DNA from: Paludibacteraceae bacterium
GTDB lineage: Bacteria > Bacteroidota > Bacteroidia > Bacteroidales > Paludibacteraceae
DNA length: 43,747 bases
Assembly: GCA_017546705.1 (NCBI GenBank)
Contig: JAFYSB010000018.1
Coordinates: forward strand, 1 to 43,747
Direction of reading: 5' to 3'
Shown: positions 1 to 43,747 of the stretch, one piece after another
Numbering within the stretch: the first letter of the stretch is position 1
Layout: each line of letters opens with the position of its first letter
Notes under the pieces: generated by a model
The model's database searches: none
The model's input: the letters and a program-made list of their open reading frames with translations, nothing else
What the model was told of the DNA's origin: nothing
Position numbers and translations under genes: made by a program

Positions 1-217
1 CGCTAAGTTCATGAACCTCTTCTCTAAAGAGAAGATCAACCCACTGATCGGTTCTGCAGGTGTATCTGCTGTGCCAATGGCTGCTCGTGTGAGCCAGTCT
101 GAGGGACAAAAAGCAGATCCTAGCAACTTCCTCCTCATGCATGCTATGGGTCCTAACGTAGCAGGTGTGATCGGTTCTGCGGTTGCTGCAGGTATCCTCC
201 TTACCATGCTTGGATAA
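1..217 (+). CDS. oadB: Oxaloacetate/methylmalonyl-CoA decarboxylase beta subunit, C-terminal end (partial)
   Basis: The reading frame is open from base 2 to the stop at 215-217 and gives the last 71 residues of a longer protein cut by the window edge. The segment [20 protein letters not shown] followed by [17 protein letters not shown] and a glycine/alanine-rich hydrophobic end is the conserved C-terminus of the beta subunit of sodium-translocating decarboxylases. In this family the beta subunit is the membrane protein that couples decarboxylation of carboxybiotin to export of two sodium ions. The alpha and gamma subunits would lie to the left, outside the window. A hairpin terminator follows at 279-312, so this is the last gene of its operon. 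Which acyl substrate the complex uses cannot be told from this piece. Confidence 0.9.
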
Positions 218-220
218 TTT

Positions 221-248
221 TGAATTAAGAATTAGGAATTTATAATTC
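221..248. repeat. Heptad repeat, family F (TGAATTA type)
   Basis: Four 7-bp units (TGAATTA, AGAATTA and two variants) lie directly after the oadB stop codon. The same family recurs at 2021-2055 and 25512-25532. No gene is visible in 218-425; it holds this repeat and two hairpins. Confidence 0.7.
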
Positions 249-278
249 TGAAATAAGGTTCACCTTATTATATATAAG

Positions 279-312
279 AGAGTGTGTCTATGATGTAGGC
301 ACACTCTTTTTT
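279..312 (+). terminator. Rho-independent terminator after oadB
   Basis: A 10-bp stem (arms 279-288 and 298-307, one T-G wobble) with a 9-nt loop runs into a T tract at 305-312. It lies 62 bp after the oadB stop, on the coding strand. Confidence 0.85.
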
Positions 313-373
313 AGGAAAAATCTTGTGCAATTCACAAAGATCCCGATTTTTAAGGATTAAATAATCCCCAACT

Positions 374-405
374 AATAGGGCGTGTCTTGATAGACACGCC
401 CTATT
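374..405 (-). terminator. Perfect hairpin between convergent genes
   Basis: The 13-bp arms 374-386 and 393-405 are perfectly complementary around the 6-nt loop TTGATA. It lies just beyond the stop of the leftward gene at 426, so it most likely ends the RelA/SpoT-recR operon. The T tract is weak on both strands. Confidence 0.65.
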
Positions 406-425
406 ATTGTATATACTCATTTATA

Positions 426-1022
426 TTACTCTACAATATTAGGTGTTTCATTCTCATCTATCATGATCTCCGTACCACCTTCAGCCTTGTAAAGAGACGC
501 ATTCTGCTCATCAATATAGGCTACCAAAACGCATATCTTGTTCTCAATATATACCATATTTACAGCTATGGTTCCTCCTTGGGCTGTATATGTGCACCCA
601 TAATTGGCTTTTTCCTCTTTGAAAGCTTGAATAGGATTGTTATCAATAGAGTAGGGTGGCTCCCATTTGCTGATAACCTCTGTTGGCTCGCCATATTGAG
701 CAGTCATCGAAGCGTTGATAGTTTGATACTTAGCCATTGCTTCTTCCCATTGCTTTGTACCTTCGTAGATGATAGTTGCAGAAAATAGCGTATTGGTTTC
801 GGGTGTAGCTACGAGCGTTACCATAACATCTTCTCTATCTAATGTGCCTACCAAAGCCGCTACATTCTTGATTTTCATTCCCATAAATCCCCATTTCTTC
901 ACTTCTTTAACTGCTGTTTTCAAATCGCCATCTATAGGCAGAGTGCGAAACATCAAATGTTGCTCTGCCAATATTACTAGCGTGCACAATAGGCTCGCTA
1001 GAATTGTTGCTATTCGTTTCAT
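426..1022 (-). CDS. Hypothetical exported protein
   Basis: I do not recognise this 198-residue protein. It begins with a lysine/arginine pair and a hydrophobic stretch (about residues 4-19) that looks like a Sec signal peptide; no convincing lipobox is seen, so it is probably periplasmic or exported. The remainder is soluble and mixed alpha/beta, with no metal or nucleophile motif I can name, and ends in an acidic tail (IMIDENETPNIVE). It is the last gene of the leftward run that starts with the RelA/SpoT gene, 27 bp after the GNAT gene, and is followed by the hairpin at 374-405. Small secreted proteins of this size without a domain assignment are common in Bacteroidales, so no function is proposed. 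Confidence 0.75.
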   Translation of the reverse strand: MKRIATILASLLCTLVILAEQHLMFRTLPIDGDLKTAVKEVKKWGFMGMKIKNVAALVGTLDREDVMVTLVATPETNTLFSATIIYEGTKQWEEAMAKYQTINASMTAQYGEPTEVISKWEPPYSIDNNPIQAFKEEKANYGCTYTAQGGTIAVNMVYIENKICVLVAYIDEQNASLYKAEGGTEIMIDENETPNIVE

Positions 1023-1049
1023 ATATTTTAAGATTCTTGTAATAAGAGG

Positions 1050-1556
1050 TTAAACAACTCCATGATTCTGTGATTTTTGCCAAAGGATGGCATCGCCTTC
1101 GAGGGTCCAGTTGGCAAGAGGAGAAGAAGGTGTGAATCCCATTTGCTCGTAGATATGCGAACAAGCGATATTATGCACACTGATAATGGCATATACCATA
1201 CGCAAATGCAAGAAATTGAAAGCGTAATCCATAAGCAACTGTACTGCTTGCTTGCCTACCCCTTTGCCACGCGCTTCAGGAGCGATATACATACCTATAG
1301 CTGCCTTACGATTACGAGCATCAAAGTCAAAGAGGTCGATACAACCCACTACCTTAGTCGAGAGTTGAGATTCTTCAATGATTAAGCGCAACTGACCATC
1401 GCGGTAGATATCTCCAGTGGTGTTCTCGATGTATTGATGCAGGTCATGACGAGAGAGCGGATTATGCGTATCCGAATCCGCCCACATCGTGGCATCATTC
1501 TCCCATTGATACAAGAATGGAAGATCAGAGGGCTCTATTTTGCGCAAGCGCAGCAT
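1050..1556 (-). CDS. GNAT-family N-acetyltransferase (RimJ/RimL or SpeG-like)
   Basis: This 168-residue protein transfers an acetyl group from acetyl-CoA to an amine; the acceptor is unknown. The acetyl-CoA pyrophosphate loop is visible as EARGKGVGKQA near residues 93-103, preceded by the beta strand AAIGMYIAPEA. The start (LRLRKIEPSDLPFLYQWENDATMW) and the NIACSHIYEQMGF helix near residue 130 match the RimJ/RimL and spermidine acetyltransferase branch, in which the asparagine and tyrosine of this helix contact CoA. The length is normal for a one-domain GNAT. It sits between the HAD gene and the exported protein, separated from the HAD gene by a 40-bp spacer largely made of a 7-bp-period repeat. 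Substrate class (ribosomal protein N-terminus, polyamine or small molecule) cannot be settled from sequence alone. Confidence 0.85.
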   Translation of the reverse strand: MLRLRKIEPSDLPFLYQWENDATMWADSDTHNPLSRHDLHQYIENTTGDIYRDGQLRLIIEESQLSTKVVGCIDLFDFDARNRKAAIGMYIAPEARGKGVGKQAVQLLMDYAFNFLHLRMVYAIISVHNIACSHIYEQMGFTPSSPLANWTLEGDAILWQKSQNHGVV

Positions 1557-1563
1557 TGCTTAA

Positions 1564-1591
1564 GTATGAACTATGAGTGATAAGTTATAAG
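1564..1591. repeat. Heptad repeat, family G (degenerate)
   Basis: Four degenerate 7-bp units (CTATGAG, TTATAAG and relatives) fill most of the spacer between the GNAT and HAD genes. It is related to the cleaner copy at 3151-3171. Confidence 0.5.
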
Positions 1592-1596
1592 TAGTT

Positions 1597-2016
1597 TTAT
1601 CCGAAGAGACCAAAGAGTCCTTTTTTGCGTTGAGGTTCTTCGGCTGGCATACCAGTTGGAGCTGGTTTGAAGTGATTGCCTGAATGAATCATTTGGTAGA
1701 TTACACCCCAATCAGGGATACCACCCAAATTGCGATCATCAATAAAGAGGTCTGCTTCTAGTTTACGAGCACGAACGATATCCGATGTCTCTTCTGGGAA
1801 ATTAGAGTTTACAGCGTAGAATTCCAAACCGCGTGCAGCGCAGTAATCAATAGCTTCTTGTAGAAGCTCGCCCTCACGGCAAGTCCAAAGGATCAATTGA
1901 TGGTGGTCCTCTTGCTGAAGTTGCTTGAGTGTTTCAATCGCAAAGGGTATTGGTTTACCAATAGCAGGGTATGCGTGGGTAACGATAGTACCGTCAAAGT
2001 CAATAGCGATAGTCAT
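1597..2016 (-). CDS. Small HAD-superfamily phosphatase-like protein (BT0820 type)
   Basis: The 139-residue protein starts with MTIAIDFDGTIV, in which D6 and D8 are the HAD nucleophile and general acid/base. Motif II is the threonine of LILWTCREG near residue 45, and the acidic motif is LFIDDRNLGG near residue 90. There is no cap-domain insertion, so the enzyme would need an open active site and may act on a phosphorylated macromolecule, sugar or nucleotide. The last 25 residues are basic and low-complexity (PQRKKGLFGLFG). This matches the short Bacteroidales hydrolases typified by BT0820. It sits between a 4-TM protein and a GNAT gene; the spacer upstream of its start consists of family F heptads. 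Substrate unknown. Confidence 0.8.
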   Translation of the reverse strand: MTIAIDFDGTIVTHAYPAIGKPIPFAIETLKQLQQEDHHQLILWTCREGELLQEAIDYCAARGLEFYAVNSNFPEETSDIVRARKLEADLFIDDRNLGGIPDWGVIYQMIHSGNHFKPAPTGMPAEEPQRKKGLFGLFG

Positions 2017-2020
2017 AATT

Positions 2021-2055
2021 TTGAATTAAGAATTATGAATTTTGAATTTTGAATT
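2021..2055. repeat. Heptad repeat, family F (five units)
   Basis: Five consecutive 7-bp units, TTGAATT AAGAATT and three more of the same type, fill the 37-bp spacer between the membrane-protein stop and the HAD start. The TAA stop of the membrane protein lies inside the array. Confidence 0.75.
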
Positions 2056-2518
2056 AATAGTTTTCTTGATTAGGGTCTTTGGGTTGAAGTTCGGCTTGGA
2101 GTTTCGCTTCTGATGGTTTCGTAAAATACCAACCAATCGCAGAAATGGCTGTAATCCACAACATAGATTGGTATGCACCCATAAGGTAGAAAGCTGCTAT
2201 ACCAAATACCATTGTATTGCTTACCAAGACGATACGCAAGGTCGCAGCGCGTTTATAGCTTGCTAGTTTTTGTTCCTCATCAGCAAGTTCTGCTAACTTG
2301 GTACATTGGCGTTTGCAGAGATACAAACCCGTAGGGATAGTTAGCAATGCGTCAAAGATTATAACATATTGCAATACCTTTCCGAGTGTGGACATTCGAT
2401 CAATGGGCTGCACGAAATCTTTCATAATCAGGAAATAGGCTAATGTTCCTGAAATAAGGGTCAAAATCAGTACTCCGTAGTAGTACAGATTGAGAGATTT
2501 GATGATATTCTTTTCCAT
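2054..2518 (-). CDS. Hypothetical inner-membrane protein, four transmembrane segments
   Basis: This 154-residue protein is not one I can assign to a named family. Four hydrophobic segments are visible, at about residues 11-32, 46-68, 92-113 and 116-131. Between segments 2 and 3 lies a charged stretch with two cysteines (YLCKRQCTKLAELADEEQK), probably cytoplasmic. The C-terminus is hydrophilic (KLQAELQPKDPNQENY). It begins 6 bp after the recR stop, which suggests translation coupled to recR. This size and topology occur next to recR in other Bacteroidales genomes as far as I recall, but that is memory, not evidence from this sequence. Function unknown. Confidence 0.75.
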   Translation of the reverse strand: MEKNIIKSLNLYYYGVLILTLISGTLAYFLIMKDFVQPIDRMSTLGKVLQYVIIFDALLTIPTGLYLCKRQCTKLAELADEEQKLASYKRAATLRIVLVSNTMVFGIAAFYLMGAYQSMLWITAISAIGWYFTKPSEAKLQAELQPKDPNQENY

Positions 2519-2524
2519 ATGGTT

Positions 2525-3151
2525 CTAAAGTTTGAATTCAATGCGATTGACGATGGAGCGCCCAAGGGTGATCTCATCGGTATATTCTATCTCGTTGCCA
2601 ATAGCCACACCACGGGCGATTTGAGAAATCTTAAGTGGTGTAGTATCGTGTAGAGTTGTATTTTGCAAGCGACGGTAGATATAGAAGTTGGTGGTATCGC
2701 CTTCCATGGTGGTCGGAAGAGCGAGTATGACTTCGTGGATATCTCCGCTTTCTACGCGTTTTATTAATGAGTCGATCTCAATGTCTGAAGGGCCAACTCC
2801 GTCCATAGGGGAGATAATACCTCCTAAGACATGGTAGAGACCATTGTACTGCCCTGTATTCTCAATTGACATCACATCTTGGACATTCTCCACTACGCAT
2901 ACCGTATGTTTGTCACGCGAGTGCGACTGGCAAATAGGACATACTTCTTGATCTGAGATAGTATGGCAAACACGGCAGTATTTCACCTCTTGTTTGAGGC
3001 GGGTGATGGCACCCGTAAACGCTTCTACATCCTTATTAGGTTGGCGAAGCAAATGCAAGACCAAGCGCAATGCCGTTTTGCGTCCAATGCCTGGCAATGA
3101 AGCCACTTGGTCCACTGCATCACTCAATAATATGGATGGATAGTTGTTCAA
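2525..3151 (-). CDS. recR: Recombination mediator RecR
   Basis: RecR works with RecO (and RecF) to load RecA onto SSB-coated single-stranded gaps. The 208-residue protein shows the N-terminal helix-hairpin-helix ([19 protein letters not shown], residues 17-35), a four-cysteine zinc finger (C59, C62, C71, C74) and a Toprim domain from about residue 83 ([14 protein letters not shown]), followed by the Walker-B-like C-terminal region. The length fits the family. The start is TTG at 3149-3151: it gives MNNYPSILL, matching the usual (M)N..YPS.LL beginning, and no ATG lies nearby in frame. The start codon overlaps the edge of a heptad repeat that fills the spacer from the RelA/SpoT gene. It is the second gene of the leftward operon. 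Confidence 0.95.
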
Positions 3152-3171
3152 GTTATGAGTTATCAGTTATG
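3151..3171. repeat. Heptad repeat, family G (three units)
   Basis: Units AGTTATG AGTTATC and AGTTATG fill the spacer between the RelA/SpoT stop and the recR TTG start; the first base of the array is the T of that start codon on the coding strand. Confidence 0.7.
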
Positions 3172-3175
3172 AGTA

Positions 3176-4624
3176 TTATTCTTTCTTCTTTGCCCAGCGG
3201 GCTGGGAGCATGCGATATGGATATTTCTCGCGCATGTTATCGGCATTGGGGCAATCGAATCGATGGATACGAATACCTTTCATAATGCTGATAAATGCAA
3301 AGATTGGGTCACCTGGTTGCGGATTACAACATGTCGCCAAATTATACTCCACACTCTTGACATTGATATCCACCTCTAAGGCTAGTGCCTCTTGTGGGTC
3401 TTTAGGCACATATGGTGTACTCTCGCGTAGGTCATGGCGTGGCTCATCCATCATTAGGAAAACTTCCTTAATGCGCAACAAGTCCTCTTTGCCGAGAGCG
3501 ATGGATTGATATAAGTCGGTGGTTATCTTGTAACCTAATTTAAGAGCTAAACGAGAAATATCTCCTTCTGTGTAATCCAATTTCCAGTTCTTGAAACGGC
3601 GTTCGAGCAATTCTCTTCCCTCTGCAGCATTGCGATATTCAACCTCTTTGAGTGCTTGGCGAATTTTGTTCTTGGCCTTACTAGTTACTACGACGTTAAG
3701 CCAATCGGCAGTAGGTTTTTGGTTAGGAGCAGTTATAATCTCCACCTGATCACCATTCTGGAGTTTCTGACGGATACTCACATTTTGGTTGCGGATGCGT
3801 CCACCTACACATTTACACCCTACATCGCTATGAATGGAGAATGCAAAATCCAACACAGTTGCACCTGCTTGTAGGCGTTTGAGATCGCCTGTCGGGGTGA
3901 AAACATAGACACTTTGGGTGTCCGTGTTAAGGCGATTGCCATCCACGCCTTTGTATGACCAGTGAGCTGCTACACCTTTCTCTGCCACTTCGTCCATACG
4001 GCGAGTACGAATTTGTACCTCTACCCATTTCTCTTCTGGACCTAACACGGTGGTATGGAGACTCTCGTAGCCATTCTCTTTGGGTACGCTGAGCCAGTCG
4101 CGAAGGCGCTTAGGATTGGGGCGGTACATATCTGTGATAAGGGAATAGACCTGCCAACAATCAAGCTTCTCGCGGTCAAGCGGCGAATCGAGGATTATGC
4201 GGATAGCAAATAGGTCGTAGATACGATCCACATCGCAATGTTGCGCTTGCATCTTATTGTAGATGCTATGGATGGATTTTGGGCGACCTTTGATAGTAAA
4301 TGTAAAGCCATGTGCCTTGAGTTTTTGCTCAAGTGGCGTGATGAAGGCAGTAATATACGCATCACGCTGTGCTTTTTTCTCATTGAGCGCGTGCGCGATG
4401 TACTTATAAGTCTTGTAGTCCAAGAACTTAAGCGATAGATCCTCCATCTCCGTCTTGATTGCATATAAGCCCAAGCGATGTGCTAGAGGCGCATGAAGTT
4501 CTTTAGTTTCGCGCGCGACATGGCGACGACGATCCGAATCGCCCTCTTTGTCAAGTGTACGAAGCAATTCCAACCGTTCGGTTAGAATGTCATAGAGAAC
4601 CTTGTTACTATCTTCCGCAGCCAT
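3176..4624 (-). CDS. Short RelA/SpoT-type (p)ppGpp synthetase lacking HD and ACT domains
   Basis: Long RelA/SpoT proteins make and hydrolyse the alarmone (p)ppGpp and have about 720-780 residues; this one has 482. It opens at the last HD-domain helix (ILTERLELLRTL), where the usual LADR metal-binding Asp is Glu, so the HD hydrolase core is absent. The synthetase domain looks intact: KGRPKSIHSIY, YDLFAIRII, SVPKENGYESLHT and VEVQIRTRRMDEVAEKGVAAHW. A TGS domain follows (YVFTPTGDLKRLQAGATVLD), then a helical part and the zinc-finger segment NLATCCNPQPGDPIFAFISI. The C-terminal ACT domain is missing; the protein stops about 30 residues later and recR starts 24 bp downstream. An in-frame TAA three codons before the ATG and a good promoter at 4655-4685 argue against a frameshift. 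I infer a synthetase-only, ribosome-responsive enzyme, but a regulator without activity is also possible. Confidence 0.9.
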   Translation of the reverse strand: MAAEDSNKVLYDILTERLELLRTLDKEGDSDRRRHVARETKELHAPLAHRLGLYAIKTEMEDLSLKFLDYKTYKYIAHALNEKKAQRDAYITAFITPLEQKLKAHGFTFTIKGRPKSIHSIYNKMQAQHCDVDRIYDLFAIRIILDSPLDREKLDCWQVYSLITDMYRPNPKRLRDWLSVPKENGYESLHTTVLGPEEKWVEVQIRTRRMDEVAEKGVAAHWSYKGVDGNRLNTDTQSVYVFTPTGDLKRLQAGATVLDFAFSIHSDVGCKCVGGRIRNQNVSIRQKLQNGDQVEIITAPNQKPTADWLNVVVTSKAKNKIRQALKEVEYRNAAEGRELLERRFKNWKLDYTEGDISRLALKLGYKITTDLYQSIALGKEDLLRIKEVFLMMDEPRHDLRESTPYVPKDPQEALALEVDINVKSVEYNLATCCNPQPGDPIFAFISIMKGIRIHRFDCPNADNMREKYPYRMLPARWAKKKE

Positions 4625-4654
4625 TGTAATTTATAAAATTACTCTTTTCGGCTG

Positions 4655-4685
4655 CAAAGTTACAAAAAAATTTGCATATATGAAA
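4655..4685 (-). promoter_or_regulatory. Promoter of the RelA/SpoT-recR operon
   Basis: On the minus strand TAACTTTG (4655-4662) matches the Bacteroides -7 box TAnnTTTG. Twenty bp upstream the sequence is TTTCATATATGC, a weak -33 box. The start codon is 31 bp downstream. Confidence 0.7.
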
Positions 4686-4702
4686 AAGAATTAGTAATTT
4701 TG
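4671..4702 (+). promoter_or_regulatory. Promoter of the pilin-like gene and rsmD
   Basis: TTTG (4671-4674), 20 bp, TAATTTTG (4695-4702) is a full match to the Bacteroides promoter. It overlaps the divergent promoter so that the -33 region TTTGCATATATGAAA serves both strands. The 5' leader is about 70 nt and AT-rich. Confidence 0.8.
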
Positions 4703-4777
4703 CAGCGAATTTGTGGGAAAAGGGACTATTTTCTCATAGAATAGTAAAAATAGAATAAATTTAATAAATCAAAGAAT

Positions 4778-5536
4778 ATGAAAATCGTTATTCGTGTATT
4801 GTTGGGTGTTGCCGTAGTGTTTATGGCATTCATCTGCGTAAAGAGTGTTGTAACTCCAATTCAATTTGAAGAGGCACGTGTACAACGCGAAGTAAAAGTC
4901 ATTAACAATCTTGTAAGTTTGCGTACCGCTGAGGCTCAATTCCGTTTGGATAAAGGCTACTTTACCGCAGACTTGGATTCGTTGGTAGATTATTTGAAGG
5001 TTACTCCAAAGAAAGAGGTTTACAAAGTAGGTTCTTTGACAGAGAAACAATTGGAGGATGGTATGACCGAGAACAAGGCAGCTAAGATCTTGGAGCGTGC
5101 TCGCTTGAAAGCACAACGTAAGATGAAATTCCAAGGTGCTGATAGCTTGAACTTGTTGTACAACTATATTTGGGAGAATGACCGCGAGGTTAAAGCTGAG
5201 GGTCTTCAAGGTTTCCGTCGTGATACTATCTTGACCAACATGATTCAATCGCTCTATAAAGGTCAATATACAGAGGAGAATATCGGCGAGATCGTTTATA
5301 TCCCATATACTGATAATGTGAAGTTTGAGGTAGAGACCAACAACGAGTACACTACTTCACAAGGTATCAAGGTGCCAATCTTCGAGATTCGTGCTCACTA
5401 CAACACTTATCTTCACGACCTCAATGCTCAAGAGCGTGCCAATATCATTGACAAAGAGGAGAAATTGGATCACTATCCAGGTCTGAAGGTTGGTTCGGTG
5501 GATGCACCTAACAACAACGCAGGTAACTGGGAGTAA
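4778..5536 (+). CDS. Membrane-anchored, pseudopilin-like hypothetical protein
   Basis: The 252-residue protein has an N-terminal hydrophobic helix (residues 4-24) without an obvious cleavage site, followed by a helix and the segment INNLVSLRTAEAQFRLDKGY and FTADLDSLVDYL. That order, a long N-terminal helix leading into an R-T-A-E-x-x-F helix and a small beta region, resembles type II/IV pseudopilins (GspG-like), but no prepilin peptidase motif (G/FxxxE) is present, so I treat the similarity as structural. A lysine-rich helical stretch (residues 95-120) and a beta-rich C-terminal half with YNTYLHDLNAQERANI follow. The end (APNNNAGNWE) is low-complexity. It has its own promoter and lies 4 bp ahead of rsmD, so the two are co-transcribed. 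Function not known. Confidence 0.75.
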   Translation: MKIVIRVLLGVAVVFMAFICVKSVVTPIQFEEARVQREVKVINNLVSLRTAEAQFRLDKGYFTADLDSLVDYLKVTPKKEVYKVGSLTEKQLEDGMTENKAAKILERARLKAQRKMKFQGADSLNLLYNYIWENDREVKAEGLQGFRRDTILTNMIQSLYKGQYTEENIGEIVYIPYTDNVKFEVETNNEYTTSQGIKVPIFEIRAHYNTYLHDLNAQERANIIDKEEKLDHYPGLKVGSVDAPNNNAGNWE

Positions 5537-5540
5537 TTGA

Positions 5541-6071
5541 ATGAGAATTATTTCAGGAACATTTAGGGGGCGTCGATTGATGCCCCCTAAAAATATCACA
5601 GCACGACCAACTACTGATTTTGCAAAGGAGAGTCTATTTAACCTCCTTACGAATCGTATGGATTTTGAGGGCGTTGATATGCTGGACTTGTTTGCTGGTA
5701 CAGGCGGTATTGGATTGGAGTTTGTATCGCGTGGTGCACGAGAGGTGACTGCTGTGGAGATGGCACACACGCAACAGAACTTTATCATATCATGCTGCAA
5801 ACAATTGGGCGTGAGAAATTTGCATTTGATTCGCGGTGATGTGTTTAAATTTCTGAAAGCATGCCATGTGCAATATGATTTTATCTATGCAGACCCTCCT
5901 TATGATTTGGAACAATTGCCTACATTGCCCGATATGATATTTGAACAAGGGGTATTGAAAGAGGGTGGATATTTCGTGCTGGAACATTCGAAACACAACG
6001 ATTTTTACAACCATCCGCACTTTGTAGAGCAACGCAGTTACGGCAGTGTGCACTTTAGTTTCTTTCAATAG
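5541..6071 (+). CDS. rsmD: 16S rRNA (guanine966-N2)-methyltransferase RsmD
   Basis: RsmD methylates G966 of 16S rRNA using S-adenosylmethionine, late in 30S assembly. The 176-residue protein begins with MRIISGTFRGRRL and carries ARPTTDFAKESLFN (residues 21-34), a hallmark of the family, then the SAM-binding loop LDLFAGTGGIGLE (48-60), an acidic residue after the second strand (TAVEMA, 70-75), and the catalytic DPPY at 118-121. The length is normal. It starts 4 bp after the upstream gene and is the last gene before the perfect hairpin at 6164-6199. The downstream neighbour galE converges on it. Confidence 0.95.
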   Translation: MRIISGTFRGRRLMPPKNITARPTTDFAKESLFNLLTNRMDFEGVDMLDLFAGTGGIGLEFVSRGAREVTAVEMAHTQQNFIISCCKQLGVRNLHLIRGDVFKFLKACHVQYDFIYADPPYDLEQLPTLPDMIFEQGVLKEGGYFVLEHSKHNDFYNHPHFVEQRSYGSVHFSFFQ

Positions 6072-6094
6072 GGAAAATACAACGTACCTTCGAG

Positions 6095-6160
6095 GAAAGT
6101 ATTAGATGGTTATTGAGTGGTGATGGAGTGGTAACGAAATGGTATCGAGAAATATAGCGG
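6095..6160. repeat. 11-bp-period degenerate array (first copy)
   Basis: Six units of 11 bp lie after rsmD, for example ATGGTTATTGA and GTGGTAACGAA. Unit by unit they resemble the array at 24673-24782 (about four positions in five identical by eye), and both keep the same order of units. There is no open gene here. Confidence 0.75.
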
Positions 6161-6163
6161 AAA

Positions 6164-6199
6164 AATAAGAGGGAGGTCAGCAATGACCTCCCTCTTATT
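6164..6199. terminator. Bidirectional terminator between rsmD and galE
   Basis: Perfect 16-bp arms (6164-6179 and 6184-6199) enclose the GNRA tetraloop GCAA. The stem begins with AATAAGAGGG, so a U-rich tail is produced from either strand. It lies 93 bp after rsmD and 19 bp beyond the galE stop. Confidence 0.9.
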
Positions 6200-6217
6200 G
6201 TAGATTGTTCGTGTCTA

Positions 6218-7243
6218 TTATGAGCGGATCTTCTGTTCCCAGCGCCACGCACTGAGCAAAACATCTTCGATTGGCGTGTCTGCTTTCCAACCGAGTACGT
6301 TGTTCGCTTTATCTGGTTTTGCCCATACTTGTTCGATGTCGCCTTCTCGACGACCGACGATTTGATATGGAACTTTCACGCCAGTGACTTGCATGAACGT
6401 ATTGAGAATCTCTAAAACGCTCAAACCACGACCTGTACCAAGATTGAAGACTTCTACTTGCTCCTTAGCTTGATGGTTAAGCATGCGTTCTACTGCCTTG
6501 ACATGTGCTTTTGCAAGATCAACCACATAGATATAATCGCGGATGCAAGAGCCATCAGGCGTGTTGTAGTCATCACCAAATACTTTCAACTCTGGGCGCA
6601 GACCGATAGCCGTTTGTGTGACAAATGGCAATAGGTTTTGTGGAACGCCATTAGGCAATTCACCAATCATAGCAGATGGGTGTGCGCCAATAGGGTTGAA
6701 ATAGCGTAATATAGTAGCGTGCAACTGCGCATTGGCATGTGCTTCATCGCGGATAATCTCTTCGTTGATTTGCTTGGTGTTACCATACGGAGAGAGTGCT
6801 ACTTGGATAGGAGCTTTCTCGTCCACAGGTAGGTGTTCCTCGGTAGGTTGTCCATACACGGTGCAAGAACTTGAGAAAACGATGTTGTGTACATTGTGTG
6901 CCTTCATCTGCTCAAGCAAAGTGACAAGCGACATGAGGTTGTTGCGGTAGTACATCAATGGTTGTTCTACCGACTCACCAACAGCCTTGCTTGCTGCGAA
7001 ATGGATAACGCCTTGTATATCAGGATATTTGGTGAATACTTGAGCAAGGGCTTGCGCATCGTTGCAGTCAACTTGTTCGAAGGCAGGACGAGTACCAACA
7101 ATGGCAGCAACACCATCGAGAACATCTGCACTGGAGTTGCTGAGGTTGTCAATGACAACCACATCATACCCTTGTTGCATGAGTTCGACTGTTGTATGCG
7201 AACCGATATAACCAGTACCGCCTGTAACGAGAATACGAGCCAT
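6218..7243 (-). CDS. galE: UDP-glucose 4-epimerase
   Basis: GalE interconverts UDP-glucose and UDP-galactose (Leloir pathway, sugar donors for polysaccharide). The 341-residue protein is an extended short-chain dehydrogenase: the NAD-binding TGGTGYIGSH is at residues 7-16, the catalytic serine lies in FSSSCTVYG (123-131) and the Tyr/Lys pair is Y153 and K157 in SPYGNTK. YFNPIGAHPSAMIGE and DGSCIRDYIYVVDLA are typical GalE substrate-side motifs. The length is as expected. It is the last gene of a leftward run and follows the nucleotidyltransferase gene after 22 bp, of which 14 bp are two heptad repeats. The neighbouring sugar-nucleotide enzyme supports a role in NDP-sugar supply. Activity toward UDP-GlcNAc cannot be excluded. 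Confidence 0.95.
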   Translation of the reverse strand: MARILVTGGTGYIGSHTTVELMQQGYDVVVIDNLSNSSADVLDGVAAIVGTRPAFEQVDCNDAQALAQVFTKYPDIQGVIHFAASKAVGESVEQPLMYYRNNLMSLVTLLEQMKAHNVHNIVFSSSCTVYGQPTEEHLPVDEKAPIQVALSPYGNTKQINEEIIRDEAHANAQLHATILRYFNPIGAHPSAMIGELPNGVPQNLLPFVTQTAIGLRPELKVFGDDYNTPDGSCIRDYIYVVDLAKAHVKAVERMLNHQAKEQVEVFNLGTGRGLSVLEILNTFMQVTGVKVPYQIVGRREGDIEQVWAKPDKANNVLGWKADTPIEDVLLSAWRWEQKIRS

Positions 7244-7247
7244 GGAT

Positions 7248-7261
7248 AGTTAACAGTTGAT
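7248..7261. repeat. Heptad repeat, family E (two units)
   Basis: Two units, AGTTAAC and AGTTGAT, between the galE start and the nucleotidyltransferase stop; same family as 11095-11129. Confidence 0.55.
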
Positions 7262-7265
7262 GTTT

Positions 7266-8168
7266 TTAGAAGAGTTTGTTAGGATATACACCAGCATCTA
7301 CCAATGCTTTGATTTTATCTACTACCATCTGACGGTCATCAGCGTAGGTAACGCCAAACCACTTAGCTGGAGTATCCAATACTTGGCAAGTAGCTTTACC
7401 TGCTTTGATGAGATCGTTGACGAGGGTAGGGATGTAGAACTCGGTTTTGAGTTCTTGTCCGTGTTCGGTTAAGAATGCTTTGAATGCAGCTTCGGTGTAT
7501 TCAAAATACTCAGGAGTGAAGCCCCACATGTTCATACTTACTGGGGTATCGAATGGAATCTCTACTTCAATACCGTTCTCATTAGGGAATACGATATGAC
7601 CTTCTTTAGATTCAATAGCGGTACGTTCTACAACATCGGTGAGATAGCCCATCTTATCGGTAGCGCATACGCCACGGCTCACAGTGCCGTGTTCGCTCAA
7701 CGTGTTGCCTACGCGATAACCAGCCATGCAATATTTACCTTGTTCACCGTTTACGCTCAACAAGAATTTAGCCATAACTTCGAATGACTCTTTGCCGTAG
7801 AAATCATCGGCATTGATGACCATAAATGGTTCCTTAATCAAATCTTTAGCCATCAACACAGCATGGTTGGTACCCCATGGTTTGGTGCGCTCTGGATTGC
7901 GAGTAAAGCCTTCTGGTAGGTTGTCAATACCTTGGAAGCAAACCTCGCATGGAACATGGTCTGCATATTTGCTGAGTACTACACGACGGAAATCTTCTTC
8001 GAAATCCTTGCGGATAACGAATACCACTTTGCCGAAACCAGCACGCATGGCATCGAATACGCTATAGTCCATGATTGTTTCACCATTAGGACCAAGACCG
8101 TCTAATTGTTTGAGTCCTCCGTAGCGGCTACCCATACCTGCCGCAAGAATAAATAATGTTGGTTTCAT
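7266..8168 (-). CDS. Sugar-phosphate nucleotidyltransferase family protein
   Basis: Enzymes of this fold join a sugar-1-phosphate to an NTP to make an NDP-sugar and pyrophosphate. The 300-residue protein starts with FILAAGMGSRYGGLKQLDGL, the family signature loop that binds the NTP phosphates, with a downstream lysine. A metal-binding acidic motif is seen in FMVINADDFYG near residue 120, and PWGTNHAVLMAKDLI precedes it. There is no left-handed beta-helix domain, unlike GlmU, and the length fits the stand-alone NTP_transferase proteins of Bacteroidales. The neighbour galE suggests a hexose or N-acetylhexosamine route; the exact sugar and nucleotide are not readable from sequence. Confidence 0.85.
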   Translation of the reverse strand: MKPTLFILAAGMGSRYGGLKQLDGLGPNGETIMDYSVFDAMRAGFGKVVFVIRKDFEEDFRRVVLSKYADHVPCEVCFQGIDNLPEGFTRNPERTKPWGTNHAVLMAKDLIKEPFMVINADDFYGKESFEVMAKFLLSVNGEQGKYCMAGYRVGNTLSEHGTVSRGVCATDKMGYLTDVVERTAIESKEGHIVFPNENGIEVEIPFDTPVSMNMWGFTPEYFEYTEAAFKAFLTEHGQELKTEFYIPTLVNDLIKAGKATCQVLDTPAKWFGVTYADDRQMVVDKIKALVDAGVYPNKLF

Positions 8169-8201
8169 TGTATATATAATTTATAAGTTAATTAATCTCA
8201 A

Positions 8202-9311
8202 TTAATCTTTTTCGATTTCTAATTTACCATTGCGTTTCTTGTGCTTGAACCACAAACCATACACCTCAGAGCAGTTGCCCGCGGTGGTGAAGGCTTGGAT
8301 ATTGTTCTCACTCATAAATGCCAATACGTTGGCAAACTCCTCTTGAGTCAAAAGTGCTTGAATCTCAATGTATTCTTCGCCACTATATCCTCCTTCTACA
8401 CGGTAAAGTGAGCAACCTCGCAATTGATCTTTGACGATGTATTGACGTACTTTTTCGTGTTCGCGTGTGATGATGCATACACGCTTACGGCGATCCATAG
8501 ATGCTGTAAAGTAGTTGACAACTACTCCATTGATCCATGTACCAATCAAACCAATCACTACCATACGGAAATCATTGATCAAGAATGCAGTACAGCAGAT
8601 CAACGCGCCTCCGATTGAAACAGACATGCCGATGTCAAAATGCATGTACTTGTTGATTATCTTCGCCAATATATCTAGTCCGCCCGACGAAGCGTTGACA
8701 CGGAATAATATCGTTTGGCAGATGGATAATAGCAACACGAAACAAACTAAGTCAAACCATACATCACCCATGCCTAATCCTGAAGACATGACAGAGTCTT
8801 TTACCTGCTCCAAGACTTCTCCTGTTCTGCTTAAAAGATACGGATTACCATTTGCATCAGATACGGCTATGCCTGCTTGCAATTGTGCTAAGACCTCGGG
8901 ATTATCAACCACTTTGTGCGTAAGATTGACATATGGATAAAGTTTGTCACATAATTGTGTCAGCGGACCTAATATCATCGCTGTATAGACGGTCTTCACG
9001 CCAAACTCATTACCAATGAGCAAGAATGCCATGATTAGCAATACCGCATTGATACCCATCACGAGGTAAGAGAATGTATCAGCATTACCACCAATTAATG
9101 TGTTGATTACAATGCTCAAACCCGAAATCGTACCAATAATCAAATGGCTTGGCATCAAGAAATAATATACAGCAGCGGCACCAATCATGATTCCGAAATT
9201 GATGACGATAAATTCTTTCCAGAATTTCTTAGTTCTCAAAGCGTGCCCCAATTCAAAAAGCAAGCCTTTCCAGTATTGCCACGATAAATACTGCTTAATT
9301 GTATTAACCAT
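8202..9311 (-). CDS. YitT-family membrane protein with DUF2179 domain
   Basis: The 369-residue protein has a short N-terminal cytoplasmic helix, then about six hydrophobic segments (near residues 35-55, 58-75, 80-100, 108-125, 185-205 and 235-280), with the YitT-type loop NASSGGLDILAKIINKYM after the fifth. The last 90 residues form the soluble DUF2179 domain (VCIITREHEKVRQYIV ... VEGGYSGEEYIEIQALLT). A hydrophilic insert of about 50 residues (TGEVLEQVKDSVMSSG) separates segments 4 and 5, making it longer than the usual 280-300 residues. The family has no settled biochemical function; transport has been suggested from the membrane topology. It lies between aspartate kinase and the nucleotidyltransferase, 6 bp from the former. 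Confidence 0.85.
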   Translation of the reverse strand: MVNTIKQYLSWQYWKGLLFELGHALRTKKFWKEFIVINFGIMIGAAAVYYFLMPSHLIIGTISGLSIVINTLIGGNADTFSYLVMGINAVLLIMAFLLIGNEFGVKTVYTAMILGPLTQLCDKLYPYVNLTHKVVDNPEVLAQLQAGIAVSDANGNPYLLSRTGEVLEQVKDSVMSSGLGMGDVWFDLVCFVLLLSICQTILFRVNASSGGLDILAKIINKYMHFDIGMSVSIGGALICCTAFLINDFRMVVIGLIGTWINGVVVNYFTASMDRRKRVCIITREHEKVRQYIVKDQLRGCSLYRVEGGYSGEEYIEIQALLTQEEFANVLAFMSENNIQAFTTAGNCSEVYGLWFKHKKRNGKLEIEKD

Positions 9312-9317
9312 ATTCGT

Positions 9318-10547
9318 TTAGTCTTTTATTACAAGTTTCGCCGTGCGGCGGGTTAATTGGCTTAATAGAATGTCTCGTCCTTCTTGCTCACGTTTGAGTA
9401 TCTCAGGGGTAGTACCGCGAATTGTTAGCAGACTCAAGTTCTCATTCCAAGTTACGCGATACGCTTCTTGTAATTGTTTGATGGCTTGTGCTACAAATCG
9501 GTTGTTATCCACGCAGACAGATATTGTAACAGCGCTTGACTGTATCAGCGATACACGCAATCGATTGGCATGAATAATTTGGAAAATATGACTCAAACTC
9601 TCTTCCAATACAAATGCAAAATCCTTTGCACGCAAGGTAATCAGCACCTGATTCATGCGCCAAATATAGACAGGTACATTGATTGGTTCGGCTTTCTCGG
9701 TAATCACTGATCCTACTGCTGTAGGGTCGCCAAATGGCTTAACATATAGCGGAATCTTTTTATTTTCGAGCGGACGGATGGTCTTAGGGTGAATGACTTG
9801 TGCACCACTATATGCTAATTCTACCGCATCGTGGTAAGTAAGTTGGTCAATCTTCACGGTATTCGCTATCAGTCGGGGGTCAGCGTTTAGAATACCTGGA
9901 ACATCTTTCCAAATCGTGACAGACTCTGCATCTAAGAAATTACCCAGCAGAGCTGCTGTATAATCTGAACCTTCGCGACCGAGCGTGGTGTGAAGCCCGT
10001 CGGATGTACCACCAATAAATCCTTGTGCCACAACTACATGTGGTCTAGCTGATCGATCCCATCCTGCACGAATGATTTGTGCGGAAGCCTGAGAATCTAC
10101 AACTGCTTCGCGGTAGGTAGAATCTGTACGTAGGAGCTTGGGCATGTTCCACCATTCGGTAGGAATACCACTTTTGAGCAAGAATACAGCCACAATCTGT
10201 GTGGACATAATCTCTCCGAGGCTAACAATTTGGTCGTAGTTTTGGTCATATGACCACTCCTTATTATATTCAGGCATCATTGGCAAACGCACATCCACAT
10301 TGGGCTGTAGCCCTAGATCTTGCATGATATAGACATGCTGATCCAATACATTGAGCCATTCTTGCTCTGCTGTTTGCTCATCGTCTTTTGATAATGCTGC
10401 GACTACACGCTCCAAAGCGTTAGTGGTTTTGCCCATAGCCGAAATCACAACCATCAGATCGTCGCTTGATTGAACAACAATCTCTTTCAAGTTGCGAACG
10501 CCATTAGCATCCTTTACCGAAGCACCACCAAACTTATAAACTTTCAT
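9318..10547 (-). CDS. lysC: Aspartate kinase (monofunctional)
   Basis: Aspartate kinase makes 4-phospho-L-aspartate from aspartate and ATP, the first step to lysine, threonine, methionine and diaminopimelate. The 409-residue protein starts with MKVYKFGGASVKD, the family's conserved opening with the catalytic lysine, and contains TTLGREGSDYTAALLGN (the aspartate/ATP site) and SGAQVIHPKTIRPL. The C-terminal third has two weakly conserved ACT-type regions (LITLRAKDFAFVLEE and the final 60 residues), where feedback inhibitors bind in other members. No homoserine dehydrogenase part is fused. It is separated from ribH by 10 bp containing two heptad repeats and from the YitT gene by 6 bp, so all three are likely translated from one message. 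Confidence 0.93.
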   Translation of the reverse strand: MKVYKFGGASVKDANGVRNLKEIVVQSSDDLMVVISAMGKTTNALERVVAALSKDDEQTAEQEWLNVLDQHVYIMQDLGLQPNVDVRLPMMPEYNKEWSYDQNYDQIVSLGEIMSTQIVAVFLLKSGIPTEWWNMPKLLRTDSTYREAVVDSQASAQIIRAGWDRSARPHVVVAQGFIGGTSDGLHTTLGREGSDYTAALLGNFLDAESVTIWKDVPGILNADPRLIANTVKIDQLTYHDAVELAYSGAQVIHPKTIRPLENKKIPLYVKPFGDPTAVGSVITEKAEPINVPVYIWRMNQVLITLRAKDFAFVLEESLSHIFQIIHANRLRVSLIQSSAVTISVCVDNNRFVAQAIKQLQEAYRVTWNENLSLLTIRGTTPEILKREQEGRDILLSQLTRRTAKLVIKD

Positions 10548-10550
10548 TCT

Positions 10551-10564
10551 CTAAACACTAAACA
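10551..10564. repeat. Heptad repeat, family B (two units)
   Basis: Two CTAAACA units bridge the aspartate kinase start and the ribH stop; on the coding strand they supply the TAG stop codon of ribH. Same family as 31535-31562. Confidence 0.55.
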
Positions 10565-11091
10565 AGGTTTGCCATCTTAATGGCGGTCACTGCACCTTCT
10601 ATGCCTTTGTTACCGAGGCGACCACCCGCACGGTCAAGCGCTTGTTGCTTATCCAAGGTAGTGAGGACAGAGAAGATGACTGGGCAATGACGTGGAGTAT
10701 AGTAACTACCATCATTGGCTCCGCCTTGTGCATTCAGTATCGTCACTCCTTGTGTTACAGATTGACATACATAATCAAAGTGAGGTGTGTCACCTTGAAT
10801 CACACAACCGATAACAATCACTGCATCTGCATATTTGAGCATACCAAACTTCTTCTTACCACTCACATAGAGCGCAGCACCATAGGTTAGCTCTACCGTT
10901 CCAGGCACATGCATAACATCAATATTCTCCTCTAAGACACCATGCTTGAGCAAGGTATCTATCGCACCCTGTGCCAAGGCGTGGGTGATTTCGCTGTTCC
11001 AATCGGCTACTACAATAGCATAGCGCTGACGTGAAAGCACGTCAGCGCTAGGCAATTCATTCGCATTATATTGCGATAAATCAGTTGTCAT
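10558..11091 (-). CDS. ribH: 6,7-dimethyl-8-ribityllumazine synthase
   Basis: RibH condenses 5-amino-6-ribitylamino-uracil with 3,4-dihydroxy-2-butanone 4-phosphate in riboflavin synthesis. The 177-residue protein shows the substrate-binding segments VADWNSEIT (28-36), HVPGTVELTYGA (61-72), VIGCVIQGDTPHFDYVC with the catalytic His104, and FSVLTTLDKQQALDRAGG and GNKGIEGA near the end. It is somewhat longer than the common 155-residue form owing to an N-terminal extension and a loop of about 15 residues (QGGANDGSYYTPRH). No FMN riboswitch precedes it; expression probably comes from the promoter upstream of the TPR gene. The 43-bp spacer to the TPR gene is mostly five heptad repeats. Confidence 0.95.
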   Translation of the reverse strand: MTTDLSQYNANELPSADVLSRQRYAIVVADWNSEITHALAQGAIDTLLKHGVLEENIDVMHVPGTVELTYGAALYVSGKKKFGMLKYADAVIVIGCVIQGDTPHFDYVCQSVTQGVTILNAQGGANDGSYYTPRHCPVIFSVLTTLDKQQALDRAGGRLGNKGIEGAVTAIKMANLV

Positions 11092-11094
11092 AAG

Positions 11095-11129
11095 AGTTAA
11101 CAGTTAACAGTTGATAGTTAACAGTTGAT
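11095..11129. repeat. Heptad repeat, family E (five exact-period units)
   Basis: Five consecutive 7-bp units built from AGTTAAC and AGTTGAT fill 35 of the 43 bp between ribH and the TPR gene. The period is exact with no indel. Confidence 0.85.
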
Positions 11130-11134
11130 GGTAA

Positions 11135-11812
11135 TTATTCTGCAATTGCGATATATTTCTCAATGTCTTGAGCCTCAGTAGAAGCAGGGTAATCAGCTTT
11201 GATAGTCTCAAATGCTTTCTTAGCAGCTACCTTGTTACCAAGTTCCAAATGCACAAAACCAGCTTTCTTCAAGCTCATAGGTGCGATGATGTCGTTGCCT
11301 GATTTAGCCGCAGCCTCAAACGCTTTAGCAGCTTTGCCGTACTCTTCAAGTTGTACATAAGCATCGCCCAATAGTTGCAATGCAGCAGGCTCGATAGTCA
11401 AGTCGTCTGCAGAGAACTTGCTCAAATAAGCAGCAGCATCCTCGTATTGACCTAATTGATAGTAGCAAATACCTGCGTACAATGCAGCTAATTTACCACC
11501 TTGATAACATTTGTACTCATCTGCAATAGCTTGGAAACCAATGCACTCTGCATCATCACCATTAAGAGCTTTCTCCCAATCGCCTTGCATGAAATAGGTT
11601 ACTGCTTTAGCATTTTCGTTGCTTACTTCTACTGCTTTGGGTTTGATTACATAAGTGTTCAAAGCCAAAACACCTACTACAATAGCGACAATGATTGTTA
11701 CTGCCCAAGTCAATTTGTTTTGATTTTTTTCGATCCACGCACTAGTGGTGTTGAGGGCCTCTTGTACGTTTTCAAGATTTTGATCCTCTACAGTTTGTTT
11801 TTTCTTTGCCAT
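11135..11812 (-). CDS. Membrane-anchored tetratricopeptide repeat protein (YfgM-like)
   Basis: The 225-residue protein has a lysine-rich N-terminus, one transmembrane helix (about residues 35-55, TWAVTIIVAIVVGVLALNTYV) and a periplasmic region with TPR-type helix pairs: AALYAGICYYQLGQYEDAA, AALQLLGDAYVQLEEYGKAA and LKKAGFVHLELGNKVAA. The layout matches YfgM, which associates with the SecYEG translocon and periplasmic chaperones in Enterobacteria; a similar role here is inference. TPR domains bind other proteins and there is no catalytic motif. It is the first gene after the promoter at 11847-11877 and heads the six-gene run ending at galE. Confidence 0.85.
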   Translation of the reverse strand: MAKKKQTVEDQNLENVQEALNTTSAWIEKNQNKLTWAVTIIVAIVVGVLALNTYVIKPKAVEVSNENAKAVTYFMQGDWEKALNGDDAECIGFQAIADEYKCYQGGKLAALYAGICYYQLGQYEDAAAYLSKFSADDLTIEPAALQLLGDAYVQLEEYGKAAKAFEAAAKSGNDIIAPMSLKKAGFVHLELGNKVAAKKAFETIKADYPASTEAQDIEKYIAIAE

Positions 11813-11846
11813 ATTCTTTGTTTTTTATAATTTTCGATTAAGCGCA

Positions 11847-11877
11847 CAAAGGTACTGCTTTTTTTTTATATATGCAA
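11847..11877 (-). promoter_or_regulatory. Promoter of the TPR-ribH-galE run
   Basis: Minus strand: TTG (11875-11877), 20 bp, TACCTTTG (11847-11854). The -33 box reads TTGCATATAT. The start codon is about 35 bp downstream. Confidence 0.85.
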
Positions 11878-11931
11878 GTAAATGCAATAAATTTGCAATA
11901 ATTTCTTATTTTGGGTATAAGCCTAAAATGA

Positions 11932-12261
11932 TTATTTTTCGTAGGTAGCGATGTTGCCTTCGGATTCTTGTACGCTCACTTTGTAGCAATTTTCTACATG
12001 GTCGCAGATCCAGCGTGCAATATTTTCTGAAGATGGATTTACGTCTAATACTTCATTGATATACTTGTGGTCAAACGTTTCCTTTACGATGCGTTTGATA
12101 TGCGTGAAGTCTGTGACCATACCATCCTCATTGAGCGTTTCTGACTTACAATAAACCGTTACCACGAAGTTGTGACCATGCAATTCTTCGCACTTACTTT
12201 CATAACTCAAATGCAGATTGTGTGCTGCTGAAATAGTGATGCGTTTTTCTACGTAATACAT
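11932..12261 (-). CDS. queD: 6-carboxytetrahydropterin synthase (QueD / PTPS family)
   Basis: QueD converts 7,8-dihydroneopterin triphosphate to 6-carboxy-5,6,7,8-tetrahydropterin in queuosine (preQ0) synthesis. The 109-residue protein has the three zinc-binding histidines H14 (SAAHNL), H28 and H30 (ELHGHNF), the catalytic cysteine C24 (SKCEEL), the DHKYIN segment and the C-terminal glutamate in VQESEGN that binds the pterin ring. The short length is normal for bacterial QueD. It lies 38 bp after an SDR gene and probably shares its message. No other queuosine gene is in the window, so a neighbouring-pathway argument cannot be made; a different PTPS-family role is less likely given the Cys position. 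Confidence 0.9.
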   Translation of the reverse strand: MYYVEKRITISAAHNLHLSYESKCEELHGHNFVVTVYCKSETLNEDGMVTDFTHIKRIVKETFDHKYINEVLDVNPSSENIARWICDHVENCYKVSVQESEGNIATYEK

Positions 12262-12299
12262 ATGCGTTTCTTTTGTATGAATAAACTATGATTGATTGC

Positions 12300-13058
12300 T
12301 TATTTTCGATATACCAATGAGCCACTTGCTTGGTGAGTCGCTAAAACGAGTACTTCGGCAATCTGTACGTGCTCAGGAGCACTCGCTGCGTAATATACCA
12401 CATCGGCTATGTCATCGCCACTCAGCGGCTTGATGCCTTGATAAACCTTGTCTGCACGCTCTTTGTCACCACCAAAGCGAGTCACGCTGAAGTTGGTTTC
12501 CACCAATCCTGGTTTCACATTCGTTACGCGTAATGGGGTATCTACTAGGTCCATACGCAGTCCATCGCTCAGCACTTTCACAGCGGCTTTCGTTGCGCAA
12601 TATACGCTACCTCCAGGGTATGCTGCATCACCTGCCACCGAACCGATATTGATGACATGACCTCTGCCTCTGGTTATCATACCAGGTACTACCATGCGGG
12701 TAATCATCAGCAGGGCGGTGATGTTGGTCTCAATCATCGTATCGTAATCAGCTTCCACGCCAGCATATTCCTTGTCCATACCCAATGCTAAGCCTGCATT
12801 GTTGACCAATACATCGATAGCTTGATATCGCTCGGGTAGGGTAGCGATTGCCTCTGCAGCGGCCTTGCGGTCACGCACATCGAATGGCAATAGCATGATG
12901 TCTGTGCCATAGGTGGTTTCTAACTCTGTTTTGAGTGCCTGCAGTTTGTCCACGCTACGCGCGTTTAATAATAAGGTGTAACCACCCTGAGCAAACTTGC
13001 GTGCGCATGCGGCGCCTATACCCGATGATGCACCAGTAATAAAAGCAATTTTAGACAT
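12300..13058 (-). CDS. Short-chain dehydrogenase/reductase (YdfG-like)
   Basis: The 252-residue classical SDR has the cofactor loop TGASSGIG (residues 8-15), an arginine after the second strand (LNARS) that favours NADP(H), the NNAG motif near residue 87 and the catalytic Ser/Tyr/Lys set in GSVAGDAAYPGGSVYCATK. The best overall resemblance is to YdfG, the NADP-dependent 3-hydroxy acid (serine/allo-threonine) dehydrogenase, through the PLSGDDIADVVYYAASAPEHVQI region near the C-terminus. The substrate is not proven by this. It is the first gene after the promoter at 13088-13118 and is followed by queD. Confidence 0.85.
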   Translation of the reverse strand: MSKIAFITGASSGIGAACARKFAQGGYTLLLNARSVDKLQALKTELETTYGTDIMLLPFDVRDRKAAAEAIATLPERYQAIDVLVNNAGLALGMDKEYAGVEADYDTMIETNITALLMITRMVVPGMITRGRGHVINIGSVAGDAAYPGGSVYCATKAAVKVLSDGLRMDLVDTPLRVTNVKPGLVETNFSVTRFGGDKERADKVYQGIKPLSGDDIADVVYYAASAPEHVQIAEVLVLATHQASGSLVYRK

Positions 13059-13087
13059 AGTGTTTCAATTATTACTAATTAATGCTG

Positions 13088-13118
13088 CAAAGGTAGTAAA
13101 AAAAAAGGATATCTGCAA
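13088..13118 (-). promoter_or_regulatory. Promoter of SDR-queD
   Basis: Minus strand: TTG (13116-13118), 20 bp with a nine-T run, TACCTTTG (13088-13095). The start codon lies 30 bp downstream. Confidence 0.85.
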
Positions 13119-13125
13119 GAAAAAT

Positions 13126-13143
13126 GTCTTTTTTGTAAAAGAC
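13126..13143 (-). terminator. Terminator after uvrB
   Basis: Seven-bp arms GTCTTTT (13126-13132) and its complement (13137-13143) with a 4-nt loop. On the minus strand it is followed by ATTTTTC. It lies 50 bp beyond the uvrB stop and just upstream of the next promoter. Confidence 0.65.
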
Positions 13144-13192
13144 AAAAGATAAAGTAAAGAAGAATGATAGAACTTCCTTTAAAAATCAATAT

Positions 13193-15208
13193 CTAGTTCA
13201 TGGCTTGGAGTTTATCTTCCATTTGTAGCCATTCATCACGAAGGCGAGCTGCAGTATCAAAGTCAAGGTTCTTAGCCGCTTCCAACATAGCACGGCGTTG
13301 CTGTTCGGAGACGCGTTCAAGTTGTTTTTTGTTGTACTGCTGCCAAGGTGCTGATTTCCATGCATCTTGAATCTTTTGCTCAAGTTGCTTTCTCTCCTCT
13401 TGCTCTTTACGCATGATAGCGATAAGTGGGCTTGTCTCAATGGTCTTGTTAAGAGCAGTGGGAGTAATGCCATGTCTGTGGTTGTAGGCAATTTGTTTTT
13501 CACGGCGGCGAAGCGTCTCATTGATGGTGAGTCGCATAGATGGTGTAATCTTGTCACCATACATGATAACTTTGCCATTGGGGTGACGTGCAGCACGTCC
13601 TGCCGTTTGCGTAAGCGAGCGATGGTCGCGTAAGAAACCTTCTTTGTCGGCATCTAGAATAGCAACAAGACTGACCTCTGGTAAGTCAAGTCCTTCGCGT
13701 AAGAGATTGACGCCAACGAGTACGTCGTATAGACCCTTGCGAAGATCTTCCATGATTTGTATGCGTTCGAGGGTGTCGATATCTGAATGGATATAGGCAG
13801 AACGTACGCCATAGCGGCGTAGGTATTCGTCCATTTCCTCTGCCATACGTTTGGTGAGTGTGGTGACGAGTACGCGCTCTTCTTTCAGTACGCGCAGACG
13901 AATCTCCTCCATAAGGTCATCTACTTGATGTTCTGATGGGCGTACTTCAATCTCAGGGTCAAGTAAACCAGTAGGACGGATGAGTTGATCTACGAAGATG
14001 CCATTTGAGCGTTTTAGTTCATAATCAGCAGGAGTGGCTGATACATAGATAGTTTGTCCTGTTTTTTCTTCAAATTCTTCGAATGTAAGTGGCCGATTAT
14101 CGCGAGCAGCAGGTAAACGAAATCCATATTGTATGAGGTTGGTCTTACGAGCTTTGTCACCACCATACATGGCATGAATTTGCGGTACGGTAACGTGGCT
14201 CTCGTCAATGACAAGGAGCATATCCTTTGGAAAATAGTCTAATAGACAATAGGGTGGAGTGCCAGCTTCTCGTCCATCGAAATAGCGACTATAGTTTTCA
14301 ATACCAGAACAATAGCCCAATTCTTGAATCATTTCCATATCATACTTGACACGCTCCTCGATGCGCTTGGCATAGAGCGGTTCCCCAATATCGTGGAAAT
14401 ACTGGATTTGGTTAGCAAGGTCAAGTTTAATTTGAGCAATGGCATCTGCTTGTTTATCAGGATTAGTACAGAAAATCGTAGCGGGGTAAATGTTGTAAGT
14501 CTTAAACTCCTCAAGGACTTGATTGGTAGCAAGGTCGAGGGTCATGATGGCATCTATTTCGTTGCCATAGAATTCCATGCGCAGGATATAGTCGGCATAC
14601 GCAAGTGCAATATCCACTGTGTCACCCTTAACGCGGAAACGTCCGCGGGTAAGTTCGTTGTCGTTGCGGATGTATTGTGAGTCTACAAGTTGATTGAGCA
14701 ATGTGTTCATGTTGCGTATTTCGCCTCGTGACACAGAAATGCATGACTGGCTAAAATCTTGTGGATTACCGATTCCATATAGGCAACTTACAGAAGATAC
14801 CACGATGACATCTTTTCTTCCGCTCAATAGAGAGGAGATTGCACTCAGTCGCAGTCGATCAATCTCTTCATTGATGGAGAGGTCTTTTTCGATATAGGTG
14901 TCGGTGGATGGAATGTATGCCTCAGGTTGGTAGTAGTCATAGTAGGAGACAAAGTACTCCACCGCATTATTGGGGAAGAATTGTCGCATCTCACTATAGA
15001 GTTGCGCTGCGAGTGTTTTGTTGTGGCTGAGAATAAGGGTGGGTCGGTTAATTTCTGAGATAACGTTGGCGACAGTAAAAGTCTTTCCAGATCCTGTAAC
15101 ACCGAGCAATGTCTGGGCTTCAGCTCCCGCACGAATGCCATCCACCAATTGGTGGATGGCTTCGGGTTGATCGCCGGTTGGACGATATGGGGAGTAAAGT
15201 TGGAACAT
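13193..15208 (-). CDS. uvrB: Excinuclease ABC subunit UvrB
   Basis: UvrB is the damage-verifying helicase-like subunit of nucleotide excision repair; it receives DNA from UvrA and recruits UvrC. The 671-residue protein is full length. Visible parts are Walker A GVTGSGKT (36-43), the beta-hairpin YYDYYQPEAYIPSTDTY that is wedged between the DNA strands, the helicase motif LVIDESHVTVPQ, SATPADYE, the RAARHPNGKVIMY region, and the C-terminal UVR motif (MLEAAKNLDFDTAARLRDEW) that binds UvrC. Its ATG lies only 3 bp beyond the stop of the 9.3-kb surface-protein gene. I see no strong promoter between them; a weak -7-like TAAATTTG at 15226-15233 inside the preceding gene lacks a -33 box. A terminator follows at 13126-13143. 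Confidence 0.97.
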   Translation of the reverse strand: MFQLYSPYRPTGDQPEAIHQLVDGIRAGAEAQTLLGVTGSGKTFTVANVISEINRPTLILSHNKTLAAQLYSEMRQFFPNNAVEYFVSYYDYYQPEAYIPSTDTYIEKDLSINEEIDRLRLSAISSLLSGRKDVIVVSSVSCLYGIGNPQDFSQSCISVSRGEIRNMNTLLNQLVDSQYIRNDNELTRGRFRVKGDTVDIALAYADYILRMEFYGNEIDAIMTLDLATNQVLEEFKTYNIYPATIFCTNPDKQADAIAQIKLDLANQIQYFHDIGEPLYAKRIEERVKYDMEMIQELGYCSGIENYSRYFDGREAGTPPYCLLDYFPKDMLLVIDESHVTVPQIHAMYGGDKARKTNLIQYGFRLPAARDNRPLTFEEFEEKTGQTIYVSATPADYELKRSNGIFVDQLIRPTGLLDPEIEVRPSEHQVDDLMEEIRLRVLKEERVLVTTLTKRMAEEMDEYLRRYGVRSAYIHSDIDTLERIQIMEDLRKGLYDVLVGVNLLREGLDLPEVSLVAILDADKEGFLRDHRSLTQTAGRAARHPNGKVIMYGDKITPSMRLTINETLRRREKQIAYNHRHGITPTALNKTIETSPLIAIMRKEQEERKQLEQKIQDAWKSAPWQQYNKKQLERVSEQQRRAMLEAAKNLDFDTAARLRDEWLQMEDKLQAMN

Positions 15209-15211
15209 ACG

Positions 15212-18200
15212 TTATTGTTTTACTGCAAATTTACCAGATGCAATTTTACGAGTTTCGTTTTCGAAGAAGACATAGAAGTAGCATTGGTTAGTAGCAGGTA
15301 AAGTGTAAGTAACTAATGGTGTGCGCACATCCATAAATTCTTCAATCCCTTCTGAATTGACATAAATAGTCGCATCATTTTGGTCTGATTCTGGTACGGA
15401 CTGGTAGAAGAGACGATGTCCCTGTTGGTCATATACTGCCACACTAACACGCTTGCGGAGAGTCGCAAACATCACATCCATTGTACCGCCAATATGTCGG
15501 AATAGTACATCATTTGCTGTAGGTATATCTGCTGAATTGATAGTCGTTTCAAGGAAGTTGATGCTATAAACGCATTCTGTACCATCTGCAGCAGTGACGT
15601 AGATATTAAATGGCTCGCCAAGTGTAAATATACCATACTCAACGCTTGAAGTAGAATCAGTAGTGATGGCTTCAATTTGTGGCTGAGTGGCATTAATATA
15701 ATAGGTGTATTCTAATATGTCGGACATAAATCCATACAATGGTACGCTATCCAAAAGAATCATTTGGAGCGAAGCATCACTGCTCTTAAGAATAGATTGT
15801 GTGATGGTGTATATGCTAATGGCCTTGCCATCTTGTGCGGTCACTTGAATCATGAAATCAATACCATTTTCTATGATAGTAACAACGGCATTGCTGTCTT
15901 CTGCATAAGCTTCGATGTCAGATAGTTGAGCCAACTCCGTACTATCGGTTCCGATTGGATAAACGATGTCATAAGAGAGCGTATCGCTATGGAAGTTTGC
16001 GATGGAGTCTCCCTTGATAGTTAACATACTCAGGCGACTGTTATTATTTTGTGCAACCATCATTCGAATATCATATTCGGAAGAGAATACTGGATCCGGA
16101 GCTGTCACAGAGAAGCGAATGGTAGTTTGAGTTCTTCCGTTGAGGTTGGCTATGAGTGTATCTATTGCTACAGTTTGTTTTGCATGACCAAGGTCATAAG
16201 TCAAGAGTGGTAACTCAATCGTTCCAAATGGCAACTCAATATCGTATTCAAATGAATCAACACGGAAACCTTCAAGCAACTCGTTATTCATATATATTGC
16301 TTCGAGATACGAATAAGGAGATTGTTGACGTTGGAAGATAATCATGTATGTAGATTGATAGTTGCTATCTTCTGCCGTTACGATGATACGTGTGGTATCG
16401 CCATGTAGGATTTGTACTTGTTGTTGGTATTCGGCCTTTTCTACTAACACAGTTGGAGTTGCTGCCTCTTCAACTAATTCTACAAGGTAGTTGAATTGCT
16501 CGGGGGTGAATCCTGCGAGTGCCTCTCCACCCACATAAATATTTGCGAGTTGGCTGTTGGTAGAAAGTATTCTAGCATAGGTGAAATACAATACGTAGGT
16601 TTTAGTATTACCATTCTCTGCGGAAACATGGCAGGTGTATTTCCACCCCCTTTGTTGACCATCGAACATGTACTCTGTCATTGTATCCTGAATTTGTTGA
16701 TACATATCACCCGCACTATATGCTATGATAGGAGCAAGCGAGTCATGTTGAGGGAGAGTGAGATGATACTCTAATTGTTGCGCATTAAATCCTTGTAATG
16801 AATCTCCCTTGATGTAAATCATTTGCAGAGTGTCAATATCCGATTTTGTTACTTGGTAGTTAATTGTGTACGTATTCTTTCTACCAGACATGGCAAGGAC
16901 ATTGATTTGTGTAGTGCGCTCATATGTATGATCAATCAACACGTTATCTGTTATGGTTTGCCATTGGTCAGCTTTATCCCATGTTAACTCAGGTAAGTAG
17001 CGTGTACCTACAGGAAGTGTATATGAATAGTAGAACGAATCAGGACGGAATCCATCTATTAAAACACCATCTGCATAGATAGCAGCAAGAGTATCAGCAT
17101 GAGACTGTGTCACGGTGAACGCCAACATATATTGACATTCTGTTCCATCTTCTGCCGTTACAATGATTGTGTGATGCAAGCCTGAAATAGAATCGCGCAA
17201 TGTTTGTGTTGCTTCCTGAGTGATTGCTAATACATTCGGCAATACTTCCTGCCCAATAGGTAGTGGAATGAAGTAGTTATATTGTTCAGGATTGAAATGC
17301 GCCAAACTATCACCATTGATGTATATCATTTGTAGGTGTGCATTGCTAGATAGAGGTGCTTCAAATGTAAGTACATAAGTGTTAGTGGTAATGCCATCTG
17401 GTGCTGTGACAGTGATATTTGCACGCCAATCAATGATATTGATGTCAATTTGTTGTCCGTTCTCACTTAGGTTAGCAGCTATCTCTGGCAAGAATTCTGT
17501 ACCTGATGGCAAGTGGATGGTGTAACGTTGTTGCATTGGAGAGAATTCGAGTCCCTCATTGATAACTGGTTCAAACTCATCAAATGATTGACCATTCAGC
17601 AAGATGTTGCTCAATGTCGCATTATCGGAGATGGCTTCATGATAAAGTTCAATCACATAATCATTCGTAGTAACACCATCTTGTGCCATTACGTGAAGAG
17701 TACATGTATTATTATTTATTGATTGGGTAATGGTTTGATAGTTATCTTCTGTAGCCCATGTCACATCCACTTCTTCGCCTGTGATTTGAACTGAATAATA
17801 ATGGCGTTGTGGCTCAAACTGTTCAATCGGAGTGCCATTGACAGCAATACCAATCAATTCTGCATTATGACTAGGTTCTGCTGTGATAAGCAACTGATAA
17901 ATAGCACTTCGAGTACCATCCTCTGAGGTAACTATCAAATTGGTGGTTTCGCCTAAGTTTCCATATTCTACGGCAACTTGTTGATTGGGTTCTGCAGTCG
18001 TGTATTGGATACTAGGGAGGGTTGGCTCTGCTACTTTATAATCAGCAGTTGGTAATACAATGGTATAGATTAAACTATCGGAACGGAAACCTTCAATTTG
18101 CTTATTATCTAAACAAATACTTTGCAAATATGGATTATTAGTAATGTCAGGCAAAATTTGTAGGTGATATACCTTGTTTGTTCCATCTTCTGCAACAACA

Positions 18201-21200
18201 TTGTAGGTGTAATTCAACGTGTCATTCTTCATGCTATGCTCTACAGACATACTTGCTGTATTTGGCGAACTAACCAATAAGTGCGTTGTTGAATCCGTAG
18301 CGTAGGTATAATCTGTAATTTGCGCATTGAATCCTTCGAGTAGTGCATTGTTGATCTGGATTGCATGTAATGTAGCATCATTTGATAATTCAGTAGGATA
18401 GGTAATGCGATAAGTATGTTGCTCATCGCCAATTACTTGCCATTCCATATATGTACTTGTCTGAACAAATACTACAGAATCACTTTCTGCGACACGTTTG
18501 AATGCTACTTTTTCTGGTTGTGGAAGAGTATATTCATATTGTGAAGGAGAGAACGATTGAAGTTCCAAACCATTGATTTCAATTGCAGCTAATTCTCCAG
18601 TCGTAGTTACCATAGGTTTTTCCAATACGATAGAGTAGGTGGCTTGTGTACCATCTTCTGCGGTTACGGTCAATATGCCGTTGTTGAGATCAACTGTCTG
18701 TCCGTCCATCTTCTTGACGAAGGTAATGGTAGGCAATTGGTCTGCAACAAGGGTGTATGAGGTTTGTTCTGGGGTATATGAAATACCATTTGCTGTAATG
18801 GCGCTGAGTTGGGTGTCATCAGATAGGTCGGTGATGATACGGATCTTTATGCGACGAGTAGAACCCTTCTCTGGTTTGATAGAGATGGTATATGTGGAAT
18901 CCGCATAGTTGACAACCACATTTTGGAGGTGATTGGTAGGTATTGGTTGAATATCTGGTAGTGTGCGACGGGAAGATGGGATATGAATCTCATAGTCGTT
19001 TTTAGTTTGACTAAATTCACTAATAGTCTTTCCGTCAATCAACAAATCTTTTAGTCGGTTCTCAGGATCCAATGGACGTTGGACTGTGAGCGTATATTCT
19101 GATGAAGTCCCATCTTCTGCATAGTTGGTAATGGTTGCAGTGCGCTCTGCATATAATGTGCTAACCACTTCGTCACTCCATACTACTTTTTGTGCTTGGT
19201 CGCTCACTTCTCCAATAAATTCCAATGACGGAATCATGGTGTTTGCAGCCTCTGCTAAAGTGTAAGTGAAATTATTGCCATTGCGTTGTGCTAACTCACC
19301 GTTCACTTTGATTTTTTTAAGGGTGTTGTTGTATTTAAAACGGATATAGTCAATATACATTTCAGCTGTAGTTGCTGCGGTGGTTCCGTCCAATCCACTA
19401 TATGAACATAATGTGATGTTCAGCAGGGTAGGATCTCCTGCTTGCTTATTTGCCTCGGCAAGGTCATATACCACTTCTTTGTAATCAGAACGAGTTTCTG
19501 AGTCTTTCCACTCCAAGGTCTGCACGCCGTTCATGCCTGTAAGGGTATATTGAATGAGGTTATGGTTATTGACTGTGTGGTTGTAGTACTTGATGCTCAT
19601 TTCATCGGGCGTATTATGGAAGGAAATACCTCCTAATATGCTAAATGAAGAACTACCTGCTACTCCCCAGTTACCAGATACTGAACCCAAGGTAATAAAA
19701 CCTGGAATTTGACCTCCACCTGGATTACTATATGGCGATTTGAGATGCACTGCATCATTGCCAGATTTAGTTACCATTTGATCTGGATTAAAATTGCCAA
19801 TGAGAATCATTTCATGTGTACCCAATGCATCTGCAATGGTGTTCCAGCCATTTGGCTTAACAGCAGAAGTATAGGTGAGACAGGTAGTCCATTCCGTAAA
19901 TTCCGTATTAGGTACTTTATCCATTGGGAAGTGGAACCAAATATGGTAGGTATTGGTATATCCTTGATTGGTGACTGTGGCCTGCCAATGTTTGATGGTT
20001 TGGGTGGCATTGACAGTCACGCCTGGCGCAATTACATAATTGATACTTGGAGTTTTTGTTACATTGACAATGTAAGAGAAACGGTTAGGATCGAATCCTT
20101 CAATAGAAACGCCATCTACAGTAAGGTCTTTTAGCACCGCAGGGTTTTGTGTATTCAACTCTGGAGTAATCGTATAAACGATATTCGCTTCGTTTTTACG
20201 ATTCGATTTTACTGTAATAGTGGTTGGCCTATTTACACCACCAGGTTGTACTATTACTGTTTGCTCTGCAAAAGACTTGGTGTATTCTACGGTCAACTGC
20301 TTGCTACCATAAGGCATCGCAACAGTATGATCAAATGTATTCGGATCAAGCATTTCCCCCGTCTCTTTAATCTTAAGAGCTTGCAACACATTGGTCTCAT
20401 CCGAAAGCGTAGGCACGAACGTCAAGTTATATGTACGTTGGCTACCATTTTCCGCTGTCACCATCAATTGGCTCGTTTGACCAGCAGGACGAGAGATATA
20501 ACGAATTTGTTGTTCGGCTTCGGCTGCTGCATAGAGTACCAATGGCACATTAGTTTCTTGATATGGCAAATAAATCGTGTAATCGGTGGTGTCAGGGTGA
20601 TATGTAAATGAGAATCGACTATCATCCAACTCGATATACTCCAATGCCACATTGCTAGACTTGCGTACTGGGAAATGAATGGTATATTCATTGCTTGTTA
20701 CTCCATCTGCTGATAGCACATGGATGCGAGTAGTACCATTGATTGCGCTATGGTATGTGGTAATCGTTTGATTATCAGTTCCGATTGGTTGAACACATGG
20801 CACTACACGTGTACGCCATGGCAACGTATCCACATAATGCATAGAGTCGCTACGGAAATCGGTCAACGAAACGCCATCCAACAGAATATCTCTCAGATAT
20901 GCATCCGTAGAAATCGTGCGTGTATAGATAATGCGATAGGTGTTTGAGTTGCCGTTTTCTGCCACAACTAGTACATTCTGCTCATTTTTATTCACATGGT
21001 GTGTAGAGGTGTGTTGTCCATCTCGTGCCACAATGTGCAAAGCAGGCAAATCTTCTTCTGTAATATTCAGAGTATACTCGAATGTATTTGGTTCAAAATC
21101 AATCGAATGTCCTTCTACGCTCAAGTCCAATAAGGTCGCATCGCTATACTTTGCTTTCTCAAAATGCAAGGTGTAGGCTGTAGAGTCACCATTGGCAGCA

Positions 21201-24200
21201 AATACCAACATCGTGTAGGTAGTTGCATTGGTCATTCCTGCATGCACAGTTTGTTGTTCCATGCGCTTGCGATATTGCACAGTAGGCAATGTGCCACCAG
21301 CTGCAATAGGTATGGTATAATGTTTCACTGTTGGCTCATACGCTACCAACTCAACACCATCAATCAAAATAGCTTCCAGCGAACAATCATCCGAGAGTTG
21401 CGTGTTAAATGTAAGGTGGTATTGTGCTTTGTCTTCATCTTTTATTACGTAGATTGTCAGCGTGTTACCATTGCGGAAGGTGGTGATCTCTTGTCCTTCC
21501 AAGGTGTCGCAAGTCACTGTAGGGAATGTTCCTTGATAGTTCAGTGCATAGTCATATTTATTAGGTGCAAATCCTTCCAATGCTACACCGTCAATGTATA
21601 TTTGTTGCAGCAATGCTTGATTCTCGGTAAGAGCACTTTCAAAATCAATGGTATATACGTTGCCCTCTGCGCCATATGGCTTCACACTAATCTGCGCTTG
21701 ACCTGCTGCGTATGGTGCAGCAATAGTCACTTGTTGTCCCTCTTCTTTATCCACTGTAATCACAGGGCAAGTTGTTTTGGTGAGGGTGTGGGTATATGCA
21801 AATGTTTGTGGATCAAAACCTTCCAAGGTGTCGCCATCCAAATAAATCATCTTCAAGAAGGCACTCTCCGAACGTTGAATCACGAATGTGATACTATATG
21901 TCTGGCTTCTTCCGCTCTCTGCGGTTACAGTAATGGTCTGTACATTGTTGCTGAGCAACGCCAAAATCTTCTGTGACTCATCACCCTTGTCCCATGTTAC
22001 AGTAGGAATAGTAGTTACGCCCATAGGTAGCGTATCCACATACTCCAATTGGTTTGGATCAAATCCGTCTAACTCTTTGCCGTCCAAGTAAATCATCTTC
22101 AGGCTAATATTGTCTGATGTAGCTACCGAGAAGTGGAGCACATACGTTTTGCTAGCACCTGATGGTGGACGAACTGTAATCTTATAATCACCATTGATAC
22201 CGTCAGAACGTACGGTAACAGTTTGATATTCATCGCCTTGATCGTATGTGACTACTGGTAATTCGGTTGTTCCTTGTGGCAGTGGACAATTATATTCCAA
22301 TATGTCAGGATCAAAGCCTTCCAATGGCTTCCCGTCTAGATAAATCATCTTCAACGAAGCATTCGTTGCTTGCGCCACGCTAAATGCAATGTTGTATATG
22401 GTACTTGCTCCATTTTGAGCTGTTACAGTGATGCGTGTTGTTCCGTTCAGTCCGCCCTTAATAATACTTACAGATTGATATTCATCACCTTTATCTACTG
22501 TAATCTCTGGCAACTCTGCCGTTCCAATAGGCAATGCATAGGTATAATTTGTTACATTTGGAGCGAAATTTGTTAATGGCTCGCCACCAATATAGATCAT
22601 ATTTAATGTTGAGATCTCTGATAAAGCGGTGGTCACATCAATCTTATACTCCGTAGTGTTGATGCCGTTGCCAGCTGTAACTTTCACACGTGTGATACCA
22701 TTCAGTCCACCCTCTGTTACTTCTACCGTTTGGGTTGATTCTCCCTTGACATAAGTTACTTGTGGCAGCACAGTTGTACCCACAGGAAGCTTAACGTAGT
22801 ATGTCAGATTCTCAGGTGTGAAATTGCTAATCATATCACCCATTTGTAAGTCTTTCAACATCGAATAGGATGAAGCCTCCAGCTTGAAGGTCATCTTGTA
22901 TATCTTAGGCGTAGGATTACCTGGTGAAGATACATTGATTTGGTATACACCACCATCAATTACGCTTGGTGCACTATATGTAATGGTTTGTGCTCCAGCT
23001 GGATATGCAGATATAGCTTCCACCGTAGGCATCGTGGTTGTGGATGTCGGCAAGGACACACGATAGGTGGTTTGGTTAGGAGTAAAGCCTGCTAGGCTCT
23101 CACCATTGATTTTAATATCCTTCAATGTGTTGTCTGCAAGCAATGCTACGCTGAAATTAACCGTATATGTCTGTTTTGTCTTTCCATCGGCTGCAGTAAC
23201 AAGGATTGTTGTTTTACCAGTTGTGCTGGTTGGCTGGGTGATTTCCACTACTTGTTCATCCTCTTGCTTATCCACAGTTACGATAGGTGCATCGGTTGTA
23301 CCGTATGGCAACTCCACGTTGTAGGATGTTAGTGTTGGCTGGAAGCCGCTGATTGCTTGACCGTTAACCAATATGCTTGCTAACTTCGCATTAGTGCTAG
23401 CTTGGCGCACAAACTTAATCTTATACGTCATGCTACTCTTGCCATCCTCTGCTTTCACGGTGATAGTGGTTGGATTGCCGTCAATCGTACCATTGCTAAT
23501 GCTAATCTCGCTACCACTCAATTCTCGACCAGAGAAAGTGACTGTTTCGCCTCTTGCATTGCTAATCTGACCAGCACCACGATAGGCTTTGAGTTCTGGA
23601 ATACTGCTGGCACTTTTACCCAGCGAATATACTTGCTCCTCTGTTGTATTGGGGTTAAAGCCTTTCCATTCTTTGCCGCCAATATAGAGTTTTTGAATCT
23701 TTGAAGAATAAATCAGTTCTACATCATCTACATACAACGCATTACCATCGTACAAACCGCTGTTAGCACGATAGTTAGGGTAGTTACTAGCAGAGAAAAT
23801 GATATTCATCATGGTAGGAGCCTCGTTGTTGAAGTAGTAGATAGGCACACGGATATTTGTCCAATTTCCGTAGGTCTTTTTTTCTCGCCACATACCTTCG
23901 GCTACCTGAGTTGCCTTTTGGTCCGTACCACATTCGTTGGCATTTAATGCCAAACGTACATCACTCTCCTCATTCGTCTGGCTAACAGATGTACAGCCGC
24001 CATTTTTGTTTTTATATTTGCTTGATTTTGCTGTACCAGACCATGCATAATATAGCAGATAGAAATCTTCTTTATCGGTATTATTACCTGTACGTTTAAT
24101 CCAAACGGACATACTATCAGGTCTGTATTTGAAATTGATACCTCCAGATGTTCCCGCAGTCGCAGTACCAGTGCTCAATCCCTCAAGATAACTCCATGGC

Positions 24201-24502
24201 TTGCCTAGAGCAAAGTAGCCAGGAGATGTCTCGGTGATTCCCATTGCACCTACTTCTGTATCTTTGACCATCATAGAGTAACTACCAGTATGGCCTGCTT
24301 CGCGATTTGCAAAGTTGAAGTTAAAGCCCACTTGGCTCACATTACTTGCATACCAGTCTTTAGGCTGAATATTACCATCAAATTGCTCGCCGCTCCAATC
24401 TTCAAATCCTGCGTTAGGCACTTGTTGGGCGAATAGAGATGAAACGCCAAATAATAAAATTAAACTACTTAAGATAAATTGTTTTAAGTAAACTTTTGTC
24501 AT
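15212..24502 (-). CDS. Giant secreted protein: two jelly-roll-like modules, about 30 cadherin-like repeats, T9SS-like tail
   Basis: The 3096-residue protein starts with a signal peptide (FILSSLILLFGVSSLFAQQ). Residues about 26-266 and 1530-1725 are two related beta-rich modules that begin VPNxxFxxW and end in a D(D/Y)-aromatic strand; they resemble the putative carbohydrate metabolism domain (PCMD) of Bacteroidales surface proteins. Each is followed by about 15 repeats of about 84 residues with the pattern L..I.(V/L).G..L.GF.P....Y.V.LP.GT, then TVTAEDG and a final Y.I.F strand. This is the cadherin-like beta-sandwich family (PF12733 type). The last 109 residues (AVYDQQGHRLFYQSV ... GKFAVKQ) look like a type IX secretion sorting domain. 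A surface-exposed adhesin or glycan-binding fibre is the likely role, by inference. No catalytic motif is seen. A promoter lies at 24595-24625. Confidence 0.9.
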   Translation of the reverse strand: MTKVYLKQFILSSLILLFGVSSLFAQQVPNAGFEDWSGEQFDGNIQPKDWYASNVSQVGFNFNFANREAGHTGSYSMMVKDTEVGAMGITETSPGYFALGKPWSYLEGLSTGTATAGTSGGINFKYRPDSMSVWIKRTGNNTDKEDFYLLYYAWSGTAKSSKYKNKNGGCTSVSQTNEESDVRLALNANECGTDQKATQVAEGMWREKKTYGNWTNIRVPIYYFNNEAPTMMNIIFSASNYPNYRANSGLYDGNALYVDDVELIYSSKIQKLYIGGKEWKGFNPNTTEEQVYSLGKSASSIPELKAYRGAGQISNARGETVTFSGRELSGSEISISNGTIDGNPTTITVKAEDGKSSMTYKIKFVRQASTNAKLASILVNGQAISGFQPTLTSYNVELPYGTTDAPIVTVDKQEDEQVVEITQPTSTTGKTTILVTAADGKTKQTYTVNFSVALLADNTLKDIKINGESLAGFTPNQTTYRVSLPTSTTTMPTVEAISAYPAGAQTITYSAPSVIDGGVYQINVSSPGNPTPKIYKMTFKLEASSYSMLKDLQMGDMISNFTPENLTYYVKLPVGTTVLPQVTYVKGESTQTVEVTEGGLNGITRVKVTAGNGINTTEYKIDVTTALSEISTLNMIYIGGEPLTNFAPNVTNYTYALPIGTAELPEITVDKGDEYQSVSIIKGGLNGTTRITVTAQNGASTIYNIAFSVAQATNASLKMIYLDGKPLEGFDPDILEYNCPLPQGTTELPVVTYDQGDEYQTVTVRSDGINGDYKITVRPPSGASKTYVLHFSVATSDNISLKMIYLDGKELDGFDPNQLEYVDTLPMGVTTIPTVTWDKGDESQKILALLSNNVQTITVTAESGRSQTYSITFVIQRSESAFLKMIYLDGDTLEGFDPQTFAYTHTLTKTTCPVITVDKEEGQQVTIAAPYAAGQAQISVKPYGAEGNVYTIDFESALTENQALLQQIYIDGVALEGFAPNKYDYALNYQGTFPTVTCDTLEGQEITTFRNGNTLTIYVIKDEDKAQYHLTFNTQLSDDCSLEAILIDGVELVAYEPTVKHYTIPIAAGGTLPTVQYRKRMEQQTVHAGMTNATTYTMLVFAANGDSTAYTLHFEKAKYSDATLLDLSVEGHSIDFEPNTFEYTLNITEEDLPALHIVARDGQHTSTHHVNKNEQNVLVVAENGNSNTYRIIYTRTISTDAYLRDILLDGVSLTDFRSDSMHYVDTLPWRTRVVPCVQPIGTDNQTITTYHSAINGTTRIHVLSADGVTSNEYTIHFPVRKSSNVALEYIELDDSRFSFTYHPDTTDYTIYLPYQETNVPLVLYAAAEAEQQIRYISRPAGQTSQLMVTAENGSQRTYNLTFVPTLSDETNVLQALKIKETGEMLDPNTFDHTVAMPYGSKQLTVEYTKSFAEQTVIVQPGGVNRPTTITVKSNRKNEANIVYTITPELNTQNPAVLKDLTVDGVSIEGFDPNRFSYIVNVTKTPSINYVIAPGVTVNATQTIKHWQATVTNQGYTNTYHIWFHFPMDKVPNTEFTEWTTCLTYTSAVKPNGWNTIADALGTHEMILIGNFNPDQMVTKSGNDAVHLKSPYSNPGGGQIPGFITLGSVSGNWGVAGSSSFSILGGISFHNTPDEMSIKYYNHTVNNHNLIQYTLTGMNGVQTLEWKDSETRSDYKEVVYDLAEANKQAGDPTLLNITLCSYSGLDGTTAATTAEMYIDYIRFKYNNTLKKIKVNGELAQRNGNNFTYTLAEAANTMIPSLEFIGEVSDQAQKVVWSDEVVSTLYAERTATITNYAEDGTSSEYTLTVQRPLDPENRLKDLLIDGKTISEFSQTKNDYEIHIPSSRRTLPDIQPIPTNHLQNVVVNYADSTYTISIKPEKGSTRRIKIRIITDLSDDTQLSAITANGISYTPEQTSYTLVADQLPTITFVKKMDGQTVDLNNGILTVTAEDGTQATYSIVLEKPMVTTTGELAAIEINGLELQSFSPSQYEYTLPQPEKVAFKRVAESDSVVFVQTSTYMEWQVIGDEQHTYRITYPTELSNDATLHAIQINNALLEGFNAQITDYTYATDSTTHLLVSSPNTASMSVEHSMKNDTLNYTYNVVAEDGTNKVYHLQILPDITNNPYLQSICLDNKQIEGFRSDSLIYTIVLPTADYKVAEPTLPSIQYTTAEPNQQVAVEYGNLGETTNLIVTSEDGTRSAIYQLLITAEPSHNAELIGIAVNGTPIEQFEPQRHYYSVQITGEEVDVTWATEDNYQTITQSINNNTCTLHVMAQDGVTTNDYVIELYHEAISDNATLSNILLNGQSFDEFEPVINEGLEFSPMQQRYTIHLPSGTEFLPEIAANLSENGQQIDINIIDWRANITVTAPDGITTNTYVLTFEAPLSSNAHLQMIYINGDSLAHFNPEQYNYFIPLPIGQEVLPNVLAITQEATQTLRDSISGLHHTIIVTAEDGTECQYMLAFTVTQSHADTLAAIYADGVLIDGFRPDSFYYSYTLPVGTRYLPELTWDKADQWQTITDNVLIDHTYERTTQINVLAMSGRKNTYTINYQVTKSDIDTLQMIYIKGDSLQGFNAQQLEYHLTLPQHDSLAPIIAYSAGDMYQQIQDTMTEYMFDGQQRGWKYTCHVSAENGNTKTYVLYFTYARILSTNSQLANIYVGGEALAGFTPEQFNYLVELVEEAATPTVLVEKAEYQQQVQILHGDTTRIIVTAEDSNYQSTYMIIFQRQQSPYSYLEAIYMNNELLEGFRVDSFEYDIELPFGTIELPLLTYDLGHAKQTVAIDTLIANLNGRTQTTIRFSVTAPDPVFSSEYDIRMMVAQNNNSRLSMLTIKGDSIANFHSDTLSYDIVYPIGTDSTELAQLSDIEAYAEDSNAVVTIIENGIDFMIQVTAQDGKAISIYTITQSILKSSDASLQMILLDSVPLYGFMSDILEYTYYINATQPQIEAITTDSTSSVEYGIFTLGEPFNIYVTAADGTECVYSINFLETTINSADIPTANDVLFRHIGGTMDVMFATLRKRVSVAVYDQQGHRLFYQSVPESDQNDATIYVNSEGIEEFMDVRTPLVTYTLPATNQCYFYVFFENETRKIASGKFAVKQ

Positions 24503-24594
24503 AACTATGTTGTTTTTTAATATTTCGTTGTTAAATGTTCATATTTTTAAGATTTTTATAAGCATTTTGTCGCATAAAAACCCAAAATAGGCTG

Positions 24595-24625
24595 CAAAAT
24601 TAATATAAACAAATGAATTGCGCAA
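24595..24625 (-). promoter_or_regulatory. Promoter of the giant surface protein (and perhaps uvrB)
   Basis: Minus strand: TTG (24623-24625), 20 bp, TAATTTTG (24595-24602). The leader to the ATG at 24502 is about 85 nt, AT-rich, with no clear Shine-Dalgarno. Confidence 0.8.
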
Positions 24626-24672
24626 ATTTTCTTCGCGCGTGCGTACATTTTATTAAATTTCGATACTTTTTT

Positions 24673-24782
24673 CCCAATATCTGTTGCTATCTTTCCGCTT
24701 TCTTTCTCGAAACTACTCCGTTACCACTTCGATACCACTCAATTACCATCCAATACTTTCCCAATACCTTTCCAATATCCAC
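24673..24782. repeat. 11-bp-period degenerate array (second copy, ten units)
   Basis: On the minus strand ten consecutive 11-bp units can be set out without gaps, for example AAAGGTATTGG, ATGGTAATTGA and GTGGTAACGGA. Units 3-8 match the six units at 6095-6160 in the same order. It lies in the 375-bp gap between the divergent giant-protein and HAD genes, outside both core promoters. Confidence 0.8.
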
Positions 24783-24810
24783 TACACTCTAAACCTTACA
24801 CTCTACACCA

Positions 24811-24838
24811 GAAAAATCGCACCAAAATGCGATTTTTC
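24811..24838. promoter_or_regulatory. Perfect hairpin abutting the HAD-gene promoter
   Basis: Eleven-bp arms (GAAAAATCGCA at 24811-24821 and its complement 24828-24838) around the 6-nt loop CCAAAA. The right arm ends one base before the -33 TTG. It ends in T's like a terminator, but no rightward gene precedes it, so it could instead be an operator site. Confidence 0.5.
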
Positions 24839-24869
24839 TTGCATATCCGCAAATTTTATTGTACCTTTG
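24839..24869 (+). promoter_or_regulatory. Promoter of the HAD hydrolase gene
   Basis: TTG (24839-24841), 20 bp, TACCTTTG (24862-24869), with the -33 box reading TTGCATAT. The ATG at 24878 is only 8 bp after the -7 box, so the message would have almost no leader. Confidence 0.85.
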
Positions 24870-24877
24870 CAATCTAA

Positions 24878-25528
24878 ATGCTAAATTGTCAAATTATACC
24901 TAATCAATCCCTCCCCTCTGGGGGAAGGCTAGGCGGGGTCAAACTGATAGTCTTTGACCTTGACGGCACGCTCTATACCAAATCACGTATGGTGTGGCGA
25001 ATGCTATGTGGTGCGCCACGTGATTGGCGATTGATGTTGGCTGAACGCAAAACACGCAAGCAATTGCGCGGACAGTACTTTGGCAATGAGGATACATTCT
25101 TCCAAACCTATTTCCAAACAATGGCAACCTATTGCAACGCACATCCCGAAGATTTGCGCACATGGTACTCCAATCGCTATATGCCATTGATGGTTAGTGT
25201 GATACAGAGACATTATAAGCCAGTGGAATGGCTTATGCCTTTTGTTGCAGACTGCAAAAAACAAGGAATATGTTTGGTCGTCTTATCCGACTATGGACAC
25301 ACGCATGAGAAACTGCATGCATTGAATATAAACGAAAATTTATTTGATTGGGTAGTCTCTGCTCCCGAGTTGGGCGGACTGAAACCAGCACCCGAAGTGC
25401 TGAAGAAAGTGCTTGAAAAGATGAAGGTAACTGCCGAACAATGCCTCGTGATAGGCGATAGAGAAGATACCGATGGTGCTCTTGCTCAATCTATTGGCGC
25501 AGCCTTCCAATTAATTCAAAATTCTTAA
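24878..25528 (+). CDS. HAD-superfamily hydrolase
   Basis: The 216-residue protein is a phosphatase-type HAD enzyme with an alpha-helical cap. The nucleophile motif is LIVFDLDGTLYT (residues 23-34), motif II is the serine in LVVLSDYGHTHEK, the lysine is in LGGLKPAPEVL, and the acidic motif is VIGDREDTDG. The core therefore begins near residue 21. The first 20 residues (MLNCQIIPNQSLPSGGRLGG) do not belong to the family fold and are encoded by a G/C-rich sequence (CCCTCCCCTCTGGGGG, 24910-24925) that looks like an intergenic repeat. No other start codon lies between 24878 and the motif. The last five residues (LIQNS) are encoded by family F heptads. Substrate unknown; phosphoglycolate or sugar-phosphate type are both possible. 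Confidence 0.85.
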   Translation: MLNCQIIPNQSLPSGGRLGGVKLIVFDLDGTLYTKSRMVWRMLCGAPRDWRLMLAERKTRKQLRGQYFGNEDTFFQTYFQTMATYCNAHPEDLRTWYSNRYMPLMVSVIQRHYKPVEWLMPFVADCKKQGICLVVLSDYGHTHEKLHALNINENLFDWVVSAPELGGLKPAPEVLKKVLEKMKVTAEQCLVIGDREDTDGALAQSIGAAFQLIQNS

Positions 25529-25532
25529 TTGA
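25512..25532. repeat. Heptad repeat, family F, spanning the HAD C-terminus
   Basis: Three 7-bp units (minus strand TCAATTA AGAATTT TGAATT A) cover the last codons and stop of the HAD gene and run to 2 bp before the CYTH stop. They take the place of a terminator between these convergent genes. Confidence 0.65.
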
Positions 25533-25533
25533 T

Positions 25534-26010
25534 TCACATATTCGCATTGTAGTAGCGAGGATCATGCGTCACTTCATCGCCGATAAAATCGGGTATCTCA
25601 AACGATTGTTCTTCATTGTCCAACTCAATCTCTGCTACTACCAGTCCCTCGTGCTTGCCATGAAACTCATCCACTTCCCATATCAACTGTAAATTGTCAA
25701 TTGTCAACTGTAAATTGTCAACTGTTTCAGCAGGTACTATCCATCGAGTCTTGTCTATGACAGTCCCTTGGCACAGTTTCATTAGCTCTTCAGCTTCTTG
25801 CACATCAATCTCTTTTTCCCATTCGTAGCGAGCGAAATGTCCTGCTGCGGGTTTGCCTTTGATGGTAAGATAGGCTTTGTCATCGGTAATTCGCACGCGT
25901 ACTGTGCCCGTCTTTTCGCGCGATATATATCCTTGACGAATATGATAACGAGCGACAGCTAACTCCTTATAGCAGTCGCTCGTTACTAAGTATTTTCTTT
26001 CTATCTCCAT
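25534..26010 (-). CDS. CYTH / triphosphate tunnel metalloenzyme
   Basis: CYTH proteins bind triphosphates with metal ions in a beta-barrel tunnel; bacterial members mostly hydrolyse inorganic triphosphate. The 158-residue protein starts with MEIERKYLV, the EIERK motif of the family, followed by IRQGYIS, VRVRITDDKAYLTIKGK, ARYEWEKEID and, near the end, EGLVVAEIELDNEEQ and FIGDEVTHDPRYYN. Between IVP and WEVDEF the usual short turn is replaced by two copies of a 7-residue peptide, TVDNLQL TIDNLQL (residues about 96-109), encoded by exactly six heptad repeats (25684-25725). The rest of the fold looks intact. It is the last gene of the NamZ-like/FAD run and converges on the HAD gene. Confidence 0.9.
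   Translation of the reverse strand: MEIERKYLVTSDCYKELAVARYHIRQGYISREKTGTVRVRITDDKAYLTIKGKPAAGHFARYEWEKEIDVQEAEELMKLCQGTVIDKTRWIVPAETVDNLQLTIDNLQLIWEVDEFHGKHEGLVVAEIELDNEEQSFEIPDFIGDEVTHDPRYYNANM
25684..25725. repeat. Heptad repeat, family E, inside the CYTH gene (six units)
   Basis: Six perfect 7-bp units (CAACTGT, AAATTGT, CAATTGT types), 42 bp, in frame. The period makes a 7-residue peptide repeat. The intergenic relatives are at 11095-11129 and 7248-7261. Confidence 0.85.
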
Positions 26011-26052
26011 ATCTAACTTCTAACAACGAAGTGGTCTAACATCTAATAGCGC
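26011..26052. repeat. Interspersed repeat, family A (intergenic copy 1)
   Basis: On the minus strand: ATTAGAT GTTAGAC, a short GC-richer core, GTTAGAA GTTAGAT. It fills almost the whole 48-bp spacer between the FAD/Fe-S gene and the CYTH start. The same element lies inside purL at 34148-34185 and 36647-36684. Confidence 0.8.
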
Positions 26053-26058
26053 AGCCTT

Positions 26059-28830
26059 CTACTTCCGCTCCGCGCACATATTCACTAGGTGTGCAATGCT
26101 ACAATAGTCAATGCCCGAATGTGTGCTTAGTCCTATCTCGCAGGTGCGCGAGTTGCTCACACCCATTGTGGCACCAGCTTTCTCTACTTGTGGTTTCAAC
26201 TTTCGCAAAGCCCATTCATTGAGTTCTGGCTCAGTGAATCCTTTGTCACCCGCAAATGCGCAGCAACCTATCTCCTCTGGCACCAGCACATTCTTCGCAC
26301 ATGCCTTAGCCACACGTATAATCGCATCTGCTACGCCCATCTGGCGGGTAGAACAGGTTACGTGTACTGCTACGCAGGTGTCCAATGGCGTAATTTCCAC
26401 TTCGCTCATCACAAACTTATCGATAAACTCAGCTGGTTCATATAACTTCATATGTTGCATGGTGTGGCGCATGCGGTGCAGACATGGACTTTGGTCGCAC
26501 AAGATGGGCCAGCGACTATTCTCGCTCGCTTTCAGCAGTGCCAACTCCAGTTCGGCAGCTTTACGTTGTGCTTCGTCTGGCATACCCTTACTCTCCCATA
26601 TGGTACCACAGCAGAGATTCTCCATCTTCTCTGGGAAAATCACTTCATACCCTGCTTTGTTCAGTAGCTCGGTCATGTCGTTGATGAGTGGTTTATTGCC
26701 AGAACCCAAACGTTGGTTCAAGCACGATGGGAAATATACCACTCGCTTATCTTGCAAGCCTTTCAGACCATTTACTGCACCATATTCTATGGCAGTCTGT
26801 TTCTCTTTCTTGCGCACAGGACGAGGCAATGATGGTGTCCACAGAGGAACCAAACCGCCCGAACCATAGTGCATTGCCTTGCCCAATAGCCTAGTAGCCT
26901 TATCGCCTAATACGTTGTGAGCTACGTTGGCTACCTCCAGAATACCCGTCAGCGCAGTACCAATACCAGCTAAGTTCTTTCCTGCCCAATAACCTAATTG
27001 CTTGCCTGCTGCACTCATATCTTTTTCGCGCACCAAGTGGATATAGTCGCCCACATTAATCTTGATTGGGCACGAGGTAGAGCATAGTCCGTCGCCTGCG
27101 CAGAGGTCACGACCAATATAGCGGAAGTCTTTCTCTAGCTGCTTTGCTAATAGTAGGTCTACTGTATTGCTCGAAGCTTTCAATCTCGCCAACTCGCGTT
27201 GTACAATGATTCGCTGACGACTAGACAACGCATATCCACATGCTACGCAGTTCACTTCGCAGAAACCACATTCGATGCAGCGGTCAATCATCTCATGCAC
27301 CTCTGGCAGAGGTTTGATATGCTCAATATAGGAATGCTCATCTTCGTTGAAGATCACACCAGGGTTCATGATGTTCTCTGGGTCAAAGAGTTGCTTCACT
27401 TCTTTCATCAACTCATACGCTGCATCACCCCACTCGCGACGAACGAATGGCGCCATGTTGCGACCTGTACCGTGCTCCGCTTTCAGACTACCGTGGTATT
27501 TGTCCACCACCAAGTCCACTACTGCACGCATCATACCATCGTACTGTGCAATGGCTTGTGGAGAGTCAAAGCGTTGATTCAAAATAAAGTGATAATTGCC
27601 CTCCAAGGCGTGACCGTAAATCACGGCCTCTGGGTAATTATGTTCGATGAAGAGTTGTTGCAGATCCAATGTGGCTTGCGCCAAGTGTTCGATAGGGAAA
27701 GCAATGTCCTCAATCAAGCATGTGGTGCCAATCTCGCGTGTACCGCCCACGGCTGGGAAGATACCGCTACGCATGGCCCAATACTTGCCTGTCAATACAG
27801 GGTCTGAGGTGAAGGCTGCAGGTTGGCAAAGATTATAATGCCGCAACAAGTCTTGCAAGGTCTTGTTCTTATCTGCCAACTCTTGCTCTGTCAAAGCATC
27901 AGTGCGAATCAATGCAGCACCCGCATCATCAGGAAGTCCTTGTAATTCTGGGAAGTCCTTTTCCACAGTACGCATCGCTTTGCGGTCAAAGAACTCTGCT
28001 GCGGATAGCAATCCCGTATGCTTCATCTCGGTAATGGCTTCACATGCCAACTTCGTGGTAGGGAAGAGTAGTAGTGCAGAAGCGCTATAAGGTTGTATCT
28101 CGCCTGTGATCATTGTAATGGAGGATAGGAATGCTAATGTACCTTCGCTACCTACCATCAAATGGGCAATAATATCGAATGGATCGGTATATTCTACAAA
28201 TGGAAGAATAGTCAATCCCGTGACATTCTTGATGGAGTATTTCTTACGAATCAAATCGCACAGCACTTTGTTTTGCTGGGTCTGAATACGCAAATCATCA
28301 ATCTTGCGAACAAACTTACTATGGGTCATCAAAAACTGCGCACGGCTCTCTTGATCACCCGTGTCCAAGATAGTTCCATCTGGCAGAATGATTCTCACAG
28401 ATTTCAGTGCGCGGTAACTATTGGCATGCGTACCGCAACACATGCCCGAGGCATTGTTCATTACAATACCACCCACCATGGCTGACTTCAAACTCGCAGG
28501 GTCAGGAGTGAAATAGCGTCCATAGGGCTTTAGTATCTCATTGACACGTTGACCTACAATACCAGGTTGCAAGGTAATGGTCTTACCATCTTTCCCTACA
28601 GTGTATTGTTCCCATTTTTTGCCGCACACTACTAATAGGCTATCGCTGATAGCTTGTCCGCTCAAACTGGTACCTGCGGCGCGGAAGGTGATGTGCTTAC
28701 CCTCTTTGTGCGCACGCGCTAATAAGGCTTGTACCTCCGTTTCGTTCGCAGGGTGCAATACTTCTTCGGGGATCAATCGGTAGAAACCTGCATCTGTTCC
28801 CCATGCCAATCGTTCGATATACTTTTTCAT
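26059..28830 (-). CDS. FAD-linked oxidase with C-terminal Fe-S (GlpC-like) half; D-lactate or D-2-hydroxyacid dehydrogenase type
   Basis: The 923-residue protein joins a vanillyl-alcohol-oxidase-type FAD domain to a CCG-domain Fe-S half. N-terminal: ITFRAAGTSLSGQAISD and the PDPASLKSAMVGGIVMNNASG loop bind FAD; the C-terminal FAD-oxidase cap has ALEGNYHFILNQRFDS, KAEHGTGRNMAPFV and LFDPENIMNPGVIF. Two [4Fe-4S] clusters are suggested by CIECGFCEVNC and CAGDGLCSTSC (near residues 515 and 575). Two cysteine-rich segments follow, NLCCGTIWESKG and EEIGCCAFAGDKG. This matches the long Dld-II/YdiJ-type proteins, which oxidise D-2-hydroxyacids such as D-lactate or D-2-hydroxyglutarate and pass electrons to the quinone pool. 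Which acid is used is not decided by sequence. It lies between the NamZ-like and CYTH genes. Confidence 0.88.
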   Translation of the reverse strand: MKKYIERLAWGTDAGFYRLIPEEVLHPANETEVQALLARAHKEGKHITFRAAGTSLSGQAISDSLLVVCGKKWEQYTVGKDGKTITLQPGIVGQRVNEILKPYGRYFTPDPASLKSAMVGGIVMNNASGMCCGTHANSYRALKSVRIILPDGTILDTGDQESRAQFLMTHSKFVRKIDDLRIQTQQNKVLCDLIRKKYSIKNVTGLTILPFVEYTDPFDIIAHLMVGSEGTLAFLSSITMITGEIQPYSASALLLFPTTKLACEAITEMKHTGLLSAAEFFDRKAMRTVEKDFPELQGLPDDAGAALIRTDALTEQELADKNKTLQDLLRHYNLCQPAAFTSDPVLTGKYWAMRSGIFPAVGGTREIGTTCLIEDIAFPIEHLAQATLDLQQLFIEHNYPEAVIYGHALEGNYHFILNQRFDSPQAIAQYDGMMRAVVDLVVDKYHGSLKAEHGTGRNMAPFVRREWGDAAYELMKEVKQLFDPENIMNPGVIFNEDEHSYIEHIKPLPEVHEMIDRCIECGFCEVNCVACGYALSSRQRIIVQRELARLKASSNTVDLLLAKQLEKDFRYIGRDLCAGDGLCSTSCPIKINVGDYIHLVREKDMSAAGKQLGYWAGKNLAGIGTALTGILEVANVAHNVLGDKATRLLGKAMHYGSGGLVPLWTPSLPRPVRKKEKQTAIEYGAVNGLKGLQDKRVVYFPSCLNQRLGSGNKPLINDMTELLNKAGYEVIFPEKMENLCCGTIWESKGMPDEAQRKAAELELALLKASENSRWPILCDQSPCLHRMRHTMQHMKLYEPAEFIDKFVMSEVEITPLDTCVAVHVTCSTRQMGVADAIIRVAKACAKNVLVPEEIGCCAFAGDKGFTEPELNEWALRKLKPQVEKAGATMGVSNSRTCEIGLSTHSGIDYCSIAHLVNMCAERK

Positions 28831-28842
28831 AATGCTTATTGC

Positions 28843-28878
28843 TCTTATTTGTCTAATTAGTCTTATTGGTCTAATTAG
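28843..28878. repeat. 9-bp-period repeat between FAD/Fe-S and NamZ-like genes
   Basis: Four 9-bp units, TCTTATTTG TCTAATTAG and two more, fill the spacer. The stop codon and final Asp of the NamZ-like protein are encoded inside the array. Confidence 0.75.
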
Positions 28879-30107
28879 TCGTACAAGTAATACTTACTAC
28901 TTGCTTCGCGATACTTCTCCACATCCTTATCCCAATATGCTTTAGCATCTTCCCAGCGATAGCGTTGGCCAAATAATTCTTTGATTTGGTCGGTACCGCA
29001 CACTTTGTTAAACATACCAAAGCGTTTTTGGTCACAAAGTTTGAACCAATCCTTATCTGGCCACAAGCGCATCATCTCTTGCACTACATAGAATTGTATT
29101 TCGCTCAGTGCAGCCTTCTCATAGTCGGTGATATGCACTTGCACACCCTGTATATTATCGCCTTTGAAGACGCTGTAATAGGGCTTGTAATGCAATCCTC
29201 TGAACACTACACCTGGCAATTCCAAGGCATTTAGTGCACTTGCCAAACTATCGGCATTCACCCATGGCGCACCCATCACCTCGAAAGGCATAGTGTAGCC
29301 CACACCGATATTGATGTAGTAGAATTCGCCAAAGATACCTGTCACTGGATAGTATATAGCAGTTCTGCCGTGAGGCACGTGTGGCGAAGCCACTATCCAC
29401 TCCAATCCCGTTTCATCCCATGTCATATCGCGTGTCCATCCTTGCATTTCTACCACAGTCAGTTTGCAGGGGTTTTCGGCTTGTGCATTTAGATACAATG
29501 CCAATTCACCAGGAGTCTGACCATAGAGATAAGGTATCGCAAAGCGGCTTACAAACGATACAAATCCATCCTCTACTAAGCATCCCTCGATCTTATTACC
29601 TCCCAATGGGTTGGGGCGATCTAGTACCACCAACTCTTTGCCATATGCCTGACATGCCTCCATCAAATTTCCCATTGTGGAGATATAGGTATAACTACGG
29701 CAACCGATGTCCTGAATGTCATATACCATCACATCGATTTCATCCATCATCTCTTGGGTGGGCTTAGATGTCTTGCCATAGAGCGAGTACATCTTGAGGC
29801 CTGTGCGTGCATCCACTTCGTTATCTACATGATCGCCTGCGTAGATATTACCACGCACGCCATGCTCTGGGCCGTACAATGCTACAAGGTTCACATTGTC
29901 TGCTTCCCATAGAATATCAATTGTTGAAACAAGATGACGGTCCACACCAGTAGGGTTGGTACATAGTCCTACGCGCTTGCCTTGCAGCACATCAAAGTTG
30001 CGCTCACGCAATACTTCGATACCTGTTTTCACTTTGACGTCTTGCGCCATTGCCATAGAACCGAAGATAAGCAGTATCACTGCTACGATAAAGTGTTGTT
30101 TTCTCAT
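28875..30107 (-). CDS. DUF1343 / NamZ-family exo-beta-N-acetylmuramidase-like protein, exported
   Basis: DUF1343 proteins (YbbC/NamZ) include exo-enzymes that release N-acetylmuramic acid from peptidoglycan fragments. I place the start at ATG 30105-30107 (410 residues); a TTG further upstream lies inside the -7 box. The signal peptide is MRKQHFIVAVILLIFGSMAMA. Family motifs are visible: VGLCTNPTGVDR, LVALYGPEHGVRG, MVYDIQDIGCRSYTY, VVLDRPNPLGG, SRFAIPYLYGQTPGELALYL and WIVASPHVPHGRTAIYYPVTG. The length is typical. It heads a run with the FAD/Fe-S and CYTH genes from the promoter at 30126-30156. A role in MurNAc salvage fits a Bacteroidales periplasm; activity here is inferred. Confidence 0.9.
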   Translation of the reverse strand: MRKQHFIVAVILLIFGSMAMAQDVKVKTGIEVLRERNFDVLQGKRVGLCTNPTGVDRHLVSTIDILWEADNVNLVALYGPEHGVRGNIYAGDHVDNEVDARTGLKMYSLYGKTSKPTQEMMDEIDVMVYDIQDIGCRSYTYISTMGNLMEACQAYGKELVVLDRPNPLGGNKIEGCLVEDGFVSFVSRFAIPYLYGQTPGELALYLNAQAENPCKLTVVEMQGWTRDMTWDETGLEWIVASPHVPHGRTAIYYPVTGIFGEFYYINIGVGYTMPFEVMGAPWVNADSLASALNALELPGVVFRGLHYKPYYSVFKGDNIQGVQVHITDYEKAALSEIQFYVVQEMMRLWPDKDWFKLCDQKRFGMFNKVCGTDQIKELFGQRYRWEDAKAYWDKDVEKYREASSKYYLYD

Positions 30108-30125
30108 AGTATTTATATTTGGGTG

Positions 30126-30156
30126 CAAAATTAGTAAAAAAATAGTATATATGCAA
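30126..30156 (-). promoter_or_regulatory. Promoter of the NamZ-like run
   Basis: Minus strand: TTG (30154-30156), 20 bp, TAATTTTG (30126-30133). The -33 box reads TTGCATATAT. The start codon is 19 bp after the -7 box. Confidence 0.85.
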
Positions 30157-30183
30157 GAAAAAATAAAATTATATACAACTCAC

Positions 30184-30205
30184 CCCGCAGTTTTCTTGCT
30201 GCGGG
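30184..30205 (-). terminator. Terminator after the UspA-like gene
   Basis: Seven-bp GC-rich arms CCCGCAG (30184-30190) and CTGCGGG (30199-30205) around an 8-nt loop, 8 bp beyond the stop at 30213. The T-rich stretch is displaced by about 15 nt, so termination may be weak. Confidence 0.6.
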
Positions 30206-30212
30206 ATGGTGC

Positions 30213-30851
30213 TTAATCGCATAGCGAGAACAAATCGGCTCTCGGATTAACGAGCATGACAGGCACTGGGCTTTTGCGGATAACGTACTGCTCTGGTGGA
30301 CCAAACAACCAATCGTCTAATCCATATTCGCGGCTAGCAGTGAGGAGAATAAGTCCCACTCCATCTTCCCCTTTGAGGGGGAGAATGGTGTGGAGTTCTT
30401 TGTGGATATGGAAACTATCACCTGTGGCTACGCGCTCTTCGTAGGTGATTGTTTCACCTGTACGCTCTGCAATAGTTTGGATATGGGTGATAATGCGTTG
30501 CATGTTCCGCTTTGCTTTGCTGCCATAATCGTTCGCACGCAGTAGTATGAGATGTGCTCCTGTCTTACGCGCCAAGTAGGTGCAGATCTCAGCCTTATAT
30601 ACCTCCTCCTCGAGCATAGTGATGGGAACTAAGATGGTAGAACCAGGAGTCAGAAACCAAGAGTCAAGACTATTTTGATTCGTCTTATTAGTCGTTTCTG
30701 ATATGTCCTTATTCTTTGTTCCTGGTTCCTTGATCACTATATATGGACGTCGTTCTTCGCGGCAGGCGTCTAACACCTGTTGCACGCCACGGCGTGAACC
30801 ATCACAATGCTCCACGCGTATATCATCCGTATGTAATATATCAAAATTCAT
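30213..30851 (-). CDS. UspA-like universal stress protein with repeat-derived inserts
   Basis: The 212-residue protein is only partly recognisable. From residue about 72 it reads ILVPITMLEEEVYKAEICTY, then AHLILLRAND, and near the end GLILLTASREYGLDDWLFG and EQYVIRKSPVPVMLVNPR, which follow the order of a universal stress protein (first strand, helix, the G-rich nucleotide-side loop, last strand). The ATP-binding G-2X-G-9X-G(S/T) motif is not clear. Residues about 40-71 (EPGTKNKDISETTNKTNQNS and onward) are encoded by a repeat that also occurs between purL and purE. Residues about 155-164 (LPLKGEDG) come from a second G/C-rich repeat. It is the last gene of the run purE-purL-cstA-engB and is separated from engB by a family A repeat. 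Confidence in the family name is moderate. Confidence 0.6.
   Translation of the reverse strand: MNFDILHTDDIRVEHCDGSRRGVQQVLDACREERRPYIVIKEPGTKNKDISETTNKTNQNSLDSWFLTPGSTILVPITMLEEEVYKAEICTYLARKTGAHLILLRANDYGSKAKRNMQRIITHIQTIAERTGETITYEERVATGDSFHIHKELHTILPLKGEDGVGLILLTASREYGLDDWLFGPPEQYVIRKSPVPVMLVNPRADLFSLCD
30645..30730. repeat. Interspersed repeat, family C, inside the UspA-like gene
   Basis: The left half has 7-bp units AGGAGTC AGAAACC and AAGAGTC; the right half (TTCTTTGTTCCTGGTTC) is roughly complementary, so the element is an imperfect hairpin. It aligns with 36911-36993 through GTCAAGACT, TAGTCGTT, CTGAT and TTCTTTGTTC in order. It is in frame, with no stop. Confidence 0.8.
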
Positions 30852-30854
30852 TCA

Positions 30855-30908
30855 ATATCTAACAGCGAAGCGATCTAACAAAAAGTGGTCTAGCGTCTAA
30901 CAGTGCAA
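30855..30908. repeat. Interspersed repeat, family A (intergenic copy 2)
   Basis: Minus strand: GTTAGAC GCTAGAC, then GTTAGAT CGCTTCGCT GTTAGAT. It fills nearly all of the 62-bp spacer between engB and the UspA-like gene. Confidence 0.7.
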
Positions 30909-30913
30909 CGGTC

Positions 30914-31531
30914 TCATCCGCGATTCGTTAAATCGCGGTTAATACCCTCGATATAGGCAATAAGCTCGGATTCACCGATACTTTTCTCTGCCGAAGTGAT
31001 GAAGATAGGAGGTAACTCCACCCATGTCTCCAAGAGTTTTTGCTTGTAACTCTCTACATTGGCAGCCAACTTTTGTTTACCTAGTTTGTCGGCTTTGGTG
31101 AAGACGATGGAGAAGGGTATCTCGTTCTCGCCCAACCATTCCATAAACTCCAAATCTATCTGCTGTGGCTCATGGCGGCAATCCACCAATACAAACAAAC
31201 TAACCAATGCCTCACGCAGTAGGCAATAACGCTCAATCATCATCTTGAGTTTAGCGCGCTGTGTCTTGCCCGCTTGCGCAAAACCGTAGCCTGGGAGATC
31301 GACCAAATGCCAATGGGTATCACTACCTGCATTAATTAGGAAGTGGTTGATAAGCAATGTCTTACCAGGCTTTTGGCTGGTCTTAGCTAACTTGGGATTA
31401 TGCGTGAGCATATTGATGAGCGAAGACTTTCCTACATTGCTTCGACCAATAAAAGCATATTCGGGAATGGTAGTCTGCGGACATTGCATAACGTCCGGAC
31501 TAGAGATTACAAAAGAAGCAGATTGTATCAT
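30914..31531 (-). CDS. engB: Ribosome-assembly GTPase EngB (YsxC/YihA)
   Basis: EngB is a small essential GTPase for late 50S subunit assembly. The 205-residue protein has G1 GRSNVGKSS (29-37), the G2 region [12 protein letters not shown]3 [11 protein letters not shown]4 [11 protein letters not shown] and G5 [10 protein letters not shown]. The N-terminal beta strand ([15 protein letters not shown]) and the length are normal. The ATG at 31529-31531 abuts a family B heptad repeat that also contains the end of cstA, giving a 12-bp spacer. It follows cstA in the leftward run. Confidence 0.95.
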
Positions 31532-31534
31532 ATT

Positions 31535-31562
31535 GTTTAGTGTTTAGAGTTTAGTGTTTAGT
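31535..31562. repeat. Heptad repeat, family B, across the cstA C-terminus
   Basis: Four 7-bp units GTTTAGT GTTTAGA and two more. The last residues of CstA (SLNTKL) and its stop lie in the array, and engB starts 3 bp after it. The same family lies inside purL at 33947-33974. Confidence 0.8.
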
Positions 31563-33052
31563 GATTGTTTTGTCCAATAGGCGAACCCACCTAACATGGC
31601 TATCGTGGTGATTCCTGCAATCAAGTATGCTACCCAACTCAGCCCAATCCTTGCAAAGTGGAAGCCTTCGGGTGCAATGAAAATATAACTTACACTGACC
31701 ATAGTCATAAATAGCGCAGGAATCAGTGCGATAAGGTAGGCGTATGGGTATTTATTCGTTGTGCGTGAGTTCTTATAGAGGAAGATGGTGCCTGCCCATA
31801 GGGTGAAGACGGCTAATGTCTGATTGGTCCAAGCGAAATAGCGCCAAACTACGTTGAAATCGACGAAAACCATACCAAATACGCACAAGAATAGCGGAAT
31901 TGCAATCATTAGTCGGTTGCGGATGGGGCGTTGACTGAGGTGCATAAAGTCCGCTACAATCAGTCGAGCCGAACGCAGTGCCGTGTCGCCCGAAGTGATA
32001 GGAGCGGCTATCACACCTATAATCGCCAATATACCACCTATCGTACCTAACCACGAACGAGATACCTTATCCACGACTAATGCTGCGATATTCTCGCCAG
32101 GGTGCGCTGCGGCAAAGGCTTGAAGCCCGTCTATTCCGTACAAACCTGCCTCTGGGTCTGCAAACATTGTCCCCGCTGCGGCTGCCCAAATCAATGCTAA
32201 GATACCTTCCGCAACCATGGCACCATAGAATATCCATCGACCTTGGCGCTCGTTGGTCACGCAGCGAGCCATTAGCGGTGATTGTGTACCATGAAAACCT
32301 GATATAGCTCCACACGCAATGCTGACAAACATCATCGGAAATAGAGGCAGACCATTCGTCTGACGATTGTGCAAACCATCGGTCAATTCGGGCATTTCTG
32401 CACCAAACCGACTAAGCATTACCACCATAATTCCGATACCCATAAAGAGCAATACACCACCGAAAATAGGGTAGAAACGTCCAATTAGTTTATCTACAGG
32501 TAACACGGTTGCTAATGTGTAGTAACCAAAGATAATCAATACCCATACAATAGGAATCAAATGCCCTTGGAAGGTCATGGTACCTAATCCCGCTAATCCT
32601 TGGAGTAGGGTAGCAGGACCTGAAAGGAAGGTAGTGGTGAGCAATACGAGCAACACGATGGATAGCAGGCGCATAAAGAGTTTGACGCCTTTGCCTAGTT
32701 CGTCACCGACGATATCAGGTAGCGAAACGCCGTCTTTACGCAAAGATATCATTCCACTGAGGTAGTCATGCACGCCGCCAGCGAATATCGTACCTAGTAC
32801 AATCCATAAGAATGCCGATGGACCATAGAAGATACCCATAATGGCACCGAAGATTGGTCCTAATCCTGCGATATTGAGGAATTGTACAAGGAAGATTCGC
32901 CACGGTTTCATTGGTACGAAGTCCACACCATCGGTCTTGGTGAGCGCAGGTGTCTGCGCCTTAGGGTCGATACCAAATACACGCTCTACGAACGTGCCGT
33001 AGAGAACAAAGCCTATCACCAGAGCAATTAGTGAGATGATAAATGTAATCAT
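31544..33052 (-). CDS. cstA: CstA-family carbon starvation / pyruvate transporter
   Basis: CstA proteins are multi-pass inner-membrane carriers; E. coli members take up pyruvate (BtsT) or peptides and pyruvate (CstA). I take the start at ATG 33050-33052 (502 residues), because the longer reading begins inside the purL terminator and adds a hydrophilic piece. About 14 hydrophobic segments are visible. Conserved pieces include YGTFVERVFGID, QFLNIAGLGPIFGAIMG, GGVHDYLSGMISLRKDG, SGFHGTQSPLMARCV and APITSGDTALRSARLIVADF. It is shorter than the 700-residue enterobacterial forms, as is usual in anaerobic Bacteroidales. The final six residues, SLNTKL, come from a heptad repeat. It follows purL after a hairpin, so it may be expressed at a lower level than purL or from an unseen promoter. 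Confidence 0.9.
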   Translation of the reverse strand: MITFIISLIALVIGFVLYGTFVERVFGIDPKAQTPALTKTDGVDFVPMKPWRIFLVQFLNIAGLGPIFGAIMGIFYGPSAFLWIVLGTIFAGGVHDYLSGMISLRKDGVSLPDIVGDELGKGVKLFMRLLSIVLLVLLTTTFLSGPATLLQGLAGLGTMTFQGHLIPIVWVLIIFGYYTLATVLPVDKLIGRFYPIFGGVLLFMGIGIMVVMLSRFGAEMPELTDGLHNRQTNGLPLFPMMFVSIACGAISGFHGTQSPLMARCVTNERQGRWIFYGAMVAEGILALIWAAAAGTMFADPEAGLYGIDGLQAFAAAHPGENIAALVVDKVSRSWLGTIGGILAIIGVIAAPITSGDTALRSARLIVADFMHLSQRPIRNRLMIAIPLFLCVFGMVFVDFNVVWRYFAWTNQTLAVFTLWAGTIFLYKNSRTTNKYPYAYLIALIPALFMTMVSVSYIFIAPEGFHFARIGLSWVAYLIAGITTIAMLGGFAYWTKQSLNTKL

Positions 33053-33065
33053 AGTATTGCTTATT

Positions 33066-33099
33066 AAAAGCCACTTATGTGGAAGCATAAATGGCTTTT
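33066..33099 (-). terminator. Terminator between purL and cstA
   Basis: Fourteen-bp arms with one mismatch (33066-33079 and 33086-33099; AAAAGCCA pairs with TGGCTTTT). On the minus strand the stem ends in GGCTTTTAATAA. It lies 23 bp beyond the purL stop and just upstream of the cstA start. Confidence 0.75.
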
Positions 33100-33121
33100 G
33101 GTGTTATTTAATCTCGTACTA

Positions 33122-36100
33122 TTACTTCTTGCGGAAGTATGCCACTGCGTTGTCGAACAGAGGTTGGCATTTGTTGCCAGCGATATTGGTGAACACGCCC
33201 TCTTCCCAGCGCTCGGTGTGACCCATCTTACCGAGGATCTGACCGTTGCGAGAGATGATACCCTCGATGGCATAATACGAGCCATTAGGGTTGTGAGGAG
33301 CCTCCATGGTCGCCTCACCTGTCATAGGATCGGCATAGCGGAATGCCACTTGTCCGTTCTCAAACAACTCCTTCGCCAATTCCTCATTCACCACAAACTT
33401 ACCTTCGCCGTGGCTGACTGCAATACTATGTGTATCACCTACTTGCATTCCACGGAGCCATGGGCTAGCGGTGGTAGCCACGGTAGTCGTTACCATCTGC
33501 GAGATGTGGCGGTTGATGTCATTGCGGAACAAGGTTGGAGAGTCTGGAGTAACCATACCCAGTTTGCCATAAGGCAACAATCCGCTCTTAACCAATGCTT
33601 GGAAACCGTTGCAGATACCCAGGATCAGACCACCGCGGTCGATGAGGGCTGTGATAGCTGCGCCGACCTTCTGGTTGTTGATCACGCTGGCGATGAACTT
33701 ACCACTGCCGTCTGGTTCGTCACCCGCAGAGAAACCACCCGCAAACATAAGGATATGGCAGCGGTTGATATGCTCTACCATCTCGTCGATACTCGAAAGG
33801 ACATCCTCGCCTGTGAGGTTACGGAAAATAGTAGTCTCTACCTCTGCTCCTGCACGACGCCATGCCTTGGCAGAGTCGTAGTCGCAGTTGGTGCCTGGGA
33901 AGACGGGGATATATACCAGAGGGGTTTCAACGGCGGGGCCGTTGTAGTTTAGTGTTGAGTGTTTAGTGTTTAGAGACTCGGTATCTGCTGGCATCAATGC
34001 TTGATGCTGCGCAGGGACGGCGGATGGGTAGATCTTGTCGAACTGACCACAGCATGCCTTCAGCAATGCCTCGCGTGATACGCGCTCACCATTGATAATG
34101 AGGTGGGTTCCGTCGGTGACTTCGCCTAAGTATTGGATCGCTACGCTGTTAGAAGTTAGACCGCTTTCGCTGCTAGAAGTTAGATCGCAGGTTGCTTCTA
34201 CAAGGATAGAACCATAGTTGTAGTCGAAGAGTTCGTTCTCAGCAATTTGGACATCTACTGCGAGTTCGTTACCGAAACTCATCTTAGCCAATGCCTCTGC
34301 TACGCCACCGAAACCTAGCGCAAAGGTAGCGCAAACCTTGCCAGATTGGATAGCATTGGTGGTATAAGTCCAGTTCTCTTTCAATTGCTCTACATTAGGC
34401 ATATAGTTGGCCAATGCGTTGTGCTTGATGAGGTAGAGCTTATGACCTGCTTTCTTGAGGTCGGTAGAAACCACCTTATCAGCTGGCACGGTTGTGATAC
34501 CGAAAGCAATCAAAGTTGGAGGTACGCTGATATGCTCGAAAGTACCTGACATAGAGTCTTTACCGCCGATACTTGGGAGACCGAAAGCCACTTGCATCTT
34601 GAGTGCACCGAGGAGTGCAGAGAGAGGTTTGCCATAGGCATGCTCGCTGCTCATACGCTCGAAGTACTCTTGGTAAGAGAAGCGCATGCGGCTATAATCC
34701 GCACCAGCAGCTACGACCTTGGTACATGCCTCTACGACTGCGTAAGCAGCGCTATGGTAAGGGCTCCATTCGGCAATGAATGGGTTGTAACCAAACGCCA
34801 TGACTGAAGCGGTATTGGTATAGCCATCGGTTGGAAGTTTCTGCACACTGACTTGTGTTTCAGATAGTTGCGTTTTGCCGCCGAATGGCATAAGTACGGT
34901 GCTACGTCCGATAGTGGCATCGAAATTCTCGATCAAACCTTTTTGTGAGGTGACATTGGCGTCGGACATGACCTTGAGCATTTTCTCCTCGAGGGTAGCA
35001 CCCTCTACGGTTTGCGCAAATGGGTTCTTCTCCTCTACAGGCAAGATAGCAGCAGAAGCAAAGTGTTTAGCACCTGCGCTGTCAATGAACTCACGAGTAA
35101 GGTCAGCGATGAGTTCGCCCTTGTAGAACTGACGCATGCGACCGCTGTCGGTGACATCTGCTACATGGGTATATTCGATATTGTCAAGGTGGCAATAGTG
35201 CTCCATCTCGGCACGGTCTTTGGCTTCGATGACTACCGCCATACGCTCTTGTGACTCGCTGATAGCCAGTTCGGTAGGATTGAGACCACTGTACTTGGTA
35301 GGTACACGGTCAAGGTAGATATCCAAGCCATCAGCCAACTCGCCAATAGCTACGCTGACGCCACCTGCACCGAAGTCGTTGGACTTCTTAATGAGGCGAG
35401 TAGCCTCAGGGCGACGCATAAGGCGTTGGAGCTTGCGCTCCTCTGGAGCATTACCCTTTTGTACCTCGCTACCGCAAGTCTCGAGAGAGGCTTCGGTATG
35501 CTCTTTGGATGAACCTGTAGCACCACCTACACCGTCACGACCAGTGCGACCACCAAGGAGCAGGATGATATCGCCTGCCGCAGGGCTCTCGCGGCGGATA
35601 TTGCTAGCTGGAGATGCACCTACTACAGCACCTACCTCGAGGCGTTTCGCCACATACGAAGGGTGGAAGATCTCACGCACATGGGTGGTAGCCAGACCGA
35701 TTTGGTTGCCATAGCTGGAGTAACCTGCGGCTGCCTTGCGTGAGATGATCTGCTGTGGCAGTTTACCAGGCATGGTTTCTGCTACTGGCTTATAGATATC
35801 GCCTGCGCCCGTTACGCGCATGGCTTGATAGACATAGGCACGACCAGATAGTGGGTCGCGAATCGCACCACCAAGACAGGTACTTGCGCCACCGAATGGC
35901 TCGATCTCGGTTGGGTGGTTGTGGGTCTCGTTCTTGAATTGGAGGAGCCATTTCTCGGTCTTGCCATCGACATCGACATCGATGAAGATAGAGCAAGCGT
36001 TGTTCTCTTCGCTGACCTCCATATCGTCGAGAAGACCTTTCTTGCGCAGATAACGCGCACCGATGGTAGCGAGCTCCATGAGGCAGAGTGGTTTCTCTGT

Positions 36101-36898
36101 ACGGCCCAACTCCTCGCGGATATCATGGAACATGCCAAGGGTGGACTCGATCTCATCTTTCACGAATGAGTCGTCGATCTTGATGGACTCGAGAATGGTG
36201 GTGAAAGTAGTGTGACGGCAGTGGTCAGACCAGTAGGTATCGAGGATACGGAGTTCGGTCTCGGTAGGGTTGCGTTGCTCCTTTTGGAAATAGGTGACTA
36301 CCTCGTGGAGGTCGTCGGTATTCATCGCCAATCCCCACTCTTTGCAGAATGCTGCATACTCCTCGCGTGGCATGGTGATGAAGCCATCGAGCTGTGCGAG
36401 CGGTTTGATATCTGCTGTTTGGTTTTGGGTGAGCTGAGAGAGGTCTTTCTCGCGTGACTCTACAGCGTTGATGTAGTAGTGGCGAATCTTATCTAGCTCG
36501 GCATCGGTGAGTTGCTCGTCAAAGACAAGGAGACGGCTTGAGCGGATCTCTACCTCAGCATTTGGGTCAATGAGGTGCACGCAGTCCACAGCCGAAGAGG
36601 CGCGTTGGTCGAACTGACCAGGCAAGTACTCTACGGCGAGGTACTTATTAGAAGTTAGACCGCTGTCGCTGTTAGAGGTTAGAGGTGAGATCTCGGTGAC
36701 GGTGTCGGTTACAGTCTCGCCGAAAACGCTGTAGCGGCATTGCTCGAGCAATTCTGGTGTAAAACCAAAGAGGTCATACACATTGATATAGCGAAGCGAT
36801 TGCAGGTGGAGTTGGAGGTTCTCGTTGAGTTCGTTTTTCAAACTGCGAGCCTCTACCTGAAACGCAGGACGCTTTTCTACGAAAATTCTATAGTTCAT
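33122..36898 (-). CDS. purL: Phosphoribosylformylglycinamidine synthase (single-chain PurL)
   Basis: PurL converts FGAR, glutamine and ATP to FGAM in purine synthesis. The 1258-residue protein is the large single-chain form: an N-terminal PurS-like part, a linker (SDHCRHTTF, the ATP-side signature, near residue 230), two AIRS-type halves (NHPTEIEPFGGASTCLGG and FGLPSIGGKDSMSGTF) and a C-terminal glutaminase with the triad C1096 (ILGICNGFQ), H1227 and E1229 (MGHTERW). Three stretches do not look like family sequence and are encoded by repeats also found between genes: residues about 71-84 (LTSNSDSGLTSN), 905-917 (LTSSSESGLTSN) and 975-985 (SLNTKHSTLN). All are at variable positions, the last in the linker before the glutaminase. 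The start MNYRIFVEKRPAF fits the family. It is co-transcribed with purE. Confidence 0.97.
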   Translation of the reverse strand: MNYRIFVEKRPAFQVEARSLKNELNENLQLHLQSLRYINVYDLFGFTPELLEQCRYSVFGETVTDTVTEISPLTSNSDSGLTSNKYLAVEYLPGQFDQRASSAVDCVHLIDPNAEVEIRSSRLLVFDEQLTDAELDKIRHYYINAVESREKDLSQLTQNQTADIKPLAQLDGFITMPREEYAAFCKEWGLAMNTDDLHEVVTYFQKEQRNPTETELRILDTYWSDHCRHTTFTTILESIKIDDSFVKDEIESTLGMFHDIREELGRTEKPLCLMELATIGARYLRKKGLLDDMEVSEENNACSIFIDVDVDGKTEKWLLQFKNETHNHPTEIEPFGGASTCLGGAIRDPLSGRAYVYQAMRVTGAGDIYKPVAETMPGKLPQQIISRKAAAGYSSYGNQIGLATTHVREIFHPSYVAKRLEVGAVVGASPASNIRRESPAAGDIILLLGGRTGRDGVGGATGSSKEHTEASLETCGSEVQKGNAPEERKLQRLMRRPEATRLIKKSNDFGAGGVSVAIGELADGLDIYLDRVPTKYSGLNPTELAISESQERMAVVIEAKDRAEMEHYCHLDNIEYTHVADVTDSGRMRQFYKGELIADLTREFIDSAGAKHFASAAILPVEEKNPFAQTVEGATLEEKMLKVMSDANVTSQKGLIENFDATIGRSTVLMPFGGKTQLSETQVSVQKLPTDGYTNTASVMAFGYNPFIAEWSPYHSAAYAVVEACTKVVAAGADYSRMRFSYQEYFERMSSEHAYGKPLSALLGALKMQVAFGLPSIGGKDSMSGTFEHISVPPTLIAFGITTVPADKVVSTDLKKAGHKLYLIKHNALANYMPNVEQLKENWTYTTNAIQSGKVCATFALGFGGVAEALAKMSFGNELAVDVQIAENELFDYNYGSILVEATCDLTSSSESGLTSNSVAIQYLGEVTDGTHLIINGERVSREALLKACCGQFDKIYPSAVPAQHQALMPADTESLNTKHSTLNYNGPAVETPLVYIPVFPGTNCDYDSAKAWRRAGAEVETTIFRNLTGEDVLSSIDEMVEHINRCHILMFAGGFSAGDEPDGSGKFIASVINNQKVGAAITALIDRGGLILGICNGFQALVKSGLLPYGKLGMVTPDSPTLFRNDINRHISQMVTTTVATTASPWLRGMQVGDTHSIAVSHGEGKFVVNEELAKELFENGQVAFRYADPMTGEATMEAPHNPNGSYYAIEGIISRNGQILGKMGHTERWEEGVFTNIAGNKCQPLFDNAVAYFRKK
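33947..33974. repeat. Heptad repeat, family B, inside purL (four units)
   Basis: GTTTAGT GTTGAGT and two more exact 7-bp units, in frame, encoding SLNTKHSTLN in the linker ahead of the glutaminase domain. Compare 31535-31562. Confidence 0.85.
34148..34185. repeat. Interspersed repeat, family A, inside purL (copy 3)
   Basis: GTTAGAA GTTAGAC, a 10-bp core CGCTTTCGCT, then two more 7-bp units. It matches 36647-36684 at 33 of 38 positions and encodes LTSSSESGLTSN. Confidence 0.9.
36647..36684. repeat. Interspersed repeat, family A, inside purL (copy 4)
   Basis: Same 38-bp layout as 34148-34185 (two units, core CGCTGTCGCT, two units), in the same orientation and reading frame, encoding LTSNSDSGLTSN. 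Confidence 0.9.
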
Positions 36899-36910
36899 AT
36901 TTATAATTTT

Positions 36911-36993
36911 GAGTCAGGAACAAGGAGCCAGGAGTCAAGACTTATTACTATTGTCTGGTAGTCGTTACTGATTAGTCTTGGTTCTTTGTTCTT
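36911..36993. repeat. Interspersed repeat, family C, between purE and purL
   Basis: The left arm has 7-bp units AGGAACA AGGAGCC and AGGAGTC; the right arm GTCTTGGTTCTTTGTTC is roughly complementary. It fills most of the 93-bp purE-purL spacer and includes the purE stop codon. Confidence 0.8.
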
Positions 36994-37459
36994 AAATAAC
37001 AGTATTAACTACTTTTTCGGTTTGTTGTTTGCGGAAGTCTTCGAGTTGAGTGAGGAGCGCATTGTCTTGCAAAGCGAGGATGGCGATTGCGAGCAGGGCT
37101 GCGTTCTTAGAGCCGTTGATGGCTACAGTAGCTACTGGGATGCCTGCTGGCATCTGTACGATGCTGAGGAGGGAATCCAATCCGTCGAGGGTCTTGCTGC
37201 GAATAGGTACACCAATCACAGGGAGTGAGGTGAGTCCAGCAATCACACCTGCGAGGTGTGCTGCGCCGCCTGCGCCAGCGATGATGATACTCAGACCACG
37301 CTCGCGAGCGGACTCCGCCCATTTCATCAGTTCGTGTGGAGCACGGTGTGCACTGATGACGCGTTTATCTACTTCAATTCCAAATTGCTCAAGGGTCTCA
37401 ATCGCTGGAGTCATTACCTCCAAGTCGCTGGTTGAGCCCATTACTACGCCTACTTTCAT
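36992..37459 (-). CDS. purE: N5-carboxyaminoimidazole ribonucleotide mutase (PurE class I)
   Basis: PurE moves the carboxyl group of N5-CAIR to make CAIR in purine synthesis. I start the gene at ATG 37457-37459 (155 residues), giving [16 protein letters not shown], the class I beginning; the longer reading would run through the promoter. Active-site parts are GSTSDLEVM (phosphate and ribose binding), SAHRAPHEL (the catalytic histidine) and [14 protein letters not shown], followed by [35 protein letters not shown]. The length is normal. It is the first gene of the purE-purL transcript, from a promoter at 37512-37543, and is followed by a family C repeat. Confidence 0.96.
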
Positions 37460-37511
37460 ACCTTTGTATAATTGTTTTGAGTTAAAAATCGTGATGTACA
37501 GAAATACGCTA

Positions 37512-37543
37512 CAAAGGTACGCAAAATATTGCACATATGCAAA
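37512..37543 (-). promoter_or_regulatory. Promoter of purE-purL
   Basis: Minus strand: TTTG (37540-37543), 20 bp, TACCTTTG (37512-37519). The -33 box reads TTTGCATATG. The leader is about 45 nt; I see no purine riboswitch in it. Confidence 0.87.
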
Positions 37544-37718
37544 TAAAAATAAATATTTCATTAAGGATGTTATGACTTTGCTAATGCAATGTCCTCGAAA
37601 CGACGCTCTTATTTCGCTATGCTCGAACGAATTTTCCAACATTCCCCCGAAGCTACGTTCGCTTAATGCAGCCCATACGCACTTTTTTTATACAAAAATA
37701 CATTTTTTCTTAAAAAAA

Positions 37719-37750
37719 TTTGCGTATGTGCATTTTTTGTAGTACCTTTG
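37719..37750 (+). promoter_or_regulatory. Promoter of tRNA-Ser
   Basis: TTTG (37719-37722), 20 bp, TACCTTTG (37743-37750). The tRNA 5' end is 63 bp downstream. The 175 bp between the purE promoter and this one hold no gene that I can support. Confidence 0.85.
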
Positions 37751-37813
37751 CAGTCGCTTTCGTGAAAGGAAGTGCTTCAGACAAAGAACGTCGATGAATC
37801 GCGCATAGCGCGG

Positions 37814-37900
<87 letters not shown>

Positions 37901-37901
37901 C

Positions 37902-37961
37902 AAAAAAATGCCATGTAGCCGAATCCAAGCTTGCTTGAGTGAGAGCACATGGCATTTTTTT
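37902..37961 (+). terminator. Long hairpin terminator after tRNA-Ser
   Basis: Perfect 15-bp arms (37902-37916 and 37947-37961): seven A's plus TGCCATGT pair with ACATGGCA plus seven T's. The 30-nt loop contains a smaller CAAGC/GCTTG hairpin. It begins 2 nt after the tRNA. Confidence 0.88.
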
Positions 37962-38092
37962 GTAAGGATGCCGTCGGCAGACTAAGGGATTACGCAGAAA
38001 TCCCCCTCCGATGTAGCCGAATCCAAGCTTGCTTGAGTGAGAGCACATGGCATTTTTTTGTAAGGATGCCGTCGGCAGACTAAGGGATTACG
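37913..38092. repeat. Perfect 82-bp direct repeat downstream of tRNA-Ser
   Basis: Positions 37913-37994 and 38011-38092 are identical over 82 bp. Both copies are followed within about 40 bp by AAATCCCCCTCCGATGTA, a sequence that also resembles the 3' end of the tRNA (AATCCCCCTCC). The second copy lacks the left terminator arm. The span 37962-38168 holds no gene apart from the mltG leader. Confidence 0.93.
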
Positions 38093-38168
38093 AAGGAAAA
38101 ATCGTTGGAGGCATTAGCCGAGATAAGAAATCCCCCTCCGATGTAATCCTCTTAATAAAAACTTGATT

Positions 38169-39206
38169 ATGAAAAAAACAACGTGGATTATTCTTTCCCT
38201 GGTGGCAGTGATGCTCTTGACTGCTATGGGATTTTGCATTAAACAGTATTATCATTTTGCAGTGTCTAACTTCCAGAGTATGGATGGTGAGTCGCATAGC
38301 TATCATGTGTATCCTGATATGACTACTGACTCGCTAATGGCAGAGATGTTGGGCGATTATGAGATGGCATCGGACTTGGCATGGTCATTGCACTGCAAGT
38401 ATCTGAAGTTTACCGATGTGAAGCCTGGTTTCTATCGCTTTGCATCACGTGTTGCTAACCGCGATTTGATTCGTCGTTTGCAATTGGGCGAGGAGACTCC
38501 TATCAAACTATCCTTTACCCAATCTATCCGCACACGCGAGCAGTTGGCTGGGCATATGGGCAAGAAACTGCTGTTGGATTCGGCAGAGGTGATACAACGC
38601 CTAAATGATGCGGAGTATTTGGCGCACTTTGGTTTGAAACCAGAGACGGCGGTATGCCTCTTTATCCCTAATACCTATGAAGTGTATTGGACGATGTCGG
38701 CTGACCAACTCTTTGCGCGTATGTATAAGGAGTATCAGCGTTTTTGGAATGAGGAACGTCAGGCAAAGGCTAAGAAACTAGGATTGACACCAGTGGAAGT
38801 GGCAACAATTGCTTCGATCATTGCCTCAGAGACCAACAAGAAAGAGGAGTATCCTGCTATAGCATCGATCTATATCAATCGCTTGAAGAAAGGCATTGCT
38901 TTGCAGGCATGTCCTACGGTAATCTTTGCTGTGGGTGATTTCTCGTTGCGCCGTGTATTGAAGCGTCACTTGGCTATTGACTCGCCATACAATACGTATA
39001 AGCATCGCGGTTTGCCTCCTGGTCCTATACGTTTGGCACGCCCTGATGTGATAGATGCGGTATTGAATGCGCCAAAGACGGATTACCTATATATGTGCGC
39101 TAATCCTGATTTCTCTGGCACGCATGTGTTCTCGTCTTCATATGCCAAGCATAGTGCGGTAGCGCGAGAGTATCAACGTGAGTTGAATCGCAGGAGAGTG
39201 AGATAG
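38169..39206 (+). CDS. mltG: Endolytic murein transglycosylase MltG (YceG-like)
   Basis: MltG cuts nascent glycan strands at the inner membrane and sets their length. I start at ATG 38169 (345 residues); a TTG six bases earlier adds nothing to the family match. There is one transmembrane helix (about residues 5-22), a LysM-like subdomain, then the YceG catalytic domain. E221 in ASIIASETNKKEEYPAIASI is in the position of the catalytic glutamate, followed by YINRLKKGIALQACPTVIFA, SPYNTYKHRGLPPGPI and YLYMCANPDFSGTHVFS. The length is normal. It follows the tRNA-Ser repeat block and ends before the bidirectional terminator at 39258-39292. No separate promoter is obvious. Confidence 0.95.
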   Translation: MKKTTWIILSLVAVMLLTAMGFCIKQYYHFAVSNFQSMDGESHSYHVYPDMTTDSLMAEMLGDYEMASDLAWSLHCKYLKFTDVKPGFYRFASRVANRDLIRRLQLGEETPIKLSFTQSIRTREQLAGHMGKKLLLDSAEVIQRLNDAEYLAHFGLKPETAVCLFIPNTYEVYWTMSADQLFARMYKEYQRFWNEERQAKAKKLGLTPVEVATIASIIASETNKKEEYPAIASIYINRLKKGIALQACPTVIFAVGDFSLRRVLKRHLAIDSPYNTYKHRGLPPGPIRLARPDVIDAVLNAPKTDYLYMCANPDFSGTHVFSSSYAKHSAVAREYQRELNRRRVR

Positions 39207-39257
39207 GATATTATCTCCCACGGATATCACGGATTATCTCTGATACAAAGGGAAATA

Positions 39258-39292
39258 AACAAATGAGTGGGTCATCGACCCACTCATTTGTT
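39258..39292. terminator. Bidirectional terminator between mltG and the InlB-repeat gene
   Basis: Perfect 16-bp arms (39258-39273 and 39277-39292) with a 3-nt loop, followed by GTTTTATA on the plus strand and by a T-rich run on the minus strand. Confidence 0.9.
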
Positions 39293-39313
39293 GTTTTATA
39301 TGCTATCGTATGA

Positions 39314-42300
39314 TTATGGTTGTACCATACGACCTTGAGCATCGTACAACTGACCATTGTTGAGGATGTATAATGCGCCGTTGATGATGTACTTTTGGAT
39401 TTGTCCGTTTGCACCATTGATGATAGTTTCTACCGCAGTGGCTACATGGTTTGGACGTACGCGGAGGGCAAAGCGACCGTTGTTGGTGCCTTCGCGGAGT
39501 TCGGTGGTGTAGTCAGCGAGGAGTAGGTTGGTCTCTTTGCCAGTCTCATAGTCGATGAGGATAGCAGTGATACCATCTGTACCATCAGGCATAGCGAAGG
39601 TGTAGTTGCCAGTCTCATGGATATCCAAGCCGATTGGAATGACGCGCTCTTCCATAGGGAGTACGTTGGCAGCTACCTCTACGTCGTTAATCATAGAGTA
39701 GATGTTGGCTCCATGGTTGATAATCTTGCAGAGGTCGTAGTTCATATCAAACTCAGCAGTAGCGTTGTCTTCTTGCAAGCGGATGAAGGTATGATCTTGT
39801 TGTTCACCCTCTTGCTGCAACGCAAGGCGCAAAGTATATTGGTCTTTGCTAGTAGTATTGCGGCGGGCAGCAATAGCAGACAAACTAATAACTTGTTCTC
39901 TCCAATTGATTTCGCCAGCGAATTGAACCATGTATGCATGCATACTGTTGAAGGTAGGAGAAACGCTAGGAATGTATTTGTTTTCTGCAGCGTCGTATTG
40001 ATAGTAACTAAGATCTGATCCAGTGATCTCTGCGATATTGGTGTATGCAGGTACACCAATGATATTCCAATTGGAATCTTTGATGCGACGATCTCCCGTG
40101 TCTGGATTACCTGGACGATTGATTGTACACTCATGTGCATCTACTTTGGTAGTTGTCTTTGTAGGATTGTTGTCAATAACGATGGCGTTTTGTCCGTCGG
40201 ATGGGAAGTAGAGGGAAATTTCTGTATTTTCGTGATCCCAAAAAGCGGCACTGTTACCAAGCAAATCTAAATCCAAGCAGAGTACGTATCCCTTACCTGC
40301 TTCGAGTGTATATCCCTCTGGATTCTCTATATACTTCCAATAGGTACCAGCATCTGCCCACAAGCCTTTTTCTGCACGCTCTGCGCCATCATAGTACTCC
40401 ATAATCCAGTGCTCGCCATAGTTACCAAAGCCAAATACTTCGTTCAATTTGACATCAAATGGGAAGGATACCCAATAGAGTGCGCGTTCGTGTTGCGACT
40501 TAGTGCCATCGTTAAGTGTTGCTTTGTTGAATGTCATTACGCCGTATGCTTGTTGAGCAGTCACGCTTCCTTCGCCGGAAATTTGTACTGTTTGTGCTTC
40601 TTCGTGGTGTGAGCGGACAATCATGACTTTTTCCAGTGCTAAATTACCGGTAATTTCTTGATTTCCTACTAGACCAGATACGAGGTAGTTTGTTTTGAAA
40701 TCATAGATAAGTCGAAGTGCATAGTGTTCTGCTGTTCCGTCAATCAATTTCTCGGTGGTAGTTTCACTACCTTTGAAGTATTGTGTTTTGCCGTTGTATT
40801 CGGCAGTCAACTTCACGTGCGTATTTTCATTTGCTTTGACATCCAATTGATAGAGCCAATTTTCCATATCCTTGAAGTTCGCTTCATTCGCCTTCAGGCC
40901 AGTGATATTAAAATTCTTTCCAGAAGTATCTTGTAGATTTTCATCACCAACTAATACGAGGTAACGATCTTTTGCATTACCAGAGCCACTCAAATAAGCA
41001 CGTTCGAGCGCGTTGGTCTTACTATTCCATGTGAAGCGTACATTGGCATCAGCAGGTAATATACTCGTGATAGCAATATCGTCACCCACTAGCGTATCAG
41101 ATATGCATGGGCTATAGTCGTTTGCTATTGTATATTTGATGTTTTTACCAAGATGAATCCATTTGCAGAAGTAATAATCGTAATTGCCGTATATGAGTGA
41201 TGCTTCTGAGTGCGTCATTAGATTGCCGTCATTATTGAGGTAATCATACCAACCACCTTCCGCGCAATATGAGCGAATATAGTAATTACCTACGTAAGCC
41301 TGGGTTTCTTCGCTTAGGATAGTGGCTTCACCATCAGTCTGCTGTAGTACGAAGTTGTAAACACCATTTCCGGTAACAGCTGGGCAGCCATTGCTTATGT
41401 ACAACTCTGGAGTCCTTTTGGCTGGTGCCATTGCACCGCCAGGATTATCTCCGTGAACACCATTGATAGATTGCGCAGCTACTGTATTCCATGTGATGGT
41501 AGTGCCATCGATGGTGCATTGTTGCAATAAGATAGCAGGATTTTGTCCGTCTTTGTTGATATAGAAACTTACAATATCTTGCTTTGTATCAGACGCTTGG
41601 TATGAAATGGACTGAGATGGGTGGAATTTGGTGTATGGTGCAGTCCCTAATACTTCGCTTTCTACATATACCAATCGATAATCGCCCGTATTTTCAGTAA
41701 TAGTTACTGATGGGGTATAAGTACTCCATTGGCTATCATCCCATAGTCTGTCCCAAGTACCCTCACCCTTAGACCATACTCCTTCGCTTACGGTATAGAA
41801 GTTCTTTTCTGTATCAATTGTTAGGTCTGCTGTTTGGTCCCATTTATTCCCCCAACTGTTTTCTTTTTGAGATGGGTTCATACGGCAGAAAATGACGCTT
41901 GGATATTTTTTTTCTGTAGGAATTTTACAAGTATAAATGCCGTCTCTATTGTGTTCTAAATCCACCCATATTTCACCATTTCCGAAGAAATAAGCTGCGA
42001 ATCGTGCATTAGCTTGTTTCCAATTTTCGTTTGGCTTGAGGTGTAAATAGGAAACCGTTTTGTTGTTTAGTACATACAAATTATTGCCGGTTGTTGGAAT
42101 TGTTAAGTTACCAGATTGATTCAAAGCATTTTCCCATTTGTTTTCAGGTTCTGCAGATTTTAATCGAACCATCATAATATCTTGATAGCCAGCTGGGATA
42201 TCTACGGTATAATAACTGCTATTAGCATCTACTTTAACCATGTCTGCCCAAGCATGGCCTTCGCTATTCCAGTAATACACAGAAAAACGAGCATTATCAC

Positions 42301-43747
42301 CTGTCCAGCCAGTAGGATCAAGATATAAAGTTTGAGGAGGTATGAGCTCGAAGTTTGCTGTTAGTGTACCTGCTGCTGTAGCTGTGATAGTGGTAGTAGT
42401 GCTTTCTGCATTTGCAATAGTGATACCACTTGTAGCCGTCCAATTGACAAATTGGTAACCGGATTCTGGTGTGGCAGTTACTTCGATAGTAGTAGCAATA
42501 CCAACTTCGCCAGTAGTTGGGGTAACTGTACCGTGGTTATTGTTGTTTGATTGTACGATAATAGTGTATAAATTCTCTGTAAAGTTGGCGGTAACAGTAG
42601 TAGCTGCTGTAGGATGGAAAGTGGTTTCTTCTGCTTTATTATCTGCGAATGTACCGCCATTAGAAGACGTCCAACCTGCAAAAGTGTAACCTATTACAGG
42701 GGTAGCAGCGATGCTGATACCAGTAACTTCTCCTACTGCTTGTGCTTCAGATGGGCTGACAGTACCACCAATAGTGGTAGCGAATGTAACATTCCATGTC
42801 TTCTCTACAAATTTTACATATACATTGGTTTCGCCAGAAATGGTAGTAGTGTATGTGTTTTGTCCTGCGTTATGTTTTCCAGATGTGCAAGCGGCATCGG
42901 TGTACCAACCTTCTACTTCATAATGGGTTTCAGGTGTTGCGGTGAAAGTGATGCTGTGTCCACTACGCACGGTGGCTGGTGAAGTGATGGCAGCGGCGGT
43001 GGTGTTGTTGTACGCGCTGAGTGAACCATAAGAAGAACCTTCTTCAACACCAAAGGTGACGGTATATTCAGTCACGTCGTATGTCCATTGTGCATACAAA
43101 GTGACATTATCATCTTTTATCCAATTGCCGTTGGCATCGGTATAGCCACTGACATTTGCAACCAATGTGCCATCGGTGTTGAGAACCAATGTACCATCAG
43201 TTGCTGCTGTATAATAGCCATTGCAACGGTGATCGGTGCGAATAGGGTGCGTGATGTTCGTTACATCGCTGCTATTGTATGTAGCAGTTGCACTACCATT
43301 GCTTTCACCGCCGTTGGCGTCTAAGGTAATTGTATAGGTTTTAGGAGTCCATTTTGCATAGAGGGTGATGTTGGAGGTGTATGCTGTTGCACCTAAAGAT
43401 GTTACATTGTTTGTACATGCCGCTTCTTTGTACCAACCCTCGAAAGTGTAGCCAGTTTTAGTGGCGGTACTTAATGTGGTGGCAGTTCCATAAGTGTGTT
43501 GAGTAGGATAGCCTGTAGCATGAGTACCTGAGAATGTGGCATCGCCTTGGTCCTTATAGATGATGGTGTATTGGTTTGGTGTCCAGAATGGGTATAGTGC
43601 AACATTGGTATTTGCTGTGTAAGTTCCGCCTAAGTCATATACTTTGGCTCCGCCATCGGAAGTGGACCAACCAGTTTGAGTATAACCTGTGCGAGTGAAT
43701 TTGTTACTAGATAGTGTATAATTTACTCCGTGTTCCTTAGTACCAGC
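39314..43747 (-). CDS. Large secreted protein with InlB-type B-repeats and carbohydrate-binding-like modules (5' end outside window)
   Basis: The frame is open from the stop at 39314 to the right edge, so 1477 C-terminal residues are visible. The first 470 or so hold about six InlB-type B-repeats (Listeria-Bacteroides repeat), e.g. TGYTFEGWYKEAACTN and NITLYAKWTPKTYTITLDANGG. Residues about 474-565 and 566-669 are two related modules (NARFSVYYWNSEGHAWADM; NARFAAYFFGNGEIWVDL) that end in NKW...LTI; they resemble small carbohydrate-binding modules of Bacteroidales. About 750 beta-rich residues follow, with SNWNIIGVPAYTN. The end (YIINGALYILNNGQLYDAQG) is the short tail common in large Bacteroidales surface proteins, perhaps a reduced secretion tail. 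A glycan-binding surface role is inferred. Confidence 0.85.
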   Translation of the reverse strand, partial: AGTKEHGVNYTLSSNKFTRTGYTQTGWSTSDGGAKVYDLGGTYTANTNVALYPFWTPNQYTIIYKDQGDATFSGTHATGYPTQHTYGTATTLSTATKTGYTFEGWYKEAACTNNVTSLGATAYTSNITLYAKWTPKTYTITLDANGGESNGSATATYNSSDVTNITHPIRTDHRCNGYYTAATDGTLVLNTDGTLVANVSGYTDANGNWIKDDNVTLYAQWTYDVTEYTVTFGVEEGSSYGSLSAYNNTTAAAITSPATVRSGHSITFTATPETHYEVEGWYTDAACTSGKHNAGQNTYTTTISGETNVYVKFVEKTWNVTFATTIGGTVSPSEAQAVGEVTGISIAATPVIGYTFAGWTSSNGGTFADNKAEETTFHPTAATTVTANFTENLYTIIVQSNNNNHGTVTPTTGEVGIATTIEVTATPESGYQFVNWTATSGITIANAESTTTTITATAAGTLTANFELIPPQTLYLDPTGWTGDNARFSVYYWNSEGHAWADMVKVDANSSYYTVDIPAGYQDIMMVRLKSAEPENKWENALNQSGNLTIPTTGNNLYVLNNKTVSYLHLKPNENWKQANARFAAYFFGNGEIWVDLEHNRDGIYTCKIPTEKKYPSVIFCRMNPSQKENSWGNKWDQTADLTIDTEKNFYTVSEGVWSKGEGTWDRLWDDSQWSTYTPSVTITENTGDYRLVYVESEVLGTAPYTKFHPSQSISYQASDTKQDIVSFYINKDGQNPAILLQQCTIDGTTITWNTVAAQSINGVHGDNPGGAMAPAKRTPELYISNGCPAVTGNGVYNFVLQQTDGEATILSEETQAYVGNYYIRSYCAEGGWYDYLNNDGNLMTHSEASLIYGNYDYYFCKWIHLGKNIKYTIANDYSPCISDTLVGDDIAITSILPADANVRFTWNSKTNALERAYLSGSGNAKDRYLVLVGDENLQDTSGKNFNITGLKANEANFKDMENWLYQLDVKANENTHVKLTAEYNGKTQYFKGSETTTEKLIDGTAEHYALRLIYDFKTNYLVSGLVGNQEITGNLALEKVMIVRSHHEEAQTVQISGEGSVTAQQAYGVMTFNKATLNDGTKSQHERALYWVSFPFDVKLNEVFGFGNYGEHWIMEYYDGAERAEKGLWADAGTYWKYIENPEGYTLEAGKGYVLCLDLDLLGNSAAFWDHENTEISLYFPSDGQNAIVIDNNPTKTTTKVDAHECTINRPGNPDTGDRRIKDSNWNIIGVPAYTNIAEITGSDLSYYQYDAAENKYIPSVSPTFNSMHAYMVQFAGEINWREQVISLSAIAARRNTTSKDQYTLRLALQQEGEQQDHTFIRLQEDNATAEFDMNYDLCKIINHGANIYSMINDVEVAANVLPMEERVIPIGLDIHETGNYTFAMPDGTDGITAILIDYETGKETNLLLADYTTELREGTNNGRFALRVRPNHVATAVETIINGANGQIQKYIINGALYILNNGQLYDAQGRMVQP

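What the first reader, a model, noticed from the sequence alone, without database searches (positions are those of the whole stretch)
221..36993. Many unrelated intergenic repeats share an exact 7-bp period
At least fourteen short arrays in this window are built from consecutive 7-bp units, but belong to different sequence families: A (GTTAGAA type; 26011, 30855, 34148, 36647), B (GTTTAGT; 10551, 31535, 33947), C (AGGAGTC; 30645, 36911), E (AGTTAAC; 7248, 11095, 25684), F (TTGAATT; 221, 2021, 25512) and G (AGTTATG; 1564, 3151). In the cleanest copies (11095-11129, 25684-25725, 2021-2055) five or six units follow without an indel. Most lie in spacers of 10-95 bp between co-directional genes and fill them almost completely. 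A shared period without shared sequence suggests a common mechanism of birth (slippage at a preferred length, or a helical-phase constraint, since 21 bp is two turns) and not the spread of one element. Heptanucleotide repeats (STRR) are known in cyanobacteria; I know of no description for Bacteroidales.
Basis: partly seen in the sequence, partly recalled or inferred. Interest (0 to 1): 0.8.

Follow-up and report, generated by a model that had tools for sequence, protein, structure and literature searches.

The report
Seven-letter DNA words rewritten between species
A group of uncultured gut bacteria fills many gaps between its genes, and some loops inside its proteins, with short runs of related seven-letter DNA words, and relatives can carry different words at the same spot; such runs are known elsewhere, but the shared spelling and the replacement of whole words across a genus look new.

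Summary
The period is real, but the site list is mixed. Of 17 listed sites, 9 are period-7 arrays by my score, 2 are weak and 6 show no period-7 segment. Three of four family A sites match a hairpin element. Six sites start inside called genes, three of them in purL.

In 388 kb of this genome, spacers show lag-7/14/21/28 excess not seen in genes, with 27 arrays against 0.0 simulated. The sister species and genus agree; 21 stretches from 16 other families have none.

Within the genus the families are not unrelated: units share RRTTNAN. Outside the genus this is only suggestive. The two commonest words show no orientation preference. Orthologous sites can carry different words; at one purL site whole words differ in phase between relatives whose nearest flanks are 88-95% alike. 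At ribH words follow the local tree.

Best reading: a strand-blind DNA process makes and rewrites 7-nt arrays, and selection keeps those tolerated. The enzyme is unknown. Heptamer arrays are known in cyanobacteria, Beggiatoaceae and Paludibacter: a new variant of a known kind.

The parts
216..240 (.). period-7 array, word TGAATTA (AATT type)
   Evidence: score 10.5, spacer
1562..1592 (.). degenerate period-7 array (family G) between two minus-strand genes
   Evidence: score 9.0
2017..2055 (.). period-7 array AATTTTG/AATTATG, fills the 37-nt operon spacer
   Evidence: score 22
3151..3174 (.). period-7 array AGTTATG/AGTTATC between a RelA_SpoT-domain gene and recR; the G014 spacer has GTTTAGA words instead
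   Evidence: score 12; sister; genes
7248..7261 (.). two units AGTTAAC AGTTGAT in a 22-nt spacer
   Evidence: below array threshold
10551..10564 (.). two units CTAAACA across the ribH stop codon; three in G014
   Evidence: score 7
11091..11129 (.). period-7 array AGTTAAC/AGTTGAT in the 43-nt spacer upstream of ribH
   Evidence: score 16.5; G014 same word and length, G348 and G319 CTATAGG-type words, G333 a plain hairpin
25685..25725 (.). period-7 array in frame inside a CYTH-domain gene (peptide TVDNLQLTIDNLQL)
26011..26058 (.). CTAAC words around other inserts (A type) filling an operon spacer; G014 has the same type
   Evidence: no period-7 segment
30645..30690 (.). AGGAGTC words plus an AAGAC...GTCTT inverted pair inside a Usp-domain gene
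30852..30913 (-). A-type hairpin element TTAGATCG-CTTCG-CTGTTAGA and neighbouring words
   Evidence: 30 pattern matches genome-wide
31531..31566 (.). period-7 array GTTTAGT/GTTTAGA covering the C-terminal end and stop of a CstA gene (QSLNTKL*)
   Evidence: score 19
33947..33973 (.). purL site 3: four GTTTAGT-type units in frame (LNTKHSTLN)
   Evidence: score 15; relatives
34148..34200 (+). purL site 2: A-type hairpin element in frame (LTSSSESGLTSN); absent in G319, G348, G014
36647..36690 (+). purL site 1: A-type hairpin element in frame (LTSNSDSGLTSN); among the 21 purL frames aligned, also in G319 only
36911..36979 (.). AGGAGTC-type words and an AAGACT...AGTCTT inverted pair in the spacer upstream of purL
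   Evidence: score 8
33122..36898 (-). purL (formylglycinamide ribonucleotide amidotransferase), carrying three element sites in its open frame
   Evidence: Pfam GATase_5, AIRS_C, FGAR-AT_linker

Best explanation
These are arrays of a degenerate 7-mer, in this genus centred on RRTTNAN, made and remade at the DNA level without regard to strand. A lineage-specific process lays down or extends units in an exact 7-nt register and spreads unit variants along an array, and probably between arrays of one genome, so that species drift to their own 'dialects'. Selection is a filter: arrays survive in junctions between co-directional genes and at gene ends, and inside protein frames where the spelling avoids stops. 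Shown here: the register, the shared spelling within the genus, equal orientation of the two commonest words, dialects, word replacement at one fixed site, and the density in spacers against genes. Inferred: that the process is slipped-strand or template-switch synthesis with copying between arrays. The enzyme is unknown.
For: Period-7 arrays (score 10 or more): 27 in 30.2 kb of spacer here (simulated 0.0; gene density scaled to the same length 1.9), 25 in 35.4 kb in sister G014, 11 in 18.7 kb in 16 stretches of 16 further same-genus genomes, 0 in 22.1 kb from 21 stretches of 16 other families. In 721 kb of this genome: 46 arrays in 53 kb of spacer, 33 in 642 kb of called genes. Shared spelling: 61 distinct units align with 5.20 bits against 4.32 +/- 0.08 and 4.46 +/- 0.10 in controls; an alignment made from this genome and G014 alone (36 units) again gives RRTTNAN and scores 6 new units of other species of the genus above controls (9 and 14 of 1000 reach it). 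Orientation to mRNA 5:5 for AAACACT and 3:3 for AACTGTC. Dialects: overlapping GTTTAGW x3 matches 69 here and 3, 6, 3, 11, 8 in G348, G319, G333, G354, G014. purL site 3: L176 and L178 differ at all four units in two heptad phases (0 of 20,000 random placements) with nearest flank windows 88-95% alike; all six B- and C-word arrays have TCA or TCG where the third unit would give an in-frame TAA (by eye). Site-3 words need 5 changes on the purL tree (minimum 2; 300 label shuffles mean 4.43) and 5 on trees of 60-480 nt flanks.
Against: At ribH the words follow the local gene trees (G000 with G014, G348 with G319), so words can be inherited with their flanks. At purL site 2 words need 3-4 changes (minimum 3) and same-word species have more similar 60-nt flanks (0.870 against 0.774). 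Site 3 rests on nine scored species and weakly supported local trees; in the 120-nt flank tree G000 groups near L176 and L178, so short recombination tracts may carry words. In-phase tests that involve G000 itself are weak (439 to 1428 of 20,000 placements reach them). Outside the genus the spelling is only suggestive: scored with the model trained on this genome and G014, 19 new units exceed GC-matched spacer heptamers in all but 30 of 1000 draws and letter shuffles in all but 77 of 1000. The plain pattern count, 8 of 19 against 2.2, used a pattern I had read off an alignment that included those units. Some words are one-sided: AATTATG 3:0 here, AACTCAT 5:1 in G014. GGTTARA counts do not separate all relatives (5 here, 13 G319, 17 G014, 9 G333, but 3 G348 and 1 G354). 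Arrays hug gene edges, which could point to a function. No enzyme was found.
Confidence: 0.42

Rival explanations
1. Plain replication slippage at a preferred length of about 7 nt, from random seeds, with later point mutation (Mrazek's proposal as cited by MacGregor; the first reader's first idea).
For: Exact period 7 with few arrays at 4-6 and 8-10 (0-3 each here; up to 9, at period 9, in G014); identity falls with unit distance in the sister species; heptamers reported as the commonest long SSR in most genomes (passages).
Against: Units within the genus share a spelling. Few words dominate this genome: AAACACT 12, AACTGTC 7, AATTATG 5 of 46 arrays. Words change in phase in all four units between L176 and L178. 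A second peak sits at 11 bp.
Confidence: 0.22
2. Small palindromic mobile elements (REP-, MITE- or Rickettsia-palindromic-element-like) whose arms are heptads; plain arrays are their remains.
For: Constant flanks around variable inserts: TTTAGTGAACG-[insert]-CTACTGTTTAG 24 times here, in 7 of 61 genus genomes; TTAGAYCG-[insert]-CTGTTAGA 30 times here, in 35 of 61. In the sampled stretches, B-type inserts of 7 nt or more here form stems of 3 or more in 9 of 9, H-type in G014 in 7 of 7, A-type in 1 of 2 here and 3 of 5 in G014. In-frame insertions in purL are absent from relatives.
Against: No Y1/RAYT match in G000, G014, G024 or G348 (PF01797; 22 of 61 genomes match, 18 over the cut-off). Of 43 array-bearing spacers here only 7 hold a hairpin match. 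Stretches of six other-family genomes with heptads gave no match to my five hairpin regexes.
Confidence: 0.2
3. RNA-level control sites for translation of the downstream gene, as proposed for TAACTGA repeats in Beggiatoaceae.
For: 25 of 27 arrays here lie between co-directional genes. In the genus 53 co-directional arrays end within 12 nt of the next start more often than random placement (0.55 against 0.43, p 0.008), though they also begin near the upstream stop (0.40 against 0.31, p 0.027); 16 arrays of other families show no start bias (p 0.87).
Against: Both orientations equally used for the two commonest words; arrays inside coding sequences; different words at the same junction in sister species. 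RNA folding energy equals column-permuted controls here, is somewhat lower in G014 and higher in other families.
Confidence: 0.1
4. Selection for stop codons in all frames between operon genes.
For: Arrays here and in G014 have stops in 2.25-2.49 of 3 frames on either strand against 1.68 for column-permuted arrays.
Against: Other families show no excess (1.47 and 1.67 against 1.79); antisense stops serve no such purpose; spacers were defined as non-ORF, which favours stops.
Confidence: 0.05

Closest known systems
TAACTGA heptamer direct repeats of Beggiatoaceae, Cyanobacteria and five Bacteroidetes (MacGregor 2015, PMC4679880; abstract, passages, sections 8 and 15 seen)
   Same: 7-nt direct repeats, mostly intergenic, many just upstream of starts; some inside ORFs in the stop-free orientation; Paludibacter is on its list
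   Different: one exact word there, its one-base neighbours rarely repeated; here several words of one grammar, both orientations, and species dialects. TAACTGA is not the consensus unit of any of 46 + 46 arrays, though single units occur (AGTTATC in the array at 3151)
Degenerate heptanucleotide repeats of the Nostoc trnL intron P6b stem, Class I TDNGATT and Class II NNTGAGT (Kaasalainen 2015, PMC4476775; abstract, outline and passages seen)
   Same: one word class repeatedly replaced by another at a fixed site, against the phylogeny; all spellings of Class I contain RRTT
   Different: a single paired RNA stem in an intron; here dozens of arrays in spacers and protein genes
GGGAATC and GGGGA(T/C)T repeats of Xanthomonas and Nostoc (Rehm 2015, PMC4692102; passages seen)
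   Same: intergenic heptamers at many loci, with length and sequence varying between relatives
   Different: G-rich, studied as G-quadruplex formers
Long simple sequence repeats, heptamers most abundant (Mrazek 2007; not held; known only through the papers above)
   Same: period 7
   Different: no shared unit grammar in the passages I saw
Rickettsia palindromic elements (MITE review PMC10969869; passages seen)
   Same: palindromic elements inserted in frame in unrelated genes
   Different: about 150 bp there; net gains of 24 and 30 nt at purL sites 1 and 2 here, with heptad arms

Membership tests
Intergenic heptanucleotide tandem repeats (STRR / LSSR type) | tandem 7-nt units above chance, mainly intergenic | tested here: met
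TAACTGA repeats (MacGregor) | unit TAACTGA | tested here: not met
   not the consensus unit of any of 46 + 46 arrays
TAACTGA repeats (MacGregor) | forward orientation to the downstream start | tested here: not met
   5:5 and 3:3 for the two commonest words here; a few rarer words are one-sided
REP elements with RAYT | Y1 transposase in the genome | tested here: not met
   PF01797 without match in G000, G014, G024; G000 is 90% complete
REP elements with RAYT | GTRG foot at the hairpin (recalled) | tested here: inconclusive
   B-type hairpins have GTAG at one foot, A-type do not (by eye)
Rickettsia palindromic elements | palindromic element in frame in unrelated genes | tested here: met
   A-type elements in frame at two purL sites; an AAGAC...GTCTT pair in a Usp-domain gene
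Rickettsia palindromic elements | about 150 bp long | tested here: not met
   net gain against G348 of 8 residues (site 1) and 10 residues (site 2) (alignment); spans were capped by the patterns
trnL P6b heptanucleotide repeats | lie in the tRNA-Leu group I intron | tested here: not met
   window arrays lie in spacers and protein genes
trnL P6b heptanucleotide repeats | word-class replacement at one site against phylogeny | tested here: met
   purL site 3; not so at ribH and hardly at purL site 2

The most novel reading that the evidence does not exclude
A dedicated, possibly template-copying, enzyme writes 7-nt RRTTNAN words and overwrites existing arrays genome by genome, so that dispersed arrays change dialect together without their flanks. 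A related grammar in other Bacteroidales families (suggestive only) and in published heptamers (RRTT in TAACTGA, all spellings of TDNGATT, GGGAATC, GGGGATT and GTGATTA; not in GGGGACT, and in 4 of 16 spellings of NNTGAGT) would reflect one widespread mechanism.
Probability: 0.08. Interest if true: 0.9.

Novelty: new variant of a known kind. Interest (0 to 1): 0.6.

Why it matters
Heptamer repeats are known in several phyla without an agreed cause. A clade in which they are dense, share one degenerate spelling and can change word at a fixed site between species about 80% alike at four-fold sites makes the cause testable: slippage, copying between arrays, or selection predict different changes between strains. 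It also shows a purine-synthesis enzyme (PurL) tolerating repeated rewriting of a loop.

Tried and rejected
Helical phase: no rise of identity at 21 bp. REP/RAYT: no Y1 match in the element-rich genomes G000, G014, G024. RNA-level control: no orientation preference for the two commonest words, no folding signal in this genome. Sister comparison as a measure of speed: G000 and G014 have four-fold identity 0.44 in the first gene tested and 0.57 in purL, so I moved to closer relatives through purL. Presence of arrays at 54 orthologous co-directional spacers is uncorrelated between G000 and G014 (both 4, own only 11, sister only 8, neither 31; Fisher p 0.72). The first stretches fetched from relatives had almost no synteny with the window; later ones had some. 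ribH first looked like a second conflict with the tree; its local trees showed ordinary inheritance. The tool's control (pattern read backwards) shares words with the pattern and is not independent. The gene caller is a simple longest-ORF script, so some of the 33 'genic' arrays may sit in false ORFs kept open by the array. The six other-family genomes were chosen from pattern or control hits and are biased towards arrays; the unbiased sample is.
Full report
What the window is. It is positions 1-43747 of contig C18 in a 2.1-Mb, 82-contig genome. The closest named purL relatives are ruminant-gut metagenome genomes labelled Paludibacteraceae (RGIG3829, RGIG5388, RGIG4248) and a Bacteroidales SIG114. 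Ca. Colicola coprequi, a Paludibacteraceae, is further off.

The observation. I scored self-matches at offset 7 (match +1, mismatch -1.5). The window has 9 segments of score 9 or more against a mean of 0.30 in 40 order-2 Markov shuffles. Of 17 listed sites, 9 reach that score, 2 are weak and 6 show nothing. The four family A sites hold GTTAGA words around other inserts; three match a hairpin regex. Six sites start inside called genes, three in purL, and two more run over gene ends.

Genome scale. In 388 kb of this genome (21 stretches, window included), spacer autocorrelation exceeds base shuffles at lags 7, 14, 21 and 28 (z 11.9, 5.9, 6.8, 3.8), at 1, 2 and 3 (13.7, 11.5, 7.7), at 11 (6.4) and less at a few others. 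Genes show only the codon period. Arrays of score 10 or more at period 7: 27 in 30.2 kb of spacer, simulated 0.0; 25 in 35.4 kb in sister G014; 11 in 18.7 kb in 16 stretches of 16 other same-genus genomes; 0 in 22.1 kb from 21 stretches of 16 other families. Period 11 is a second peak (16, 17, 8, 2 in the same four groups). In other families heptads are patchy: the AGTTRAY word hits 16 of 295 genomes of the order, 52 times in G144 but never in its congeners G025 and G242. In stretches of six other-family genomes picked from pattern or control hits I found 31 arrays in 28.8 kb of spacer.

Where they sit. In this genome 25 of 27 period-7 arrays lie between co-directional genes (20.4 of 30.2 kb). 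Of 16 period-11 arrays, 9 are in co-directional, 1 in convergent and 6 in divergent spacers. In the genus, 55% of 53 co-directional arrays end within 12 nt of the next start against 43% expected (p 0.008), and 40% begin within 5 nt of the upstream gene against 31% (p 0.027); 16 arrays of other families show no start bias (p 0.87). In 721 kb, density is 46 in 53 kb of spacer and 33 in 642 kb of called genes. Of the 33 genic arrays, 4 supply the stop at a C-terminus (such as SLNTKH*); the others are read through without stops, often as QLSTVNC-like peptides.

One grammar, within the genus. 61 distinct units from all groups align, with free rotation and strand, to NAAYYNT (the other strand of RRTTNAN), with 5.20 bits against 4.32 +/- 0.08 and 4.46 +/- 0.10 in two controls. 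Distinct units are partly related by descent, so these controls are generous. RRTTNAN fits 19 of 36 units of this genome and G014 (controls 4.9 and 6.9) and 8 of 19 other-family units (controls 2.2 and 2.9; 0 and 1 of 1000 reach it), but I had read the pattern off an alignment that included the latter. Trained on this genome and G014 alone, the model again reads ANRRTTN. With it, 6 new units of the genus score above GC-matched spacer heptamers (9 of 1000 reach them) and letter shuffles (14 of 1000), while 19 other-family units do so only weakly (30 and 77 of 1000). Of published words, TAACTGA, GGGAATC, GGGGATT, GTGATTA and all 12 spellings of TDNGATT contain RRTT; GGGGACT does not, and 4 of 16 spellings of NNTGAGT do. 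Only 4 of 12 TDNGATT spellings fit full RRTTNAN.

Strand and stops. AAACACT arrays are 5 sense and 5 antisense, AACTGTC arrays 3 and 3; AATTATG is 3:0 here and AACTCAT 5:1 in G014. Over all words, 24 RRTT-sense against 15 here and 20 against 14 in G014, ties apart. Stops occur in 2.25-2.49 of 3 frames on both strands here and in G014 against 1.68 for permuted arrays, but not in other families.

Hairpin elements. B words flank GAACG-[insert]-CTACTG, A words flank YCG-[insert]-CTG, and G014 has TATAGGACG-[insert]-CTATAGG. Inserts vary while staying self-complementary: of inserts of 7 nt or more, stems of 3 or more in 9 of 9 B-type here, 7 of 7 H-type in G014, 1 of 2 A-type here and 3 of 5 A-type in G014. 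Whole-genome pattern counts: B type 24 here, 4 in G014, in 7 of 61 genomes; A type 30 here, 30 in G014, 91 in G024, in 35 of 61. Of 43 array-bearing spacers here 7 hold a hairpin match. No Y1 transposase match in G000, G014 or G024.

Dialects and rewriting. In 54 orthologous co-directional spacers between G000 and G014, arrays occur in both 4 times, only here 11 times, only there 8 times, neither 31. Words can differ at one junction, for example seven GTTTAG units against GGTTAAA/GGCGAAA. Overlapping matches to three GTTTAGW units number 69 here and 3-11 in five near relatives; GGTTARA is 5 here, 13, 17 and 9 in G319, G014 and G333, but 3 and 1 in G348 and G354. purL gives a view with alignable flanks. 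At site 3, G000 and L176 have CTAAACA; G319, G348, L177 and L178 have CCTYTAA; G333, G354 and G014 have CCTMATM-like words of 7 and 8 nt. L176, L177, L178, G333 and G354 are 0.78-0.85 identical at four-fold sites. L176 and L178 differ at all four units in phases 1 and 3 and once in phase 4, and nowhere else, which 0 of 20,000 random placements reproduce; for L176 against G319, G348 and L177 it is 5, 22 and 28, and for G000 against the same group 439 to 1428. Site-3 words need 5 changes on the purL tree (minimum 2; shuffled labels mean 4.43) and on trees of the 60-480 nt flanks; flank identity is 0.80-0.84 for same-word and 0.82-0.85 for different-word pairs. At site 2, A elements (G000, G333, and a CTACC-spelled version in L177), GCC words (G354, L176, and another spelling in L178) and element-free forms (G319, G348, G014) occupy one position, with 3-4 changes (minimum 3).

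Results against my reading. At ribH the words follow the local gene trees, and purL site 2 roughly follows its flanks, so arrays are also inherited normally. Site 3 has nine scored species and weak local trees, and short recombination tracts remain possible. B- and C-word arrays at site 3 differ by only 1-2 of 28 bases between species that share the word, less than four-fold sites would give, which could mean constraint.

Mechanism. The most economical account is a strand-blind DNA process that works in 7-nt steps with a preferred spelling and homogenises units, filtered by selection in genes and junctions. Slippage alone does not give the shared spelling or the in-phase swap. An RNA-control role does not fit the equal orientations. 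A mobile palindrome explains the hairpins but not the 36 of 43 array-bearing spacers without one. The enzyme, and the copying between arrays, are inferred.

Novelty. Heptamer direct repeats are known (MacGregor 2015; Rehm 2015; Mrazek 2007 only as cited), including two sets in Paludibacter. Word-class replacement at one site is known in the Nostoc trnL intron (Kaasalainen 2015). In the listings of ten searches of the open PMC library I saw no account of a shared RRTTNAN grammar, of dialects, or of heptads in this genus; one search was too broad to be informative, and most subscription papers are not held.

Noticed in passing
L018:1405-1697, L020:5148-5571, L045:12546-12864 and others; window 6072-6217 and 24503-24877: A second class of arrays with period 11, with different unit sequences, often in long spacers; 16, 17 and 8 arrays in the own, sister and genus samples.
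   Followed up: partly
   Followed up: partly
window 37913-38092: 1.8 identical copies of a 98-bp unit beside the tRNA-Ser gene at 37814-37901.
   Followed up: no
window 15212-24502: A 3096-aa open frame, parts of it 46-61% identical to parts of frames in G014; domains not searched.
   Followed up: no
G354 purL site 2 (L157): An in-frame insert with an apparent long hairpin inside purL, absent from the otherwise similar L176 array.
   Followed up: no
G229, G294, G129 (other families): Many ARTTGAY-type heptads with no or almost no AGTTRAY ones, seen through the reversed control pattern; a few arrays read.
   Followed up: partly
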